A stretch of DNA of 51,833 bases from Halobacteriales archaeon QS_4_66_20 (GTDB lineage: Archaea; Halobacteriota; Halobacteria; Halobacteriales; Haloarculaceae), in assembly GCA_003021015.1 (NCBI GenBank), contig PXRK01000065.1, positions 1-51,833 on the forward strand, given 5' to 3'. The position numbers were made by a program, and so were the translations under genes. How positions within the stretch are numbered: position 1 is the stretch's first letter; every line of letters begins with the position of its first letter. Below are positions 1 through 51,833 of the stretch, in pieces. The notes under the pieces are model-generated. The model worked only from the letters and a program-made list of their open reading frames with translations, searched no databases and had not been told where the DNA came from.

Positions 1-808
1 CCTGCATCAGTTCCGTCCCCGCGGAGTGAAGGAACTTGAACTGTTCTTCCCGCCGTTTGAACGACGTAACATCCTGACAGCTCCCTCTGACAGTGATGGG
101 TGTTCCGCCGCTCGTTACTGGTTCGCCACGTATCCGTACCCACTGTCGGTCCTCACCGTCGAGTTCAGCGATCTCGTCGAACGGTTCTCTTTCGTTGATT
201 GCGCGGTCGAACGCATCCCTGATTCGCCGTCGGTCGTCGGGAGTGTACAGTTCGTCAATTCCGTCCAGGGAGAGTGTCCGATCGGGCGAGACGCCGTGAA
301 TTTCCCGCGCCTGTTTGTTCCACCATACCGTCTCGGTTGGAATCTCGTACTCCCAGGCCCCGGCGTCTGCCAGGTCGAGAGCAAATTCGAGCCGCTCGCG
401 GTGTGACGCGTTCCGCTGGGTGACTGCATTCTCGATGCTCTCTGCCAACGTGGCGTGGTGCTCATCCATCTGGTCGATCACGAAGTAGTCTGTGACGTTT
501 GCTGACACCACCTCTGACGCTGTCGGTTGCGCGTCCTCACTCGCCAACAGCACAGACGGCAAATCAGAGTCGCCGGCGTACGACGAGAGAAACGCCGTGC
601 CAGTCTCGTCCGGCAACACGTACTCGGAGATGAGGCAATCGAACGCAGTCGGAGTGTGTTCGGATCGTGCCGTGGCCGCATCCGGGACTGTGTGGACAGC
701 TAGCTGAGAAAGAGCGGTTTCGAGAGATCCGACAATCGTGTCTGCCCACTCGGTACCGACGTACACCACTTCGAGTCTCGATTCAGTACTAACTCGTTTT
801 GTTGGCAA
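1..808 (-). CDS. PAS-domain sensor/regulator with receiver-like N-terminus (partial, runs off left edge)
   Basis: The 3' part of the gene lies outside the window. The visible 269 codons begin with a receiver-like module (LEVVYVGTEWADTIVGSLE, later FDCLISEYVLPDETG and SEVVSANVTDYFV) resembling the degenerate response-regulator domains of haloarchaeal bacterio-opsin-activator-type regulators and histidine kinases. A PAS module follows from about residue 135 (WEYEIPTETVWWN, then EDRQWVRIRGEPV and ITVRGSCQDVT). The part that would decide between a kinase and a GAF/HTH regulator is missing. No ATG fits the N-terminus. The TTG at 808 lies about 30 bp after a TATA-like box, which suits a leaderless mRNA; GTG codons at 769 and 766 are alternatives. 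The domain assignment is by pattern recognition only. Confidence 0.7.
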   Translation of the reverse strand, partial: MPTKRVSTESRLEVVYVGTEWADTIVGSLETALSQLAVHTVPDAATARSEHTPTAFDCLISEYVLPDETGTAFLSSYAGDSDLPSVLLASEDAQPTASEVVSANVTDYFVIDQMDEHHATLAESIENAVTQRNASHRERLEFALDLADAGAWEYEIPTETVWWNKQAREIHGVSPDRTLSLDGIDELYTPDDRRRIRDAFDRAINEREPFDEIAELDGEDRQWVRIRGEPVTSGGTPITVRGSCQDVTSFKRREEQFKFLHSAGTELMQ

Positions 809-833
809 ACTTAATATCGCTTCGGCTACAACC

Positions 834-843
834 CATATAAAAT
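834..843 (-). promoter_or_regulatory. TATA box for the PAS-domain gene
   Basis: The minus strand reads TTTTTATATG, centred about 30 bp before the TTG at 808. This is the haloarchaeal spacing for a leaderless transcript and is the main argument for that start. Confidence 0.5.
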
Positions 844-882
844 CTACTGTCATTCTCGCCGGCCGAACTAACCGCTACTGAT

Positions 883-992
883 AGTGATTGTTGTGAGTTT
901 TTTCGGCATTGCATCGCACTAACAGTAGTTTCACGGCCAGAAACTAGAGTTTGAGGAATGCCCAGCGGTAAAAATAGTCACGAACGACTGTA
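883..992. repeat. 110-bp MITE-like element with TGA/TGA target duplication, non-matching arms
   Basis: The direct repeat TGA flanks it at 880-882 and 993-995. The left end is TAGTGATTGTTGTGA and the right end, reverse-complemented, is TACAGTCGTTCGTGA. Only about 8 of 15 positions agree, so this copy is a hybrid of two arm types. Its core (TTTTCGGCA, the inner hairpin GTTTC..GAAAC, and AGCGGTAAA near the right end) is homologous to the copies at 6498, 24037 and 31554. The right arm runs into the 3' end of the 546-residue gene and supplies its last residues and stop codon. Confidence 0.85.
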
Positions 993-2618
993 TGACGGCT
1001 GGTCCGCTCCGTCGTCGCCGTCGCCTGCTACCTCGCCACTTCGCGACCGTCCACTTCCGTCCGTGTTCGCGCCGCCGTGATCGTCCTGCTCTGATTGTTC
1101 GCCAGTTCCCCCCTGGCTACCCGGTTCCCCGGAGTCACCCGTTTCCTCGTCCTTTCCAGTCGACGCGTGGGTCCCAGTCGATTCGGGCTGTTCGTCGGTC
1201 TCCTGTGGCGCTGTATCCTGCGGCTCGGCGTCCTCGTACCGGCGGACGAAGCCAGCGGAGGTGGCAGTCTCGCCGTCTACCTGGAGGTCCTCGCTCACGT
1301 CACCGCCGGCGACGTGTTCGTTCAACTGGTCGACGACCGACCGCATCCGGCCGATCCGGCCCTCGATAGCCGACGGATCACCGGCGTCGAACTCGGTCGC
1401 CAGTTCGTGGACGCGTTCGAGGTGGTCGACGGCCTTCGCGCAGTGATTCAGCGCGTTGGCGTCGTCGCCGGCTTCCTGGCAATCCGCTCCCGTGTTCCAC
1501 TCCCGTTTCGCGAGCTGTTCGCGGAGGGCGACGATCCGTTCCGCAGCGACGCGGCGGTCCCGCTGGACCTCGCGGGGGTCGCCCGCGAAGTTGCGGCCGT
1601 CGTCGTCCCACTCCAGAGTCAGCACATGGCCGTACCCCCAGAATGCGGTCTCCCAGCAGTCGAGTGCGGCCGAGGGGTCGTCCAGAAACTGTGCCTCGAT
1701 CTTCGCTTCGTGGGCCTGCCTGATCGGCTCCGCCGCGACGGTTTCGATCTCCCATCCGAGGTTTTCGAGGTCGTCCTGAAGCTCCCGCTGGGGGCCGAAC
1801 TGGAAGGCGTCGCTCCGCCTGACCGCGTCGCTGAGGTCGCGTGCGCTGTCGTAGAACTCCTGGGCCTCCCGCAGCTGGTCGCCCGCCCTGTCGTACTCCT
1901 CGTTCTCGATCAGGTGCCGGCCCATCGCCAGCGCCGCCTTCGCGCGCTCGATGTACAGCCGCGTGTGTGCCCGTTCGAGCTGGCGTTCCAGCGCCGTCAG
2001 CTCCGGCGCGAGCTCCTCGAACGTCACCGGTTCGACGAGCTGGACGTCGCAGATGAGCCGGTCGAGCTGTTCGCGGACCTCCTCGTAGCTGCGCCGCGCA
2101 CGCTGCCAGTCCAGCGCGTGGGCGTGCTCGCGGATCTCGCCGGTGGCCAGTTCGACGTTGTTTTCACAGCTGCGTGCGCGGCTCCGGAGGGCACCGAGCC
2201 AGTTCAGGTGACTTATTACCGTTTGAAATGCCGGTGAGCGATCCTCGGGGAGCGGAATCCGCCAGACGACGCCGCCAGTCGTGGTGAGCGACAGCTCCGT
2301 TCCCTCCCCGCTGACGCCTGCCAGATCGCTGTAGGTGAGCGAGTACGTGCCCGACGGGGGGCTGTCACCCCCGCGCGCGACGAACAGGATCCGCCGATCG
2401 GTCACTACCATCGCAACCTCGACGTCAACGCGCCGCTGTTCGTCCTCCTCGGCGCGCACGACGCCCTGCGGGCTCACCCAGACTGCCCTGGTCCGCTCGT
2501 CGTCCGCAGTCACCGACGGGAGGTCGATCGCGTCTTCCTCCCAGGACGACGTGACCACGTCTGGCTGGTCCGGCGGATCCTGATCACTCCCCGAGATGCT
2601 CGATCCCACCGAATACAT
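978..2618 (-). CDS. PH-like domain / coiled-coil protein of unknown function
   Basis: This 546-residue acidic protein has three parts. Residues about 35-140 contain strands typical of a bacterial PH-like (YokE/bPH) domain (VAMVVTDRRILFVARG, YSLTYSDLAGVSGEG, GVVWRIPLP). Residues about 145-430 are helical and charged, with TPR- or coiled-coil-like character (ALAMGRHLIENEEYDRAGDQ). Residues about 440-546 form a low-complexity tail rich in Asp, Glu, Gly, Ser and Thr. There is no signal peptide or membrane helix. A cytoplasmic scaffold role is possible but the function is unknown. The final residues YSRS and the TGA stop are encoded by the arm of the repeat at 883-992, so the native C-terminus has probably been replaced. 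The ATG at 2618 is preceded by AT-rich sequence. Confidence 0.85.
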   Translation of the reverse strand: MYSVGSSISGSDQDPPDQPDVVTSSWEEDAIDLPSVTADDERTRAVWVSPQGVVRAEEDEQRRVDVEVAMVVTDRRILFVARGGDSPPSGTYSLTYSDLAGVSGEGTELSLTTTGGVVWRIPLPEDRSPAFQTVISHLNWLGALRSRARSCENNVELATGEIREHAHALDWQRARRSYEEVREQLDRLICDVQLVEPVTFEELAPELTALERQLERAHTRLYIERAKAALAMGRHLIENEEYDRAGDQLREAQEFYDSARDLSDAVRRSDAFQFGPQRELQDDLENLGWEIETVAAEPIRQAHEAKIEAQFLDDPSAALDCWETAFWGYGHVLTLEWDDDGRNFAGDPREVQRDRRVAAERIVALREQLAKREWNTGADCQEAGDDANALNHCAKAVDHLERVHELATEFDAGDPSAIEGRIGRMRSVVDQLNEHVAGGDVSEDLQVDGETATSAGFVRRYEDAEPQDTAPQETDEQPESTGTHASTGKDEETGDSGEPGSQGGTGEQSEQDDHGGANTDGSGRSRSGEVAGDGDDGADQPSYSRS

Positions 2619-2709
2619 CTTTATAGAAGATAATAAATCACTCGCCAGTCCGAGAGATCCGTTCGCGACCGTTCCGGCCGGCAGAGTCGGCCGGCGACGA
2701 CGACCGCAC

Positions 2710-2717
2710 TTTTATAC
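2710..2717 (+). promoter_or_regulatory. TATA box of the thioesterase gene
   Basis: TTTTATAC is centred about 28 bp before the ATG at 2742, as expected for a leaderless transcript. Confidence 0.6.
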
Positions 2718-2741
2718 TTCACTCGTGCGAAAGATGGGCGT

Positions 2742-3179
2742 ATGCCGACGTTGCTCGATTCGAAAGCCGAAAGTCGTCGCCTCGTGTTGCCCGCCCAGGC
2801 GAACGCGATCAGGACGGCACACGGCGGGAACGTCCTCAAGTGGATGGAACAGACCGGATCGATGAGCGCGATGCACTTTTGCAGCGGCGAGGTCATCACC
2901 GCGGGGTTCGACCGAAGCCGCTTTCACAACCCGATCCCGGAGGGCGACATCGCCCTGATCGACGCGTACGTCTACGAGGTCGGGACCAGCAGCATGACGA
3001 TCCGTGTGCGCTGTTTCCACGAGAACCACAAAACCGGCGAGCGGAGCCTCACCTCCGACGCGAAGATGGTCAGCGTCGCCGTCGACGAGGACGGTCAGAG
3101 CGTCGACGTCCCGGACCTGAGCGTCGAGACCGAGGCGGGCAAGCGCCTGCAGGACGAGGCGCTCAACGCCGAGAACTAA
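2742..3179 (+). CDS. Acyl-CoA thioesterase, hotdog fold (YciA/ACOT-like)
   Basis: This 145-residue protein matches the single-hotdog acyl-CoA hydrolases that cleave acyl-CoA thioesters. The pattern is NAIRTAHGGNVLKWMEQTGSM (the hotdog helix with Gly-Gly and the following E), then ITAGFDRSRFHNPIPEGDIALIDAYV and SMTIRVRCFHEN (the next strands). Its length is normal for a one-domain member that acts as an oligomer in the cytoplasm. The start lies 26-28 bp after a clear TATA box. The gene converges on and overlaps its downstream neighbour by four bases, with the stop codons interlocked at 3176-3179. Confidence 0.88.
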   Translation: MPTLLDSKAESRRLVLPAQANAIRTAHGGNVLKWMEQTGSMSAMHFCSGEVITAGFDRSRFHNPIPEGDIALIDAYVYEVGTSSMTIRVRCFHENHKTGERSLTSDAKMVSVAVDEDGQSVDVPDLSVETEAGKRLQDEALNAEN

Positions 3180-3631
3180 AAGTCCGGGAGGTCCTCGGGC
3201 GCCTCGTAATCTGTCTCCCAGTCGACGTACTCCTCCTGTAGCACCTCACAGACGATCTGGCCGAACTCCGTCAGCGACGCGTTGATACTCGAGACTGTCC
3301 CCCAGGAGTCGATGTCCGGGTGGTACTCGCGCTCCTTCCAGTCCTCGGGGATGCCGGGTGCGTGATACCCCACGCGGTCGGCGTGGGAGTCCCAGAAGAA
3401 GTCGAACCCCTGGAACATCCCGAGGTCCGCCGCGATGGCGAACTCCTCCTCGTCCATCCCGGTTGTGGCCGCCCACTCGTCGAACGCCCGCTCCCAGGCG
3501 CCGTCCGCGAAGTGTTCTTCGATCTCCTCGCGCTTGTAGTCAGTGTCTCCGACCACGTCGGCGTCCTCGTACTCGTTCGGGTCGAACTCCTCGAGCTCCG
3601 GCGGCTCTGGCGTCTCGACGTCGAGTCCCAT
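3176..3631 (-). CDS. Conserved-looking haloarchaeal acidic protein, function unknown
   Basis: The protein has 151 residues and is very acidic. It begins MGLDVETPEPPELEEF and contains an aromatic-rich centre (MFQGFDFFWDSHADRVGYH) and a predicted helical C-terminal half (INASLTEFGQIVCEVLQEEYVDW). I recognise no catalytic motif. The ATG at 3631 is preferred over a GTG at 3649 because a TATA-like TTATT at about 3655-3665 lies roughly 29 bp upstream of 3631 but only 12 bp from 3649. Convergent overlap with the thioesterase gene indicates compact, genuine gene ends on both strands. Confidence 0.75.
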   Translation of the reverse strand: MGLDVETPEPPELEEFDPNEYEDADVVGDTDYKREEIEEHFADGAWERAFDEWAATTGMDEEEFAIAADLGMFQGFDFFWDSHADRVGYHAPGIPEDWKEREYHPDIDSWGTVSSINASLTEFGQIVCEVLQEEYVDWETDYEAPEDLPDF

Positions 3632-3709
3632 AGCCACAGCTTCGGCCACCGCACGAATAAGTCTATCCGGCGCCCTCTGCCGTCCGCGAGGCGATCCAGG
3701 TGGCGGTCA

Positions 3710-3738
3710 TACTGGTAAAAGAATTACAGCCACCAGTA
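3710..3738. repeat. 29-bp internally deleted copy of the TACTGG element, TCA duplication
   Basis: TCA flanks it at 3707-3709 and 3739-3741. The left 7 bases TACTGGT are joined directly to the right end AAAAGAATTACAGCC..., so about 80 bp of core are missing compared with the 108-bp copy at 11095. The full copy carries a second ACTGGT near its right end, so the deletion fits recombination between short repeats. The right-hand TCA is the stop codon (TGA on the minus strand) of the ligase gene. Confidence 0.85.
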
Positions 3739-5388
3739 TCAGGAGTGAAGCCGCTCGACGCGCTCCCGGGAGTCCGCATCTCCGGGGTTTTTGTCGTCCC
3801 GGACGCCGAGAAAGCGCGGGAACCGGAGTGCGTACCCCGATCCGTAGGTCGGCGAGGACTGGATCTCCTCGTACCCCACCTCGAACACGACGGCGGGCTC
3901 GATGTCGACCGCTGTCCCCGTCTCCGTCCGGACGTGTGGCTCCAGCAGGTCCGTCAGTTCCTCGAGTTCCTCGTCGGTGATCCCGGTCGCGACCTTGCCG
4001 ATCGATTCGAACCCGCCATCGCCGTCCCGGACGGAGAGTTCGAAGGTTCCGAGCAGGTTCGCGCGCCGCCCCTCGCCCCACTCGGCCCCGGTGACCACGC
4101 AGTCCAGCGTCTCGACGTCGGGCTTGCGCTTCAGCCAGTTCTGCCCACGATTGCCCGGCGTGTACGCCGATTCGGGGTTTTTCAGCATGATCCCCTCGTG
4201 GCCCGCATCCAGCGCTTGTTGCTCGATCGACGCGATCTCCTCCGGTTCGTCGCTCAACCGCAGCCGCGACACCAGCTCCTCGCTCTCCAGCAACGCAGCA
4301 AGGCGGTCGTGCCGCCCGACGAGCGGCCGTTCCAGCAGGTCCTCGCCGTCGGCGTGCAGACAGTCGAACACGTGAAACTCCAGCTTGACGTTCTCCCTGG
4401 CCTTCGCGACGTCGTGTTTGCGCCGGAACCGGCGCAACACCGCCTGGAACGGCCGGGGGTCGCCCGACTCGTCGACGGCGACCACCTCGCCGTCGAGGAT
4501 AGCTGGGGCGTCCAGTGCCGCCGAGAGCGCGTCGACGACCTCGGGCAGCGGCGCCGTCACGTCCTCCATGTTGCGGGAGAACAGCCGGACCTCGTCGCCG
4601 TCGTAGTGGGCCTGGACGCGCGCGCCGTCGAACTTCCACTCGACGGCCACCTCCGGCCAGTCGTCGAGCGCGTCGGTCACCGTCCCGGTCTGTGCCAGCA
4701 TCACCTGCACAGGGCGGCCGACCTCAAGCGTCATCTCATCGAGCGCGGCCGCGCCGCCGTCCCGCGTGCGCTCGGCCACGAGGCCGTAGTCGTTTGACAC
4801 CTGGAGCGCGCGCTCGACCGACGCCACAGGGGCGTCGAACGCGTCGGCGATGGCGTCCCGGACGGTGCCCTCGCCGACGCCGATCCGTAGCTCCGAGAGG
4901 ACGAGTCGCGAGAGATACCGGGCCTGGACAGTGTCACAGCGGTTGAACAGGCCGAACAGGAGATCGAGCTTCGTCTCCCGGCTGCCGTCGCCGGACGCTG
5001 CCGCGAGCTCCCGCAGCGTCGCGTCCAGTTCAGCCACCGTCAGCGCGTCGCTGTCGCCGTCAGTGAACGCTCCGAGTCCCTGCTGCCCGCCGAGGTCGTA
5101 GCTCGCCGCCACCTCGCCGACGTCCCCGTGTTCGGCCAGGCGGTCCTCGACGTCTGCCGCGGAGACGTTCGGTCCCGCCACTCGTGCGATCGCCTCGTGA
5201 CAAAGCTGTGGTCCGACGTCGAGGGTCCGGGAGTCGTGGGCCGGGAACACGCGCCCGAGCAGAAAGCGCACGACAGTCGACAGCTCCGAGGCGTCCCGGA
5301 ACAGATCGGCAACCTCGTCCTGGATCTCGAGGTCCGCGTCGGTCGCCTCGATCTCCGCGAACCGACCGGCGAGTATCCGGAACTCCAT
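3739..5388 (-). CDS. lig: ATP-dependent DNA ligase (archaeal type)
   Basis: The 549-residue length and domain order are typical of archaeal ATP-dependent ligases, which seal nicks between Okazaki fragments and after repair. The N-terminal DNA-binding domain (about 1-215) ends in LGVGEGTV-like helices (SELRIGVGEGTVRDAIADAF). The adenylation domain carries the lysine motif WKFDGARVQ near residue 250 (the Lys is adenylylated), followed by RLFSRN, ILDGEVVAVDE and EGIMLKNPESAY. The C-terminal OB-fold domain includes LKRKPDVETLDCVVTGAEWG and the late motif ALRFPRFLGVRDDK. All nucleotidyl-transferase motifs I can check are present. The stop codon is the TCA/TGA duplicated by the repeat insertion at 3710, so the protein end is preserved. 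Confidence 0.97.
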   Translation of the reverse strand: MEFRILAGRFAEIEATDADLEIQDEVADLFRDASELSTVVRFLLGRVFPAHDSRTLDVGPQLCHEAIARVAGPNVSAADVEDRLAEHGDVGEVAASYDLGGQQGLGAFTDGDSDALTVAELDATLRELAAASGDGSRETKLDLLFGLFNRCDTVQARYLSRLVLSELRIGVGEGTVRDAIADAFDAPVASVERALQVSNDYGLVAERTRDGGAAALDEMTLEVGRPVQVMLAQTGTVTDALDDWPEVAVEWKFDGARVQAHYDGDEVRLFSRNMEDVTAPLPEVVDALSAALDAPAILDGEVVAVDESGDPRPFQAVLRRFRRKHDVAKARENVKLEFHVFDCLHADGEDLLERPLVGRHDRLAALLESEELVSRLRLSDEPEEIASIEQQALDAGHEGIMLKNPESAYTPGNRGQNWLKRKPDVETLDCVVTGAEWGEGRRANLLGTFELSVRDGDGGFESIGKVATGITDEELEELTDLLEPHVRTETGTAVDIEPAVVFEVGYEEIQSSPTYGSGYALRFPRFLGVRDDKNPGDADSRERVERLHS

Positions 5389-5441
5389 ATCCGTGGTTCT
5401 CGCCGCCCGGAGAAGAATCCGACGGTGTGGACGGGCGATGT

Positions 5442-6470
5442 TTACAGCGACCGCACGGCGTCCATCGCGTCGTCGAGCGACGGCGCGTCGAACACCTCGC
5501 GGCCTACGTAGGCGTTCGTTCCGGCGCAGTACATGTCACGGGCGACCTCAATCACGGACTCGTCGAGCGGTTCCGGCTGGTGCTCGCACAGCGACTTCCA
5601 GTCGGCGACGCCCTCCGCCTTCGCGCGCTCCTTCGCCGCACTGACGGCCTCGACCCACTCGGGCTGGGTCCGCTTGTGGTACTGTCGGATGACCTCCTTC
5701 GAGAGCTGCTGGCCTCCGTAGGCAAAGCGGCTCTCGTCGAACGTGCCGACGACGTCGGCGACCCGGATCTCGCCATCGACGTATAGACACTCGATCTTGC
5801 CGTCCTGGTTGGTCAGCCCCGCCTCGGCGGCCTGCTCGGTGACGATCCGATTCACCTCGCGGGCGCGATCCGCGAGCGCCCCGATCGATGCCTGTCCTGC
5901 GATTTCGTCGGCCTCCGCGCGCGAGAGGTACCGGTCCTGCTCCTCGTACTTCGTGGAGAACTCCACCACCGTCTCCGGGAGGTCAACGGGTTCGTCGGGC
6001 CAGGAGTCGCGGTCGAGGCCGTGATCGGTCGGCGCGGACCGCTTGCGCAGCGACGACCCGACCGGGACCCGGTTGCGGAACACGATCTCCAGCGGGATCA
6101 GGTAGTTCGACCCGGCGGCCCCGTGGTAGGCGTCGTAATCGTAGCTCCCCGCCTCGAACGGCAGGTCGGGCACCTGCGTCAGGTCGATCGCCATCTCGCG
6201 GGGCGCGTGGCCGTCCGCGAGCGCGGCGTCGAGTGACTGCTCCTCGCCGTCGACGACGACGCCGCGGTAGTGGGTAGGCACCCCGGCGTCTTCGAGCAAC
6301 TCGAAGTTGAACGCGCCCATCGTACACAGTGACGCGCCCTTGTCCGGGATCTCGTCGGGCATCTTCCCCCAGTCGAACACCGAGTAGTCGTCGGTGAACG
6401 CGAAGGCGCCACGGCCGAGCGCGTCGGCCATCGCCGCCGCCGCGACCCTGAAGTTCTTGACGCTCGTCAT
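5442..6470 (-). CDS. purC: Phosphoribosylaminoimidazole-succinocarboxamide synthase
   Basis: This SAICAR synthetase joins CAIR and aspartate with ATP in step 8 of de novo purine synthesis. The N-terminus has the family signature ([26 protein letters not shown], giving the [10 protein letters not shown] nucleotide-binding hairpin). [20 protein letters not shown] and [27 protein letters not shown] carry the substrate-binding residues. At 342 residues it is longer than bacterial PurC (about 240), as usual for the haloarchaeal form. The ATG at 6470 lies just below a truncated palindromic repeat (6498-6572) that now occupies most of its upstream region, so the repeat may influence its expression. 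Confidence 0.95.
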
Positions 6471-6497
6471 CGGCTGCCCATTCCGGGCCCGTGCTAA

Positions 6498-6572
6498 TAG
6501 TGATTGTTGTGATTATTTTCGGCACCATGTCGCAATAGCGGCGGTTTCACGGCTCGAAACTGGCGTCTGAGG
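6498..6572. repeat. Truncated TAGTGATTGTT-arm element (left 75 bp)
   Basis: The left end TAGTGATTGTTGTGATTATT follows TAA (6495-6497, candidate target). The core includes the inner hairpin GTTTCACGGCTCGAAAC. It aligns closely with the copy at 883 and with the reverse complement of the copy at 24037, which has different arms. It stops at GAGG directly before the stop codon of the exchanger gene, so the right third is lost. Confidence 0.8.
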
Positions 6573-7901
6573 TCAGTCGGCGTGGTCGGCCGTCTTGGAG
6601 TCGCGGCGCATCGCCTTTCGGATCGTCTTGGCCGTCAGGCGGGCGATGACGCCGACGTCGCGCCGCCGGTGCACGAGCAGCGCCGTCCCCAGCACGAGGT
6701 AGACGGCCGTGTACGCGAGCAGGACGTCGTGGCTCGTGAACCCGACCGTGATGAACTCCCGGAGGATGAGGAACTCGAGGACGACCTGCGAGACGAACAG
6801 CACGAGCAGCGTGAGCGCCTCGCGAATGGAGATGTTGAGGCTGCTCAGCACCGCGAGCGCGAAGTACGACTGGGCGGCAGTGATCCAGATCTCCAGGGTC
6901 TGCTTGTCGTCGAACGGGAGTGTGCCGTACCCCCCGAGTGCGATGGAGTAGACGACCGCGAGTGTGCCGATCAGCAGCGTCCACTGGTTGAGTTTCGAGG
7001 AGATGAGGGCGTTGAACCCGGCGGTCGAGCGGGCCTTGAACACGAGGACGGCGACGACGATCAGTTCCGGCGATTCGCTGGCAAGCGGTGCGATCCACTG
7101 GATCATGAAAAAGGGTGGAACGCCGATCGAGGTGCCGATCTCTTCGAGGCCGTGTGCGAACGGCTCGACAGCGGTGAAGATCATCAGCCCGGAGTAGGCG
7201 AACCCGCCGAGGACGAACGAGACCCGCTGGGGGCGGGGGAACGACTGGAAGTAGTGGGGGACGCCGACGTGCTCCTCGGCCGTCTGGTGGCCCGAGAAGA
7301 TGACTACGAGAATGTAGGCGGCGTAGATGCCAACGAGGACGACCGTGTCGAGCGCGTCGATGCCGTCGCCGAGCGGGATGAAAAACGCCCACAGCGTCGC
7401 CAGCGCGAGGAACGCGATCTCCGTGGCGATCGACTGGTCGAGCGTGACGACGTCGTTGAGCAGTCCGTCGTGGCTCTCGACGGCCGGATCTTCAGTTTTC
7501 CGGGCGAGCTGGACGGTCATGATGGCGATCCCGGACCAGCCCAGACCGATCAGGATCCGGTTGGCGCCGGTCATGTTCGCGACCGCGAGGTTGGCGGCCT
7601 CGCTCCCGGCGTCGGTGCCGGCCTGCGCGCCGGCGTTCCAGGCGTACAGCGCGTCGACGGCGTACTCCGGCGCGACCGCGAGGATGGCTAGGACGGCGAT
7701 TGCGAACGCCCGCGGGACGTCCTTCTCTGCGGTCTCGGCCGCCCAGGCCAGCAGGAACGAGGCGCCCAGCACTGCGACGCCGCTGACGGCGACGGTCGCG
7801 CCGTTGCTCAGGTGGACCCCGGCGAGCTGGACGCCGACCCAGGGAGCCGTCAGAAGGAGAGCACCGGCGACAGCGACCAGCGGGTGGCGATACGGTTTCA
7901 C
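6573..7901 (-). CDS. Sodium/calcium exchanger-family membrane protein
   Basis: The 442-residue protein has ten or more hydrophobic segments and two internally related halves typical of the Ca2+:cation antiporter family. The alpha-repeat regions are visible as GAQAGTDAGSEAANLAVANMTGANRILIG (near residue 95-120) and PFFMIQWIAPLASESPELIVVAVLVFKARSTAGFNALISSKLNQW (near 275-315), with acidic and Asn/Ser residues in the expected ion-binding places. It should exchange Na+ or H+ for Ca2+ or another cation across the cytoplasmic membrane; the exact ion is unknown. The start is a GTG at 7901 (MKPYRHPLVAVAGALLL), with no convincing TATA box at the usual distance. Confidence 0.88.
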   Translation of the reverse strand: MKPYRHPLVAVAGALLLTAPWVGVQLAGVHLSNGATVAVSGVAVLGASFLLAWAAETAEKDVPRAFAIAVLAILAVAPEYAVDALYAWNAGAQAGTDAGSEAANLAVANMTGANRILIGLGWSGIAIMTVQLARKTEDPAVESHDGLLNDVVTLDQSIATEIAFLALATLWAFFIPLGDGIDALDTVVLVGIYAAYILVVIFSGHQTAEEHVGVPHYFQSFPRPQRVSFVLGGFAYSGLMIFTAVEPFAHGLEEIGTSIGVPPFFMIQWIAPLASESPELIVVAVLVFKARSTAGFNALISSKLNQWTLLIGTLAVVYSIALGGYGTLPFDDKQTLEIWITAAQSYFALAVLSSLNISIREALTLLVLFVSQVVLEFLILREFITVGFTSHDVLLAYTAVYLVLGTALLVHRRRDVGVIARLTAKTIRKAMRRDSKTADHAD

Positions 7902-7925
7902 AGTAGAATAATACCAACATCCGCT

Positions 7926-8220
7926 TGAAACACTTGCGGATCCGCGCCGGTCGGGGAGCAGCCGGGCGGTTCATTCCGGACCCGCCGCTGGTGGCGCGTC
8001 TGCGAAACGCGCTCCGGTACCTCGACGTCGCACCCCTTGCGCTGGGCGGCGGCGTCGTCGTACGGGCCGCGATCCTCGCGAGCGTCTGGATTGCCCCCGA
8101 CCGCTCCGCGCTGGTCGTCGTGATCGTGATCCCGTGGCCGCCGCGGCGCTGGGAGGCTGGTCGTGGCTGCGACGCCGCGGGGAGGCCGGCAAGGGTGGCT
8201 CACACCCGTCAGGTTTTACC
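7926..8220 (+). pseudogene. Possible frameshifted small membrane protein
   Basis: The 342-bp gap between the exchanger gene and cofH holds a codon-biased reading with two hydrophobic stretches. One frame gives ARLRNALRYLDVAPLALGG, then VVVRAAILASVWIAPDR and ALVVVIVI. A second frame then continues with VAAAALGGWSWLRRRGEAG, a typical membrane-exit end. The two parts lie in different frames around 8130-8140, so the gene is broken, sequenced with an error, or not real. No start codon with a good promoter is evident. I have no homologue in mind. Confidence 0.25.
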
Positions 8221-8243
8221 GCTTCGCTGGTAGAGAGGGGACA

Positions 8244-9599
8244 ATGGCAGACGCCTCCCGCGGCAGGGCGAACGTCCCCCGGGGCCGGTTCGAGTTCGAG
8301 CACACCCCCGAGACCGACCAGTCCTTCGAGAACGCCCTGGCGAAGGCCCGCGCCGGCGAGCGCCTCACCGTCGACGACGGGATCGAGCTGCTGACGACGG
8401 GCACAGCGATCCGGGGGATCGACCGCCACCGCAAAGAGCTCGTCCTCGAAGCCGCCGACCGCCGCCGAGCCGAGGTCGTCGGCGACGAGGTGACCTTCGT
8501 CGCAAACCTCAACAACAACGTCACGACGGCCTGCAACACCGGCTGTCTGTTCTGCAACTTCAAGGACCGCTCCGAGCAGTTCCGGGCCGACAGCGACGCC
8601 GACCACGGCGGGTTCACCAAGACCCCCGCCGACTCGCGCCGGATCGTCGAATCGGCGCTAGATACCGGCATCTACGAGGTGACCTCGGTCAGCGGCCTCC
8701 ACCCCGCGCTCGCGCTGGATGGCGCCCACCGCGAGCTGCTGGAAGCCAGCGACCGCGGCGACCTGAACTACCGGCCGCCGTCGGCGTACGAGGTCGACCC
8801 CGGCACCTACTGCGAGCAGCTGGACGCGATGAGCGTCGGCGGCGTCCACGTCCACTCGATGACGCCCGAGGAAGCCTCCCACGCCCGCCGGGGCACCGAC
8901 TGGAGCTACGAGGAGGTGTACGGCCGCCTCGAACGGGCCGGCCTGGACTCGGTGCCGGGCACCGCCGCGGAGATCCTCGTCGACGAGGTCCGGGAGGTGA
9001 TCTGCCCGGGCAAGATCCGCAGCGACGAGTGGGTCGAGGCGATGGAGGGCGCCGCCACGGCGGGGCTTCCGATGACCGCCACCATCATGTACGGCCACGT
9101 CGAAAACGAGGCCCACCGGGTGCAGCACCTGCAGGTCATCCGGGAGCTACAGGAGCGTACCGGCGCGATCACGGAGTTCGTCCCCCTCTCTTTTATCCAC
9201 GCGAACACGCCGCTGTACGAGCGCGGGATGGTCGACGGCGGCGCCACCGCCGACGAGGACGAGCTGATGATCGCCGTCTCCAGACTGTTCCTCGACAACG
9301 TCGACCACATCCAGTCCTCGTGGGTGAAGTACGGCGACCAGCAGGCCCTGAAGATGCTGAACTGCGGTGCCGACGACTTCATGGGGACGATACTCAGCGA
9401 GGAGATCACCAAACGCGCCGGCGGCGAGTTCGGCGAGGCCCGCTCGTTCACCGAGTACGTCGAGATGATCACCGCCATCGGCCGCGTCCCCGTCGAGCGC
9501 TCGACGGACTACGAGCAACGGCGCCGGATCGACCCCGACAATCCGCCGTTTGGTCCCCGGCTCGGCCCCCGTGCCGACGGGACGCCGCTCGTGGAGTGA
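8244..9599 (+). CDS. cofH: FO synthase subunit 2 (radical SAM, F420 biosynthesis)
   Basis: CofH transfers the hydroxybenzyl group of tyrosine to 5-amino-6-ribitylaminouracil, giving the precursor that CofG closes to FO, the chromophore of coenzyme F420. The radical-SAM cysteine motif is CNTGCLFC (CX3CX2C) near residues 97-104, followed by NFKDR. Further family blocks are GLHPALALDGAHRELLEAS, SYEEVYGRLERAGLDSVPGT, AEILVDEVR, GHVENEAHRVQHLQ and FVPLSFIHANTPLYERG. The chosen ATG at 8244 follows AGAGAGGGG, a plausible Shine-Dalgarno, and begins at MADASRG; the longer reading from 8163 adds a non-homologous tail. CofG is not in the window. Confidence 0.95.
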   Translation: MADASRGRANVPRGRFEFEHTPETDQSFENALAKARAGERLTVDDGIELLTTGTAIRGIDRHRKELVLEAADRRRAEVVGDEVTFVANLNNNVTTACNTGCLFCNFKDRSEQFRADSDADHGGFTKTPADSRRIVESALDTGIYEVTSVSGLHPALALDGAHRELLEASDRGDLNYRPPSAYEVDPGTYCEQLDAMSVGGVHVHSMTPEEASHARRGTDWSYEEVYGRLERAGLDSVPGTAAEILVDEVREVICPGKIRSDEWVEAMEGAATAGLPMTATIMYGHVENEAHRVQHLQVIRELQERTGAITEFVPLSFIHANTPLYERGMVDGGATADEDELMIAVSRLFLDNVDHIQSSWVKYGDQQALKMLNCGADDFMGTILSEEITKRAGGEFGEARSFTEYVEMITAIGRVPVERSTDYEQRRRIDPDNPPFGPRLGPRADGTPLVE

Positions 9600-9635
9600 T
9601 CGGCAGTCCCCCATCCGGTCCGTCCCGGTGTTTGT

Positions 9636-9668
9636 ATTCGAGTTTTCACGTACGTACAGCCACCAGTA
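9636..9668. repeat. Right-end fragment of the TACTGG element
   Basis: The fragment ATTCGAGTTTTCACGTACGT followed by ACAGCCACCAGTA is the right 33 bp of the element at 20587 (there AATTCGAGTTTTCACGTACTT...). The remaining 75 bp are missing. It lies between cofH and the 67-residue membrane protein gene, close to where that gene's promoter should be. Confidence 0.75.
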
Positions 9669-9693
9669 TTACCCCGGGGACCGAACGGTGGGT

Positions 9694-9897
9694 ATGGGGT
9701 CGGACGGACTCGTCGAACTCGATCAGGAGTGCTGGGTTGCGTTCGCCAAGTACAATCTGCTGCTGGCGACGGCGTTCAGCGTCTTCGCCGTCCTCTCGCG
9801 GACGATGGCCCCCGACAACAGGCTGTTGCTCGTCCAGAACGGCGCGTTCGCGGTGCTGTTCGGGGCCGTCCAGACGTACGCGTGGCTCTCGGCGTGA
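9694..9897 (+). CDS. Small two-helix membrane protein, unknown function
   Basis: The 67-residue protein MGSDGLVELDQECWVAFAKY... has two hydrophobic segments (NLLLATAFSVFAVLS and LLLVQNGAFAVLFGAVQTYAWL) separated by RTMAPDNR. Codon third positions are strongly G/C-biased, which supports coding. It contains no known motif. The ATG at 9694 has no good Shine-Dalgarno, and the upstream sequence is the repeat fragment at 9636-9668. Confidence 0.6.
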   Translation: MGSDGLVELDQECWVAFAKYNLLLATAFSVFAVLSRTMAPDNRLLLVQNGAFAVLFGAVQTYAWLSA

Positions 9898-9936
9898 GTA
9901 CGAACACTCCTCCACAGAGTCACGTCCGGGTGTATA

Positions 9937-10557
9937 TCAGTCGCCAGCCCCGCGGTCAGAGCGGGAGGGTGGAGGAATCTGCGTTTCGGAGGCCGGCGCT
10001 TCCGGCAGTACGCAGCGGTCGGGTTCGTCGTTGACGTGGGCGTACTCACCGGGGGCGTTCGCGAGCGGGTGCGCGGGGTTGCGGTCGCCGGAGATACGAG
10101 CGGCGCGGACCTCGCCAAGGTCGCGGAGTCGGGTGCGGATGCCGCGCCAGTGCAGGCCGGTCAGCTTCGGTACGGTGATCTCGTGGTGGGGTTCAAACCG
10201 TGACTCGCGGTCGGCAAGCACCGAGGCGTTGACGTTCGCCGCGAGCTGGTCGTGGTCGATCAGGACGCCGACCCGGGACTCCCCGGGGACTCGCGTCGAC
10301 AGGACGTCCAGCCCGAGGTGCAACGCCCGGTACTCCGCGACGTTGTTGTCCGGCGCTTGGTTCGGTATCGAGAGGCGTGCGACTCGTTGCCCGTCGCGCG
10401 TCTCGATCACAGCACCGAGGCCGCCACCCGACTCTCTGAACGAGCCGTCGGTGGCGAGGTAGAAGTCCCGGTGGTGTGTTCGCGGAGGGTGGGCGATGTG
10501 CGGGGTCGGTGCCTCGTCGAACAGGTCTCGAAGTGACGGCCGACCGTAAGCGGCCAT
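9937..10557 (-). CDS. rnhA: RNase H-like protein
   Basis: The 206-residue protein contains an RNase HI-fold core: FYLATDGSFRESGGGLGAVI (first catalytic Asp, strand 1), NNVAEYRALHLGLDVL (Glu on helix A), VGVLIDHDQLAANVN (second Asp), and ISGDRNPAHPLAN (late acidic residue). These match the D-E-D-D carboxylates for two-metal cleavage of RNA in RNA-DNA hybrids. Haloarchaea encode several such proteins, some of which act on primers or R-loops. The C-terminal tail (APASETQIPPPSRSDRGAGD) is low complexity. The ATG at 10557 lies about 26 bp after a TATA box, so the mRNA is probably leaderless. Confidence 0.85.
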   Translation of the reverse strand: MAAYGRPSLRDLFDEAPTPHIAHPPRTHHRDFYLATDGSFRESGGGLGAVIETRDGQRVARLSIPNQAPDNNVAEYRALHLGLDVLSTRVPGESRVGVLIDHDQLAANVNASVLADRESRFEPHHEITVPKLTGLHWRGIRTRLRDLGEVRAARISGDRNPAHPLANAPGEYAHVNDEPDRCVLPEAPASETQIPPPSRSDRGAGD

Positions 10558-10578
10558 ACGAACTATTGTACGCCCGTC

Positions 10579-10587
10579 GATTTAAAC
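10579..10587 (-). promoter_or_regulatory. TATA box of the RNase H-like gene
   Basis: The minus strand reads GTTTAAATC, centred about 26 bp before the ATG at 10557. Confidence 0.6.
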
Positions 10588-10645
10588 ATGGTGCCGGTGT
10601 GTGACTGTATGTCCCTGGCGTCGGACGCGCGTCGGACGCGGGGGA

Positions 10646-10888
10646 CTACTCCTCGCGGGGTTGGCCGACGACGAGGGCGCACACGTTCAGGCCGACCAGC
10701 GCGGAGAAGGCGAGCACCTTCGACCGCGAGTTGAGCCCTGTCGCGAGCAAGGACAGGTGCAGGAACGGCAGGACGATGGCCGTCCAGAACGCAAGGCGCT
10801 TGATGGGGTAGAGGACCACCCACAGGAGAGACTCTACGTCGACCGTGCCGACGAGGGAACGGGGTTCCGTGATCGATGAACTTGACAT
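10646..10888 (-). CDS. Small membrane protein, unknown function
   Basis: The 80-residue protein begins MSSSSITEPRSLVGTVDVES. It has hydrophobic segments at about residues 23-50 (LLWVVLYPIKRLAFWTAIVL, PFLHLSLLATGL) and 55-73 (VLAFSALVGLNVCALVVG). The ATG at 10888 is preferred over an upstream ATG at 10951 because a TATATGT stretch at about 10903-10912 fits a promoter near 10888. The function is unknown. Confidence 0.6.
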   Translation of the reverse strand: MSSSSITEPRSLVGTVDVESLLWVVLYPIKRLAFWTAIVLPFLHLSLLATGLNSRSKVLAFSALVGLNVCALVVGQPREE

Positions 10889-11033
10889 CCGGGGACACCT
10901 ATCTGGTACATATACCGATACCCACATATAACCGGTCGAGAGTTGCGTCATCTTTTGATTATTTTACTGGAATTACACCAGGTATCGTGGATCCTGAGAC
11001 GTTTTAGAACAGATCGAGAGCTGTCGAGACGTT

Positions 11034-11609
11034 TTATTCTCCACTCTCAGCCCGTTTCGGGGGATTACCGAGCGTTGTCACCGAGACTACCTGATACTGG
11101 TGGCTGTACGTACGTGAACACTCGAAGTGAGAATCCAGGCGGAACGGGTCTGTCTCCGCAGAGAGCAGAGACTGGTAAATAAAAGAATTACAGCCACCAG
11201 TATGAGTGCCGGCCGCAGTCTCCAGCCTGACCTCGTCGCGAATCGACTCCGGGAGCGCCGCGCGCCACTCCTCGACGGCCGCGGCGTGACGCTCGCGGTG
11301 GCGCTCGACGGTGTACTCGACATCCGGGTCCGCCCGGAGTTCGTCCTCCGTGTCGGCAGGTCGTGGAACTGGCGGTGCGTCGTCCGCCAGCAGGCGCTCG
11401 GGCGAGACGTGCAGCGGTGCTGGTTCGTCGCTGTACTCCTCGCCCTGGTCGACGTGCAGGCGCGCCCGCATCCGGCCGCTAAACGGCGGCGTGATCCGGA
11501 GCACTGCCTCCCTGGAGGTCGTCCGGTTCATCTCGACGGCAGCGACCACGTCCTCGACAGTGACGGCGATCGCGTCGATCACGCTCGGGTCGGACGAGTC
11601 CGGTGTCAC
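11034..11609 (-). CDS. Haloarchaeal hypothetical protein with a 37-codon in-frame repeat insertion
   Basis: The protein has 191 residues. Residues 1-134 form an acidic domain (MTPDSSDPSVIDAIAVTVED, VLRITPPFSGRMRARLHV, ERHRERHAAAVEEWRAALPE, IRDEVRLETAAGT) of unknown function. The 108-bp element plus its 3-bp duplication add 111 bp without a stop, encoding HTGGCNSFIYQSLL... to SRTYSHQYQ. The native C-terminus QVVSVTTLGNPPKRAESGE then resumes in frame. Removing element and duplication restores ...LETAAGTQVVSVTTLGN..., a smooth sequence of about 154 residues. The inserted part adds Cys, aromatic and basic residues unlike the acidic host protein. Confidence 0.75.
   Translation of the reverse strand: MTPDSSDPSVIDAIAVTVEDVVAAVEMNRTTSREAVLRITPPFSGRMRARLHVDQGEEYSDEPAPLHVSPERLLADDAPPVPRPADTEDELRADPDVEYTVERHRERHAAAVEEWRAALPESIRDEVRLETAAGTHTGGCNSFIYQSLLSAETDPFRLDSHFECSRTYSHQYQVVSVTTLGNPPKRAESGE
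11095..11202. repeat. 108-bp TACTGGTGGCTGTA element, TGA/TGA duplication, inside a coding sequence
   Basis: TGA flanks it at 11092-11094 and 11203-11205. The perfect 14-bp terminal inverted repeats are TACTGGTGGCTGTA and TACAGCCACCAGTA. It is a sister of the copy at 20587, which has the same length of 108 bp in opposite orientation. Its length plus the duplication is 111 bp, so the reading frame of the gene at 11034-11609 is kept. Confidence 0.92.
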
Positions 11610-11728
11610 GTCACACCGTTAGGAGCGGATCTGCAATAGGTTGTCGCACAGCCTCCCGGAGGCACGGGAGACGCACAGACAGTCGAGCAGTAGCCACGCG
11701 CGCCCCCCGGCGAGAAGGCAGTGTCTGA

Positions 11729-11808
11729 TAGTGATTATTGTGAGTCTTTCCGGGATCGACCGCGCGACTGCGTGCGGTCGACCCGGTAAACAGTCACAAT
11801 AATCACTA
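11729..11808. repeat. 80-bp TAGTGATTATTGTGA element, TGA/TGA duplication
   Basis: TGA flanks it at 11726-11728 and 11809-11811. The terminal inverted repeats TAGTGATTATTGTGA are perfect. It is shorter than its relatives: the core is reduced to a strong hairpin, GGATCGACCGC pairing with GCGGTCGACCC, so the whole element can fold as one long stem. It lies between the start of the hypothetical gene at 11609 and the HalX regulator. Confidence 0.92.
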
Positions 11809-11811
11809 TGA

Positions 11812-12048
11812 CGCAGTATCAGGGTTGATTGCCGCAGTCAGGCAGGCCGATACTATTTTAATTCCACTCCTCCATACGGGATATGTGCAGCGTAGCGCGA
11901 GACGCCCGTGCGGCCTCTCCCGGGGGGGAGCCGGGAGCCCGTCACCATCCGCTTGCGGACGTATCTGGGGCACGCACGAAGCCTGCGAGCGTAGCGCGGC
12001 CCGGGTCGCGGGACGCGTCACGCTTCGACCGGCTACACGGGAGCAGCA
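11812..12048 (+). other. Promoter and long GC-rich leader of the HalX response regulator gene
   Basis: A TATA-like CTATTTTAATT lies at about 11847-11857. If it is used, the transcript has an untranslated leader of roughly 165-175 nt, long for a haloarchaeon. The leader is rich in self-complementary words, for example CTCCCGG with CCGGGAG at about 11918-11938, and GCGTAGCGCG occurs twice (near 11890 and 11990). No SRP, RNase P or tRNA signature is present. It may be a structured leader or a separate small RNA; I cannot decide. Confidence 0.3.
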
Positions 12049-12618
12049 ATGACCGAAGAACAGCTCACGATACTCGTTGTCGACGACGAAACGGACATCG
12101 CGGACCTGTACACGACGTGGATGGAGATGGACCACGAGGTCAGGACCGCGTACGGCGGAGAAGAGGCACTCGAGCACGCCGACGAGGACGTCGACATCGT
12201 CTTTCTCGACCGGCAGATGCCGGACTACTCGGGGGACGAAGTGCTTTCGAAGATCCGTGAGCGCGGCCTGGACTGCCGCGTCGTCATGGTCACGGCAGTC
12301 GACCCCGACTTCGACATCGTCTCGATGGAGTTCGACGACTATCTCACGAAGCCCGTCATGCGCGATGACCTCGCCGAAGCGGTCGACTCGATGCGCGAAC
12401 GGGACGACTACGACGAGACTCTCCAGGAGTACTTCGCGCTGACCTCCAAGAAGGCGACGCTGGAGGCCGAGAAGACGCCCTCCGAACTGGAAAACAGCGA
12501 GGAGTACCAGGAGATGGTCGACCGCGTCTCGGAACTGGAAGCGCAGGCCGACACCGCGGTCGCCGACTTCGACGACGACTACGACTCGCTGTTCCAGGAG
12601 TTCCCCGGCGGCGAGTGA
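12049..12618 (+). CDS. Response regulator with HalX domain
   Basis: Residues 1-120 form a receiver domain. It has acidic DDE near the start (LVVDDETDIADLY), the phospho-acceptor Asp in VDIVFLDRQMPDYSG (about residue 56), conserved Thr in RVVMVTAVDP and Lys in YLTKPV. Residues about 122-185 form the helical HalX domain specific to haloarchaea (YDETLQEYFALTSKKATLEAEKTP, YQEMVDRVSELEAQADTAVADF, DYDSLFQEF). HalX proteins carry no DNA-binding domain and are thought to relay signals between histidine kinases and partners. No kinase lies next to it. The ATG at 12049 follows GGGAGCAGCA, a weak Shine-Dalgarno. Confidence 0.92.
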   Translation: MTEEQLTILVVDDETDIADLYTTWMEMDHEVRTAYGGEEALEHADEDVDIVFLDRQMPDYSGDEVLSKIRERGLDCRVVMVTAVDPDFDIVSMEFDDYLTKPVMRDDLAEAVDSMRERDDYDETLQEYFALTSKKATLEAEKTPSELENSEEYQEMVDRVSELEAQADTAVADFDDDYDSLFQEFPGGE

Positions 12619-12696
12619 CCGCCCTGGTGGCCCATCGTGCGAACAGCCACGGAGCGCAATCTTTTTGCGTTCCCACAGGGTAGCGAAGGGTACGAT

Positions 12697-12742
12697 GGTA
12701 GGTGTCCGTTTTACAGGCCCGCGTGAGTGACAGACACCTACC
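12697..12742 (+). promoter_or_regulatory. Perfect 10-bp inverted repeat upstream of thrS
   Basis: GGTAGGTGTC (12697-12706) and GACACCTACC (12733-12742) are exact complements around a 26-nt loop. The structure ends 78 nt before the thrS start. As RNA it would form a stable hairpin in the thrS leader; as DNA it could be an operator. Autoregulation by ThrRS binding to leader hairpins is known from Escherichia coli, but nothing here shows that mechanism. Confidence 0.45.
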
Positions 12743-12820
12743 GGTTCTGCCGCCGGCTGGCACCGACCAGCAGCGACACGCACCAGACCGCGAGCCAGCT
12801 CCGCCGCGGGGGTCCAACGC

Positions 12821-14761
12821 ATGTCACACCAAACGTCTACTGTAACGGTCGTCCTTCCGGACGGCTCCGAGATGGAGGTAGAGCGCGGATCGACAGTCGA
12901 GGACGTCGCCTACGAGATCGGCCCCGGCCTCGGCAGCGACACGGTCGCCGGGGTCGTCGACGGCGACCTCCTCGACAAGGTGACGCCGCTGGAGTCGGAC
13001 TGCGAAATCGAGATCGTCACCGAGGAGAGCGACGAGTACCTGCAGGTCCTGCGGCACACTGCGGCCCACGTGTTCGCCCAGGCGCTCCAGCGCCTCCACC
13101 CCGAAGCGAAGCTGGCGATCGGTCCCCCGACCGACGAGGGGTTTTATTACGACGTCACAGGCGTCGACCTCGACGAGGACGACCTCGAAGCGATCGAGGC
13201 CGAAATGGCGGAGATCATCGAGGCCGACTACGAGCTCGAACGCGTCGAGCGCTCCCGCGAGGAGGCGTTCGAACGCTACGCCGACAACCCCTACAAGCAG
13301 GACATCCTCGAAACCGAGGCGGCCGACGAGGAGGAGGTTTCCTTCTACGTCCAGGACGACTGGCAGGACCTCTGTGAGGGGCCCCACGTCGAGTCGACTG
13401 GCGAGATCGGCGCGGTCGAACTGCTGGACATCTCGGGGTCGTACTGGCGCGGCGACGAGGACAACGAACAGCTCACCCGCGTCCACGGCACCGCTTTCGA
13501 GAGCGAGGCCGACCTCGAGGAGTTCCGCGAGCGCCGGCGGAAGGCCGAGAAGCGCGACCACCGCAAGATCGGCCAGGAAATGGACCTGTTCTCCGTGCCG
13601 GGCCACTCCCCAGGCTGTGCCCACTTCCACCCCGACGGCATGACGATCCGCCGGGAACTCGAGGAGTACATCCGCACCAAGAACGAGGAACTGGGCTACG
13701 ACGAGGTCTGGACCCCCGAACTGAACAAGGCCGAACTCTGGAAGCCCACCGGCCACTACGACGCGTTCAAGGAGGAGGGCGAGATGTTCGCCTGGGAGCA
13801 GGACGACACCGAGTACGGCCTCAAGCCGATGAACTGCGCAAACCACGCCCACATCTACCAGGAGGGCCAGTACTCCTACCGGGACCTCCCCGTCCGGTTC
13901 TCGGAGTTCGGGACGATCTACCGCAACGAGCAGTCCGGCGAACTCTCGGGGCTCCTCCGCGTGCGCGGGCTCACGCAGGACGACGGCCACGCGTTCATCC
14001 GTCGCGACCAGATCGAGGCGGAGATCACCGGCACCCTCGAAGTCATCGAGGAGATCTACGACCTGTTCGACCTGAAGGTGCTGTACAAGCTCGAAACCAA
14101 GGGTGACAACGCCGTCGGCAGCGACGAAATCTGGGACGATGCGACGAGGGCGCTCCGTGACGCCCTGGAGTCGCTTGGCCTGGAGTACGATGTCGAGCAG
14201 GGCGAAGCCGCGTTTTACGGCCCGAAGATCGGGCTCGACGCTCGCGACGCGCTCGGGCGCGAGTGGACGATCGGCACCGTCCAGCTGGATTTCAACATCC
14301 CCGAACGGCTCGACCTCAGCTACGCCGGCGAGGACAACGAGGAGCACCGGCCGGTGATGGTCCACCGCGCGCTACTGGGGAGTTTCGAGCGGTTCATGGG
14401 CGTGATGATCGAGCACTTCGGCGGGGACTTCCCGACGTGGGTCGCCCCCGAGCAGGTACGAATCCTCCCCGTCTCCGACGACAATCTCGGCTACGCCAAG
14501 CGGCTCGCGAACCGCGACCTCGGCGAGTTCCGCGTCGAGATCGAGGACCGCTCCTGGACGGTCGGCAAGAAGATCCAGCAGGCACACGACGACCGCGTCC
14601 CCTACATGCTCGTCGTCGGCGACAACGAGGAGGAGGCGGGCACCGTCTCCGTGCGCGACCGCTTCGAGAACGAGGCCAAGGACGTCGACGTCGACGCGTT
14701 CATCGACCACCTCCGCGCGGAGGTCGACGAGAAGCGCGTCGAACCCGACTTCATCGGCTGA
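12821..14761 (+). CDS. thrS: Threonyl-tRNA synthetase
   Basis: The 646-residue class II enzyme charges tRNA-Thr. The order is: TGS domain (about 1-65, [20 protein letters not shown]); N2 editing domain with [16 protein letters not shown] (His pair of the HxxxH motif) and the later Cys/His partner ...YFxD-type segment [15 protein letters not shown]; catalytic core with [20 protein letters not shown], motif 2 [29 protein letters not shown], Zn-binding Cys in [10 protein letters not shown] (about 337), and motif 3 [18 protein letters not shown]; and the C-terminal anticodon domain ([18 protein letters not shown]). The bacterial-type editing domain is the usual haloarchaeal arrangement. It starts at ATG 12821 downstream of the hairpin at 12697-12742. 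Confidence 0.97.
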
Positions 14762-14829
14762 CGGCGGGCGGACTGCGAATCGTACCGAATCCACCCGCTT
14801 TATGTGAATCCCCCTCTACGGTCCGGTGC

Positions 14830-15102
14830 ATGGAGAAGGCGCTGTGGTATCTGATCGCTGGCTCCCGTGGCGGGGAGAACCGCGCACGGATCATCCGCCT
14901 TCTCCAGGAACAGCCCCGCAACGCCAACCAGCTGGCCGACGAACTCGACGTCGAGTACAACACCGTCCGCCACCACCTCGAGATGCTCGAGGAGCACGAC
15001 GTCGTCGAGCCCGGCGGGACCGACTACGGCGAACTGTACTTCCTGACCGACCAGTTCGACCACCACAGCGAGAAGTTCGAAAGCATCCTGGAGCAGATAT
15101 AA
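14830..15102 (+). CDS. ArsR-like winged-helix transcription regulator
   Basis: The 90-residue protein is a single winged helix-turn-helix: MEKALWYLIAGSRGGENRAR, then IIRLLQEQPRNANQLADELD (helices 2-3, recognition helix), VEYNTVRHHLEMLEEHDVVE and the wing GGTDYGELYFLTDQ. The YNTVRHHL pattern is typical of haloarchaeal ArsR-family regulators. There are no metal-binding cysteines. Its stop overlaps the start of the next gene by one base (TAATG at 15100-15104), so the two are co-translated. The likely role is DNA-binding control of this pair. Confidence 0.85.
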   Translation: MEKALWYLIAGSRGGENRARIIRLLQEQPRNANQLADELDVEYNTVRHHLEMLEEHDVVEPGGTDYGELYFLTDQFDHHSEKFESILEQI

Positions 15103-15395
15103 TGGTTTCAGCACTCACCATCGCCGCCGCGATGTCCGCGCTCTCGGCCGCACTGCTCGTCGTGCTGGCCGGCGTCTGGATCCAGGAGTATCGCTCGGTA
15201 CGGACGCCGCTGATCCTCGGGATGGTCGCGTTCATCCTGGTGATGCTGCTCGAAAGCTCTGTGGCGCTGTACTTCTACGTCGCGACGATGGAGACGCTGT
15301 ACGTCGACGATCCGTTCGTCCGAAATCTGATCGCCGTGCTGCGTAGCCTCCAGTTCGTCGCCCTGCTGCTGTTCACGTCCGTGTCCGTGCGATAA
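15102..15395 (+). CDS. Small three-helix membrane protein, paralogue of the one at 15421-15711
   Basis: The 97-residue protein has hydrophobic segments at residues about 3-25 (ALTIAAAMSALSAALLVVLA), 34-60 (LILGMVAFILVMLLESSVAL) and 76-97 (LIAVLRSLQFVALLLFTSVS). The motifs W(I/L)xxYR, LLLG-like helix 2 with a buried Glu (LLES), and RSLQF(V/L)ALL are shared with the convergent gene 25 bp away. It is coupled to the HTH gene upstream. An HTH/membrane pair suggests a membrane-linked sensing or control unit, but no function is known to me. Confidence 0.75.
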   Translation: MVSALTIAAAMSALSAALLVVLAGVWIQEYRSVRTPLILGMVAFILVMLLESSVALYFYVATMETLYVDDPFVRNLIAVLRSLQFVALLLFTSVSVR

Positions 15396-15420
15396 CTGGA
15401 AAGAACGCGGGCGAGCGGCG

Positions 15421-15711
15421 TCACTTTGCCGTCACGGCGGTGAGAAACACCAGTGCGAGAAACTGGAGCCCGCGGAGCGCGACGACGGCGTACATGGCGG
15501 TCCTGCCGCCGCCGTACACCATCCCCGTCGAGAGATACGCGCCGATCGCGATGACGTTCTCGGCGCCCAGGACGCCGGCGAACAGCAGCAGTCCCAGCAG
15601 CAGGTTCGTCCCGAACTTGCGGTAGTTCGACAGCCAGATCGAGCCCAGGATGGAGAGCAACGCGAGGTTGATCGCCGCGAGCCCGACTGCCGATCCCATC
15701 CAGAACGCCAT
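15421..15711 (-). CDS. Small three-helix membrane protein, paralogue of the one at 15102-15395
   Basis: The 96-residue protein begins MAFWMGSAVGLAAINLALLS. It shares with its convergent neighbour the blocks IWLSNYRKF / VWIQEYRSV, LLLGLLLFAGVLGAENVIAI / LILGMVAFILVMLLESSVAL, and ALRGLQFLALVFLTAV / VLRSLQFVALLLFTSV. The two open reading frames end 25 bp apart. The buried Glu in helix 2 is conserved in both. This copy lacks its own HTH partner and lies downstream of the sulfite-oxidase-type gene on the same strand (73-bp gap). Confidence 0.75.
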   Translation of the reverse strand: MAFWMGSAVGLAAINLALLSILGSIWLSNYRKFGTNLLLGLLLFAGVLGAENVIAIGAYLSTGMVYGGGRTAMYAVVALRGLQFLALVFLTAVTAK

Positions 15712-15784
15712 CAGTGTCCTCCTGGTCGCGTCTCTCGTCGGACTCTCATGGGTTTTCTGTTCTTGCGTCGGCGTGTACCGGCGA

Positions 15785-17296
15785 TCATGCTTCCGCCACC
15801 GTCACCGTGTCGCTGACCCAGCCAGTCGCGCCGTCCGGGAAGGCGTCGCTCGGTTCGCGCTCCTGGACCTCGCCGTTGTCGTCGATGGCCCGGACGACGA
15901 CATCGTACTCGCCGGGTTCGACGCCGGCCTCGTAGCGCCACTGCCGCCAGCCGTCGCCCGTCGAGAGCCGCTCGGTCAGCTCCGCGTCGGTCCAGGTCTC
16001 GCCGCCGTCCAGCGACACCTCCACGGCCGAGACGCCGTCGTGACCGTCGTACGCCTGCCCGCCGAGCAGCACGCCATCCCGGGTCTGCTCGGTCGTCCAG
16101 AGCTTCGCGACGGCGCTGACCTCGCCGGTGCCCTCCCAGCCGCGCTCCTCCCAGTAGCCCTCGACGTCCTCGTCGGTGAACTCGATCCGCGTGAGCCACT
16201 TCACGTTGACCTCGCCCCAGTGACCGGGGACGATCACGCGAACGGGGTAGCCGTGATCGCGGGGCAGTTCGAACCCGTTCATGCCGTAGACGATCAGCGA
16301 CTGCTCGAACACCTCCATCGGGATGGTGTTGTGGAAGCCGTCGTCTGCGTGCATCCTCACCCACTCGGTGTCGGCGCCGGCCTGCTCGACGACCTCGGTT
16401 GCGGGCACGCCGGTCCAGACCGCGTTGTCCATCTTGGCCCCGTTGAGGTCCTCGCCGACACACCGGAGTGTGCTATACTGCGTCTCCGACTCCATCCCCT
16501 GGAGCTGCTGGTAGTCGATCGACAGCTCCTGGTCGACCTCGCCGTCGACGGTGAGCTCCCAGCTCTCGGCGTCGATCCGGGGCGCGACCGTCGCGATATC
16601 GACGTTGTAGAAGTTCTCAACGTCGCTGAGCAGGTCCGGGCTGCCCGGCAGATCGAACGCCTTCCCCTCCGCCTCCGCGACGAGCTGATCGGCCTCGGTC
16701 TGGGTGTCCTCCTCGACGAGCTGCGTGGTGTCGGGCTCCGGCGTCCGGTAGCTCCCGGCGACGTACGACGCGCCGGCAAAGCCGACCACGCCCAGCCCCG
16801 TCCCGAGAATCTCGCGGCGGTCCTCGTCGGGCCAGCGGCCCGTACTGTCGGCGGGTTTGCGACCCTGCCACGGCCGGTAGGTCATCGCGACCACGGCGGC
16901 GGCCGGGACCGCGGCGCCCAGCGAGAGCAGCGGTGCGCGCGTGAGGAGGAATGCTGCCAGCCACACGGCGCCGAACGCCGCGACGCCACGGCCGTTGAAC
17001 CGCCGTCCGATCTCCAGCGCAATCCCGATCAGGACGGTAAACAGCGCGACCGTCACTGTCAGCGTGAACGCCATGTTGATGTACTGCCCGAGGTCGCCGA
17101 ACACGTCCAGCGTCGTGTTGATGATGACGCCGGGCGTGTAGTGGACGACGACCGCCGACACCGGCGTGAAGGTGAACTCCTCGGTGAACCCGGCGGCGGC
17201 GTACGATCCCGCGACCGCCACAATGCCGGCGAGTAGCGAAGTCACTGCCTGCTTCCCTGTCAGTGCGCGGAGTGCAGAACGCATTTGGGCTCTCAT
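15785..17296 (-). CDS. Membrane-anchored sulfite-oxidase-family molybdopterin oxidoreductase
   Basis: The 503-residue protein combines four to six N-terminal membrane segments (TSLLAGIVAVAGSYAAAGF, AFTLTVTVALFTVLIGIAL, LLSLGAAVPAAAVVAM, LGTGLGVVGFAGASYVAGSY) with a sulfite-oxidase-type molybdenum domain. The molybdenum ligand Cys is in YSTLRCVGEDLNG (about residue 279), and the basic pocket includes DHGYPVRVIVPGHWG and VKWLTRIEF. A C-terminal dimerisation (Ig-like) domain follows (YDGHDGVSAVEVSLDGGETW). The catalytic part is expected outside the membrane. Its substrate may be sulfite or another S- or N-oxide. The start at 17296 overlaps the stop of the 39-residue gene (ATGA), so the two are coupled; ATG 17284 is an alternative. 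Confidence 0.88.
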   Translation of the reverse strand: MRAQMRSALRALTGKQAVTSLLAGIVAVAGSYAAAGFTEEFTFTPVSAVVVHYTPGVIINTTLDVFGDLGQYINMAFTLTVTVALFTVLIGIALEIGRRFNGRGVAAFGAVWLAAFLLTRAPLLSLGAAVPAAAVVAMTYRPWQGRKPADSTGRWPDEDRREILGTGLGVVGFAGASYVAGSYRTPEPDTTQLVEEDTQTEADQLVAEAEGKAFDLPGSPDLLSDVENFYNVDIATVAPRIDAESWELTVDGEVDQELSIDYQQLQGMESETQYSTLRCVGEDLNGAKMDNAVWTGVPATEVVEQAGADTEWVRMHADDGFHNTIPMEVFEQSLIVYGMNGFELPRDHGYPVRVIVPGHWGEVNVKWLTRIEFTDEDVEGYWEERGWEGTGEVSAVAKLWTTEQTRDGVLLGGQAYDGHDGVSAVEVSLDGGETWTDAELTERLSTGDGWRQWRYEAGVEPGEYDVVVRAIDDNGEVQEREPSDAFPDGATGWVSDTVTVAEA

Positions 17297-17412
17297 TTGT
17301 CCGTCTCTCCCCCAACTGTCGGCTCTGTGCGGCCCCCGCGCCGGCGCACAACCACGAGAACCGCAATCGCCACGATCAGGACCGCGACGAGCGGCCACTT
17401 GCCAGAGTTCAT
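17293..17412 (-). CDS. 39-residue single-pass membrane protein, coupled to the sulfite-oxidase-type gene
   Basis: MNSGKWPLVAVLIVAIAVLV begins a one-helix protein that continues VVRRRGGRTEPTVGGETDK. It has a short outside N-terminus, a hydrophobic helix and a basic then polar tail. Its TGA overlaps the ATG of the molybdoenzyme gene (ATGA at 17293-17296), a strong sign of translational coupling. It could be an assembly or anchoring subunit. The longer reading frame further upstream runs through the repeat at 17511 and is not used here. Confidence 0.65.
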   Translation of the reverse strand: MNSGKWPLVAVLIVAIAVLVVVRRRGGRTEPTVGGETDK

Positions 17413-17510
17413 GCTTGTTTGTGGATCCGACTGCCACCGGGATAATGATTTTTCAAACTCGGGACATATTCTTTTCCAACTCCGTTGTAATTCCATTGCA
17501 ATTTGAACTA

Positions 17511-17619
17511 TACACCCGGACGTGATTCGGTTAGGCCATGCCGTCCCAAATCCCGTTGTTCGCGGTATGACACAGCCGATGGACTGTCCTGGCACTGTCC
17601 GGAGTCACGTCTGGCTGTA
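17511..17619. repeat. 109-bp palindromic element, TACAGCCAGACGTGA group
   Basis: The ends are TACACCCGGACGTGATTCGG and, reverse-complemented, TACAGCCAGACGTGACTCCG. The arms match at about 12 of 15 positions. In reverse orientation it aligns over its whole length with the copy at 40076 (shared GTGCCAGGACAGTCCATCG and CGGGATTTGGGACGGCATGG). The flanks CTA and CAC show no duplication, so it may be older. It lies between the 39-residue gene and argS, upstream of both. Confidence 0.85.
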
Positions 17620-17692
17620 CACGCTCATCTATCCGATCGAGACTCCAACTGCAACCCGTTATCCCTAAACATCCGCCAACAGTAGCGGGGGT

Positions 17693-19453
17693 ATGTATCT
17701 CGCGATGCGTGCGGAGGTCGCAGACGCCCTTCGGGACGCCCTGTCGCAGTTGGGCTACGCGACCGACGACGTCGGAATCGAGCGTCCGCCGGAGGAGTTC
17801 GACGCCGCGCTGGCGTCGAGCGTCGCCTTCCGGCTGGCGGGGGAGGCGGGCGCGCCGCCGCCGCAGGTCGCGGGCGAACTCGCCGACGCGGTCGACGCCG
17901 GGGGCTGCCGGTACGTCGATCGCGTCGAGACCGCCGGCCCGTACCTGAACTTCTACCCCTCGGAGGCGTACTTCGCCGACACGGTCGAGGCCGCCCAGGA
18001 CCGGGCCTACGGCCACCTCGACGACCGCGAGACGAGCGTCGTCGTCGAGCACACCAGCGCCAACCCGACCGGCCCGGTCCACGTCGGCCGGGCGCGCAAC
18101 CCGATCATCGGCGATGCCATCGCGAACGTCCTCGAGTACGCCGGCTACGATGTCGAGCGACACTACTACGTCAACGACGCCGGCCGCCAGATGGCGGTGT
18201 TCACCTGGGCATACGAGCGGTTCGAGGAGTCCGATCTGCCCGAGCCCGAGCGCGACCGCGCCGAGTACGATCTCGTCCGCTACTACCGGAAAGGCAACGC
18301 ATACCTGGAGGAGGCCGACGAGGATGCGGTCGCAGCGGCCGAGGCCGAGATCGAGACGATCATGCAGGGGCTCGAAGCCGGCGACGACGAGACCTACGAG
18401 CGCGTCGGGGAGGTCGTCGACCAGGTACTGGGCGGGATGCAGGAGTGTCTTGCCCGCCTGCCCGCGGAGTTCGACGAGTTCGTCAGGGAGACGCGGTTCA
18501 TGCGCAACGGCGCCACCGACGACGTGATCGAGCGGCTGCAGGAACTGGACGAGTCAGTCTACGAGGACGAGGCCTGGCAACTCGATCTCTCGGCGTTCGG
18601 CGTCGAGAAACAGTTCGTGTTCCTGCGCTCGGACGGCACCTCGCTGTACACGACCCGGGACCTCGCCCACCACGAGTGGAAGTTCGAGAACTTCGACCGC
18701 GCGATCACGGTCATCGGCGAGGACCACCAGCTCACCTTCGACCAGCTCCGGTACGCCCTGGAGCTGCTGGGCCACGACACCGAGCAGCTCGACCAGGTGT
18801 TTTACTCCTGGGTGAACCTCCCCGGCGGCGGGGGGATGAGCACCCGTGAGGGAACCGGCATCGACCTGGACGACCTGCTCGACGAGGCGATCGACCGCGC
18901 CCGCGACGAGGTCCAGCAGCGCATGGGCGACCGCATCCGCAACGACGACCTCACCGAGGATGACGTCGAGCGGATCGCCCGTCAGGTCGGCATCGGCGCC
19001 GTCCGCTACGACGTCGTCTCCAAGCAGCCGACGAAGGCGATCACCTTCGAGTGGGAGCGCGCCCTGGACTTCGAGGCCCAGAGCGCGCCGTACGTGCAGT
19101 ACGTCCACGCGCGCGCGGCGGGGATTCTCTCGGAGGCGGACGTCGACCAAACGAATCTGGACGAGGTCGACGCCGAACGCCTCTCCCACCGGACCGAGCG
19201 CGATCTGCTGCGTGAGATCGCGCGCTTCCCGGCAGTCGTCGAGGAGGCTGCCGAGGAGCTCCACCCGCACGTCGTCGCGACCTACACGCGCGAGTTCGCC
19301 GACGCATTCAACGCCTTCTACCGGGAGTGTCCGGTCGTCGACGCGGCCGACGCCGACACCCGCCGGGCGCGCCTGGCGCTGGTCGTGGCCGCCAAGACGA
19401 CCGTCGCCAACGCGCTCGATATCCTCGGCGTCGCCGCGCCCGAGTCGATGTAG
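17693..19453 (+). CDS. argS: Arginyl-tRNA synthetase
   Basis: The 586-residue class I enzyme charges tRNA-Arg. The N-terminal additional domain (about 1-110) binds the tRNA D-loop. The HIGH-type motif is [17 protein letters not shown] (about 118-134). The segment [16 protein letters not shown] and the KMSK-type loop replaced by [11 protein letters not shown] (about 381) are typical of ArgRS. The C-terminal anticodon-binding domain contains [13 protein letters not shown] and ends [15 protein letters not shown]. The length is normal. ATG 17693 lies about 25 bp after a weak TATA-like CCTAAACAT; a second ATG at 17705 is close by. Confidence 0.97.
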
Positions 19454-19494
19454 GCGGGCTGTCACCGCGGGACAGGTATCGTGCCGGCGCAGCG

Positions 19495-19596
19495 TTACAG
19501 ATCCAGTGCCGTCAGCAACAGCCACGCCGCGGGCCCGACCACGAGCAGGAAGAACCCGGCGATGACCAGGTCGTCACCGAGCGTGAGCGCGAGCAT
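19495..19596 (-). CDS. 33-residue single-helix membrane protein (candidate)
   Basis: The small frame reads MLALTLGDDLVIAGFFLLVV followed by GPAAWLLLTALDL and TAA. It is one membrane helix with a GPAAW turn, in the gap between argS and the release-factor gene. Third positions are G/C-rich. The reading stays open upstream (VEVLDRRDLGE), so the start is uncertain. The hydrophobic, codon-biased sequence makes a real small gene likely, but I know no family for it. Confidence 0.45.
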   Translation of the reverse strand: MLALTLGDDLVIAGFFLLVVGPAAWLLLTALDL

Positions 19597-19660
19597 CTCC
19601 CCGAGGTCACGCCGGTCGAGGACCTCGACTACGGGCGGACGACGAGGGGCGGGTCACGAG

Positions 19661-19668
19661 ATTTATTA
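19661..19668 (+). promoter_or_regulatory. TATA box of the VLRF1-type gene
   Basis: ATTTATTA is centred about 28 bp before ATG 19693, giving a probably leaderless mRNA. Confidence 0.6.
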
Positions 19669-19692
19669 GGGGTGGGGTCCGGGATTGGGACG

Positions 19693-20586
19693 ATGCTGGA
19701 CGACCTGCTCGGTCGGACGGAGCTCAAGCGGGAGATCGAGGCACTCGAGGGGGAGGTCGAGCGCCTCGAGGAACAGCTCGAAGCCGAGGAGGCGCGCCGG
19801 GCCGACGCCGTCACCGAGCGCCAGGCGGCCCAGCGCCGGGCCAACAAGCTCGAAGACAGGGTCACGCAGCTCGAAGACCAGGTCGAGCGGCTCCAGGACG
19901 GCGAGACGACCCTCTCGTATCACCGCGAGACCGACCTCAATGGCCGGGACCTCGACGCGGTGCTCGCCAGGCTCGAATCCGTCGAAACTGGTCCCCAGGG
20001 TGCGCTGTCGGCCTACGTCGCCGACGGCCACGACCGGCCGGCGGAGCTCCGGGAGGCGTTCGGCGAGCGCGCGGCGCTGGTCTCAAGGGCCGCGCCCTGT
20101 CTGGCGCTGGGCGACGACGAATCTCTCGTCTCGGTCTGTCTCCGCCCCCCCGTCGCGCCCGACCCCTTCGTCGAATGGGGCGACGGGTTCCGGATCGAAC
20201 GCGAGTGGTTCCAGCCTCGCGGCCGGTACACGCTCGCGCTGGTCCGCTCTGACCTGTTCGCGATGGGCACCTACCAGGGCGACGAGCGAACTGCCTTCCA
20301 CGGGTTCGACAGCGACCTCAAGAGCCAACACTCCAAGGGCGGCTTCTCGCAGGCCCGCTTCGAGCGACTCCGGGACGAACAGATCGACGAGCACCTGGAT
20401 CGGTGTGTAGCCGCGCTTGAGAAACGGGAGACCGACCGCCTCTACGTCGTCGGCGAACGGTCCGTGCTCGGCGAGATGATGCACATCGCTGACGCCACCG
20501 GTGCCGTCGACGCCACCGGCGATCCCGAGGACGCCCTCCGGGACGCCTGGGAGTCGTTCTGGACCGTCCAGTTGTGGGTATTGTAA
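19693..20586 (+). CDS. Vms1-like release factor (VLRF1/baeRF-type peptidyl-tRNA hydrolase)
   Basis: The 297-residue protein starts with a coiled coil (about 1-75, LKREIEALEGEVERLEEQLE and QRRANKLEDRVTQLEDQVER). An eRF1-domain-2-like fold follows (about 80-297). The diagnostic catalytic loop is SKGGFSQARFERLRDEQ near residues 212-226, where GGxSQ replaces the GGQ of eRF1. Strands VLRF-type FRIEREWFQPRGRYTLALV and RLYVVGERSVLGEM complete the domain. By analogy with Vms1/ANKZF1 it should release nascent chains from stalled 50S-peptidyl-tRNA complexes. The TAA stop is exactly the 3-bp target of the repeat inserted at 20587. Confidence 0.82.
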   Translation: MLDDLLGRTELKREIEALEGEVERLEEQLEAEEARRADAVTERQAAQRRANKLEDRVTQLEDQVERLQDGETTLSYHRETDLNGRDLDAVLARLESVETGPQGALSAYVADGHDRPAELREAFGERAALVSRAAPCLALGDDESLVSVCLRPPVAPDPFVEWGDGFRIEREWFQPRGRYTLALVRSDLFAMGTYQGDERTAFHGFDSDLKSQHSKGGFSQARFERLRDEQIDEHLDRCVAALEKRETDRLYVVGERSVLGEMMHIADATGAVDATGDPEDALRDAWESFWTVQLWVL

Positions 20587-20694
20587 TACTGGTGGCTGTA
20601 ATTCTTTTACTCACCAGTCTCTGCTATCTGAAGATACAGACCCGTTCCGCCTGGATTCTCAATTCGAGTTTTCACGTACTTACAGCCACCAGTA
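20587..20694. repeat. 108-bp TACTGGTGGCTGTA element, TAA/TAA duplication at a stop codon
   Basis: TAA flanks it at 20584-20586 (the VLRF1-type gene's stop) and 20695-20697. The terminal repeats TACTGGTGGCTGTA are perfect. It has the same length and core as the copy at 11095 in opposite orientation (shared CAGACCCGTTCCGCCTGGAT), and lies between two convergent genes. Confidence 0.93.
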
Positions 20695-20735
20695 TAAGCG
20701 GAGTCGTTCAGACGAGAAAATTCCTTCGTAGGATC

Positions 20736-21701
20736 TCACTCAGCGAACGCGTTCCGAGCCGCGTCGAACTGCTCGGACGCAGTAGAGGCGATCCACTCGG
20801 CACGCTCCTCGGTTTCCTCGTCGACCCCCGTCTGCGTGTGCAGGGAGTCGAGATAGGAGACGCTGATGAGTCCCACGTACGCCTCCTGACAGGTATCCAG
20901 ATCCGTCGGCAGCGGTCGCACCGACTCGTAGGCCGAGCGGAACGTCGCCGCCGCTCCTTCAGGCTGGTCCCACCCGTTCCCGAGAAACAGCGGCACCGCC
21001 GTCCGCCAGTAGTCCCAGGCCGGACTCCCGACGAGCGCGTGCTCGAAGTCGATCACGCACCGCGTCTCGCCGTCGCGCACCTCGGCGTGCTCGGGTGTGA
21101 ACCAGCCGTGCAACAGCGCCGCCTCGCCGTGTGCGTCGAACTCGGCCGCGTGCTCGTCGACGAACGACCGCGCCTCCGCGACGATCGCCTCGAAGCCAGT
21201 CCCCCGCACTTTGTTCCCGTATACCGCGAGAAGCGAATCGAGTGCGTCGCTCCAGGTTGCATCCGGCGGCGAATCGACGTAGAGGCCGGCAGTCGGGTCG
21301 GCGGGATCGCCGTCGACCGCCAGCAGGCCCGGCCGATCGAACGTCGCCTCCCCGTGCAGGCGAGCGAGCGTCCGGCCGGCCGCCCGCAGCCACGCGCCGG
21401 TCAGTTCGCGGTCCTCGTAGTCGGTCTCCCGCGGCGCGTCCTCGTTGTAGCCAGCGACGTAGCCGTCCGCGCCGACGGCGAGAATTTCGGGAACGGGAAC
21501 CGCCGTCTCCCGCTCGACGTGGCGCTGGACGCGACCCTCGACGCCAGCGTTTCCGCGTGGCTCCGTCGACACCTTGCAGACCGCCCGCTGTCCCTCGAAG
21601 GTAACTTCGTAGACGACGTGGGGCGGCACGTCGTGGAGCTGCTGGCCGATCGAGAATTCGCCGTTCACGCTCCGGAGGAACTGCTCGACGGCAGTGGTCA
21701 T
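20736..21701 (-). CDS. Aminoglycoside-phosphotransferase-fold protein with an altered catalytic loop
   Basis: The 321-residue protein has the APH/choline-kinase fold: nucleotide-binding N-lobe (VVYEVTFEGQRAVCKVST with the ATP-contacting Lys), ELTGAWLRAAGRTLARLHG, and the C-lobe. The catalytic loop normally reads HGDxxxxN, but here it is LLHGWFTPEHAEVRDG (about 195-210), with Trp in place of the catalytic Asp and His in place of Asn. The metal-binding DxD region is VIDFEHALVGSPAWDYWRT, so the second Asp is kept. It may be inactive as a kinase or use another base. The product on the same fold at 50485 has the intact motif. Confidence 0.8.
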   Translation of the reverse strand: MTTAVEQFLRSVNGEFSIGQQLHDVPPHVVYEVTFEGQRAVCKVSTEPRGNAGVEGRVQRHVERETAVPVPEILAVGADGYVAGYNEDAPRETDYEDRELTGAWLRAAGRTLARLHGEATFDRPGLLAVDGDPADPTAGLYVDSPPDATWSDALDSLLAVYGNKVRGTGFEAIVAEARSFVDEHAAEFDAHGEAALLHGWFTPEHAEVRDGETRCVIDFEHALVGSPAWDYWRTAVPLFLGNGWDQPEGAAATFRSAYESVRPLPTDLDTCQEAYVGLISVSYLDSLHTQTGVDEETEERAEWIASTASEQFDAARNAFAE

Positions 21702-21811
21702 GGCCCGGATCCACGCGGGGGCCGGGTATGTGTCTGGTGATTTCCCGTCGGGCGTCGAGTTCTGGGTGTGGGAGCGGTACGCTTACGGGGCCGTGTCCCG
21801 GCAGTCGACGT

Positions 21812-22819
21812 ATGCGCCTCGTCATCCTCGCTCACGAGCAGTTCCCGGACAGGGCGAAAACCGCCGTCGGCGTGCTACGGTACGCAGACGACGACGTCGT
21901 GGCGGTGATCGACCGTGAGCGGGCGGGCGAGCGGGTGTGCGAGCACGTGCCGGACGTCGTCGACGCGCCGATCGTCGAGCGCATGGCCGACGCGCCCGAC
22001 TGCGACGCCCTGCTGATCGGGATCGCACCGATCGGCGGCGGCTTCGACGAGTCCTGGCGGCCCGACGTCCGGGCGGCGATCGAGCGCGGCTGTGACGTGA
22101 TCGCCGGCCTACACTACTTCCTGGGCGAGGACGAGGAGTTCGCCGCGCTCGCCGACGACCACGGCGTCTCGCTCCGGGACGTCCGCCGGCCGCCCGACGA
22201 TCTGGCGGTCGCCGAGGGGACTGCCGGCGAGGTCGACGCGCGGGTCGTCCTGACGGTCGGCACGGACTGCTCGTCGGGCAAGATGACCAGCAGCTTCGAG
22301 CTCCGGGACGCCGCCCGCGAGCGCGGCCTCGACGCCGCCGTCGTCCCGACGGGCCAGACGGGGATCATGGTCGCCGGCTGGGGGATCGCCATCGACCGCG
22401 CCATCGCCGACTTCGCCGCCGGCGCGACCGAGCGCATCGTCCAGCAGGGCGGCGACCACGATGTCGTGTTCGTCGAAGGCCAGGGCGCGCTCGTCCACCC
22501 CGCCTACTCCGGCGTCACGACCTCGATCCTGCACGGCGCCCAGCCCGATTCGCTGGTGCTCTGTCACAACGCCGGCAACGAGACGTTCGGCGGGTACGAC
22601 GACTTCGCGCTGCCCTCCCCCGCCGAGTACGTCGCCCTCTACGAGTCGATGGCCGCCCCAATTTCGCCTGCAACCGTCGACGCCGGGATGCTCAACACTG
22701 CCGACCTGGGTCCCGACGACGCCGAGGCGGCCGTCGCCGACTACGCCGAGGCAATCGACGCGCCCGCGACCGACCCAGTCCGCCACGACGCCGACGACGT
22801 GCTCGACGCGCTGCTGTGA
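21812..22819 (+). CDS. DUF1611/DgcN-like P-loop protein
   Basis: The 335-residue protein has a Rossmann-like N-terminal domain (MRLVILAHEQFPDRAKTAVG) and a P-loop NTPase-like domain from about residue 140: VLTVGTDCSSGKMTSSFEL (Walker A, 147-158), VVPTGQTGIMVAGWGIAIDR, HDVVFVEGQGALVHPAYSG and SLVLCHNAGNETFGG. These are the hallmark blocks of the DUF1611 family; members called DgcN act on D-glutamate or N-acetyl-D-glutamate type substrates next to a dipeptide epimerase. No epimerase is adjacent here, so the substrate is open. ATG 21812 gives the conserved N-terminus. Confidence 0.82.
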   Translation: MRLVILAHEQFPDRAKTAVGVLRYADDDVVAVIDRERAGERVCEHVPDVVDAPIVERMADAPDCDALLIGIAPIGGGFDESWRPDVRAAIERGCDVIAGLHYFLGEDEEFAALADDHGVSLRDVRRPPDDLAVAEGTAGEVDARVVLTVGTDCSSGKMTSSFELRDAARERGLDAAVVPTGQTGIMVAGWGIAIDRAIADFAAGATERIVQQGGDHDVVFVEGQGALVHPAYSGVTTSILHGAQPDSLVLCHNAGNETFGGYDDFALPSPAEYVALYESMAAPISPATVDAGMLNTADLGPDDAEAAVADYAEAIDAPATDPVRHDADDVLDALL

Positions 22820-22895
22820 GCAGAGATCGTGTTTCTACCGCCTTCACAATCCAGCGAGAAACTGCTGACCCAACAGTTGTCGCCCCTGGCGGACT

Positions 22896-23029
22896 GAAAG
22901 GGCGAGGCCGCGTCGCGGTCGCTGAGCGGGCCCTACCCGAGCGAAGCGAGGGTATCCCGCTCAGCGCGAGCCGGGAGGCCGAGCGGAGAGCGAAGCGATC
23001 CGCGAGCCGCGAGGCGGCCGAGGGCTTTC
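22896..23029. repeat. Nested GC-rich hairpin element
   Basis: The 312-bp gap after the DgcN-like gene contains an outer imperfect stem, GAAAGGGCGAGGCCG (22896-22910) against CGGCCGAGGGCTTTC (23015-23029). Inside it lies a perfect 10-bp stem, GCTGAGCGGG (22921-22930) with CCCGCTCAGC (22956-22965), enclosing ACCC..GGGT around GAGCGAAGCGA. Similar GACTGAAAGGGCGAGGC stretches are, from memory, frequent between haloarchaeal genes. It could be a terminator-like or repetitive non-coding element. No protein is encoded. Confidence 0.5.
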
Positions 23030-23131
23030 TGTGTCATCACTCCGGATTTTCGTCGTCCAACTCCGAATTACCACACTGAAACCACTCCAAAGTGCAAAAC
23101 CTCTTAGTCGCGTCCCGTCGAATCAGTCAGT

Positions 23132-23293
23132 ATGAACGTCACCGCCGCACTCGCGCTCGCCCTGATCTCTCTCGACGCGAACACCATCGTCGTCCTCACC
23201 GTGTTGCTGTTGATTCTCGGGTTCATCTTCTTCGTGTACCTGCTGCTCCGGCGGACCGCCCAGGGGTTCAAAGAAGGGATGAAGCAGGGGTAA
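23132..23293 (+). CDS. 53-residue single-pass membrane protein
   Basis: MNVTAALALALISLDANTIV leads into the helix VLTVLLLILGFIFFVYLLL and a basic tail RRTAQGFKEGMKQG. The reading frame is codon-biased and starts about 27 bp after a TATA-like CCTCTTAG, so it should be a real leaderless gene. Small proteins of this shape (helix then RRTxxGFKEG) are common in haloarchaea. The function is unknown. Confidence 0.7.
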   Translation: MNVTAALALALISLDANTIVVLTVLLLILGFIFFVYLLLRRTAQGFKEGMKQG

Positions 23294-23386
23294 CGCGGTC
23301 GCGACTTGGCGGACGAGTGTAGCGATTCGCGGGCCTGGCGGACGTGGCGAAACTGTGTCTCGACGGGACGTCCACCTTTCGTCAGG

Positions 23387-23394
23387 CCTTTAGG
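23387..23394 (+). promoter_or_regulatory. TATA box of the aIF2-beta gene
   Basis: CCTTTAGG is centred about 26 bp before ATG 23416. Confidence 0.5.
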
Positions 23395-23415
23395 TCGGTA
23401 TCGACTCTCTAGGCC

Positions 23416-24027
23416 ATGGACTACGACACCTCACTCGATAGAGCCTACGACGCGCTGCCCGATCAGGCGGGATCGGAGAGGGACCGACTCTCGATCCCCG
23501 ATCCGGTCGGCGAGACGGACGGCGCGTTCACGCGACTGACGAACCTCGACGAGATCGCCGACGCGGTCAACCGCGATCCCGAGCACCTCCACCGCGCAAT
23601 CCAGCGCGCTCTCGGCACGAGCGGCCAGTTCGACGGCGACCGCGCCCGGTACAACGGCTCGTTCGACGCCGCGGACTTCGAGGCTGCCATCGACGGCTAC
23701 GTCGCCGAGTTCGTCACCTGCTCGGAGTGTGGCCTCCCGGACACGGTGCTGAAAACCGAGGACGGCATCGAGATGCTGCGCTGTCAGGCCTGCGGCGCGT
23801 TCCGCCCCGTCCAGAAGAAACAGAGCCGGAGTTCGAACGCCCCCCAGAACGAGGTCGAGGAGGGCAAGACCTACGAACTCCAGATCACCGGCACCGGCCG
23901 CAAGGGCGACGGCGTCGCCGAGCGTGGCTCCTACACGATTTTCGTCCCGGGCGCACGCGAGGGCGACACCGTCCGCGTCGTCATCGAGAACATCAGCGGC
24001 AACCTCGCGTTCGCTCGGAAACTCTGA
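23416..24027 (+). CDS. eif2b: Translation initiation factor aIF2 subunit beta with C-terminal TRAM domain
   Basis: This subunit of the aIF2 heterotrimer helps deliver initiator tRNA to the small subunit. Residues about 1-100 form the IF2B/IF5 alpha-beta domain (LDEIADAVNRDPEHLHRAIQ). A C4 zinc ribbon follows: CSECGLPDTVLKTEDG...MLRCQACGAFRPV (CX2C...CX2C, about 102-128). Residues about 140-203 are a TRAM domain (EVEEGKTYELQITGTGRKGD, YTIFVPGAREGDTVRVVIEN), an RNA-binding module often fused to this factor in haloarchaea. The short N-terminus lacks the gamma-binding extension of eukaryotic eIF2-beta, as in archaea. ATG 23416 fits a leaderless transcript. Confidence 0.95.
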   Translation: MDYDTSLDRAYDALPDQAGSERDRLSIPDPVGETDGAFTRLTNLDEIADAVNRDPEHLHRAIQRALGTSGQFDGDRARYNGSFDAADFEAAIDGYVAEFVTCSECGLPDTVLKTEDGIEMLRCQACGAFRPVQKKQSRSSNAPQNEVEEGKTYELQITGTGRKGDGVAERGSYTIFVPGAREGDTVRVVIENISGNLAFARKL

Positions 24028-24036
24028 TTCTTTTCA

Positions 24037-24145
24037 TACGGTCGTGCGTGACTCTTTACCGCTATAGAGTCACGCATTGGGCGTTTCAGACCGCGAAACC
24101 GCCGATATTGGGACCCGGTGCTGAAAATAATCACGCACGACCGTA
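24037..24145. repeat. 109-bp TACGGTCGTGCGTGA element, TCA/TCA duplication
   Basis: TCA flanks it at 24034-24036 and 24146-24148. The arms TACGGTCGTGCGTGA are perfect. The reverse complement aligns with the copy at 6498 from GTGATTATTTTC through CGGCGGTTTC...GAAAC, although the outer 11 bp differ completely. A second internal stem, GTGACTCT with AGAGTCAC, folds one end on itself. It begins 9 bp after the stop codon of the aIF2-beta gene. Confidence 0.93.
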
Positions 24146-24246
24146 TCAGTGTAGTGTAATCCCGACGGTGAGCGCATCCAGTGGGGCTCGCTGCCGTGGT
24201 CCGACCGAACCGGGACGGGAAACCGTCCCTGGCGCTCTGCAACCGA

Positions 24247-25474
24247 TCAGTCGTCAGCAGACGCCGTGGTCGTCTCCTGATCACCGACAGTCACGATACC
24301 GCGCGTCTTGGCGTGCTCGGCGACGTGGGGCTGGAACACCCACGCCGCGAGCGCGACGATCGGGAGCATCGTGATCGCGACGACAGCGTAGCCGACGTGG
24401 AGGTTCGGCAGGAACGGCGCGGCGAACACGAGCGGGTAGACGACGCCGCCGACGGTGCCGATGCCGCCGACGATCCCGGTGACGCTGCCGGAGTTGTCCG
24501 GGAACATCGAGGGCACCTGGGCGAAGATCGCCCCCTCGGAGAACGCACACGACATCCCGACGACGAACGCGGCCACGACTGCGGCCGTGATCTGTCCCGA
24601 GAGCCCGGCGACGGTCATCCCGAGCATCGCGGTGACGACGAACAGAAGCGCCAGGAACGTCCACTGCTCGCGGTGGCGCCCCTCGAAGCGCGCGATCAGG
24701 TCGATCTCCTTGCGCTTGAACACGTCGCTGACGTAGCCGCCGATCGGCCGGAGCAACCCGGCAGCGACCGAGAACGTCGAGGCGAACGTCGCCGCGATCA
24801 CGAGGTCACCCTCGTTGAACCCCTCCCGGTAGTAGGTGCCCAGCCAGCCGTTCATCGCCAGTTCCAGACCGAACGTCATGATGTAGGCCGACGCGAGCAC
24901 GATCGCCCCGTAGCGGGTCGCGACGTGGAGCCACTGGGAGAACGTGACGCCCTGCTTGGTGGCCTGGCGCTTCTCCGCGCTCTTGGCCGCGTCCCCGATC
25001 ACCAGGTAGGCGAGCCCGACCAGGATCGCCAGCGCGCCAGTGTAGAAGAAGGCCGCCCGCCAGTTGGTCGAGAAGATGGGGCCCGACCAGCCGTCCCCGA
25101 AGATCCGCGGGAGCGTGAAGTACGCCCCGATGCCCGCACCGGCGTTGCCGATGCCGGCGTAGATTCCCTCCGCGAGCCCGAGGTTCGCCTCCTCGAACCA
25201 CTCGGCGACGTGCTGGATTCCGATGACGAACGTGATGCCTGCCAGCGAGGCGACGATCCGCGCGGCGATGAACACCTCGTAGGTCTGCGTGAACGCGCTG
25301 ATGATCGCGAACGTCCCGACGAGCACCATCGTCCCGCAGGCCGTGACCGGCGCCCCGAACCGGTCGGTCAACGGGCCGATGATGATCCGCCCCAGCGGCA
25401 CGGCGATGATCGCCGCGCTCGCGACGATCCATCAGCGTCGCCAGCACCAGGTTCTTGTACTTCCTGGAACGCAT
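24247..25474 (-). pseudogene. narK: Nitrate/nitrite MFS transporter, broken near its N-terminus
   Basis: From GTG 25401 to the stop, 384 residues match NarK-type nitrate/nitrite transporters: GRIIIGPLTDRFGAPV (MFS motif A), GITFVIGIQHVAEWFEEANL, GLAEGIYAGIGNAGAGIGAY and AFSEGAIFAQVPSMF. The N-terminus MRSRKYKNLVLATLM (ATG 25474) is in another frame. The family frame upstream of 25401 reads WIVASAAIIAVP and meets TGA at about 25429. Intact homologues have roughly 30 residues (most of helix 1 and the first loop) between these two parts. This points to an internal deletion that also shifts the frame, or to an assembly error. The loss would block the first helix. Confidence 0.8.
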
Positions 25475-25932
25475 CACGCGCCACCCCCGACCTGGCACTC
25501 ACTGGGGACCCGAACGCCCCGCTGCCGGCGCCCGCTGGCCGCTGCTTCGTCGGGACTGGCTCCCAGCTCGATCCGGGTGTCGAAATTCAACTCCACCATC
25601 CTGAACGATTTATACTGTACATTCATACGGATTTCCTCGTATTAGCAGTATATACTTCCATATTAAACAGCTTTGATTGATTAAATAGGATTTTTCCGGA
25701 AGTTCGTTCGAATTCCGGCGGATGGTCGACTGGGGGCCCCCGCCAGCCGTGTGTCACCGACCCGAACTTGGGATCCTAAACCAGGTATTTAAGTGAACGG
25801 TTGCGGTGTCAATCCAGCCGTCCCGGGAGTATCCGGGCCGCATTCGGGTCGTCAAACGCGTCCACTCGGGGGGACCCGGCGGTAGACAGCGGAGACGCGA
25901 GAAGAGCGGAGGGACGAACAGCGTCGGCGGGG
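25475..25932. other. Intergenic region between nasA and narK, with a narK promoter candidate
   Basis: The part nearest narK is GC-rich and non-coding. An AT-rich block at about 25600-25700 includes the minus-strand AGTATAAATC at 25607-25616, a TATA box that would give narK its own transcript with a leader of roughly 105 nt. The rest (25720-25930) shows GC-rich sequence without a convincing gene, motif or hairpin. Confidence 0.4.
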
Positions 25933-28038
25933 TTACTGCCCTTCCGGCGAGAGGGCGCCGGCGTGGTGGGTCGGCGGCGCGGTGTCGGCGGGCGCCTCCA
26001 TGGCGACCGCACACTGCTTGTAGTTTGGCTCGTTGGATTGCGGGTCGACCTCGGGGAGCGTCAGCTCGTTGACCGTCGGGTTGTGGATGTCCATCCAGAT
26101 CATCCCCGGCGGGACGGCGTCGTCGGGGGTGACCGCGACAGTGATCGCCCCGCGACGAGAGGTGACGGCAGTCCGACCCCGATCGAACACGTCGATGTAC
26201 TCCGCGACGGTCTCCGGGTGGAGGCGGGCCACTGGCACGTCGTCGCGCGCGGAGACGCGCGTCCGGACGCCGGTGTTGTACCCGCCCGGCAGCCGACCAG
26301 TGGTCAGCGTGAGCGGATACGCGTCGTCCGGCGGTTCAGCGCGCCCCTCGAACCGCGCCGTCGAGAACCCCGCCAGCCCGGAGTCCGTCGGGAACGACCA
26401 GTCGTCGGCCTCGGAGTCGTAGTAGCGGTACCCCCCAGCGCTGGACTCGTCGGAGGCTGGCCACCGCACGCCGAGTTCCGCGGCGAGCCGGTCGTAGGTG
26501 ATCCCCGAGAGGTCGGCGTCCGTCCCCGCGGTCAGCGCCCGGAACTCGTCGAACACCCCCTCGGGCGACAGCGGCGGCCGGTCGAACAGGTCGTCGTCGA
26601 ACCGGTGACCGACCTCGGCGATGATGTCGAGGTCCGAGCGGACCGTCTCCGGGGTGTCCGTCGCTGCTGTCACGCGGGAGACGGTCCGCTCCATGTTCAT
26701 CACCGTTCCCTCGGACTCGCCCCACGTCGTCGCGGGCAACACGACGTCGGCGTACTCGACAGTCTCGGACTTGAACGCGTCCTGGACCACGAGGAAGACG
26801 TCCTCGAGGGCGTCCTGGACGTAGGTCGCGTTCGGCATCCCGGCGACCGGGTTCGTGGCGACCGTCCAGCAGGTCTCGACGTCGCCGCGGGCCATCGCGT
26901 CGACGATGCCGACGGGCCCCGGACCGGAGTCGTCCGGCAGCCGGCTCACCGGCACGTTCCAGGCGCCCGCGACCGCCTTGCGGTGGTCGGGGTCGTCGAA
27001 CGGCCGGTGACCGGGCCAGGTGCCTTTCGAGGAACAGACCCGCGTCCCCATCGAGTTGGCCTGGCCGGTCAGCGAGAACGGCCCCGTACCGGGGCCGAGG
27101 TTCCCCGTGGCTAGACAGAGGTCGATCAGCGCCCGACAGGCCTTGGTCCCCTCGGTGTTCTGGTTGACGCCCATCCCCCAGTAGACGATCGAGGGGTCGG
27201 CGAACGCTTCCGCCATCGCCTCGACCGTGTCGACCGGGACCTCGGCGGCGTCGGCGGCCTCAGCCACAGCGGGCAGCGTCGCGAGCAGGTCCTCGTACCC
27301 CTCCGTGTGCTCGGCGACGAACCCCTCGTCGATCAGGTCCTCGTCGACGGCCGCCGCGAGCACCGCCCGCGCGAGCGCCAGGTCGGTGCCGGGCGCCGGC
27401 CGGACGTGGCGGTCGGCGTCGTCGCTGGTCTCGCTGCCGACCGGATCGACCACGATCAGGCGCCCCCCGTCCTCGCTGGCGCTCTCGACGATCCAGCGGT
27501 ACAGCACCGGGTGGGCCGCCGCCGGGTTCGCGCCCCAGACGACGTGGGTCTGTGCCGCCGGGATATCGCCGTACGTCGGCGGCGGCGCGTCACCCCCGAA
27601 CGCCTGGTAGTAGGCCGTGACGGCGCTGGCCATGCACAGCGTCGTGTTCGCGTCGTAGTACCGCGTGCCGAACCCGCCGCGGGCGAGTTTCCCGAGCGCG
27701 TAGGCGGCCTCGTTGGTCTGCTGGCCGCTGCCCAGGACGGCCAGCCCCGTCGTGCCGTTTGCCAGCGCCTCGATGAACCGCCCGACGACGATCCCCAGCG
27801 CCGTGTCCCAGTCGACCGGCTTGAGGACGTCGCCGCGCCTGACCAGCGGCTCGGTGAGCCACTCGCCCTCGGGCTGCTGGGACTCCTCGATGCCGCGCTG
27901 GCAGGCCAGCCCCCTGTTGACCGGGTGCTCGGCGTTGCCGCGGACGCTCGCGATGCCGTACCCGTCCTCGACGCCCTGCTGGAGGTGCCCGCAGCCGACG
28001 GCACACCGCATACAGGTCGTCGGGGTCCACTCGGTCAC
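25933..28038 (-). CDS. nasA: Assimilatory nitrate reductase, molybdopterin subunit
   Basis: The 701-residue DMSO-reductase-family enzyme reduces nitrate to nitrite in the cytoplasm. The N-terminal [4Fe-4S] motif is CMRCAVGCGH with a fourth Cys in NRGLACQRGI (about 9-45), as in NarB/NasA. Mo-bisMGD domains follow: LGSGQQTNEAAYALGKLAR, YDANTTLCMASAVTAYYQAF (Cys in the molybdenum-ligand region), WGANPAAAHPV, GPGTGPFSLTGQANSMG and the C-terminal LTTGRLPGGYNTGVRTR. There is no Tat signal. The GTG at 28038 is chosen because it lies one base after the cobA stop and starts at TEWTPTTCMRC; the longer reading overlaps cobA. It is the second gene of the cobA-nasA-narK strand. Confidence 0.92.
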   Translation of the reverse strand: MTEWTPTTCMRCAVGCGHLQQGVEDGYGIASVRGNAEHPVNRGLACQRGIEESQQPEGEWLTEPLVRRGDVLKPVDWDTALGIVVGRFIEALANGTTGLAVLGSGQQTNEAAYALGKLARGGFGTRYYDANTTLCMASAVTAYYQAFGGDAPPPTYGDIPAAQTHVVWGANPAAAHPVLYRWIVESASEDGGRLIVVDPVGSETSDDADRHVRPAPGTDLALARAVLAAAVDEDLIDEGFVAEHTEGYEDLLATLPAVAEAADAAEVPVDTVEAMAEAFADPSIVYWGMGVNQNTEGTKACRALIDLCLATGNLGPGTGPFSLTGQANSMGTRVCSSKGTWPGHRPFDDPDHRKAVAGAWNVPVSRLPDDSGPGPVGIVDAMARGDVETCWTVATNPVAGMPNATYVQDALEDVFLVVQDAFKSETVEYADVVLPATTWGESEGTVMNMERTVSRVTAATDTPETVRSDLDIIAEVGHRFDDDLFDRPPLSPEGVFDEFRALTAGTDADLSGITYDRLAAELGVRWPASDESSAGGYRYYDSEADDWSFPTDSGLAGFSTARFEGRAEPPDDAYPLTLTTGRLPGGYNTGVRTRVSARDDVPVARLHPETVAEYIDVFDRGRTAVTSRRGAITVAVTPDDAVPPGMIWMDIHNPTVNELTLPEVDPQSNEPNYKQCAVAMEAPADTAPPTHHAGALSPEGQ

Positions 28039-28039
28039 G

Positions 28040-28888
28040 TCACCGCTCCTCTGCGGTCGCCCCGTCGCGGCTCGCGGGCGCGCCGGAGCCGCCCGCGAGC
28101 GACGGGATCGGTTCGGGGAGGGAGTCCGCGAGGGGACCGCCGGCCTCGACAACGTCGCCGACGATCGTCGTCGCCGGCGGCTCGATCCCGGCCTCCCGGA
28201 TCCGCTCGCCGATCGTCCCGACGGTGCCCCGGACCGTCTGCTCGGACGAAAGCGTCGCCTCCTGAACGGTGGCCGCGGGCGTCTCCGGGGCGACGCCGTG
28301 GCGCTGCAGGCCCGCCGCGATGTCGGGCAGTCGGCGGACGCCCATCAGGATCACGAGCGTCCCGCCGGCGCTGACGGTCCGGGCGAGCGCGTCCCAGTCG
28401 AGGGCGGTGTCGTCCTTCGCGGGATCCTCGTGCCCTGTCACGACCGTCAGGCTGGAGGCGTGATCGCGGTGGGTCAGCGGGATGTCCGCCGACTCCGGCG
28501 CGCCGAGGACGCTCGACACGCCGGGAACGAACTCGCAGGGAACGCCGGCGGCCGCGAGGTGGTCGGCCTCCTCGCCACCCCGGGCGAACACCGTCGGGTC
28601 GCCGCCTTTCAGCCGCAGCACCGTCTCGCCCGCGCGGGCGTGCTTGACCAGCAGCTGATTGATCTCCTCCTGGGTGGTTCGCTCGCCGTCCGGCCCCGGC
28701 CGCTTGCCGACGTCCCGCGTCCGCGTCTCGGCCGGTACCTCCGACAGCACCGCCTCCGACACCAGCGCGTCGTGCAACACCACGTCGGCCTCGCCGAGCA
28801 GCCTGTCCACCTTCCGCGTCAGCAGCTCCGGATCGCCGGGGCCCGCACCCGCAAGGTACACCCGCCCCGGCGCGCCCGTGCCGGTCAT
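28040..28888 (-). CDS. cobA: Uroporphyrinogen-III C-methyltransferase
   Basis: SUMT methylates uroporphyrinogen III at C2 and C7 to precorrin-2, the branch point to siroheme. The 282-residue single-domain protein shows the full family signature: VYLAGAGPGDPELLTRKV (SAM loop), ADVVLHDALVSEAVL, LRLKGGDPTVFARGGEEADH, VPCEFVPGVSSVLGAPESADIPLTHR, VTGHEDPA and GTLVILMGVRRLPDIAAGLQ. A disordered tail follows residue 255. Its position between the divergent promoter and nasA, opposite nirA, indicates that it supplies siroheme for the nitrite reductase. The ATG at 28888 is about 60 bp after a TATA box. Confidence 0.96.
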   Translation of the reverse strand: MTGTGAPGRVYLAGAGPGDPELLTRKVDRLLGEADVVLHDALVSEAVLSEVPAETRTRDVGKRPGPDGERTTQEEINQLLVKHARAGETVLRLKGGDPTVFARGGEEADHLAAAGVPCEFVPGVSSVLGAPESADIPLTHRDHASSLTVVTGHEDPAKDDTALDWDALARTVSAGGTLVILMGVRRLPDIAAGLQRHGVAPETPAATVQEATLSSEQTVRGTVGTIGERIREAGIEPPATTIVGDVVEAGGPLADSLPEPIPSLAGGSGAPASRDGATAEER

Positions 28889-28943
28889 TGCGACCCGCCC
28901 CGGCAGGCGAACAGTCTCCGACGATCACGCATCGATCCATCCG

Positions 28944-28954
28944 AATTTAAATGA
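28944..28954 (-). promoter_or_regulatory. TATA box candidate for cobA-nasA
   Basis: The minus strand reads CATTTAAATTC, about 60 bp before ATG 28888, implying a short leader of about 35 nt. Confidence 0.55.
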
Positions 28955-29393
28955 TTGTTCATATTGTAACCCCAATCTCGTTATTACATTTCAAAACGGA
29001 CCATATAATGCTTGCGTCATCCACATTATTACTCCTAAAGGATACGAATGTCCAGACATATTCGATTGCGTGTACGCGCGTTGCCGTAGCCGGCGCAAAG
29101 TTGACGTAGAAGTATTCGGGTCGTGATGCGTGAAAGAAACGGTCGAGCACCGCGGAACTTTGCAATTGTCACCAGCTCGGCAGCGTGCCGACCCGGGAGC
29201 GGAGCGCGAGCACCCACTTGCCCACACGCGCTGTGGACCCGCGATCGGCAGGGTTGCGCAACTGTGCAGTTCTCCCGGGCCGATTCTCCGAACCTGAACT
29301 TCCCGCCAGTGAGCGGCGTCGAGCGGCCCTGACGACGGGCCGTTTTGGAAATCCTCGGAGAGAGTGGCAGAATAGTGAAGATATTCAACGATC

Positions 29394-29403
29394 AGATTTA
29401 TGA
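29394..29403 (+). promoter_or_regulatory. TATA box candidate for nirA
   Basis: AGATTTATGA is the best TATA match upstream of nirA. It implies a leader of roughly 60 nt. Confidence 0.45.
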
Positions 29404-29487
29404 GCGTGAGAACACACTAGCGATACGATCGAATAGTCGACAAACGACGGAAAATAGCGAAACAATAGTTACATTCGGAAACTGACA

Positions 29488-31257
29488 ATGGCAAACAAGA
29501 AAGAGCAGTGGAAGGAGGGGATGTACGGAGACGAGGTTCGCGAGAAGATCGAGGAGTTCGCCGAAAACGGCTGGGAGTCCATCCCGGAGGACGAGCGGGA
29601 CATGTGGTTCAGCCGGTTCAAGTTCTGGGGGGTGTTCCACCACCGGTCGGGCCAGGAGAGCTACTTCATGATGCGGCTGGCGAACACGAACGGCCAGCTC
29701 GACCCCGGTCAGCTCCGCACGATCGGCGAGGTGGCCCGCGAGTACGCCGACGGTCCCGTCGAGAACCCGGAGTGGGGCGAGACCTGGATCGACTTCACGA
29801 CCCGCCAGTCGATCCAGATGCACTGGCTCAAACTCGAGGACGTTCCGGAGATCTGGGAGAAACTGGAAGCCGTGGGCGTTCACTCCCGCTCGGCCGGCGG
29901 CGACACGATGCGCAACATCACCGGCTGTCCGGTCGCGGGCCGGGACAAACACGAGTTCGTCGACGCGGGGCCGGTGCTCGACGAGATCACCGCGAAGCTC
30001 CGGGAGGACGACGACCTGGCGAACATGCCCCGGAAGTTCAACATCAGCGTGACGGGCTGCCGGGAGGGGTGTGCGCAGGACTCGATCAACGGGATCGGGC
30101 TCGAACCCGCCGAGAAGCAGATCGACGGCGACCGGGTCCGGGGGTTCAACGTCCGCGTCGGCGGCGGCCTCGGCGGCCGCGAGCCCCGGCGGGCGCGCAG
30201 CCTCGACATCTTCGTCCGCCCCGAGAACGCCTACGAGGTGACGCGGGCGTTCGTCGAACTGTACTTCGACTACGGCAACCGCGAGAACCGGCAGAAAAAC
30301 CGGAGTCGCTTCTTCGTCGACGACTGGGGGACCGAGAAGATCCGCGAGGTGATGCAGGAGGAGTACGTCAACTTCGAGCTGAAAACGGCCGGGATCAACT
30401 TCCGGAGCGGCTACACGTACAACGCTGGTCGGCCCCCGGACGCCGGGAAACACGACCACGTCGGCGTCCACGAGCAGGTCGACGGCCACTACTACGTCGG
30501 GCTCTCGGTCCCGGTGGGCCGGCTCACCGCCGCGGAGACGATCGAACTCGCGGACCTGGCCGAGGAGCACGGCTCCGGCGAGGTCCGGCTCACCCGCCGG
30601 CAGAACCCGCTGATCATGGACGTTCCCGAAGGGGAACTCGACGACCTGCTCGCGGCGCCGCTGCTGGAGACGCACAAGCCGGAGCCGAACCCGTTCCAGC
30701 GCGGCGCGATGGCCTGCACCGGGACGGAGTTCTGCTCGCTGGCGCTGACCGAAACCAAGGCTCGGATGGCCGTGCTGCTCCGGTGGCTCCGGGAGAACGT
30801 GGACCTGCCGGAGGACGTCTTGCAGCTGAAGATCCACTACTCGGGCTGTACGGCAGACTGCGGCCAGGCGCTGACCGCGGACATCGGGCTGCAGGGGATG
30901 CGCGCCCGCAAGGACGGCGAGATGGTCGAGGCGCTGGACGTCGGCGTCGGCGGCGGCGTCGGCACCAAACCCTCGTTCGTGGAGTGGGTGCGCCAGCGCG
31001 TCCCCGCCGACGAGGTGCCGGGGATGCTGCAGAACCTGCTCGAAGCGTTCGCCGCCCACCGCGGGGAGGGCCAGACGTTCCGCGAGTGGGTCGACTCGAC
31101 GGGGACCGAGCCGCTCACCGAGTTCGCCGAACCCGAGGAGACCGACTACGAGGACCCCTGTCTCCACGACGCCAAGGGGTCGTGGTACCCCTTCGACGAC
31201 GGCGAGAGTCCGGCGCCGACCGCGCCCGACGGCACCCCGCTGTCGGCGGACGACTGA
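29488..31257 (+). CDS. nirA: Ferredoxin-dependent nitrite reductase (siroheme / [4Fe-4S])
   Basis: The 589-residue enzyme reduces nitrite to ammonium with six electrons. It has the pseudo-twofold NiR/SiR layout: N-terminal ferredoxin-like half (FMMRLANTNGQLDPGQLRTI), then NITGCPVAGRDKHEF and FNISVTGCREGCAQDSI, and the second half with YYVGLSVPVGRLTAAETIEL. The cofactor cysteines are CTGTEFC (CX5C, about 411-417) and YSGCTADCGQ (CX3C, about 454-458), which bridge siroheme and the cluster. The ATG at 29488 gives the family N-terminus MANKKEQWKEGMYGDEVREK. It is transcribed away from cobA and followed after two bases by a small gene. Confidence 0.95.
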   Translation: MANKKEQWKEGMYGDEVREKIEEFAENGWESIPEDERDMWFSRFKFWGVFHHRSGQESYFMMRLANTNGQLDPGQLRTIGEVAREYADGPVENPEWGETWIDFTTRQSIQMHWLKLEDVPEIWEKLEAVGVHSRSAGGDTMRNITGCPVAGRDKHEFVDAGPVLDEITAKLREDDDLANMPRKFNISVTGCREGCAQDSINGIGLEPAEKQIDGDRVRGFNVRVGGGLGGREPRRARSLDIFVRPENAYEVTRAFVELYFDYGNRENRQKNRSRFFVDDWGTEKIREVMQEEYVNFELKTAGINFRSGYTYNAGRPPDAGKHDHVGVHEQVDGHYYVGLSVPVGRLTAAETIELADLAEEHGSGEVRLTRRQNPLIMDVPEGELDDLLAAPLLETHKPEPNPFQRGAMACTGTEFCSLALTETKARMAVLLRWLRENVDLPEDVLQLKIHYSGCTADCGQALTADIGLQGMRARKDGEMVEALDVGVGGGVGTKPSFVEWVRQRVPADEVPGMLQNLLEAFAAHRGEGQTFREWVDSTGTEPLTEFAEPEETDYEDPCLHDAKGSWYPFDDGESPAPTAPDGTPLSADD

Positions 31258-31259
31258 CC

Positions 31260-31553
31260 ATGCACCGCCGCATCCTCGACGTCACGTCGTACACGACGCT
31301 GGATTACGTCGAGACGAGCCTGCTGGGCCCGGACTGGACGGCGCGCTCGCCCGCGGTGCTCGACGTGAGCACGCCCGACGAGAACGAGGACCTCGATCCG
31401 GCGACGGTCACGCTCTCGCTGGAGGTCGACCCCGTCGACGCGACCGACGGCGAGCGGCGCGCGACCCGGGTCGAACTGACGCCCGCGCAGGCGCGAACGA
31501 TTGCAGATGATCTCGAATCGACGGCCGACGAGGTCGAGTCAGCGAACGACTGA
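31260..31553 (+). CDS. Small protein coupled to nirA, unknown function
   Basis: The 97-residue acidic protein (MHRRILDVTSYTTLDYVETS, then LDPATVTLSLEVDP, RATRVELTPAQARTIADDLE) is predicted to be alpha/beta without membrane helices, cysteines or catalytic motifs. It starts two bases after the nirA stop, so it is almost certainly co-transcribed and probably linked to nitrite reduction or its control. Its TGA stop at 31551-31553 is the target duplicated by the repeat at 31554. Confidence 0.75.
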   Translation: MHRRILDVTSYTTLDYVETSLLGPDWTARSPAVLDVSTPDENEDLDPATVTLSLEVDPVDATDGERRATRVELTPAQARTIADDLESTADEVESAND

Positions 31554-31662
31554 TAGTGATTAGTGCGATTATTTTTGTGCCCACGTCACGTGAACGGTTA
31601 GTTCGCGGGCTGACGCACACGAATTGTGACTCCTTGGCGGTAAAGAGTCGCACTAATCACTA
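31554..31662. repeat. 109-bp TAGTGATTAGTGCGA element, TGA/TGA duplication at a stop codon
   Basis: TGA flanks it at 31551-31553 (stop of the nirA-linked gene) and 31663-31665. The arms TAGTGATTAGTGCGA are perfect. The core aligns with the reverse complement of the copy at 24037 (GTTCGCGG.CTGA and AGCGGTAAAGAGTC-like right end), although the arms differ. The left edge TGATAGTGA reads three stop codons in a row in frame with the host gene. Confidence 0.93.
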
Positions 31663-31774
31663 TGAGTATCAGCGGGGGTCGGAGAACGCTGCTCCATCGG
31701 ACGTGGTTGGATGGTCGTTCAGCCGGCAGAAACCCGGCGGTTGATCCGCCAGCAAAAAAGCGGTGGAACAGCCG

Positions 31775-32896
31775 TTATTCGCGGAAGAACGCTTCGAGGC
31801 GCTCGGCGGCCGTCTCGACGCGGGGGGTGACCAGCGCGAAGCGGATCCACTCGGCGCGGGACTCGCCGAACGCCTCGCCGGGCATCCCCGCGACGCCGGC
31901 CTCGTCGATCAGGCGCTCGACGTTGTCGAACGTCCCGGGGTAGTCGGGGAACCGCGCCATCACGTAGAAGGCGCCTTCCGGCTCGGTGTACTCGGCGCCG
32001 ACGTCGTCGAGTGCGGCGGTGACGGCGTCGATCCGGTCGGTGAGCAGCTCGCGGGTCGCCTCGTAGTACTCGGGGCCGGTGTTCCGCAGCGCGTGCAACA
32101 CGGCGGTCTGGGCGGGACGCGAGCCAGTCACGTTCGTCAGCATGTGCCGGGTCCGTGCGCGTTCCATCAGCTGCCCGTTCGGCCCCTCGGGGTTCGGAAA
32201 GACCGCGTAGCCCACCCGCCAGCCCGTGATCGCCATCGACTTCGAGACAGCGTTGGTGACGATCCGGTTGGGCGAGTCGACCGACAGCGCCGACGCGAAC
32301 CGGTCGGCGTAGTCGAAGTGGTCGTACACCTCGTCGCTGACGAGGACGGCGTCGTGCTCCTCGGCAATCTCGACCACCGCGCGGACCGTCCCGGCGTCGT
32401 AGGTCACCCCCAGCGGGTTGTTCGGGGAGTTGATGACGATGACGCTCGTCTCCGCGCCCGCGTACTCGGCGACGGTGTCGGGGTCGAGGTGGCCCGTCTC
32501 GTCGACCGGGACGTAGCTGGCCTCGGCGCCGATCATCGACGCCCGCCCGGCGTAGTAGGGGTAGACGGGGTCGACCAGCAGGATCTCCTCGCCCGGCATC
32601 GCCCGGTACCCCTCGGTCATCGCCAGGTGGTTGGCCTCGCCGGTGCCGTTGGTGATGATCACCTGCGAGCGGTCCACGCCGCGGCGAGCCGCGATCTCCT
32701 CGCGGAGCTCCGGGAGGCCGACGCTGGCCTGGTACTGGAACTCCCCCGGCGTCGCGTCGGCGTAGGTGTGCAGCCCCTCCCGCAGCGCCTCCGGCGGCTC
32801 CCAGTCCGGGCTCCCGCTGACCATGTCCACCACATCCCGGTCGGCCTCGCTGGCGTACTTCATCACCCGGAAGAACTGCGGCGTCTCGTAGTCCAT
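31775..32896 (-). CDS. PLP-dependent aminotransferase (class I/II)
   Basis: The 373-residue fold-type I aminotransferase has the classic blocks: VDMVSGSPDWEPPEALREGL, QYQASVGLPELREEIAAR, VIITNGTGEANHLAMTEGYR (phosphate-cup loop), VIVINSPNNPLGVTYDAGTV (Asn contacts PLP), AVLVSDEVYDHFDY (Asp to pyridine N) and VSKSMAITGWRVGYA (Schiff-base Lys, about residue 218, and the conserved Arg). It is close to aspartate/aromatic or methionine-type aminotransferases; the exact amino acid cannot be told. It is monocistronic in appearance, and ATG 32896 lacks a clear TATA box. Confidence 0.93.
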   Translation of the reverse strand: MDYETPQFFRVMKYASEADRDVVDMVSGSPDWEPPEALREGLHTYADATPGEFQYQASVGLPELREEIAARRGVDRSQVIITNGTGEANHLAMTEGYRAMPGEEILLVDPVYPYYAGRASMIGAEASYVPVDETGHLDPDTVAEYAGAETSVIVINSPNNPLGVTYDAGTVRAVVEIAEEHDAVLVSDEVYDHFDYADRFASALSVDSPNRIVTNAVSKSMAITGWRVGYAVFPNPEGPNGQLMERARTRHMLTNVTGSRPAQTAVLHALRNTGPEYYEATRELLTDRIDAVTAALDDVGAEYTEPEGAFYVMARFPDYPGTFDNVERLIDEAGVAGMPGEAFGESRAEWIRFALVTPRVETAAERLEAFFRE

Positions 32897-33024
32897 ACCC
32901 CTCCCTGGGGTCGCCCACTACCTGGCTTTTTTGTTCGACGGTGTGTCGGCCCGGGCCGGATCGGGACTGCCGCGACGTTTATTACCGCGCCGCCGGTACC
33001 GACGGACGTGAGTCCGTGGAGCAG

Positions 33025-33420
33025 TCACGGCCGGTAGACGCGGCCGCGGAACGTCGCGATCAGGTCACCGTCGTCGTTCGTGACCGCGACCTCGTACTGG
33101 GCGGTCCGGCCGCCGTCGTGGGTCTCCTCGGCGGTCGCCGTGAGCCGTTCGCCGGTCTCGACCGCTTCCAGGTACGACATGTTCGTCTCCAGGGCGACCG
33201 CCGTCTCCCCGCGGGCGTTCGAGGCGGCGGCGAACGCCGCGTCCGCAAGCGAGTAGATCGCGCCGCCGTGGGGCGTCCCGTGGAAGTTGAGCAGCGACTC
33301 ATCGATCGTGAGCGCCATCTCTGCGTGCCCCGCTTCCAGCGCGAGGAGGTCGATCCCCATGCGCTCACAGAAACGGTCCGACTCGATCCGGTCGCGCGTC
33401 TGCGCGCTGACGTCTCCCAT
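33025..33420 (-). CDS. PaaI-type hotdog thioesterase
   Basis: The 131-residue protein hydrolyses aryl- or acyl-CoA thioesters by family inference. The signature is ALTIDESLLNFHGTPHGGAI followed by YSLADAAFAAASNARG, containing the HGG and the Asp of the PaaI active site. The later strands are ALETNMSYLEAVETGERLTA and YEVAVTNDDGDLIATFRGRV. The chosen ATG 33420 gives the normal PaaI length; the longer reading to 33534 adds a non-homologous basic segment. Confidence 0.88.
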   Translation of the reverse strand: MGDVSAQTRDRIESDRFCERMGIDLLALEAGHAEMALTIDESLLNFHGTPHGGAIYSLADAAFAAASNARGETAVALETNMSYLEAVETGERLTATAEETHDGGRTAQYEVAVTNDDGDLIATFRGRVYRP

Positions 33421-33603
33421 AGCTCCCTGTTCTCCCAGGGCCCGCAAATACGCATCGGCGGCACCTGCCGGCGCTGTCTCCCGCCGCAGGGCCCTCCTCC
33501 CGTTTCCCACGCCGCTGGAGTACCCGGAATCCACAGCAGGGCCAGGTCTGCCATCCCTATCTTTTGCAGCGAGAGAATCCCGCCGTTTACGGCGCGGAGG
33601 ATG

Positions 33604-35724
33604 TCATGGCTCGGTCAGTGCGTAGAGTGTCGCCTCACCGCTCACGAACAGGGAGCCGTCCGAAACCGACGGGATACCAGTGACTTCCTCGACAGTCGTC
33701 CGCCACCGTTCGGCCCCGTCGCTGACGCCGAAGGCGGCGATAGTGCCCTCGAACGCTGCTGTGTAGACGGTGTCGTCGGCGACGATGCCCGGCGCAGCGA
33801 TCCGCTCGCCCACCTGCTGGGTCCACACCTGACTGCCGTCGGCGGTGTCGAACGCCCGCAGCGTTCCGTCCTCGAGCCCGGCGAAGAACGTCCCGTCTGC
33901 GATAGCCGTCGGTCCGAGCACCGGTTCGTCCAGCGCCGTCGCCCACTGAAGCTCCCCAGTGTTCACCGAGGCGGCCGAGAGCGCCGGCTGTTCGCCCTCC
34001 AGCCGGGAGAAGTACACCTTCCCGTCGGCGATGGTCAGTGCCCACAGCGAGTTCGCGTCGTGCGACCACTGTTCCGTCCCGTCGTCCCGACCGATAGCGA
34101 CGAGGCCGGACTGGCCGTGACCGTACAGGTAGATGTGCTCGTCGTCGATTGCCTGGGTGATTGCCGGCTCCTCGAGGTCGTCGAACCGCCACCGTTCGGT
34201 CCCGTCCGCGACGTCGATCCCGTGCACACCGAGCCGGGTGCTGAACACCAGCAGGTCGTCGACGAGCGTCGGGATCAGCGGCCGGCGCGTCTCGGCCCGG
34301 AACGGATCGGACTCCCACAGTTCGGCTCCGGTGTCGGCGTCAAACGCGTACGCCCTGAGTTCGGCCTCGCCGCTCTCCCGGCGCCGGGTGCGAACGAAGT
34401 ACACCCGATCGTCCCCGACCGCTGGCATCGACCAGAACCCGTCGATATCTTCCGACCAGCGTTCGTCCCCGTCGGACGCGTCGAGCGCGAGGATCCGGCC
34501 TCTATCGGCCAGGTAGATCGTCCCCCCCGAGACGATCGGCTGGAGGACCTGGGGCCCGCTCTCGGCCGTCCACGCCACCTCCGCGCCGGCAGTCGGCCCC
34601 TCGATAGCCGGCCCGTAGCCGCTGTTTTTCGGGTCGTACTGGAACATCGGAACGCCGCCGGCCGACCCGGTCCCGACGAGCCGTTCGGTCGCCACCCAGC
34701 TCGCCGCGCCGACGATGCCCAACCCGACCGCCCCGAGCGCGGTCCGCCTGGACACCGAGTAGCCACCGAGGTTCAGGCTCCCCTCGTCGCCGGACCCCGG
34801 CTCAGCCGTGTCGACGGCCTCCTGGGGCTGTTCGTCGGCCCCAGCTAATCCACCTCGTTCCTCCGACGGCGCCGTTCCACCCGAGTCCTCGCCCGCCGTC
34901 CCCGGGGCCGGCTGTGGGTTCCCGTGGGAGTCGAACAGCGTCGCGAGTTTGAACTCGTACGGCGTGGCGTACCGGTCCCCGGGCTCGCCGGCCAGCGCCG
35001 TCTCCAGCACCGCGTCGAACCGCCCCGGTACCGACCCGTTCACTGCCGACGCCCGGGGCGGAGAGCCGTCCCCGCCGACTTCGCCCGCCCCCGTAGCGGC
35101 GGTCCGGGGCGCCTCGCCAGTCAGGAGGTAGTACGCGATCGCCCCGAGGCTGTATACGTCCGCCCTGTCGTCGGGTTCCGGCTCTTCCGTCGCCAGTTCG
35201 GGGGCGGTGTAGGGCGTGGGCTGCTGCTGCCCGGCGGCCACCCGGCAGGCGCGTTCGAGCCCCCAGTCGTCGATCCGGGCGTCCCCCGGACCGTCGACCA
35301 GCCAGACGGACGCCGGCGAGAGCGCGCCGTGGTGGACGCCAGCCCGGCCGGTCGCCCGGAGCACCTCGGCGACCGCCCCGAGCACGGTCCGGACCTCGTC
35401 GACCGCCAGCGGGGCGTCCATGTCCGACAGCCGCGTGCCGTCGACCGACTCGACCGCGATCCAGGGCCGGGGCCGCTCACCCCGGTCGTGGACCGAGACG
35501 ACGCCCGGGCGATCTGCGATCCGTTCCCAGCCCGCCGCCGCCCGGTCGAACGCCGACTCGACCGACGGATCGGAGATCTCGGGCGAGAGGACGAACAGCC
35601 GGACCTCCCCGGAGACCGACTCCAGTCTGCCGGCGTAGGTGTGCACAACGCCGTCTTCGTGGAGGGCTGTCGCCGCACGGACCCCCGGAGTAGCCCGTGC
35701 GAACGACGATGGCGGGTCTGACAT
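33604..35724 (-). CDS. Pseudokinase - transmembrane helix - PQQ beta-propeller fusion
   Basis: The 706-residue protein has three parts. Residues about 15-265 follow the Ser/Thr-kinase fold (GVHHGALSPASVWLVDG, ARIDDWGLERA, YTAPELATEEPEPDDRADVY, SLGAIAYYLLTGEAP), but the catalytic HRD is HHG, the loop Asn is Ser, DFG is DDWG and no VAIK-type Lys is seen, so it is probably a pseudokinase. After a polar linker, VSRRTALGAVGLGIVGAASW (about 330-355) is a membrane helix resembling a twin-arginine signal. Residues about 365-706 are seven or eight PQQ-type WD-like blades (repeated LDASDGDERW, DADTGAELW, DVADGTERW, NTGELQWATAL, DTADGSQVW), likely outside the cell. An outside sensor tied to an inside scaffold is the natural inference. 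ATG 35724 is chosen; the longer reading overlaps the rps19e side. Confidence 0.85.
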   Translation of the reverse strand: MSDPPSSFARATPGVRAATALHEDGVVHTYAGRLESVSGEVRLFVLSPEISDPSVESAFDRAAAGWERIADRPGVVSVHDRGERPRPWIAVESVDGTRLSDMDAPLAVDEVRTVLGAVAEVLRATGRAGVHHGALSPASVWLVDGPGDARIDDWGLERACRVAAGQQQPTPYTAPELATEEPEPDDRADVYSLGAIAYYLLTGEAPRTAATGAGEVGGDGSPPRASAVNGSVPGRFDAVLETALAGEPGDRYATPYEFKLATLFDSHGNPQPAPGTAGEDSGGTAPSEERGGLAGADEQPQEAVDTAEPGSGDEGSLNLGGYSVSRRTALGAVGLGIVGAASWVATERLVGTGSAGGVPMFQYDPKNSGYGPAIEGPTAGAEVAWTAESGPQVLQPIVSGGTIYLADRGRILALDASDGDERWSEDIDGFWSMPAVGDDRVYFVRTRRRESGEAELRAYAFDADTGAELWESDPFRAETRRPLIPTLVDDLLVFSTRLGVHGIDVADGTERWRFDDLEEPAITQAIDDEHIYLYGHGQSGLVAIGRDDGTEQWSHDANSLWALTIADGKVYFSRLEGEQPALSAASVNTGELQWATALDEPVLGPTAIADGTFFAGLEDGTLRAFDTADGSQVWTQQVGERIAAPGIVADDTVYTAAFEGTIAAFGVSDGAERWRTTVEEVTGIPSVSDGSLFVSGEATLYALTEP

Positions 35725-35872
35725 TGTTCCTGCCCCGGCTTTGGGGCCGGACCTCGTAAATGGTTGAGTTTTTCCGTCATCGCGACCCCGCCGCAGTATC
35801 TGCCCACCCCGCGAATCGGGGGTCGCTGTCACTCCCGCCCGTGTCCGCCCCCGGATCGAAGAAACGGACCGA

Positions 35873-36334
35873 TCAGGCGTACCGGGAGAGCTCCGGGTCG
35901 TCGAGGTTTTCGAGCACGTCTTCGGCAGTTTCGTCGAGCAGGCTGTGCCCCTCGGAGGTGACCTGGCGACCCTCGCCTTCGGCAATCTCGAGGTAGCCGG
36001 CCTCCTCGAGCTGCTGGAGCGCCGTCCGGATGATGCTGCCCGACCCCTCGGTCTTGTGTCGCGGGCGCACCCGGTAGCGGTTCGAGCCCTGCTTGGCGGT
36101 GCCGTACTCGGTTTTGAGCGCGCCGACGCCGACCGGGCCGTCGATGGCGACCTTCCGGAGCAGGCTCGCGCTCCGACGGACCCAGAAGTCCTCTTGCTCG
36201 GGTGGCAGCTCGCGGTCGTGGCCGGTCTTCACGAACTCGATCCACTCCGGTTCCTCGATAGCGTCCTCGTCTGCGAGCGTCTCCGCAAGCGCCTCGATGA
36301 CGTTTTCGGCAGGCGCGTCGTACAGTGTCGTCAT
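35873..36334 (-). CDS. rps19e: Ribosomal protein S19e
   Basis: The 153-residue archaeal/eukaryotic-specific small-subunit protein shows the typical winged-helix layout: MTTLYDAPAENVIEALAETL, WIEFVKTGHDRELPPEQEDF, WVRRSASLLRKVAIDGPVGV and a basic stretch YRVRPRHKTEGSGSIIRTAL, then QQLEEAGYLEIAEGEGRQVT. The WVRRSASLLRK block is the family hallmark. It is needed for late small-subunit maturation. A TATA box about 29 bp before ATG 36334 points to a leaderless transcript. Confidence 0.97.
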   Translation of the reverse strand: MTTLYDAPAENVIEALAETLADEDAIEEPEWIEFVKTGHDRELPPEQEDFWVRRSASLLRKVAIDGPVGVGALKTEYGTAKQGSNRYRVRPRHKTEGSGSIIRTALQQLEEAGYLEIAEGEGRQVTSEGHSLLDETAEDVLENLDDPELSRYA

Positions 36335-36358
36335 TGGGGAACCCTTTCCGATGCCGTC

Positions 36359-36366
36359 ATTTAACT
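36359..36366 (-). promoter_or_regulatory. TATA box of rps19e
   Basis: The minus strand reads AGTTAAAT, about 29 bp before ATG 36334. Confidence 0.55.
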
Positions 36367-36401
36367 GTTGTGAACACCGCGTACTTCCATTTCACGCTTC
36401 A

Positions 36402-36421
36402 TACGGTCGTGCGTGAGTATT
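36402..36421. repeat. Orphan left end of a TACGGTCGTGCGTGA element
   Basis: TCA (36399-36401) is followed by TACGGTCGTGCGTGAGTATT, the arm and first core bases of the 24037-type element. The matching right end is absent. The sequence passes into the 33-bp tandem repeat instead. Confidence 0.75.
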
Positions 36422-36487
36422 TTCAAGCTGGTGTGGTAGCTCATACTGCCGGACTTCAAGCTGGTGTGGTAGCTCATACTGCCGGAC
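36422..36487. repeat. 33-bp unit repeated twice in tandem, ending in an element-like arm
   Basis: The unit TTCAAGCTGGTGTGGTAGCT followed by CATACTGCCGGAC is present twice without a mismatch (36422-36454 and 36455-36487). In the second copy TCA (36474-36476) precedes TACTGCCGGACGTGATTCCG, which resembles the arm TACACCCGGACGTGATTCGG of the element at 17511. The tract thus looks like a rearranged nest of two element ends. It lies between rps19e and the ABC operon. Confidence 0.75.
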
Positions 36488-36549
36488 GTGATTCCGTTCC
36501 CACCCGGATAGCGCTCAGCAGCTGAGACAACCGAAAACGCCGCCGGCGG

Positions 36550-37380
36550 TCACTCGATGCCGCCGACGGAGAACCCGGCCAGGAGGTACCGGTTGAGGAA
36601 GTAGACGACGACGAAGGGGGGGAGAACGAGAAACGACCCGCCGACGACGAGGTGGTTCCACTGCGTTTCCGTCGTGCCGATGAACTGCGCGATGCCGGTC
36701 GTGAGCACCTGCTGGGACGGGTCGGTGATGAGTACGAACGCGAACGTGAAGTCGTTCCAGGAGATGGCGAACGCGAAGATGGCACAGGCGACGATCCCGG
36801 GCATGGCAGCCGGCATTGCCACCTCGATCATGCTCCGGAACCGCGAGGCGCCCATGATCCAGGCGCTTTCCTCCCACGCTAACGGCACAGTCTGGAAGAA
36901 CTGCCACATGATCCAGGTCGTAAAGGGGAGCGTGATCGACGCGTGAGCCAGAATCAGCCCGATGTTCGTGTTGATGAGACCGGTGCGCTGGTACAGCACG
37001 AAGTACGGCAGTCCGAGCATCATCGCGGGGAACATGTACGAGAAGATGAACGCCCTGGCGATGTTTTTGCGCTGCCAGACATCGTAGCGTGCGAGGCTGT
37101 ACCCGGCGAACGACGCGACTGTGACGCTGAACAGGATGTTCCCGGCGGCGATCGTGAGGCTGTTTCGGAGCCAGATAGCGTAGTCCGTCTGCCGGAACAG
37201 CAGCCGGTAGTTCTCCAGGGTCACAGTGTCCGGGATCAGCCTCGGCGGGTAGGTGATGATGTCTGCAAGCGGCTTGAAACTGGAGATGAGCAGCCAGTAG
37301 AGGGGGAACGCGAACACGAGAAACAGGATCCCGACCATCACGTTGATCGCGATCCGCCGGAGGAAACTCTCGGAGGGCAT
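36550..37380 (-). CDS. Carbohydrate-type ABC transporter permease (MalG-like)
   Basis: The 276-residue permease has six membrane segments and the permease signature EESAWIMGASRFRSMIEVAM P (EAA-loop, about residues 180-200) that contacts the ATPase. Blocks such as FPLYWLLISSFKP, NSLTIAAGNILFSVTVASFA and GYSLARYDVWQRKNIARAFI are typical of MalG/UgpE-type subunits. It overlaps the upstream permease by four bases (ATGA at 37378-37382), which indicates translational coupling. The substrate is likely a sugar or polyol but is not defined. Confidence 0.92.
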   Translation of the reverse strand: MPSESFLRRIAINVMVGILFLVFAFPLYWLLISSFKPLADIITYPPRLIPDTVTLENYRLLFRQTDYAIWLRNSLTIAAGNILFSVTVASFAGYSLARYDVWQRKNIARAFIFSYMFPAMMLGLPYFVLYQRTGLINTNIGLILAHASITLPFTTWIMWQFFQTVPLAWEESAWIMGASRFRSMIEVAMPAAMPGIVACAIFAFAISWNDFTFAFVLITDPSQQVLTTGIAQFIGTTETQWNHLVVGGSFLVLPPFVVVYFLNRYLLAGFSVGGIE

Positions 37381-38312
37381 CAGTTCTCCACCTCCTCTTC
37401 CGGGCTGAACGCGGCGAAGTACACGATCGACACCGTCGCGAGCAGGAGGAACATCAGCGTCGTGACCGCTGCGCCTTCCCCGTAGGACTGCTGGCCGAAG
37501 GCCGTCTTGTAGGCGTAGATCACCATCGTCTCCGTCTGCCTGAACGGCCCCCCCTCCGTCAGGACCCAGATCATATCGAACTTGTTGAACATGAAGATCC
37601 CCCGCAGGAGGATCACCAGGAACAGCGCACTCCTGATCTGGGGGTAGGTCACATCGCGGAACCGCTGGATCGCGTTCGCGCCGTTGATCCGCGCGAGCTC
37701 GTACAGCTCGGCGTCGATCGACTGCAGCCGCGCGAGGATGATCAGCACGACGAAGATCGTAAACTTCCAGCCCGACGCCCACACGACCGTGTGCAATGCG
37801 AGGGCTTCCGAGAAGAAGTTCACCGCGCCGTCGACCGGGGCGTATCGCGTCAGCGAGAAGTTGACGATCCCGACCTGGGCGTTCAACAGCCAGCGAAAGA
37901 GGATCGCCACGGCGACCGTGGGGATCAGGTAAGTCACCAGGACGATCGTCCGGACGAAGTTCTCGAACCGGAACGACTCGTTGAGCAACAGTGCGATTGC
38001 GACACCCAACGTCGTCTGCAGGACGACCGAGTACGCCGCGTAGACGGCGCCCGTCCGGACGCTGCTCCAGAAGTTGGGATCGTCGAACAGCAGGCGCCGG
38101 TAGTTTTCGAGGCCGACGAACTGCAGATCCAGAAAGCCGAAACCGCTCTGGAAGCTCAACCAGATCCCGTACAGTACCGGGCCGACCGAGAGGACGAGAA
38201 ACACGAGCACCGCCGGGAGCAACAGCAGATACCCAAGGAGGTTCGTCCGCTTCCGTTTCCACTCCGCGGCCGTGTCCTGCATCTCAGAAAGCCGTTGCTG
38301 GATCGCACTCAT
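37380..38312 (-). CDS. Carbohydrate-type ABC transporter permease (MalF/UgpA-like)
   Basis: The 310-residue partner permease has a cytoplasmic N-terminal helix (MSAIQQRLSEMQDTAAEWKR), six membrane segments (NLLGYLLLLPAVLVFLVLSV and others) and the EAA loop ELYELARINGANAIQRFRDV (about residues 205-225). It forms the transmembrane channel with the MalG-like subunit. It lies 104 bp downstream of the binding-protein gene in the same operon. Confidence 0.92.
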   Translation of the reverse strand: MSAIQQRLSEMQDTAAEWKRKRTNLLGYLLLLPAVLVFLVLSVGPVLYGIWLSFQSGFGFLDLQFVGLENYRRLLFDDPNFWSSVRTGAVYAAYSVVLQTTLGVAIALLLNESFRFENFVRTIVLVTYLIPTVAVAILFRWLLNAQVGIVNFSLTRYAPVDGAVNFFSEALALHTVVWASGWKFTIFVVLIILARLQSIDAELYELARINGANAIQRFRDVTYPQIRSALFLVILLRGIFMFNKFDMIWVLTEGGPFRQTETMVIYAYKTAFGQQSYGEGAAVTTLMFLLLATVSIVYFAAFSPEEEVEN

Positions 38313-38416
38313 TTACGGTCCTCGTGGTGGGTCACACATCGTATCGGAGATCCGCCGCGGTGGTTGCGGTGTACAGTGGAACGATACCGACGGGGCAGAG
38401 ACATTTTCGGGACGGG

Positions 38417-39841
38417 TTACTCCGCGAACTGTTCCTCGAACTGCGGAATCTCCTCGCGGAGGCGGTCGCCCGCCCGGTCGACGGCCTCCTCGGGCTCCGT
38501 CCGGCCGACCATCGGCTCGGCCAGCATCGACGGTCCGATCTCTGTCCCGCGGATCAGCGGGTCCCAGTACGTCGTCGGCGTCTCCTCGCCGGTGAGGCTC
38601 GTGTAGAACCGTGCTCCCTCGGCCATCTCCTCGATGTAGCTGACGTACTCCGGGGACGCCTGCACGATCTCGTTGGCCTGGTACCGGTCGGTGTGGAGGA
38701 TATCCAGGTCCGCCGGCACCCGGTGGAGCGGGACCGTCAGCAGGAAGTCGACGTAGTAGTCGGAGCTCATGAAGTAGTCGATGTAGCTCTCGGCGAGTTC
38801 GGGGTTCGACGCGCCGACGTCCGTGGTCGGCACCGAGAACCCCTCGCCGATCGTGGCGATCTGGTATTCGGACTCGCCGGCCTGCATCGCGGGGGTGTCC
38901 GCGAACCGCCCCATCTTCACGTGTTCGGCAATCTCCGGGTTCTCGTTGAACGAGTTGACGAGCGCCCGCGCGGGGTATTTCGTATCCATCACCCGCTCGG
39001 TCGTGAACAGCTGTGTGGCTTCGCCGTAGCCGAAGTTGACGGAGTCCGGTGAGTACTCGTACGCGTCCTGGAGGAACTCGAGGTACTCGATCGCACGGGA
39101 TCGGTGCGGCTCCTGGTCCACGACCGGGTACGGCGGCTCGTCGTTGCTGTCGCGGTCGATGAACTGTGACCCGTTGCTGAGCATCGGGTGGTAGTGCCCG
39201 TAGATCATGTAGGGGTGTGAGCCGTTCGCGACGTACAGCGTCGGGTCCTGATCGTCGGGCAGGTGTTCGTCCAGTACCTCGTAGTTGTGGAGCTGTTCCT
39301 CCCAGGTCGTCCCCCACTCGATCCCCGCCTCCTCGTACACGTCCTGCCTGTACCACGAGGAACACATCTGGAGGTTGCCCGGGACGTACACCTCCCGGCC
39401 GTCGAGGTTCATCCGAACCGAATCCGGCACGCTGCTCGGAACGATATCCTCCAGGTCGCGGAGATGACCCCTGAGACCGAACTGTGCGTGGTAGCTCACC
39501 GAGGTGAATATCAGGTCGGGTGCGTCCTCCGCCGAGAGCCGGAGGTTGATCGTGTTCCTGACCTCGCCGCTCGGGACGTACTCGAAGTTCGGCTCGACGT
39601 TCGTGTCGGCCTCGTTCTCCGCCCAGTCGTCGAATGCGTCCTCGAACATTTGCTGGGCTTGCTCGACCTGCACGTCACTGAGCAGGTGGAGGGTCTTCGT
39701 CCCGCCGTCCTCGCTGGTCGTGTCGTCGTCGCCGAGACACCCTGCCAGACCGGCGGTCACCATCGCTGAGGACGCCAGCAGGCTCCGACGATCGAGTCTG
39801 ATACTGTCCGTGTTGCTCCGTTGTTCGTCGCTATTTCCCAT
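38417..39841 (-). CDS. ABC transporter extracellular solute-binding protein (lipoprotein)
   Basis: The 474-residue protein begins with a twin-arginine lipoprotein signal: LDRRSLLASSAMVTAGLAGC, with RR at about 18-19 and the lipobox LAGC at about 32-35, followed by an acidic linker. The mature part is a family-1-type sugar-binding protein (TLHLLSDVQVEQAQQMFEDA, LRLSAEDAPDLIFTSVSYHA, GREVYVPGNLQMCSSWYRQD, GEGFSVPTTDVGASNPELAE). It captures solute outside the cell and delivers it to the two permeases encoded next. The ATG at 39841 follows AT-rich sequence with TTTCTAATT at about 39895-39907. Confidence 0.92.
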   Translation of the reverse strand: MGNSDEQRSNTDSIRLDRRSLLASSAMVTAGLAGCLGDDDTTSEDGGTKTLHLLSDVQVEQAQQMFEDAFDDWAENEADTNVEPNFEYVPSGEVRNTINLRLSAEDAPDLIFTSVSYHAQFGLRGHLRDLEDIVPSSVPDSVRMNLDGREVYVPGNLQMCSSWYRQDVYEEAGIEWGTTWEEQLHNYEVLDEHLPDDQDPTLYVANGSHPYMIYGHYHPMLSNGSQFIDRDSNDEPPYPVVDQEPHRSRAIEYLEFLQDAYEYSPDSVNFGYGEATQLFTTERVMDTKYPARALVNSFNENPEIAEHVKMGRFADTPAMQAGESEYQIATIGEGFSVPTTDVGASNPELAESYIDYFMSSDYYVDFLLTVPLHRVPADLDILHTDRYQANEIVQASPEYVSYIEEMAEGARFYTSLTGEETPTTYWDPLIRGTEIGPSMLAEPMVGRTEPEEAVDRAGDRLREEIPQFEEQFAE

Positions 39842-40075
39842 CGCTACAGCCTCTCAAGCGGGGACGAATCAAAAAATCTGCGGAAAACGACATGTGAATT
39901 AGAAATTTCCGTCCGGAGTGTGAATTTGGAAACATCTTTCCAATTTTCGGGAGGTCTGTTCGGGGATATGTCCGGCTGACGAGTATTACGTCTTCGGATT
40001 TTGGGGACGTGCTCGCACTCTCGTGGCATCCCCAGCCGGGCTGGCCCGTGCAATCGCTTAAGTCGATCGTTGATA
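39842..40075. other. Upstream region of the ABC operon
   Basis: No gene is supported. The first 70 bp on the operon side are AT-rich (AATTAGAAATTT at about 39897-39908) and probably hold its promoter. The remainder up to the repeat at 40076 is of ordinary composition without clear motifs. Confidence 0.35.
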
Positions 40076-40184
40076 TACAGCCAGACGTGACTTCGTACAG
40101 TGCCAGGACAGTCCATCGACTGTGTCATGGCCCGAACATCGGGATTTGGGACGGCATGGCTTAGCTTAATCACGTCTGGCTGTA
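40076..40184. repeat. 109-bp TACAGCCAGACGTGA element
   Basis: The arms TACAGCCAGACGTGA are near-perfect (the right end reverse-complements to TACAGCCAGACGTGATTAAG). It aligns over its full length with the reverse of the copy at 17511. No clean target duplication is seen (ATA and TAA flanks). It ends 12 bp before the start codon of the serine hydrolase gene, so that gene's promoter must lie inside the element or have been displaced by it. Confidence 0.9.
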
Positions 40185-40196
40185 TAATTGGCGTTC

Positions 40197-41549
40197 ATGA
40201 GCGCCACAGATCGCGGTCTCGATACAGGGACAGAACGTGCTATCGAACTCTTCCTGGAAGACTGGCTGGTCGAGGAGGAGATCCCGGGTGCAAGCGTCGC
40301 AGTCTTCGACGAGGACGGCCCTCTGTACGCGACGGGCCTCGGCTCACGGACCCTCGACGGGACCGAGCCCGCAACGCCGGAGACGCTGTACAACGTCGGG
40401 TCGATCACCAAGATCGTCACCGCGATGGCGGTCTTTCAGCTGATCGAACGGGACGGGCTCGATCTCGACGACGAAATCCGGGACTACGTCCCGTTCCTGC
40501 ACGAGGCGCCGGGCGATCCGATCACGGTTCGGGAGCTGTTGACCCACTCCTCGGGGATGCCGTCGGACACGATCTTCGAGCGGGACAACGCCGCCACCGA
40601 AACCGATCTGCGGCTCCACGCCGACGCGGCAGCCGACCGGCGCATCACCGACGGATCGCGGTTCATGTACTACAACACCGGGTACAAGATCCTCGGGCAA
40701 CTCGTCGCGGCGGTCGACGGACGCGACTACGCCGAGTACGTCGGGGACGAGATTTTTTCGCCGCTTGGGATGGACCGCTCGACGTTCGACCAGCGTGTGC
40801 TCCAGTCCGAGTCGGATGCGATGACCGGTTATTGCGTCGAGGACGGCGAGCGGATCCCCGTGGATGAGCCGCTCGATTTCGAGAGCGGGCTGGCCGACGG
40901 CGCGCTGATCAGCCCGGTGACCGAACTCACGCGCCTGCTCCGCTGTGTGCTGGGGGACGGCACACTCGACGGCGCCCGCCTCCTACAGGCCGAGACGATC
41001 GAAGCGATGCGCGAGCAACAGCAACACCGCACGTCGACGATTGACGGACAGGACCGGTGGTACGGCCACGGGCTCATGATCGAGGAGTTCCTCGATGACC
41101 GCCTGGTGGGCCACGGCGGGCTGGTCGAGCACGCGCAGGCGTACGCCGGCGGCTTCCGGGATCGGGAACTGGGCGTCGCCGTCGCGTGCAACACGTCGGA
41201 GGTTCCGATCTGGGCGATCGCCATGGGGATTCTAGCAATCGCCGCGGGCGAGTCGCCGGTCGAGGTGGTTCCCGAGGTTGCGCTCCGCGAGAAGATCGGC
41301 GCGGTCACCGGCCGCTACGAGAGCTTCCGCGGACCGAGCGCGAGCGTCGAACGCGCCGGCGGGTACATCACCGTCGAAATCGAGGAGTGGGGACAGGAGT
41401 TTCCGGCGTTGCCCGAATCGCTGGCTGCCGAGGAGTACACGTTCTACACTGTCGAGCCGAACGGGCACCGAACGCCCGTCGAGTTCCGCGAGATCGACGG
41501 CGAGCTGTCGATGCTGTGGGGCCCAGGCCGGTTCACCAAAACTGGCTGA
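40197..41549 (+). CDS. Serine beta-lactamase-like hydrolase (class C / PBP4 family)
   Basis: The 450-residue protein has the penicillin-binding/beta-lactamase fold. The SxxK nucleophile is in LYNVGSITKIVTAMAVFQL (Ser-Ile-Thr-Lys, about 67-70). YYNTGYKILG provides the YxN motif (about 157-159), with HSSGMPSD before it and the HGG-like GHGGLVEHAQAYAGGF (about 305-310) after it. Haloarchaea lack peptidoglycan, so members probably act as esterases, D-amino peptidases or amidases. There is no signal peptide. ATG 40197 is preferred over the TTG at 40188. A C-terminal domain of about 90 residues (residue 360 on) is of unknown role. Confidence 0.88.
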   Translation: MSATDRGLDTGTERAIELFLEDWLVEEEIPGASVAVFDEDGPLYATGLGSRTLDGTEPATPETLYNVGSITKIVTAMAVFQLIERDGLDLDDEIRDYVPFLHEAPGDPITVRELLTHSSGMPSDTIFERDNAATETDLRLHADAAADRRITDGSRFMYYNTGYKILGQLVAAVDGRDYAEYVGDEIFSPLGMDRSTFDQRVLQSESDAMTGYCVEDGERIPVDEPLDFESGLADGALISPVTELTRLLRCVLGDGTLDGARLLQAETIEAMREQQQHRTSTIDGQDRWYGHGLMIEEFLDDRLVGHGGLVEHAQAYAGGFRDRELGVAVACNTSEVPIWAIAMGILAIAAGESPVEVVPEVALREKIGAVTGRYESFRGPSASVERAGGYITVEIEEWGQEFPALPESLAAEEYTFYTVEPNGHRTPVEFREIDGELSMLWGPGRFTKTG

Positions 41550-41597
41550 CACCGGCTGGACAGCCCCGGTCGACCCAGCGGACGCCTTGTACGGTCG

Positions 41598-42644
41598 TCA
41601 GGAATCGGCGTCGGGATGGCCGTGCTCGGCGACCCAGTTTTCGAGCCACTCCTGCTGGTCCCGCAGCGGCGGCGTCGGCTCCTCGAACACGGAGTCGAAC
41701 AGTCCTTCGGGCCCCGGCGGTTCGGTGTTTTCGACAGTCTCGACCGCCTCGTCGAGTTCCGCCTCGGCTTCCGCCTCGATCGTCTCGACGCGCTCGTCGT
41801 CGAGGACACCACCCGCTCTGAGGTACGTCTCGAAGCGCTCGACCGGATCGGCTGTCCGCCAGTCAGGCAGGTCCGCCTGGGTGTGTTCGTACCGCGAGGG
41901 ATCGTCGCTGGTCGAGTGGGCGCCCTGCCGGTAGGTGAGGCTCTCGATCAGCACCGGTTCGCCCTCACGGACTTTCTCGATCCCCTTCCCGACGGCGTGT
42001 TTGACGGCGATGGGGTCGTTGCCGTCGACCTGGACGCCGTCGAAGCCGTAGGCGTCGGCCTTCTGGGCGATGGTCGCGCTCGCGGTCTGCTCGTGTCGCG
42101 GCAGCGAGATCGCCCAGCCGTTGTTCTCACAGAAGAACACCACCGGCGCCTCGAACACGCCGGCGAAGTTCAACCCTTCGTGGAAGTCCCCCTCGGAGGT
42201 GGCGCCGTCGCCGAAGTAACAGAGAACGGCGTGGTCCTCGCCAACGTAGTTGGCGGCCATGCCGGCGCCGGCGGCGTGGGGGATCTGCGTCGCGATCGGG
42301 ATCGCCTGGGGGAAGATCGGCAGGTCGTGATCGGAGTCGAACTCGTTGTGGCCGCGGCGGAACAGGAGGATGTCGCTCATCGGGACGCCGCGGGCGATCT
42401 GCATGCCGTTCGAGCGGTAGGTGGGGAACAGCCAGTCGTCCTCCTCGAGCGCGTGGGCCGCGCCGACCTGCGATGCCTCCTGGCCCTTGAACTGCGGGTA
42501 GCTGCTCATCCAGCCCTGCCGCTGGAGCGAGAGCGCCCGCTCGTCGAACGCCCGGGCCCGTACCAGGTCACGGTACAGCGCGATCGCATCCGCCACGGTC
42601 GTCGCTATCTCCTCGAACGGGGCCGTTTCGATGACCTGGTGCAT
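41598..42644 (-). CDS. 2-oxoacid dehydrogenase E1 component, alpha subunit (orphan)
   Basis: The 348-residue thiamine-diphosphate enzyme subunit decarboxylates a 2-oxoacid (pyruvate or branched chain). The ThDP motif is FGDGATSEGDFHEGLNFAG...FFCENNGWAIS (GDG to NN, about 142-175). Also visible are YRDLVRARAFDERALSLQRQ, SSYPQFKGQEASQVGAAHAL and the phosphorylation-loop region YRQGAHSTSDDPSRY. The beta subunit, E2 and E3 genes that normally follow are absent; its neighbours are a serine hydrolase and a PKD protein. It may pair with a distant E1-beta. ATG 42644 gives MHQVIETAPF. Confidence 0.9.
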   Translation of the reverse strand: MHQVIETAPFEEIATTVADAIALYRDLVRARAFDERALSLQRQGWMSSYPQFKGQEASQVGAAHALEEDDWLFPTYRSNGMQIARGVPMSDILLFRRGHNEFDSDHDLPIFPQAIPIATQIPHAAGAGMAANYVGEDHAVLCYFGDGATSEGDFHEGLNFAGVFEAPVVFFCENNGWAISLPRHEQTASATIAQKADAYGFDGVQVDGNDPIAVKHAVGKGIEKVREGEPVLIESLTYRQGAHSTSDDPSRYEHTQADLPDWRTADPVERFETYLRAGGVLDDERVETIEAEAEAELDEAVETVENTEPPGPEGLFDSVFEEPTPPLRDQQEWLENWVAEHGHPDADS

Positions 42645-42723
42645 ACTCGTAGGTCCGGGCCGCCACATGAGAATGTCCCGGTTTCGGCCGACGCGGCCGC
42701 CCGGAGACGCGCTGTCGGGCGGG

Positions 42724-43461
42724 TTAGCGCCGCCGGAGGAACAGCGTCGCGGCCCCCGCGAGAGCCGCAATCGCGGCGACGATCCCGAATCCGGGACCGA
42801 GGCCGTCGTCGGCATCCGTCCCGCCGCTCGCCCCCTCCGGGATGGTCACTCGCAGGTCAGCGCCGTCGCCGTCGGCCGCCTCGGCTCCTTCCTCGGCACG
42901 CACCGTGACCGTTGCGGTGTCGGTGCCGCCGGGGCCGGTGACCAGCAACTCGACGCTGTACTCCCCCGGCTCGTCGTACGTGTGGGTGACGGTGTCGCCG
43001 TTCAGGCTGGTGCCGTCGCCCAGGTCCCAGCCGTAGCGGTCGATCGAACCACCCGACGAGTTCGCCCGGAGCGTGATCTGACCGTCCTCGGCCTTCCCGT
43101 CGATGGAGACCGAGGGCGGGGAGGCCTCCTCGACGACGACAGTCCGCCGGGTCGTGTTCTCGCCGGCGATCCCGATGACGGTCACGTTCACGACGTACTC
43201 GCCCGGTTCGTCGTACGTGTGGCTTGCCGTCGGGCCGACAGCCGTCGTGCCGTCGTCGAACTCCCACCGGTACCCCTCGATCAGTTCGGCCGGCGCGTCG
43301 GTGGCTGCCTCGAACGCCAGTTCCGTGCCGACCTCCGGCCCCGCTTGGGGCTCATCGACCGACACATTGGCGGCGGGTAGCGGGTCGTCGGCGTCCTCGA
43401 CGACGATCACCGTCTCGGTGGCAGTGTCGTTCCCTGCCGGCCCGGAGACGGTGAAGATGTG
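42724..43461 (-). pseudogene. 5'-truncated PKD-domain surface protein with C-terminal anchor
   Basis: The frame encodes the end of one PKD domain (IFTVSGPAGNDTATETVIVV), two full PKD domains (each with WEFDDGT or WDLGDGT and HTYDEPGEY), a polar linker and the C-terminal sorting signal GLGPGFGIVAAIAALAGAAT with LFLRRR. The last part resembles PGF-CTERM or archaeosortase tails that anchor cell-surface proteins. At about 43461 the homologous sequence stops abruptly, and the frame meets TAA about 35 bp further. No signal peptide or start codon is available, apart from an internal GTG at 43410. It is therefore a truncated remnant. Confidence 0.7.
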
Positions 43462-43741
43462 GGAAATAAATTCTTTGTGCCGATCGAAGCGTTTTTAAGC
43501 TCCGCGTGAGAAAGATCTGATACGATGAGGTGCAACGCCCCGTCCGTCGGGCGCGCGGTTTCGATTATTGCCCCGTCCGGGGCATAGCAACATCTCCTTC
43601 TCCGTGGCAGTAATCCCGGCCAGTGACGGCTGTACCCACTGTTGTTGGTGATCGGGATTTTCGCGCGCGCCACGAATACGGAACACGATCCATCGGACCG
43701 CTTGCCAGCTACAGGTATGAAATAATACAGACAACAACAGC
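43462..43741 (+). other. ileS upstream region with two related hairpins
   Basis: GTTTTTAAGC (about 43488-43497) is a good TATA box on the plus strand, implying a leader of about 220 nt before ileS. In the leader, CGCCC..GGGCG (43536-43553) and TGCCCCGTCCGGGGCA (43569-43584) form two hairpins that share GCCCCGTCCG. No protein is encoded. A structured leader, a small RNA, or scar sequence from the event that truncated the PKD gene are all possible. Confidence 0.4.
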
Positions 43742-46700
43742 ATGACACTACCGGATCACTACGACCCGGACGACGTCGAACAGTACGCCAAACGACACTG
43801 GAACGAGGTCGACGCCTACGAGCACGTCACATCCGAAAACGCGGACGGCGAGCCGTTCTACTTCGTGGACGGCCCGCCGAACACGAGCGGCGACATGCAC
43901 TGCGGGACCGCCTGGGGGAAGGTACTGAAAGACGCCTTCCTGCGGTACTACCGGATGCAGGGCCGTGACGTCGTGGCCCGGCCGGGCTACGACACCCACG
44001 GGCTGCCCGTCGAGCGGCGGCTGGAAGCCGACCTCGGCTTCGAGAGCAAGGCCGACGTCCACGAGTACGGCGTCGAGAACTTCGTCGAGGCCTGCCGGGA
44101 GTTCGTCGCTGAGAACCGCCGCGGGATGGACGCGGAGTTCGCCGACCTCGGCGTCTGGATGGACTGGGACGACCCCTACCGGACGATGGACGCCGAGTAC
44201 GTGGAGACGGCCTGGACCGCCTTCCGCGAACTGTACGACCGGGGGCTGCTCGCCCGCGAGAAACGGGTCGTCAACACCTGTCCCGACTGCGAGACGTCAG
44301 TCGCCGAAACCCGTCTCTCCTACGAGACTCGCGAGGCGACTGCGGCGTACGTGGGCTTCCCGCTCCGCGAGCGGGAGGGCTGGCTGCTGGCCTGGACGAC
44401 GACGCCGTGGACGGTCACCGGCAACCAGTTCGTCGCCGTCGACCCCGAGGCGACGTACGCTTCCGTCTCCGTGGACGGTGACCTGCTCTACGTCGCCGAG
44501 GACTGCGTCGACGGAGTGGCCGACGCCGTCACAGGGGAATCCGTTGCGAGGGAGGCCGTCGCGGAGGAATCCGTCGCGGGGGAGGCCGCCGCGGGGGAAT
44601 CCGTCGCGGGGGAGGCCGTCGACGGGGACGCCAAAGTCGAGGTCGTCGACCGGTTCGACGGCGAGGACCTCGTCGGCTGGAGGTACGACAACCCGCTTGC
44701 GGCCCACCTGCCCGCGGACTCGCCGGTGCTCGGCGGCGAGGTGGCGAGCGCGGACTACGTCGACCTGGAACAGACTGGTCTCGTCCACTCCGCGCCCGGC
44801 TACGGTGCCGAGGACTTCGAACGCGGACAGGAACTCGACCTGGACGGGTACGCGCCGCTGGAGGAGAGCGGCACCCTCACCGACGGCGCCGGCGAGTACG
44901 CGGGCCTCGACGTCGAGGACGCCGTCGAAGCAGTGCTGACTGACCTCGACGACGCGGGCGCACTGTTCGCCACGGAGACGCACACCCACGAGTACCCGCA
45001 GTGTCCCCGCTGCGATGCCGAGGTGCGGTACCGCGCCACCGAGCAGTGGGTCGTGGCGGTCACCGAGTTCAAGGAGGACCTGCTCGACGCCGTCGGCGAC
45101 ACCACCTGGTACCCGGCTGGAGCGCGGGAGAACCGCTTCCGGCCGATGGTCGCGGACGCGCCGGACTGGAACCTCTCGCGCCAGCGCTACTGGGGCACCC
45201 CCGTCCCGGTGTGGGTCTGCCAGGACTGTAGCGAGGACGTCGTCGTCGAGGACGCGGCGGACCTCGCCGAGAAAGCGGGTCTCGACAGTCCGCCGGCGGA
45301 CCTCCACCGGCCGAGCGTGGACGATCTGACCGTCACGTGTCCGGACTGCGGCGGGAGCGCCCGGCGCGAGGCGGACGTGCTCGACGTGTGGTTCGACTCG
45401 GCGGTCGCCTCGTGGGCGTCTGCCCGCGTACGCCCGCCCGAGACGCCCGAGTACTGGCCGGCGGACCTCGTGGTCGAGGGTCACGACCAGACGCGCGGCT
45501 GGTTCCTGATGCAGCTGTACCTCGGCGTCGTCTTCGGCGGTCGCGCGCCCTACGAGGAGGTGCTGATGCACGGGTTCGCCAAGCTCGACGGCGAGGCGAT
45601 GTCGAAGTCGCGGGGCCACGTGCTCCGGCCGCCGACTGTCGTCGAGCAACACGGCCGCGACCCGCTGCGGGCGCAGTTGCTCTCACACAACCCCACGAAG
45701 GATGTCACCCTCACGAGCGGGATGGACGGCGTCGCCGACTTAGAGGACAAGCTGGACGTGGTCTGGAACGTCTACCGCTTCGCGTTGCTGTACATGGACC
45801 TCGACGACTACGAACCCGTTCCCGAAGTTCGGTCGAGCGCGGACGAGCGCACGGTGCTGGACGGCTGGGTACTCTCGCGCCTGCAGGCGACCGTCGCCGA
45901 GGTGAACGCCGCGATGGACGAGGACCGCCGGACGGACCGGGCGCTCGCTGCCGCCCTCGAGTTCCTCGTCGAAGACGTCTCGCGGTACTACGTCAAGACC
46001 GCCCGCGACCGGGTCTGGGAGGGCGAGGAGGGGGCGTACGACGCCCTCGGAACGGTGCTGTGCGAGAGCGCGAAACTGCTCGCACCCTTTGTCCCCTTCC
46101 TCGCCGAACGGCTGTACGACGCGCTCGACCAGCCCGAGATGACGGTCCACGCTGCCGACTTTCCGGAGGCGGACCCCGACCTCCGCGACGAGGACCTGGA
46201 GGCCGTCGTCGAGCGTCTGCGTGGCGTCGAGGAGGCGGCCGCGACCGCACGGCAGCGCGCCGGCCGCAAGCGGCGCTGGCCGGTCGCCGAGGTGGTCGTC
46301 GAGACCGACGACGAGCGACTGTGGGCGGCGGTCCGCGAACACCGCGAGCTGTTCGAACAGCGACTCAACGCCGAGGACGTCGTCGCGACCCGCTCCTGCG
46401 ACCGCCTCGTCGAGACGCCCGACCCGCGGATGGACGAACTCGGCCCCGCGTTCGGCGAGCAGGCCCACGACGTCGCCGCGGCCGTCCGCCAGGCGAACGT
46501 CACCGAGTTCCCCGCGACGGTGACCGTCGACGGCGAGGAAGTCACCGTGGCGCCGGAGATGGTCGACGTCCGACGAGAGACGCCCGAGTCCGTCGAGGCC
46601 GAATCCGTCGAGTACGGCACTGTCTACGTGGACGCGACGCTGACGACCAGCCTGAAGCGCGAGGGCGTCTACCGCGACCTGCTCCGGCGCGCCCAGGAAC

Positions 46701-46918
46701 TCCGGGACGACCTCGACGTGGCGATGGACGAGGAGGTCGTCCTCGCTGTCGACACGGACGACACCCTCGTCAGGGAGGCGCTGGAGCAGTACCGCGAGGA
46801 ACTCCGCGCCGAGGTGCGCGCCGAGCGCGTCGTCGATGACACCGGCGACGCCGACGTGACCCTCGAGTGGTCCGCCGACGGCGCCTCCGTAGAGGTCGGC
46901 GCCCGGCGTGCCGGCTGA
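43742..46918 (+). CDS. ileS: Isoleucyl-tRNA synthetase
   Basis: The 1058-residue class I enzyme charges tRNA-Ile. The HIGH-type motif is PPNTSGDMHCGTAWGKVLKD (about 42-61, with HCGT). The CP1 editing domain contains GWLLAWTTTPWTVTGNQFVA and HSAPGYGAEDFERG. The catalytic domain continues WNLSRQRYWGTPVPVWVCQD, the zinc-like CPDCGGS, and the KMSKS loop KLDGEAMSKSRGHVLRP (about 619). An anticodon domain and an acidic C-terminal extension complete it. An unusual 30-residue insert within the editing region (about residues 265-294) is encoded by three 30-bp repeats. ATG 43742 gives MTLPDHYDPDDVEQYAKRHW. Confidence 0.97.
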   Translation: MTLPDHYDPDDVEQYAKRHWNEVDAYEHVTSENADGEPFYFVDGPPNTSGDMHCGTAWGKVLKDAFLRYYRMQGRDVVARPGYDTHGLPVERRLEADLGFESKADVHEYGVENFVEACREFVAENRRGMDAEFADLGVWMDWDDPYRTMDAEYVETAWTAFRELYDRGLLAREKRVVNTCPDCETSVAETRLSYETREATAAYVGFPLREREGWLLAWTTTPWTVTGNQFVAVDPEATYASVSVDGDLLYVAEDCVDGVADAVTGESVAREAVAEESVAGEAAAGESVAGEAVDGDAKVEVVDRFDGEDLVGWRYDNPLAAHLPADSPVLGGEVASADYVDLEQTGLVHSAPGYGAEDFERGQELDLDGYAPLEESGTLTDGAGEYAGLDVEDAVEAVLTDLDDAGALFATETHTHEYPQCPRCDAEVRYRATEQWVVAVTEFKEDLLDAVGDTTWYPAGARENRFRPMVADAPDWNLSRQRYWGTPVPVWVCQDCSEDVVVEDAADLAEKAGLDSPPADLHRPSVDDLTVTCPDCGGSARREADVLDVWFDSAVASWASARVRPPETPEYWPADLVVEGHDQTRGWFLMQLYLGVVFGGRAPYEEVLMHGFAKLDGEAMSKSRGHVLRPPTVVEQHGRDPLRAQLLSHNPTKDVTLTSGMDGVADLEDKLDVVWNVYRFALLYMDLDDYEPVPEVRSSADERTVLDGWVLSRLQATVAEVNAAMDEDRRTDRALAAALEFLVEDVSRYYVKTARDRVWEGEEGAYDALGTVLCESAKLLAPFVPFLAERLYDALDQPEMTVHAADFPEADPDLRDEDLEAVVERLRGVEEAAATARQRAGRKRRWPVAEVVVETDDERLWAAVREHRELFEQRLNAEDVVATRSCDRLVETPDPRMDELGPAFGEQAHDVAAAVRQANVTEFPATVTVDGEEVTVAPEMVDVRRETPESVEAESVEYGTVYVDATLTTSLKREGVYRDLLRRAQELRDDLDVAMDEEVVLAVDTDDTLVREALEQYREELRAEVRAERVVDDTGDADVTLEWSADGASVEVGARRAG
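44534..44623 (+). repeat. Coding minisatellite: three 30-bp units inside ileS
   Basis: Three consecutive 30-bp units (44534-44563, 44564-44593, 44594-44623) share about 85-90% identity, with the pattern GGGGAATCCGTCGCG then GGGGAGGCCGYCG. They encode GESVAREAVA, EESVAGEAAA and GESVAGEAVD. The insert lies in a loop of the editing domain and keeps the frame. Confidence 0.9.
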
Positions 46919-46936
46919 GCCGGCAGCCACTGGCGA

Positions 46937-48427
46937 TCAGTACTTGTGGTTTTCCGGCGCGAGGTCGATCGCGTCGTAGAACGCCGCGTCGAGTTCGTTC
47001 CGGGCGTTGCGCCAGGACTTGAACCCGCCCCTGGTGGCGGGGTAGTCGCCGTACAGCCCCTCGAACCGGTCGGCGTACCCCTTCGTTTCGCGGAACCCCA
47101 TCATCGCCTCGTACAGTTCCTCCCGCGAGACGCCGAGGTCCTCGAAGGTGCCTTTCCGGTACTCGCTCCAGAGATTGCGGACGACGCCGAGGGCGACCGA
47201 AAGCTTCGTCGTCAGGTCGTCGATGGCCGTCTCGGTGCCGACGATCTCCTTGAGCTGCTCCTCGGGCAGCAGCGCCGCGATCGCGCGCAGGATCGGGACG
47301 TCGATGCTGCTGGCGGCCACGTTGAACGGATCGCTGGCTGCGAGTTTCGTTCCGGTGCCGTGCTCGACGTAGAGGTAGTGGTTGTGACCCCACAGGCCAG
47401 CCTCGGAGACGTCGCCAGCGGCCACCGCTTCGGCAGCGTGTTTCCCGGCCGAATAGCCGGAGATCGCGGCCCCACGGATCCCCTTCCCCGAGATGGGATG
47501 GGTCGTCGCGGCCGCGCCACCCGCCGCGAGGTAGCCCGGCGCGACCATCGAGTCCAGCGGCCGGCGGAGCGCGAGCGCCGCGCCCAGCTTGTTCTTCTTG
47601 TCGAACTTCTCGTCCAGGCGGGCGTTGCGGTACTCCGGGCGGTTCTCGATGTCCTTGCGGAGCCGGTCGGCCAGCGGGATCGGCTCCTTGTTCATCTGGA
47701 ACCCCAGCCCGACGTTGATCGTGGTCGGCGACCGCGGGAAGTACCAGATGTACCCCATCTCCTCTAAGGGTTTGCCCACGATGGCGTTCCGGTACTCGAC
47801 CGGCTCCCCGACCTCGATGATCTCCCGGTAGGCCGAGCCGAAGTGGGTGTAGTGGGGCATCTCGAAGGTGGTCGGCTCGTCGTCCCCGAGCGACTCGAAC
47901 TCGATCATGTCCTGAAGGATCGACTGTGCCCCGGCGGCGTCGATAACCACGTCGCCGCGGTAGGTGACCGGCTCGCCGCCGGTCGTCGCGGTCACGCCCT
48001 CGACGGCACCGTTCTGGACGACGCCGTTGACGACCGTGTCGTAGCGCTGCTCGACGCCGCGGTCGGCGGCCTGCTGGAGCAGCCGCTGGCCGAACTCGTA
48101 GCGGTCGATCACGTTGCTGTTGCCGGCGTAGGGCAGCACCTTCCGGACGTCCAGATCCTCGTCCCACCACTCGATCTGGTCGATGTTGCCGTCGATGCGG
48201 ACCGCCTCGTCGTCCGCGATCTCGTCCATGTCGATCGGTCCCGGATACTTCCCGGGGTCCCGCGGGCTCTTCATCGCGTCGCCGCAGGCGATGAACCCGC
48301 CCTGCTCGCGGGGTTTGCGCTCCAGCTGCACCACCTCGGCCCCCCCGGCGGCGGCCGTCGCCGCGGCGAAACAGCCGGCGACGCCGCCCCCGACCACGAC
48401 CACCTCGTACTCCTCTGTCCTGGACAT
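46937..48427 (-). CDS. Geranylgeranyl-reductase-family FAD-dependent oxidoreductase
   Basis: The 496-residue flavoprotein begins with an FAD-binding GxGxxG motif (YEVVVVGGGVAGCFAAATAA, about 7-26) and LERKPREQGGFIACGDAM, typical of digeranylgeranylglycerophospholipid reductases, which saturate archaeal lipid chains. Further blocks are GDVVIDAAGAQSILQD, YIWYFPRSPTTINVGLGF and YLAAGGAAATTHPISGKGIR (the late FAD/NAD block). Its C-terminal half is longer than that of the core lipid reductase, so it may act on another prenyl group such as menaquinone or a carotenoid. The start at 48427 gives MSRTEEYEVVVV; the longer frame is discarded. Confidence 0.87.
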   Translation of the reverse strand: MSRTEEYEVVVVGGGVAGCFAAATAAAGGAEVVQLERKPREQGGFIACGDAMKSPRDPGKYPGPIDMDEIADDEAVRIDGNIDQIEWWDEDLDVRKVLPYAGNSNVIDRYEFGQRLLQQAADRGVEQRYDTVVNGVVQNGAVEGVTATTGGEPVTYRGDVVIDAAGAQSILQDMIEFESLGDDEPTTFEMPHYTHFGSAYREIIEVGEPVEYRNAIVGKPLEEMGYIWYFPRSPTTINVGLGFQMNKEPIPLADRLRKDIENRPEYRNARLDEKFDKKNKLGAALALRRPLDSMVAPGYLAAGGAAATTHPISGKGIRGAAISGYSAGKHAAEAVAAGDVSEAGLWGHNHYLYVEHGTGTKLAASDPFNVAASSIDVPILRAIAALLPEEQLKEIVGTETAIDDLTTKLSVALGVVRNLWSEYRKGTFEDLGVSREELYEAMMGFRETKGYADRFEGLYGDYPATRGGFKSWRNARNELDAAFYDAIDLAPENHKY

Positions 48428-48485
48428 TGCTGGCGTTGATTGCTCTACGTAGGGAGAAGGGAAACGTAACTCTTTGGAGTTGGGA

Positions 48486-48598
48486 TATCCACTCCGACGT
48501 GACTCTGTTACACGCCACGACAGTATCGCTGGGGTTTCAGGCCGCGACACTACTGTTCTGTGAGGGCAGGTCGTAACTGAATCACGTCTGAGTGGATA
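48486..48598. repeat. 113-bp TATCCACTCCGACGTGA element
   Basis: The arms TATCCACTC(C/A)GACGTGA match at 16 of 17 positions. The core (GCCACGACAGTATCG) is related to that of the copies at 17511 and 40076 (GCCAGGACAGTCCATCG), so it is the same lineage with changed arms. The flanks GGA and CGA match at two of three bases. It lies in the divergent interval between the flavoprotein gene and the ribose-1,5-bisphosphate isomerase gene, upstream of both. Confidence 0.9.
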
Positions 48599-48660
48599 CG
48601 ACGGAAAACGCCGGGCCGATCGCCCCGAGGCTTTTGCCCTCGGGCACCGAAGACAGGGTT

Positions 48661-49611
48661 ATGGTCAGCCAGATTCACCCTGACGTCGAGGCGACCGCCA
48701 CGGAGATCGCCTCGATGGAGATCAGGGGTGCCGCGACGATCGCGGAGGCCGCAGCGCGCGCGCTACGCGTCCAGGCCGAGGAGAGCGATGCCGACGACCC
48801 CAGGGAGTTCGACCGCGAACTCAGGCGGGCGGCACGCCGCCTCCTGGACACGCGCCCGACGGCGGTCAGCCTGCCCAACAGCCTCCGGTACGTGTTCCAG
48901 CGGCTGGCGGGCGACACCGTCGAGGAGCGCCGGGCATCGGTCGTCGATGGCGCCCGCGAGTTCTGCGAGCGCCTCGACAACGCCCAGGACGACCTGGGTG
49001 CTATCGGTGCGAACAGGCTCCGCGACGGCGACACAATCCTCACCCACTGCCACTCGACGGACGCCCTCTCCTGTGTCGAGGCTGCACGCGAGCAGGGCAA
49101 GTCCCTGAACGCGATCGTCAAGGAGACCCGCCCCCGCAAGCAGGGGCACATCACCGCCCGACAGCTCCGGGAGATGGGCGTCCCCGTCACGCTGATCGTC
49201 GACGGCGCGGCCGGCCGGTACCTCGACGACGCCGACCACGTGATCGTCGGCGCGGATTCGATCGCCGCCGACGGGGCGGTCATCAACAAGATCGGGACGC
49301 GCTCGCTGGCGGTCACCGCCCGCGAACGGGACACGCCGATCGTCGTCGCCGCCCAGACGATCAAACTCGACCCGGCGACGCTGTCGGGCCACACCGTCGA
49401 GATCGAGATGCGGGCCGAGAAGGAGGTCATCGGCGAGGACGAGCGCGACTCGATCGGCGAGATCACCGTCGAGAACCCCGCGTTCGACGTGACGCCGCCG
49501 CGGTACGTCGACGCGATCGTCACCGAGCGCGGGCAGTTCCCGCCCGAGAGCATCGTGACGCTGATGCGCGAACTGTTCGGCGAGCAGATCCGGACGCCGT
49601 GGGAGAACTGA
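48661..49611 (+). CDS. Ribose-1,5-bisphosphate isomerase
   Basis: The 316-residue member of the eIF2B-alpha/MtnA superfamily converts ribose-1,5-bisphosphate to ribulose-1,5-bisphosphate in archaeal nucleotide and nucleoside breakdown. The diagnostic blocks are TILTHCHSTDALSCVEAARE (catalytic Cys-like THCHS), IVKETRPRKQGHITARQLRE, DHVIVGADSIAADGAVINKI (catalytic Asp) and ENPAFDVTPPRYVDAIVTER. The length suits R15P isomerase rather than MtnA or eIF2B. ATG 48661 is chosen (MVSQIHPDVEATATEIASME); the longer reading would start inside the repeat. Its stop overlaps the next start by one base. Confidence 0.9.
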   Translation: MVSQIHPDVEATATEIASMEIRGAATIAEAAARALRVQAEESDADDPREFDRELRRAARRLLDTRPTAVSLPNSLRYVFQRLAGDTVEERRASVVDGAREFCERLDNAQDDLGAIGANRLRDGDTILTHCHSTDALSCVEAAREQGKSLNAIVKETRPRKQGHITARQLREMGVPVTLIVDGAAGRYLDDADHVIVGADSIAADGAVINKIGTRSLAVTARERDTPIVVAAQTIKLDPATLSGHTVEIEMRAEKEVIGEDERDSIGEITVENPAFDVTPPRYVDAIVTERGQFPPESIVTLMRELFGEQIRTPWEN

Positions 49612-50480
49612 TGTCGCGCGTCGTCTGTGCCGGCCACGTGAACTGGGACGTGACGCTGCGCGTCGACCGCCTCCCCGCCCCCGACGGCGAGGCGGTCATC
49701 TGCGGCCAGGCGGAGTCCGGCGGCGGCAGCGCAGCCAACACCGCCGCCGTGCTCGCGGGGCTGGACTGCGACCCGCTCCTTTTGGGCAGCGTCGGCGAGG
49801 ACCGCTACGCCGAGCGGACACGGCGGGAACTCACGGCGGCTGGCGTCGACTGCAGCCACGTCCAGACCGCCGCGGGCGAGGCGACCACCATCAAGTACCT
49901 CGTCGTCGACGAGGACGGCGAGGTGATGGTGCTCGCCAACGACGGCGCTAACGAGGCGTTCGCCGCCGACGACCTGCCGGAGTCGACGCTGTCCGGCGCC
50001 GAGCACCTCCACCTCACGAGCCAGCGCCCGGAGACCGCGCTGGCACTCGCCGAGGCAGCCAGTACGGCGGGCCTCTCGGTCAGCCTGGACCCCGGCCGGC
50101 GGCTCGACCGGCGCGACTACGGCGCGGTGCTTGCGTGTGCGGATGTCGTCTTCCTGAACGCCCGCGAAGCGGACACGGTCGAGGCGGACGGCGAACTCCG
50201 GGCTGACGACCGCCTGACGGTCGTCAAACAGGGCGACGACGGCGCCGAAGTCCGCTGGGACGGCAACGTCGCCTCACAGCCCGCCTGCGACGTCGAGGTG
50301 GTCGACACGACCGGGGCCGGGGACGCGTTCGCGGCCGGCTTCATCGCCGCCCGCCTCGACGGCGCCGACCACGGGGCCGCACTCGCCGTTGCCAACGCCT
50401 GCGGCGCCATCGCCGTCCAGACCGTCGGTGCGCGGACGACTGTCTCCTGGGACGATGTCGAGTCACACCGGACGACGTGA
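49611..50480 (+). CDS. PfkB-family sugar/nucleoside kinase, probably ribose-1-phosphate kinase
   Basis: The 289-residue ribokinase-fold protein starts MSRVVCAGHVNWDVTLRVDR. It has the family Gly-rich GGGSAANTAAVLAGL block (about 36-50) and the catalytic signature DTTGAGDAFAAGFIAARL (about 230-247; Asp is the base). It overlaps the isomerase gene by one base (TGATG at 49609-49613), so the two are translationally coupled. A haloarchaeal pathway that converts guanosine via ribose-1-phosphate and ribose-1,5-bisphosphate uses an ATP-dependent ribose-1-phosphate kinase. Context makes this gene a good candidate, but substrate specificity is inferred. Confidence 0.85.
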   Translation: MSRVVCAGHVNWDVTLRVDRLPAPDGEAVICGQAESGGGSAANTAAVLAGLDCDPLLLGSVGEDRYAERTRRELTAAGVDCSHVQTAAGEATTIKYLVVDEDGEVMVLANDGANEAFAADDLPESTLSGAEHLHLTSQRPETALALAEAASTAGLSVSLDPGRRLDRRDYGAVLACADVVFLNAREADTVEADGELRADDRLTVVKQGDDGAEVRWDGNVASQPACDVEVVDTTGAGDAFAAGFIAARLDGADHGAALAVANACGAIAVQTVGARTTVSWDDVESHRTT

Positions 50481-50484
50481 GCAA

Positions 50485-51543
50485 TCACTCCTCACTCGAC
50501 TCCTCGCTCGGCAGTGCGCCCGCCAGCTGGTCGAACTGCTGGCGGAACCGGGCCTCTGCTCGCCCTTTCGCGAGTTCGGAGAAGTCGGCGAAGGCGGCCT
50601 CGAACCCGGCCATCCGCCAGAGTAGCGTCGCGAAGTGGTACACTGCGCGGCGCTGCTCGTACCCCTCGCCGGGGTCGAACTCGCGGTACTCCCGGTAGCC
50701 GCTGTAGAGGCGGTCCCGGAGGCGGTTGCGGGTGTCGGCGTCCTGGAACGCGGGGTCGATGAACAGGAAATCCGTCCGGGCGATGTGGTACTCGGGGTCG
50801 GCAGCGAGCGCGAACTGCCAGTCCAGTACCGCTGTGATCGGCTGGGACCGCGAGGCGTCGAACAGCATGTTCGCCGGCCGGAAGTCGTCGTGGACCAGCC
50901 GCGGGACCGCGCTGGTGTCGACGACGTGGACCGACTCGGCGACGTACTCGCGGGCGTCGTCCTGGAGGTCCTCGAACGGCGTCCCCTCGAAGCGGTCGAT
51001 GTGCCCCTCCACCACGTCGTGGAAGAACTGCCGCCAGTCCCAGGAGAACTCGTCGACGATCATGCGGCCGTCACCGTCGTCGAGCGCGAGGCGGCCGAAC
51101 CCCTCGAACCCGATCTCGGCGTGCATGTCCCCGAGGATGCGGCCGGCGTGCTCGATCACCCGTCCGCGGGTGGACCGGTCGAGTTCGCTGATTGACTCCG
51201 CCAGGTTGTCGCCGCTGATCCGCTCGGTCACGAAGTACGCGTCGATGTCCATCGTCGGCTCCTCCTCGAAGACGAGGATCCGCGGCACGGGGATTTTCGT
51301 CCTGTCGGCGACGTATTCGTGGAGAAACGGTTCGAGCGCGAAGTCCGGGTCGCCGGCCTGAAACTTGACGACCACCTCGTACTCCTGGCCGGCGTACCTG
51401 AGCGTGACGAGGAACACCTCGCCCTGGTGTCCGGCCGTCGGCCGCTCGAACGTGAAGGTCTCGTAATCCGGACCGGACTCGTCCAACACGGCCTTGATAT
51501 CGCGCTCGGGGCTCGACACAGTATCCGGTTCGACGCAGCACAT
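50485..51543 (-). CDS. Aminoglycoside/choline phosphotransferase-family kinase
   Basis: The 352-residue APH-fold kinase keeps the canonical motifs. The catalytic loop VPRLVHDDFRPANMLFDASR (HDDxxxxN, about 215-235) and the metal-binding ITAVLDWQFALAADPEYHIA (about 240-260) are intact, as is the N-lobe EYEVVVKFQAGD. Possible substrates are small alcohols, sugars or antibiotics. It converges on the PfkB gene with only four bases between the stops. ATG 51543 gives MCCVEPDTVSSPERDIKAVL. Confidence 0.88.
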   Translation of the reverse strand: MCCVEPDTVSSPERDIKAVLDESGPDYETFTFERPTAGHQGEVFLVTLRYAGQEYEVVVKFQAGDPDFALEPFLHEYVADRTKIPVPRILVFEEEPTMDIDAYFVTERISGDNLAESISELDRSTRGRVIEHAGRILGDMHAEIGFEGFGRLALDDGDGRMIVDEFSWDWRQFFHDVVEGHIDRFEGTPFEDLQDDAREYVAESVHVVDTSAVPRLVHDDFRPANMLFDASRSQPITAVLDWQFALAADPEYHIARTDFLFIDPAFQDADTRNRLRDRLYSGYREYREFDPGEGYEQRRAVYHFATLLWRMAGFEAAFADFSELAKGRAEARFRQQFDQLAGALPSEESSEE

Positions 51544-51833
51544 GAAAAACCTGACTGCTTCAGGCGATACTCACTGCCGGGAGCAGTCGACAGGCCGTCG
51601 GATGTCTCAGCACTGTGTCACGGTGTCACTCGTCTCAAAGCGGAGCCAATCCAGACGGCGCGCGCTGTCGCGGCCTCTGTGCCGCGACTAAGTGCGCGAG
51701 GGATGAGGAGCGCAGGCGAAGCCGAGCACCGCAGTCGGCTGACTTGGTGAGGAATCCTGCTAACTCCCTGGAGCGTGATGTACGACAGGGAGTGAAGAGG
51801 TCGCACCTCCCGCACACAGCGAGTGTGATCGGT
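51544..51833. other. Right-edge non-coding region with hairpins, possible IS200/IS605-type remnant
   Basis: No gene is supported. GTCGCGGC(CTCTGT)GCCGCGAC at about 51667-51688 is a perfect 8-bp hairpin, a possible terminator. Further right, TTGGTGAGGAATCCTGCTAA and an AACTCCCTG...CAGGGAGTG hairpin (about 51762-51795), then GAAGAGGTCG, resemble from memory the right ends of haloarchaeal IS1341/TnpB elements, which encode omega RNA. No tnpB frame is visible. The resemblance is not proven. Confidence 0.3.

Follow-up and report, generated by a model that had tools for sequence, protein, structure and literature searches.

A swarm of short palindromic elements in a haloarchaeal genome: probable MITEs of IS630-family elements with TNA and TA target duplications

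Contig PXRK01000065.1 of Halobacteriales archaeon QS_4_66_20 (assembly GCA_003021015.1) raises the question of which transposase moves the short palindromic elements that recur along it. The window, the whole stretch of 51,833 nt analyzed here, comes from a genome that appears to belong to Halovenus. Its element density is typical of the whole genome: 11 contigs, the window included, which represent 29% of the assembly, contain 216 element regions in 839,057 bases, corresponding to one per 3.9 kb and 2.4% of the DNA, in agreement with the earlier note's estimate of about one copy per 4 kb. The type b tip (at most 1 mismatch) occurs 133 times genome-wide, versus 2 times for the reversed pattern, and the window holds 8 inverted 14-mer pairs of the element form, versus a total of 1 across 20 first-order Markov windows. 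A chance origin of the window's inverted pairs is excluded. The elements are short (80 to 113 bp) and multicopy, end in terminal inverted repeats, and contain no transposase gene; with the TNA duplications and empty sites described below, these features bear out their earlier description as transposase-free and MITE-like.

All nine full-length copies reported previously are found at their places (coordinates are given without strand). Copy a exists as described except for its start, which is 882 and not 883; it spans positions 882 to 992 (111 bp), is flanked by TGA/TGA, and carries the hybrid tips TAGTGATTGTTGTG and TACAGTCGTTCGTG, which mismatch each other at 7 of 14 positions. Copies b (11095 to 11202; 108 bp; TGA/TGA) and e (20587 to 20694; TAA/TAA) are of type CTGGTG, with the left TAA of copy e forming the stop codon of a predicted gene at 19672 to 20586. 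Copy c (11729 to 11808) is a near-perfect hairpin of 80 bp between TGA and TGA, an architecture also present in other genera. Copy f (24037 to 24145; 109 bp; TCA/TCA) is of type CGGTCGT, and copy g (31554 to 31662; TAGTGATTAGTGCG) is flanked by TGA/TGA, the left TGA being the stop codon of a predicted gene at 31260 to 31553. Copy d (17511 to 17619) has the tips TACACCC/TACAGCC and lies between a left TA and a right CA, and copy h (40076 to 40184; 109 bp; type ACAGCCAG) is flanked by TA/TA. Copy i, with the tips TCCACTCCGACG/TCCACTCAGACG, has TA/TA flanks if its ends are set at TCCACTC..GAGTGGA (48488 to 48596). A type b remnant of 29 bp with an internal deletion and TCA/TCA flanks lies at 3710 to 3738. 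The previously noted fragments near 6498, 9637, 36402, and 36476 are genuine: one with a TAGTGATTG tip (6498 to 6572), one with a type b end (9615 to 9668), one with a CGGTCGT tip (36402 to 36425), and one with a CTGCCGG tip (36476 to 36541), the last two preceded by TCA. A fragment with a TACACCC-type end at 9913 to 9936, missing from the earlier list, is added to these.

The seven TNA duplications claimed for the window are confirmed (TGA at copies a, b, c, and g, TCA at copy f and the 3710 to 3738 remnant, and TAA at copy e), but the idea of a single TNA-duplicating family gives way to nine end types in two classes, duplicating either TNA or TA. Two types, those of copies d and h, duplicate TA, and copy i probably does so too. 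In the window, a, b, c, e, f, and g belong to the TNA class; the tip type of d and h places them in the TA class, and for i the flanks do so. Tip type and duplication class go together. In genome G000, seven tip types show 82 TNA and 4 TA duplications and the ACAGCC/ACACCC tips show 1 TNA and 15 TA; in genome G006, the TNA:TA ratios are 31:1 versus 0:7, all of these counts omitting copies with neither flank class (24 of 126 in G000 and 9 of 48 in G006). The exceptions are the TNA-tip copies in TA (4 in G000 and 1 in G006) and the one TA-tip copy in TNA.

The elements are mobile. Comparison of the close relatives G000 and G006 reveals five sites that are occupied in one genome but empty in the other; four of the empty sites (C17:54509, g44:757, g157:13153, and C74:25433) contain a single TGA or TCA, and that at g100:19784, unlike the other four, reads CGA. 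The comparison of orthologous sites that had been proposed earlier therefore yields empty sites, and because these exist, the finding named as counting against mobility, filled sites throughout, is not what is observed. In a search made without a flank rule, 75 of 118 inverted pairs show equal 3-base flanks, 74 of which are TNA. After removal of shared ends, 73 TNA copies remain (38 TGA, 30 TCA, 4 TAA, and 1 TTA), with C at position -1 in 51 and G at position +3 in 43. Most end types duplicate TNA, at CTNAG-like targets.

These direct TNA repeats and empty sites require transposition and thereby oppose the proposal that the hairpin itself is selected, as an RNA or single-stranded DNA structure resembling REP or attC, with mobility being secondary. 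Folding of eight of the nine window copies beats that of shuffled sequences (z of -3.3 to -11.1, with copy a at -1.25), and covariation across genera is seen in the outermost 14 bp, with 9 double-change pairs, a number reached in 0 of 500 shuffles, among rows preselected to have no more than 4 mismatches in the 14 tip positions. This covariation, however, ends at base 14: the inner 13 pairs are 57.5% paired, without excess. Arm mismatches show no G-U preference (21 GT and 27 AC), so that the wobble test for RNA gave no signal, and an Rfam search of the window returned nothing at gathering scores. Selection of the hairpin is accordingly a very unlikely explanation.

The ends of the elements point to a source. 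Copies a, b, c, e, f, and g share ends with IS630-family elements bearing both transposase parts. The right end of copy g is identical at 23 of 26 positions to the end of an IS630-family element of Natribaculum; one type b end resembles the left end and the other the right end of group B elements, and none of 300 shuffles does as well. For copy i, no IS630 end matched above chance, and copies d and h matched weakly. In this comparison, the ends taken for Halovenus salina started one base too far outward. Groups A, B, and C are names introduced here for haloarchaeal IS630-family groups; the protein comparison included two B members and two C members, and the others were assigned by their tips. 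PF13358 (DDE_3) is detected in all three. The group A element of Natribaculum breve is 1,122 bp long, with boundaries taken from a three-copy comparison, and its ORF2 matches PF13358 with an E value of 1.7e-34. Against the IS630 model NF033545, ORF1 of group A scores 103.8 bits, above the cut-off of 100, and ORF2 scores 82.9 bits, below it.

Group A shows equal TNA flanks in 9 of 12 independent copies, the other 3 differing solely at the middle base, group B shows TNA duplication in 4 of 4 copies, and group C, which includes ISNpe3 and ISNma7, shows TA duplication in 5 of 6; for single-copy elements, boundaries were filtered by the flank rule, a procedure that favors TNA or TA and from which the elements of Natribaculum and Halovenus salina are exempt. 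Left out before counting were L269, L282, L275, and L288 (no clear IS ends), L298 (TA flanks and unclear group), and the duplicates L268 (of L278) and L281 (of L280). Group A of H. salina has TNA in 6 of 6 copies, 4 of them independent, and this species also carries two 109-bp MITEs, flanked by TCA/TCA and TGA/TGA. The targets of groups A and B comprise three bases, TNA, in a CTNAG context. The TA duplication expected of the IS630 family is found in group C and is replaced by TNA in groups A and B, which are therefore filed as IS630-like by protein and variant by target.

The elements are thus very probably MITEs of haloarchaeal IS630-family elements, whose target duplication is TNA in groups A and B and TA in group C. 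In such a process, the transposase would pair both tips of an element and then excise it; the excised element would be joined to T-N-A at a stagger of 3 bp, or of 2 bp for the TA class, and repair would then double the TNA. Judged from sequence, the IS630-family transposases of relatives may move the MITEs by this chemistry. No matching transposase was found in the host's incomplete genome, and the source element was presumably lost or left unassembled. No IS630 gene was found in G000, G006, G017, G008, or G012, and the partner is therefore known solely from relatives. Within the genus, PF13358 has no match in 12 of 18 genomes, including G000, G006, and G017, and the group A protein is unmatched in Halapricum hydrolyticum, whose genome contains many of these MITEs.

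The earlier note had looked instead to the IS5 family, whose IS1031-type elements duplicate TNA. PF01609 is present in all seven related genomes searched, above the cut-off in six, but PF13586 is found in none of six, and the single PF01609 copy of G000 is decayed and has no such tips. Among 31 PF01609 loci scanned with 1.5 kb or less on each side (of 43 matches in eight genomes), none shows an element of 0.6 to 2.6 kb bearing these tips; two of the loci have unrelated tips with TA flanks. As the ends match those of IS630-family elements instead, derivation from IS1031-like IS5 elements is scarcely credible. Another candidate, a contig start (L060) as an IS end, was discarded, the shared stretch being 32 bp and no more. 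In the sampled DNA, 30 pairs of 0.5 to 3.5 kb have these tips, most of them borrowing an end from a neighboring MITE; two pairs lack a MITE partner at both ends, and each of these two encloses a single short predicted gene, of 75 codons in one and 95 in the other. Four patterns gave 22 hits in IMG/VR; in none of these did a matching partner end occur together with equal TNA flanks, and they are taken as chance. Copy f, the sole copy tried against phage records, was unmatched. In plasmid records, copy b has zero matches, and copies f, c, h, and g have 2, 20, 2, and 4, mostly chance.

Several known systems resemble the IS630-derived MITEs proposed here. Stowaway-type MITEs are likewise tied to IS630/Tc1/mariner elements, but they are eukaryotic and show TA duplications. 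REPIN/RAYT systems, in contrast to the 3-bp duplications seen here, are not known to make a target duplication. The annotated haloarchaeal IS630 elements ISNpe3 (Natrinema) and ISNma7 (Natrialba) share 36 to 37% identity with ORF2 of group A and differ from it in their TA duplication and TAGTA tips. ISY100 resembles the present elements as a short IS630/Tc1/mariner IS with inverted-repeat ends and a DDE-type transposase with an HTH N terminus; it transposes exclusively into TA with a 2-bp stagger, and 34 of 39 in vitro products have the normal TA duplication, with none described there as TNA, (PMC2170065), unlike groups A and B, and the group A copies examined here have two ORFs. Sailor DD82E is another IS630/Tc1/mariner branch with an unusual duplication, in that case TATA, and the TNA found here is neither TATA nor TA; the same source states that the group as a whole recognizes and duplicates TA (PMC8533490). 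TA targeting is treated as a hallmark in both papers (PMC2170065, PMC8533490), and a branch that duplicates 3 bp would depart from it in earnest. The SMR-A elements of Haloquadratum walsbyi are ∼110 bp long with inverted repeats, up to 54 copies, and no transposase, and one SMR-B family is 80 bp; SMR-A is said to lack target duplications and to sit in IS605-type elements (PMC3119063), in contrast to the TNA or TA duplications here. Searches of open-licence PMC papers listed none that deals with IS630 elements duplicating TNA or with the present MITE swarm.

A more specific reading, plausible but held with slightly less than even confidence, is that two haloarchaeal IS630/Tc1/mariner lineages make staggered cuts of 3 bp at CTNAG, duplicating TNA, and that their MITEs change owner: by swapping matched tips of 14 bp while the core is conserved, they would switch between a transposase that duplicates 2 bp (TA) and one that duplicates 3 bp (TNA). 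The two tips of one copy usually match, and tips vary between copies with similar cores. Of 138 copies found by their cores, 89 had been preselected for matching tips, which inflates any comparison with random pairing; 15 of the remaining 49 have at most 3 tip mismatches. Equal TNA flanks on copies with hybrid tips (882 to 992 in the window, C54:43839, C47:31559, and C23:112799), a different element at the same site in G006 (C67:58869 and C67:59406), and a pair with cores 91% alike and both tips changed (C67:4051 and C67:87838) would fit another origin of the matching tips, in which intramolecular template switching within the hairpin, or gene conversion from one copy to another, makes them alike in place of separate transposases. 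Inner flanks remain asymmetric although the tips match, which is not expected under correction of the whole stem, and tip correction in place of separate transposases is possible but rather doubtful; it can be compatible with the IS630 explanation as a route of tip exchange. The 3-bp groups beside a related TA group would offer a direct handle on stagger length and target choice, and the MITE tips, which track the duplication size (2 or 3 bp) and in at least one case do so on related cores, represent a natural mutant series.

With about one element per 4 kb, often on stop codons, the genus is usable as a model for archaeal MITE load. Predicted stop codons are hit by 23 of 68 TGA/TCA insertions, compared to an expected share of 11.5% (raw) or 13.0% (weighted for CTNAG), giving binomial p values of 1e-6 and 8e-6, respectively, with gene calls that are home-made and with related copies not being independent. 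This excess could reflect where the transposase prefers to insert or a role such as 3'-end formation. Survivorship would act in the same direction, with gene-damaging insertions being lost and a duplicated TGA keeping the protein intact, and preference or function in place of survivorship is considered unlikely; 47 of the 73 TNA copies lie away from stop codons.

The G000 assembly of Halobacteriales archaeon QS_4_66_20, in which the window is contig C65, comprises 86 contigs and 2.89 Mb at 89% completeness. Its genus is probably Halovenus, because G002, a genome of the same genus, shares transposase-match coordinates with Halovenus salina NZ_CP112973.1. The nine full palindromic copies and the fragments described in the earlier note are all present in the window; their positions hold overall, except that copy a begins at 882, and an extra fragment at 9913-9936 was missing from that list. 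The target duplications (TGA four times, TCA twice, TAA once) are identical to those first reported. Counting inverted 14-mer pairs of matching form gives 8 in the window, compared with 1 in total in 20 first-order Markov windows. In 11 G000 contigs including the window, 216 element regions occupy 20,348 of 839,057 bases, one per 3.9 kb, from which about 740 regions would be expected in the whole assembly. The window also contains 15-bp tandem repeats (44522-44646) within a class I tRNA synthetase gene of 1058 codons (43742-46918, Pfam).

The elements fall into two duplication classes that follow the tip type. A search that set no flank rule gave 118 inverted pairs; the 3-base flanks are equal in 75 of them and are TNA in 74 of those 75. 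Nine tip types were scanned, giving 126 copies in the G000 sample and 48 in G006, the nearest relative used (taken as Halobacteriales archaeon SW_10_66_29). The tips CTGGTG (type b), GTGATTAT, GTGATTG, CTGATTG, CGGTCGT, CTGCCGG, and CTGTCGG are flanked by TNA in 82 copies and by TA in 4 in G000, and by TNA in 31 and TA in 1 in G006. The tips ACAGCC and ACACCC show TA flanks in 15 copies and TNA in 1 in G000, with 7 TA and no TNA in G006; 24/126 and 9/48 copies, respectively, have neither flank class. The association is significant in both genomes (Fisher p 2e-13 in G000 and 5e-7 in G006), with the limit that copies are related to one another and their counts are therefore not independent. For type b, equal TNA flanks are found at 24/30 loci across the whole G000 genome, with a misreading at one further locus close to a contig end. 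The middle base of a perfect TNA is G or C in 68/73 copies, and the target is CTNAG-like, with C at -1 in 51/73 and G at +3 in 43/73 of these copies.

Genes were predicted roughly, by a codon-usage script. The duplicated triplet is the stop codon of a neighboring predicted gene in 26/73 copies, including window copies e (20587..20694) and g (31554..31662), and the remnant at 3710-3738 adjoins the stop of the predicted gene at 3739-5388. TGA/TCA copies lie on a predicted stop in 23/68 cases, compared with 11.5% of intergenic TSA triplets (p 1e-6) and a context-weighted expectation of 13.0% (p 8e-6), again for nonindependent copies.

IS630/Tc1/mariner elements target and duplicate TA in two published descriptions (PMC2170065, PMC8533490), with Sailor, which duplicates TATA, as a noted exception (PMC8533490). 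Three groups of haloarchaeal IS630-family elements, A to C, bear on the window copies; the boundaries of single-copy elements relied partly on the flank rule. The right end of copy g matched plasmids of Natribaculum breve, which carries three copies of a 1122-bp group A element (bounds set by copy comparison) with HTH and DDE_3 open reading frames and flanks TGA/TGA, TGA/TCA, and TCA/TCA. With N. breve included, group A shows equal TNA in 9/12 independent copies: in Halovenus salina in 6/6 copies, 4 of them independent, and also in Halorubrum ezzemoulense, Natrarchaeobaculum, and Halocatena, with flanks unequal in the middle base in Natrinema gelatinilyticum and Natronococcus. Group B is flanked by TNA in 4/4 cases (Haloarcula sinaiiensis twice, Natribaculum luteum, and Halorubrum salinarum), and group C by TA in 5/6 (ISNpe3, ISNma7, and four more). 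Over ORF2, two members of B share 37% identity with group A and two of C share 36-37%; the other members were placed by their tips. No report of TNA-duplicating IS630 elements was found in the open-licence literature searched. MITEs as such are long known; what is new is the IS630 branch with a 3-bp duplication and the link between tip and duplication. The Haloquadratum SMR repeats, compared by description only, are likewise about 110 bp with inverted repeats but are described as having no duplication (PMC3119063).

Agreement with these IS ends is 23/26 for the right end of copy g, 21/26 for the right end of c (11729..11808), and 19/26 for the left end of f (24037..24145; Natronococcus). One end of type b resembles the left end of group B and the other its right end. 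For copies a, b (11095..11202), c, e, f, and g, 0 or 1 of 300 shuffled ends match as well; the values are 1 and 12 for d (17511..17619), 1 and 28 for h (40076..40184), and about half or more for i (48488..48596). The H. salina ends were entered one base too far out, and none was a best match. H. salina carries, besides its group A element, two 109-bp MITEs close to copy g, with tips TAGTGATTAGTGCGG and flanks TCA/TCA and TGA/TGA. By these comparisons, window copies a, b, c, e, f, and g share ends with IS630-family elements, which are candidate movers in trans. An IS630 gene was not found in the incomplete assemblies of G000, G006, and three other genomes (G017, G008, and G012), nor a group A match in that of the MITE-rich Halapricum hydrolyticum (G041); such assemblies probably tend to lose repeated elements. 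A 108-bp MITE of the same architecture, flanked by TCA/TCA, lies on a Halorubrum salinarum plasmid (L264:2420-2527), and the family therefore reaches the Haloferacaceae. G000 also has a single decayed PF01609 (IS4/IS5-like) transposase remnant (L059, C40:59509-59988).

Empty orthologous sites with a single TNA, which the earlier note proposed to look for, are found between G000 and close relatives. Both flanks placed 15/91 G000 elements and 13/48 elements of the relatives (G006 contigs and SW_10 and SW_7 loci). Read by eye, the 15 comprise 7 shared elements (some with inner differences), 2 replaced, 2 cleanly absent, 3 ambiguous, and 1 that has lost an internal piece in the relative. The site of C17:54509 is clean-empty in G006, as are those of the G006 elements g44:757 and g157:13153 in G000, each with TGA or TCA present once; the site of g100:19784 is empty in G000 and reads CGA. 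C74:25433 is empty in G006 by inspection; the automatic comparison reported a gap of 89 there, owing to another element that comes next. A TA-class element within a type b copy in G006 (g157:9143) is missing at C47:37096 in G000, where TA is present once. At C67:58869-58977 and C67:59406-59514, about 430 bp apart, the TNA and flanks are unchanged and the element is different in the close relative (L124), which looks like in-place replacement. TA-class elements are also nested in type b copies at one position, between CTGCTA and TATCTGC, on G000 contigs C50, C17, C27, C28, C32, C47, and C23 (L061-L066, L072); these composites are about 218 bp, some with later inner deletions, and show at least three inner tip types. 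L017 (G006:C142) has a stretch of about 600 bp that is missing from the G000 orthologue; it contains a type f element (TCA/TGA flanks) and other sequence.

When copies were retrieved by an exact core pattern, with no tip rule, they showed 7 distinct left tips, and in 20/21 of them (a further copy runs into a contig end) the two tips differ at no more than 3/14 positions. Among G000 core-found copies, this holds for 104/138, compared with 28 by random pairing, a figure inflated by the 89/138 preselected for matching tips; outside that set it holds for 15/49. The element is exactly 80 bp at 12/20 loci found by a half element in Halapricum hydrolyticum and Halosimplex, the other 8, on the opposite strand, having been misread. 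Twenty-two 80-bp elements from Halapricum desulfuricans, Halapricum hydrolyticum, Halosimplex, SW_10, SW_7, and the window, preselected for at most 4/14 mismatches, were aligned. Their outer 14 pairs show 98.6% complementarity, a value that leans upward through this preselection, and 9 outer pairs are changed on both sides (0/500 shuffles). The next 13 pairs inward are 57.5% complementary, with no excess; thus, the tips remain matched while the inner flanks do not. C67:4051 and C67:87838, whose cores are 91% alike, differ in their tips and have the duplications TA and TTA, respectively, and four hybrids of two tip types have equal TNA flanks (copy a at 882..992, C54:43839, C47:31559, and C23:112799). 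This pair and the hybrids suggest an exchange of tips.
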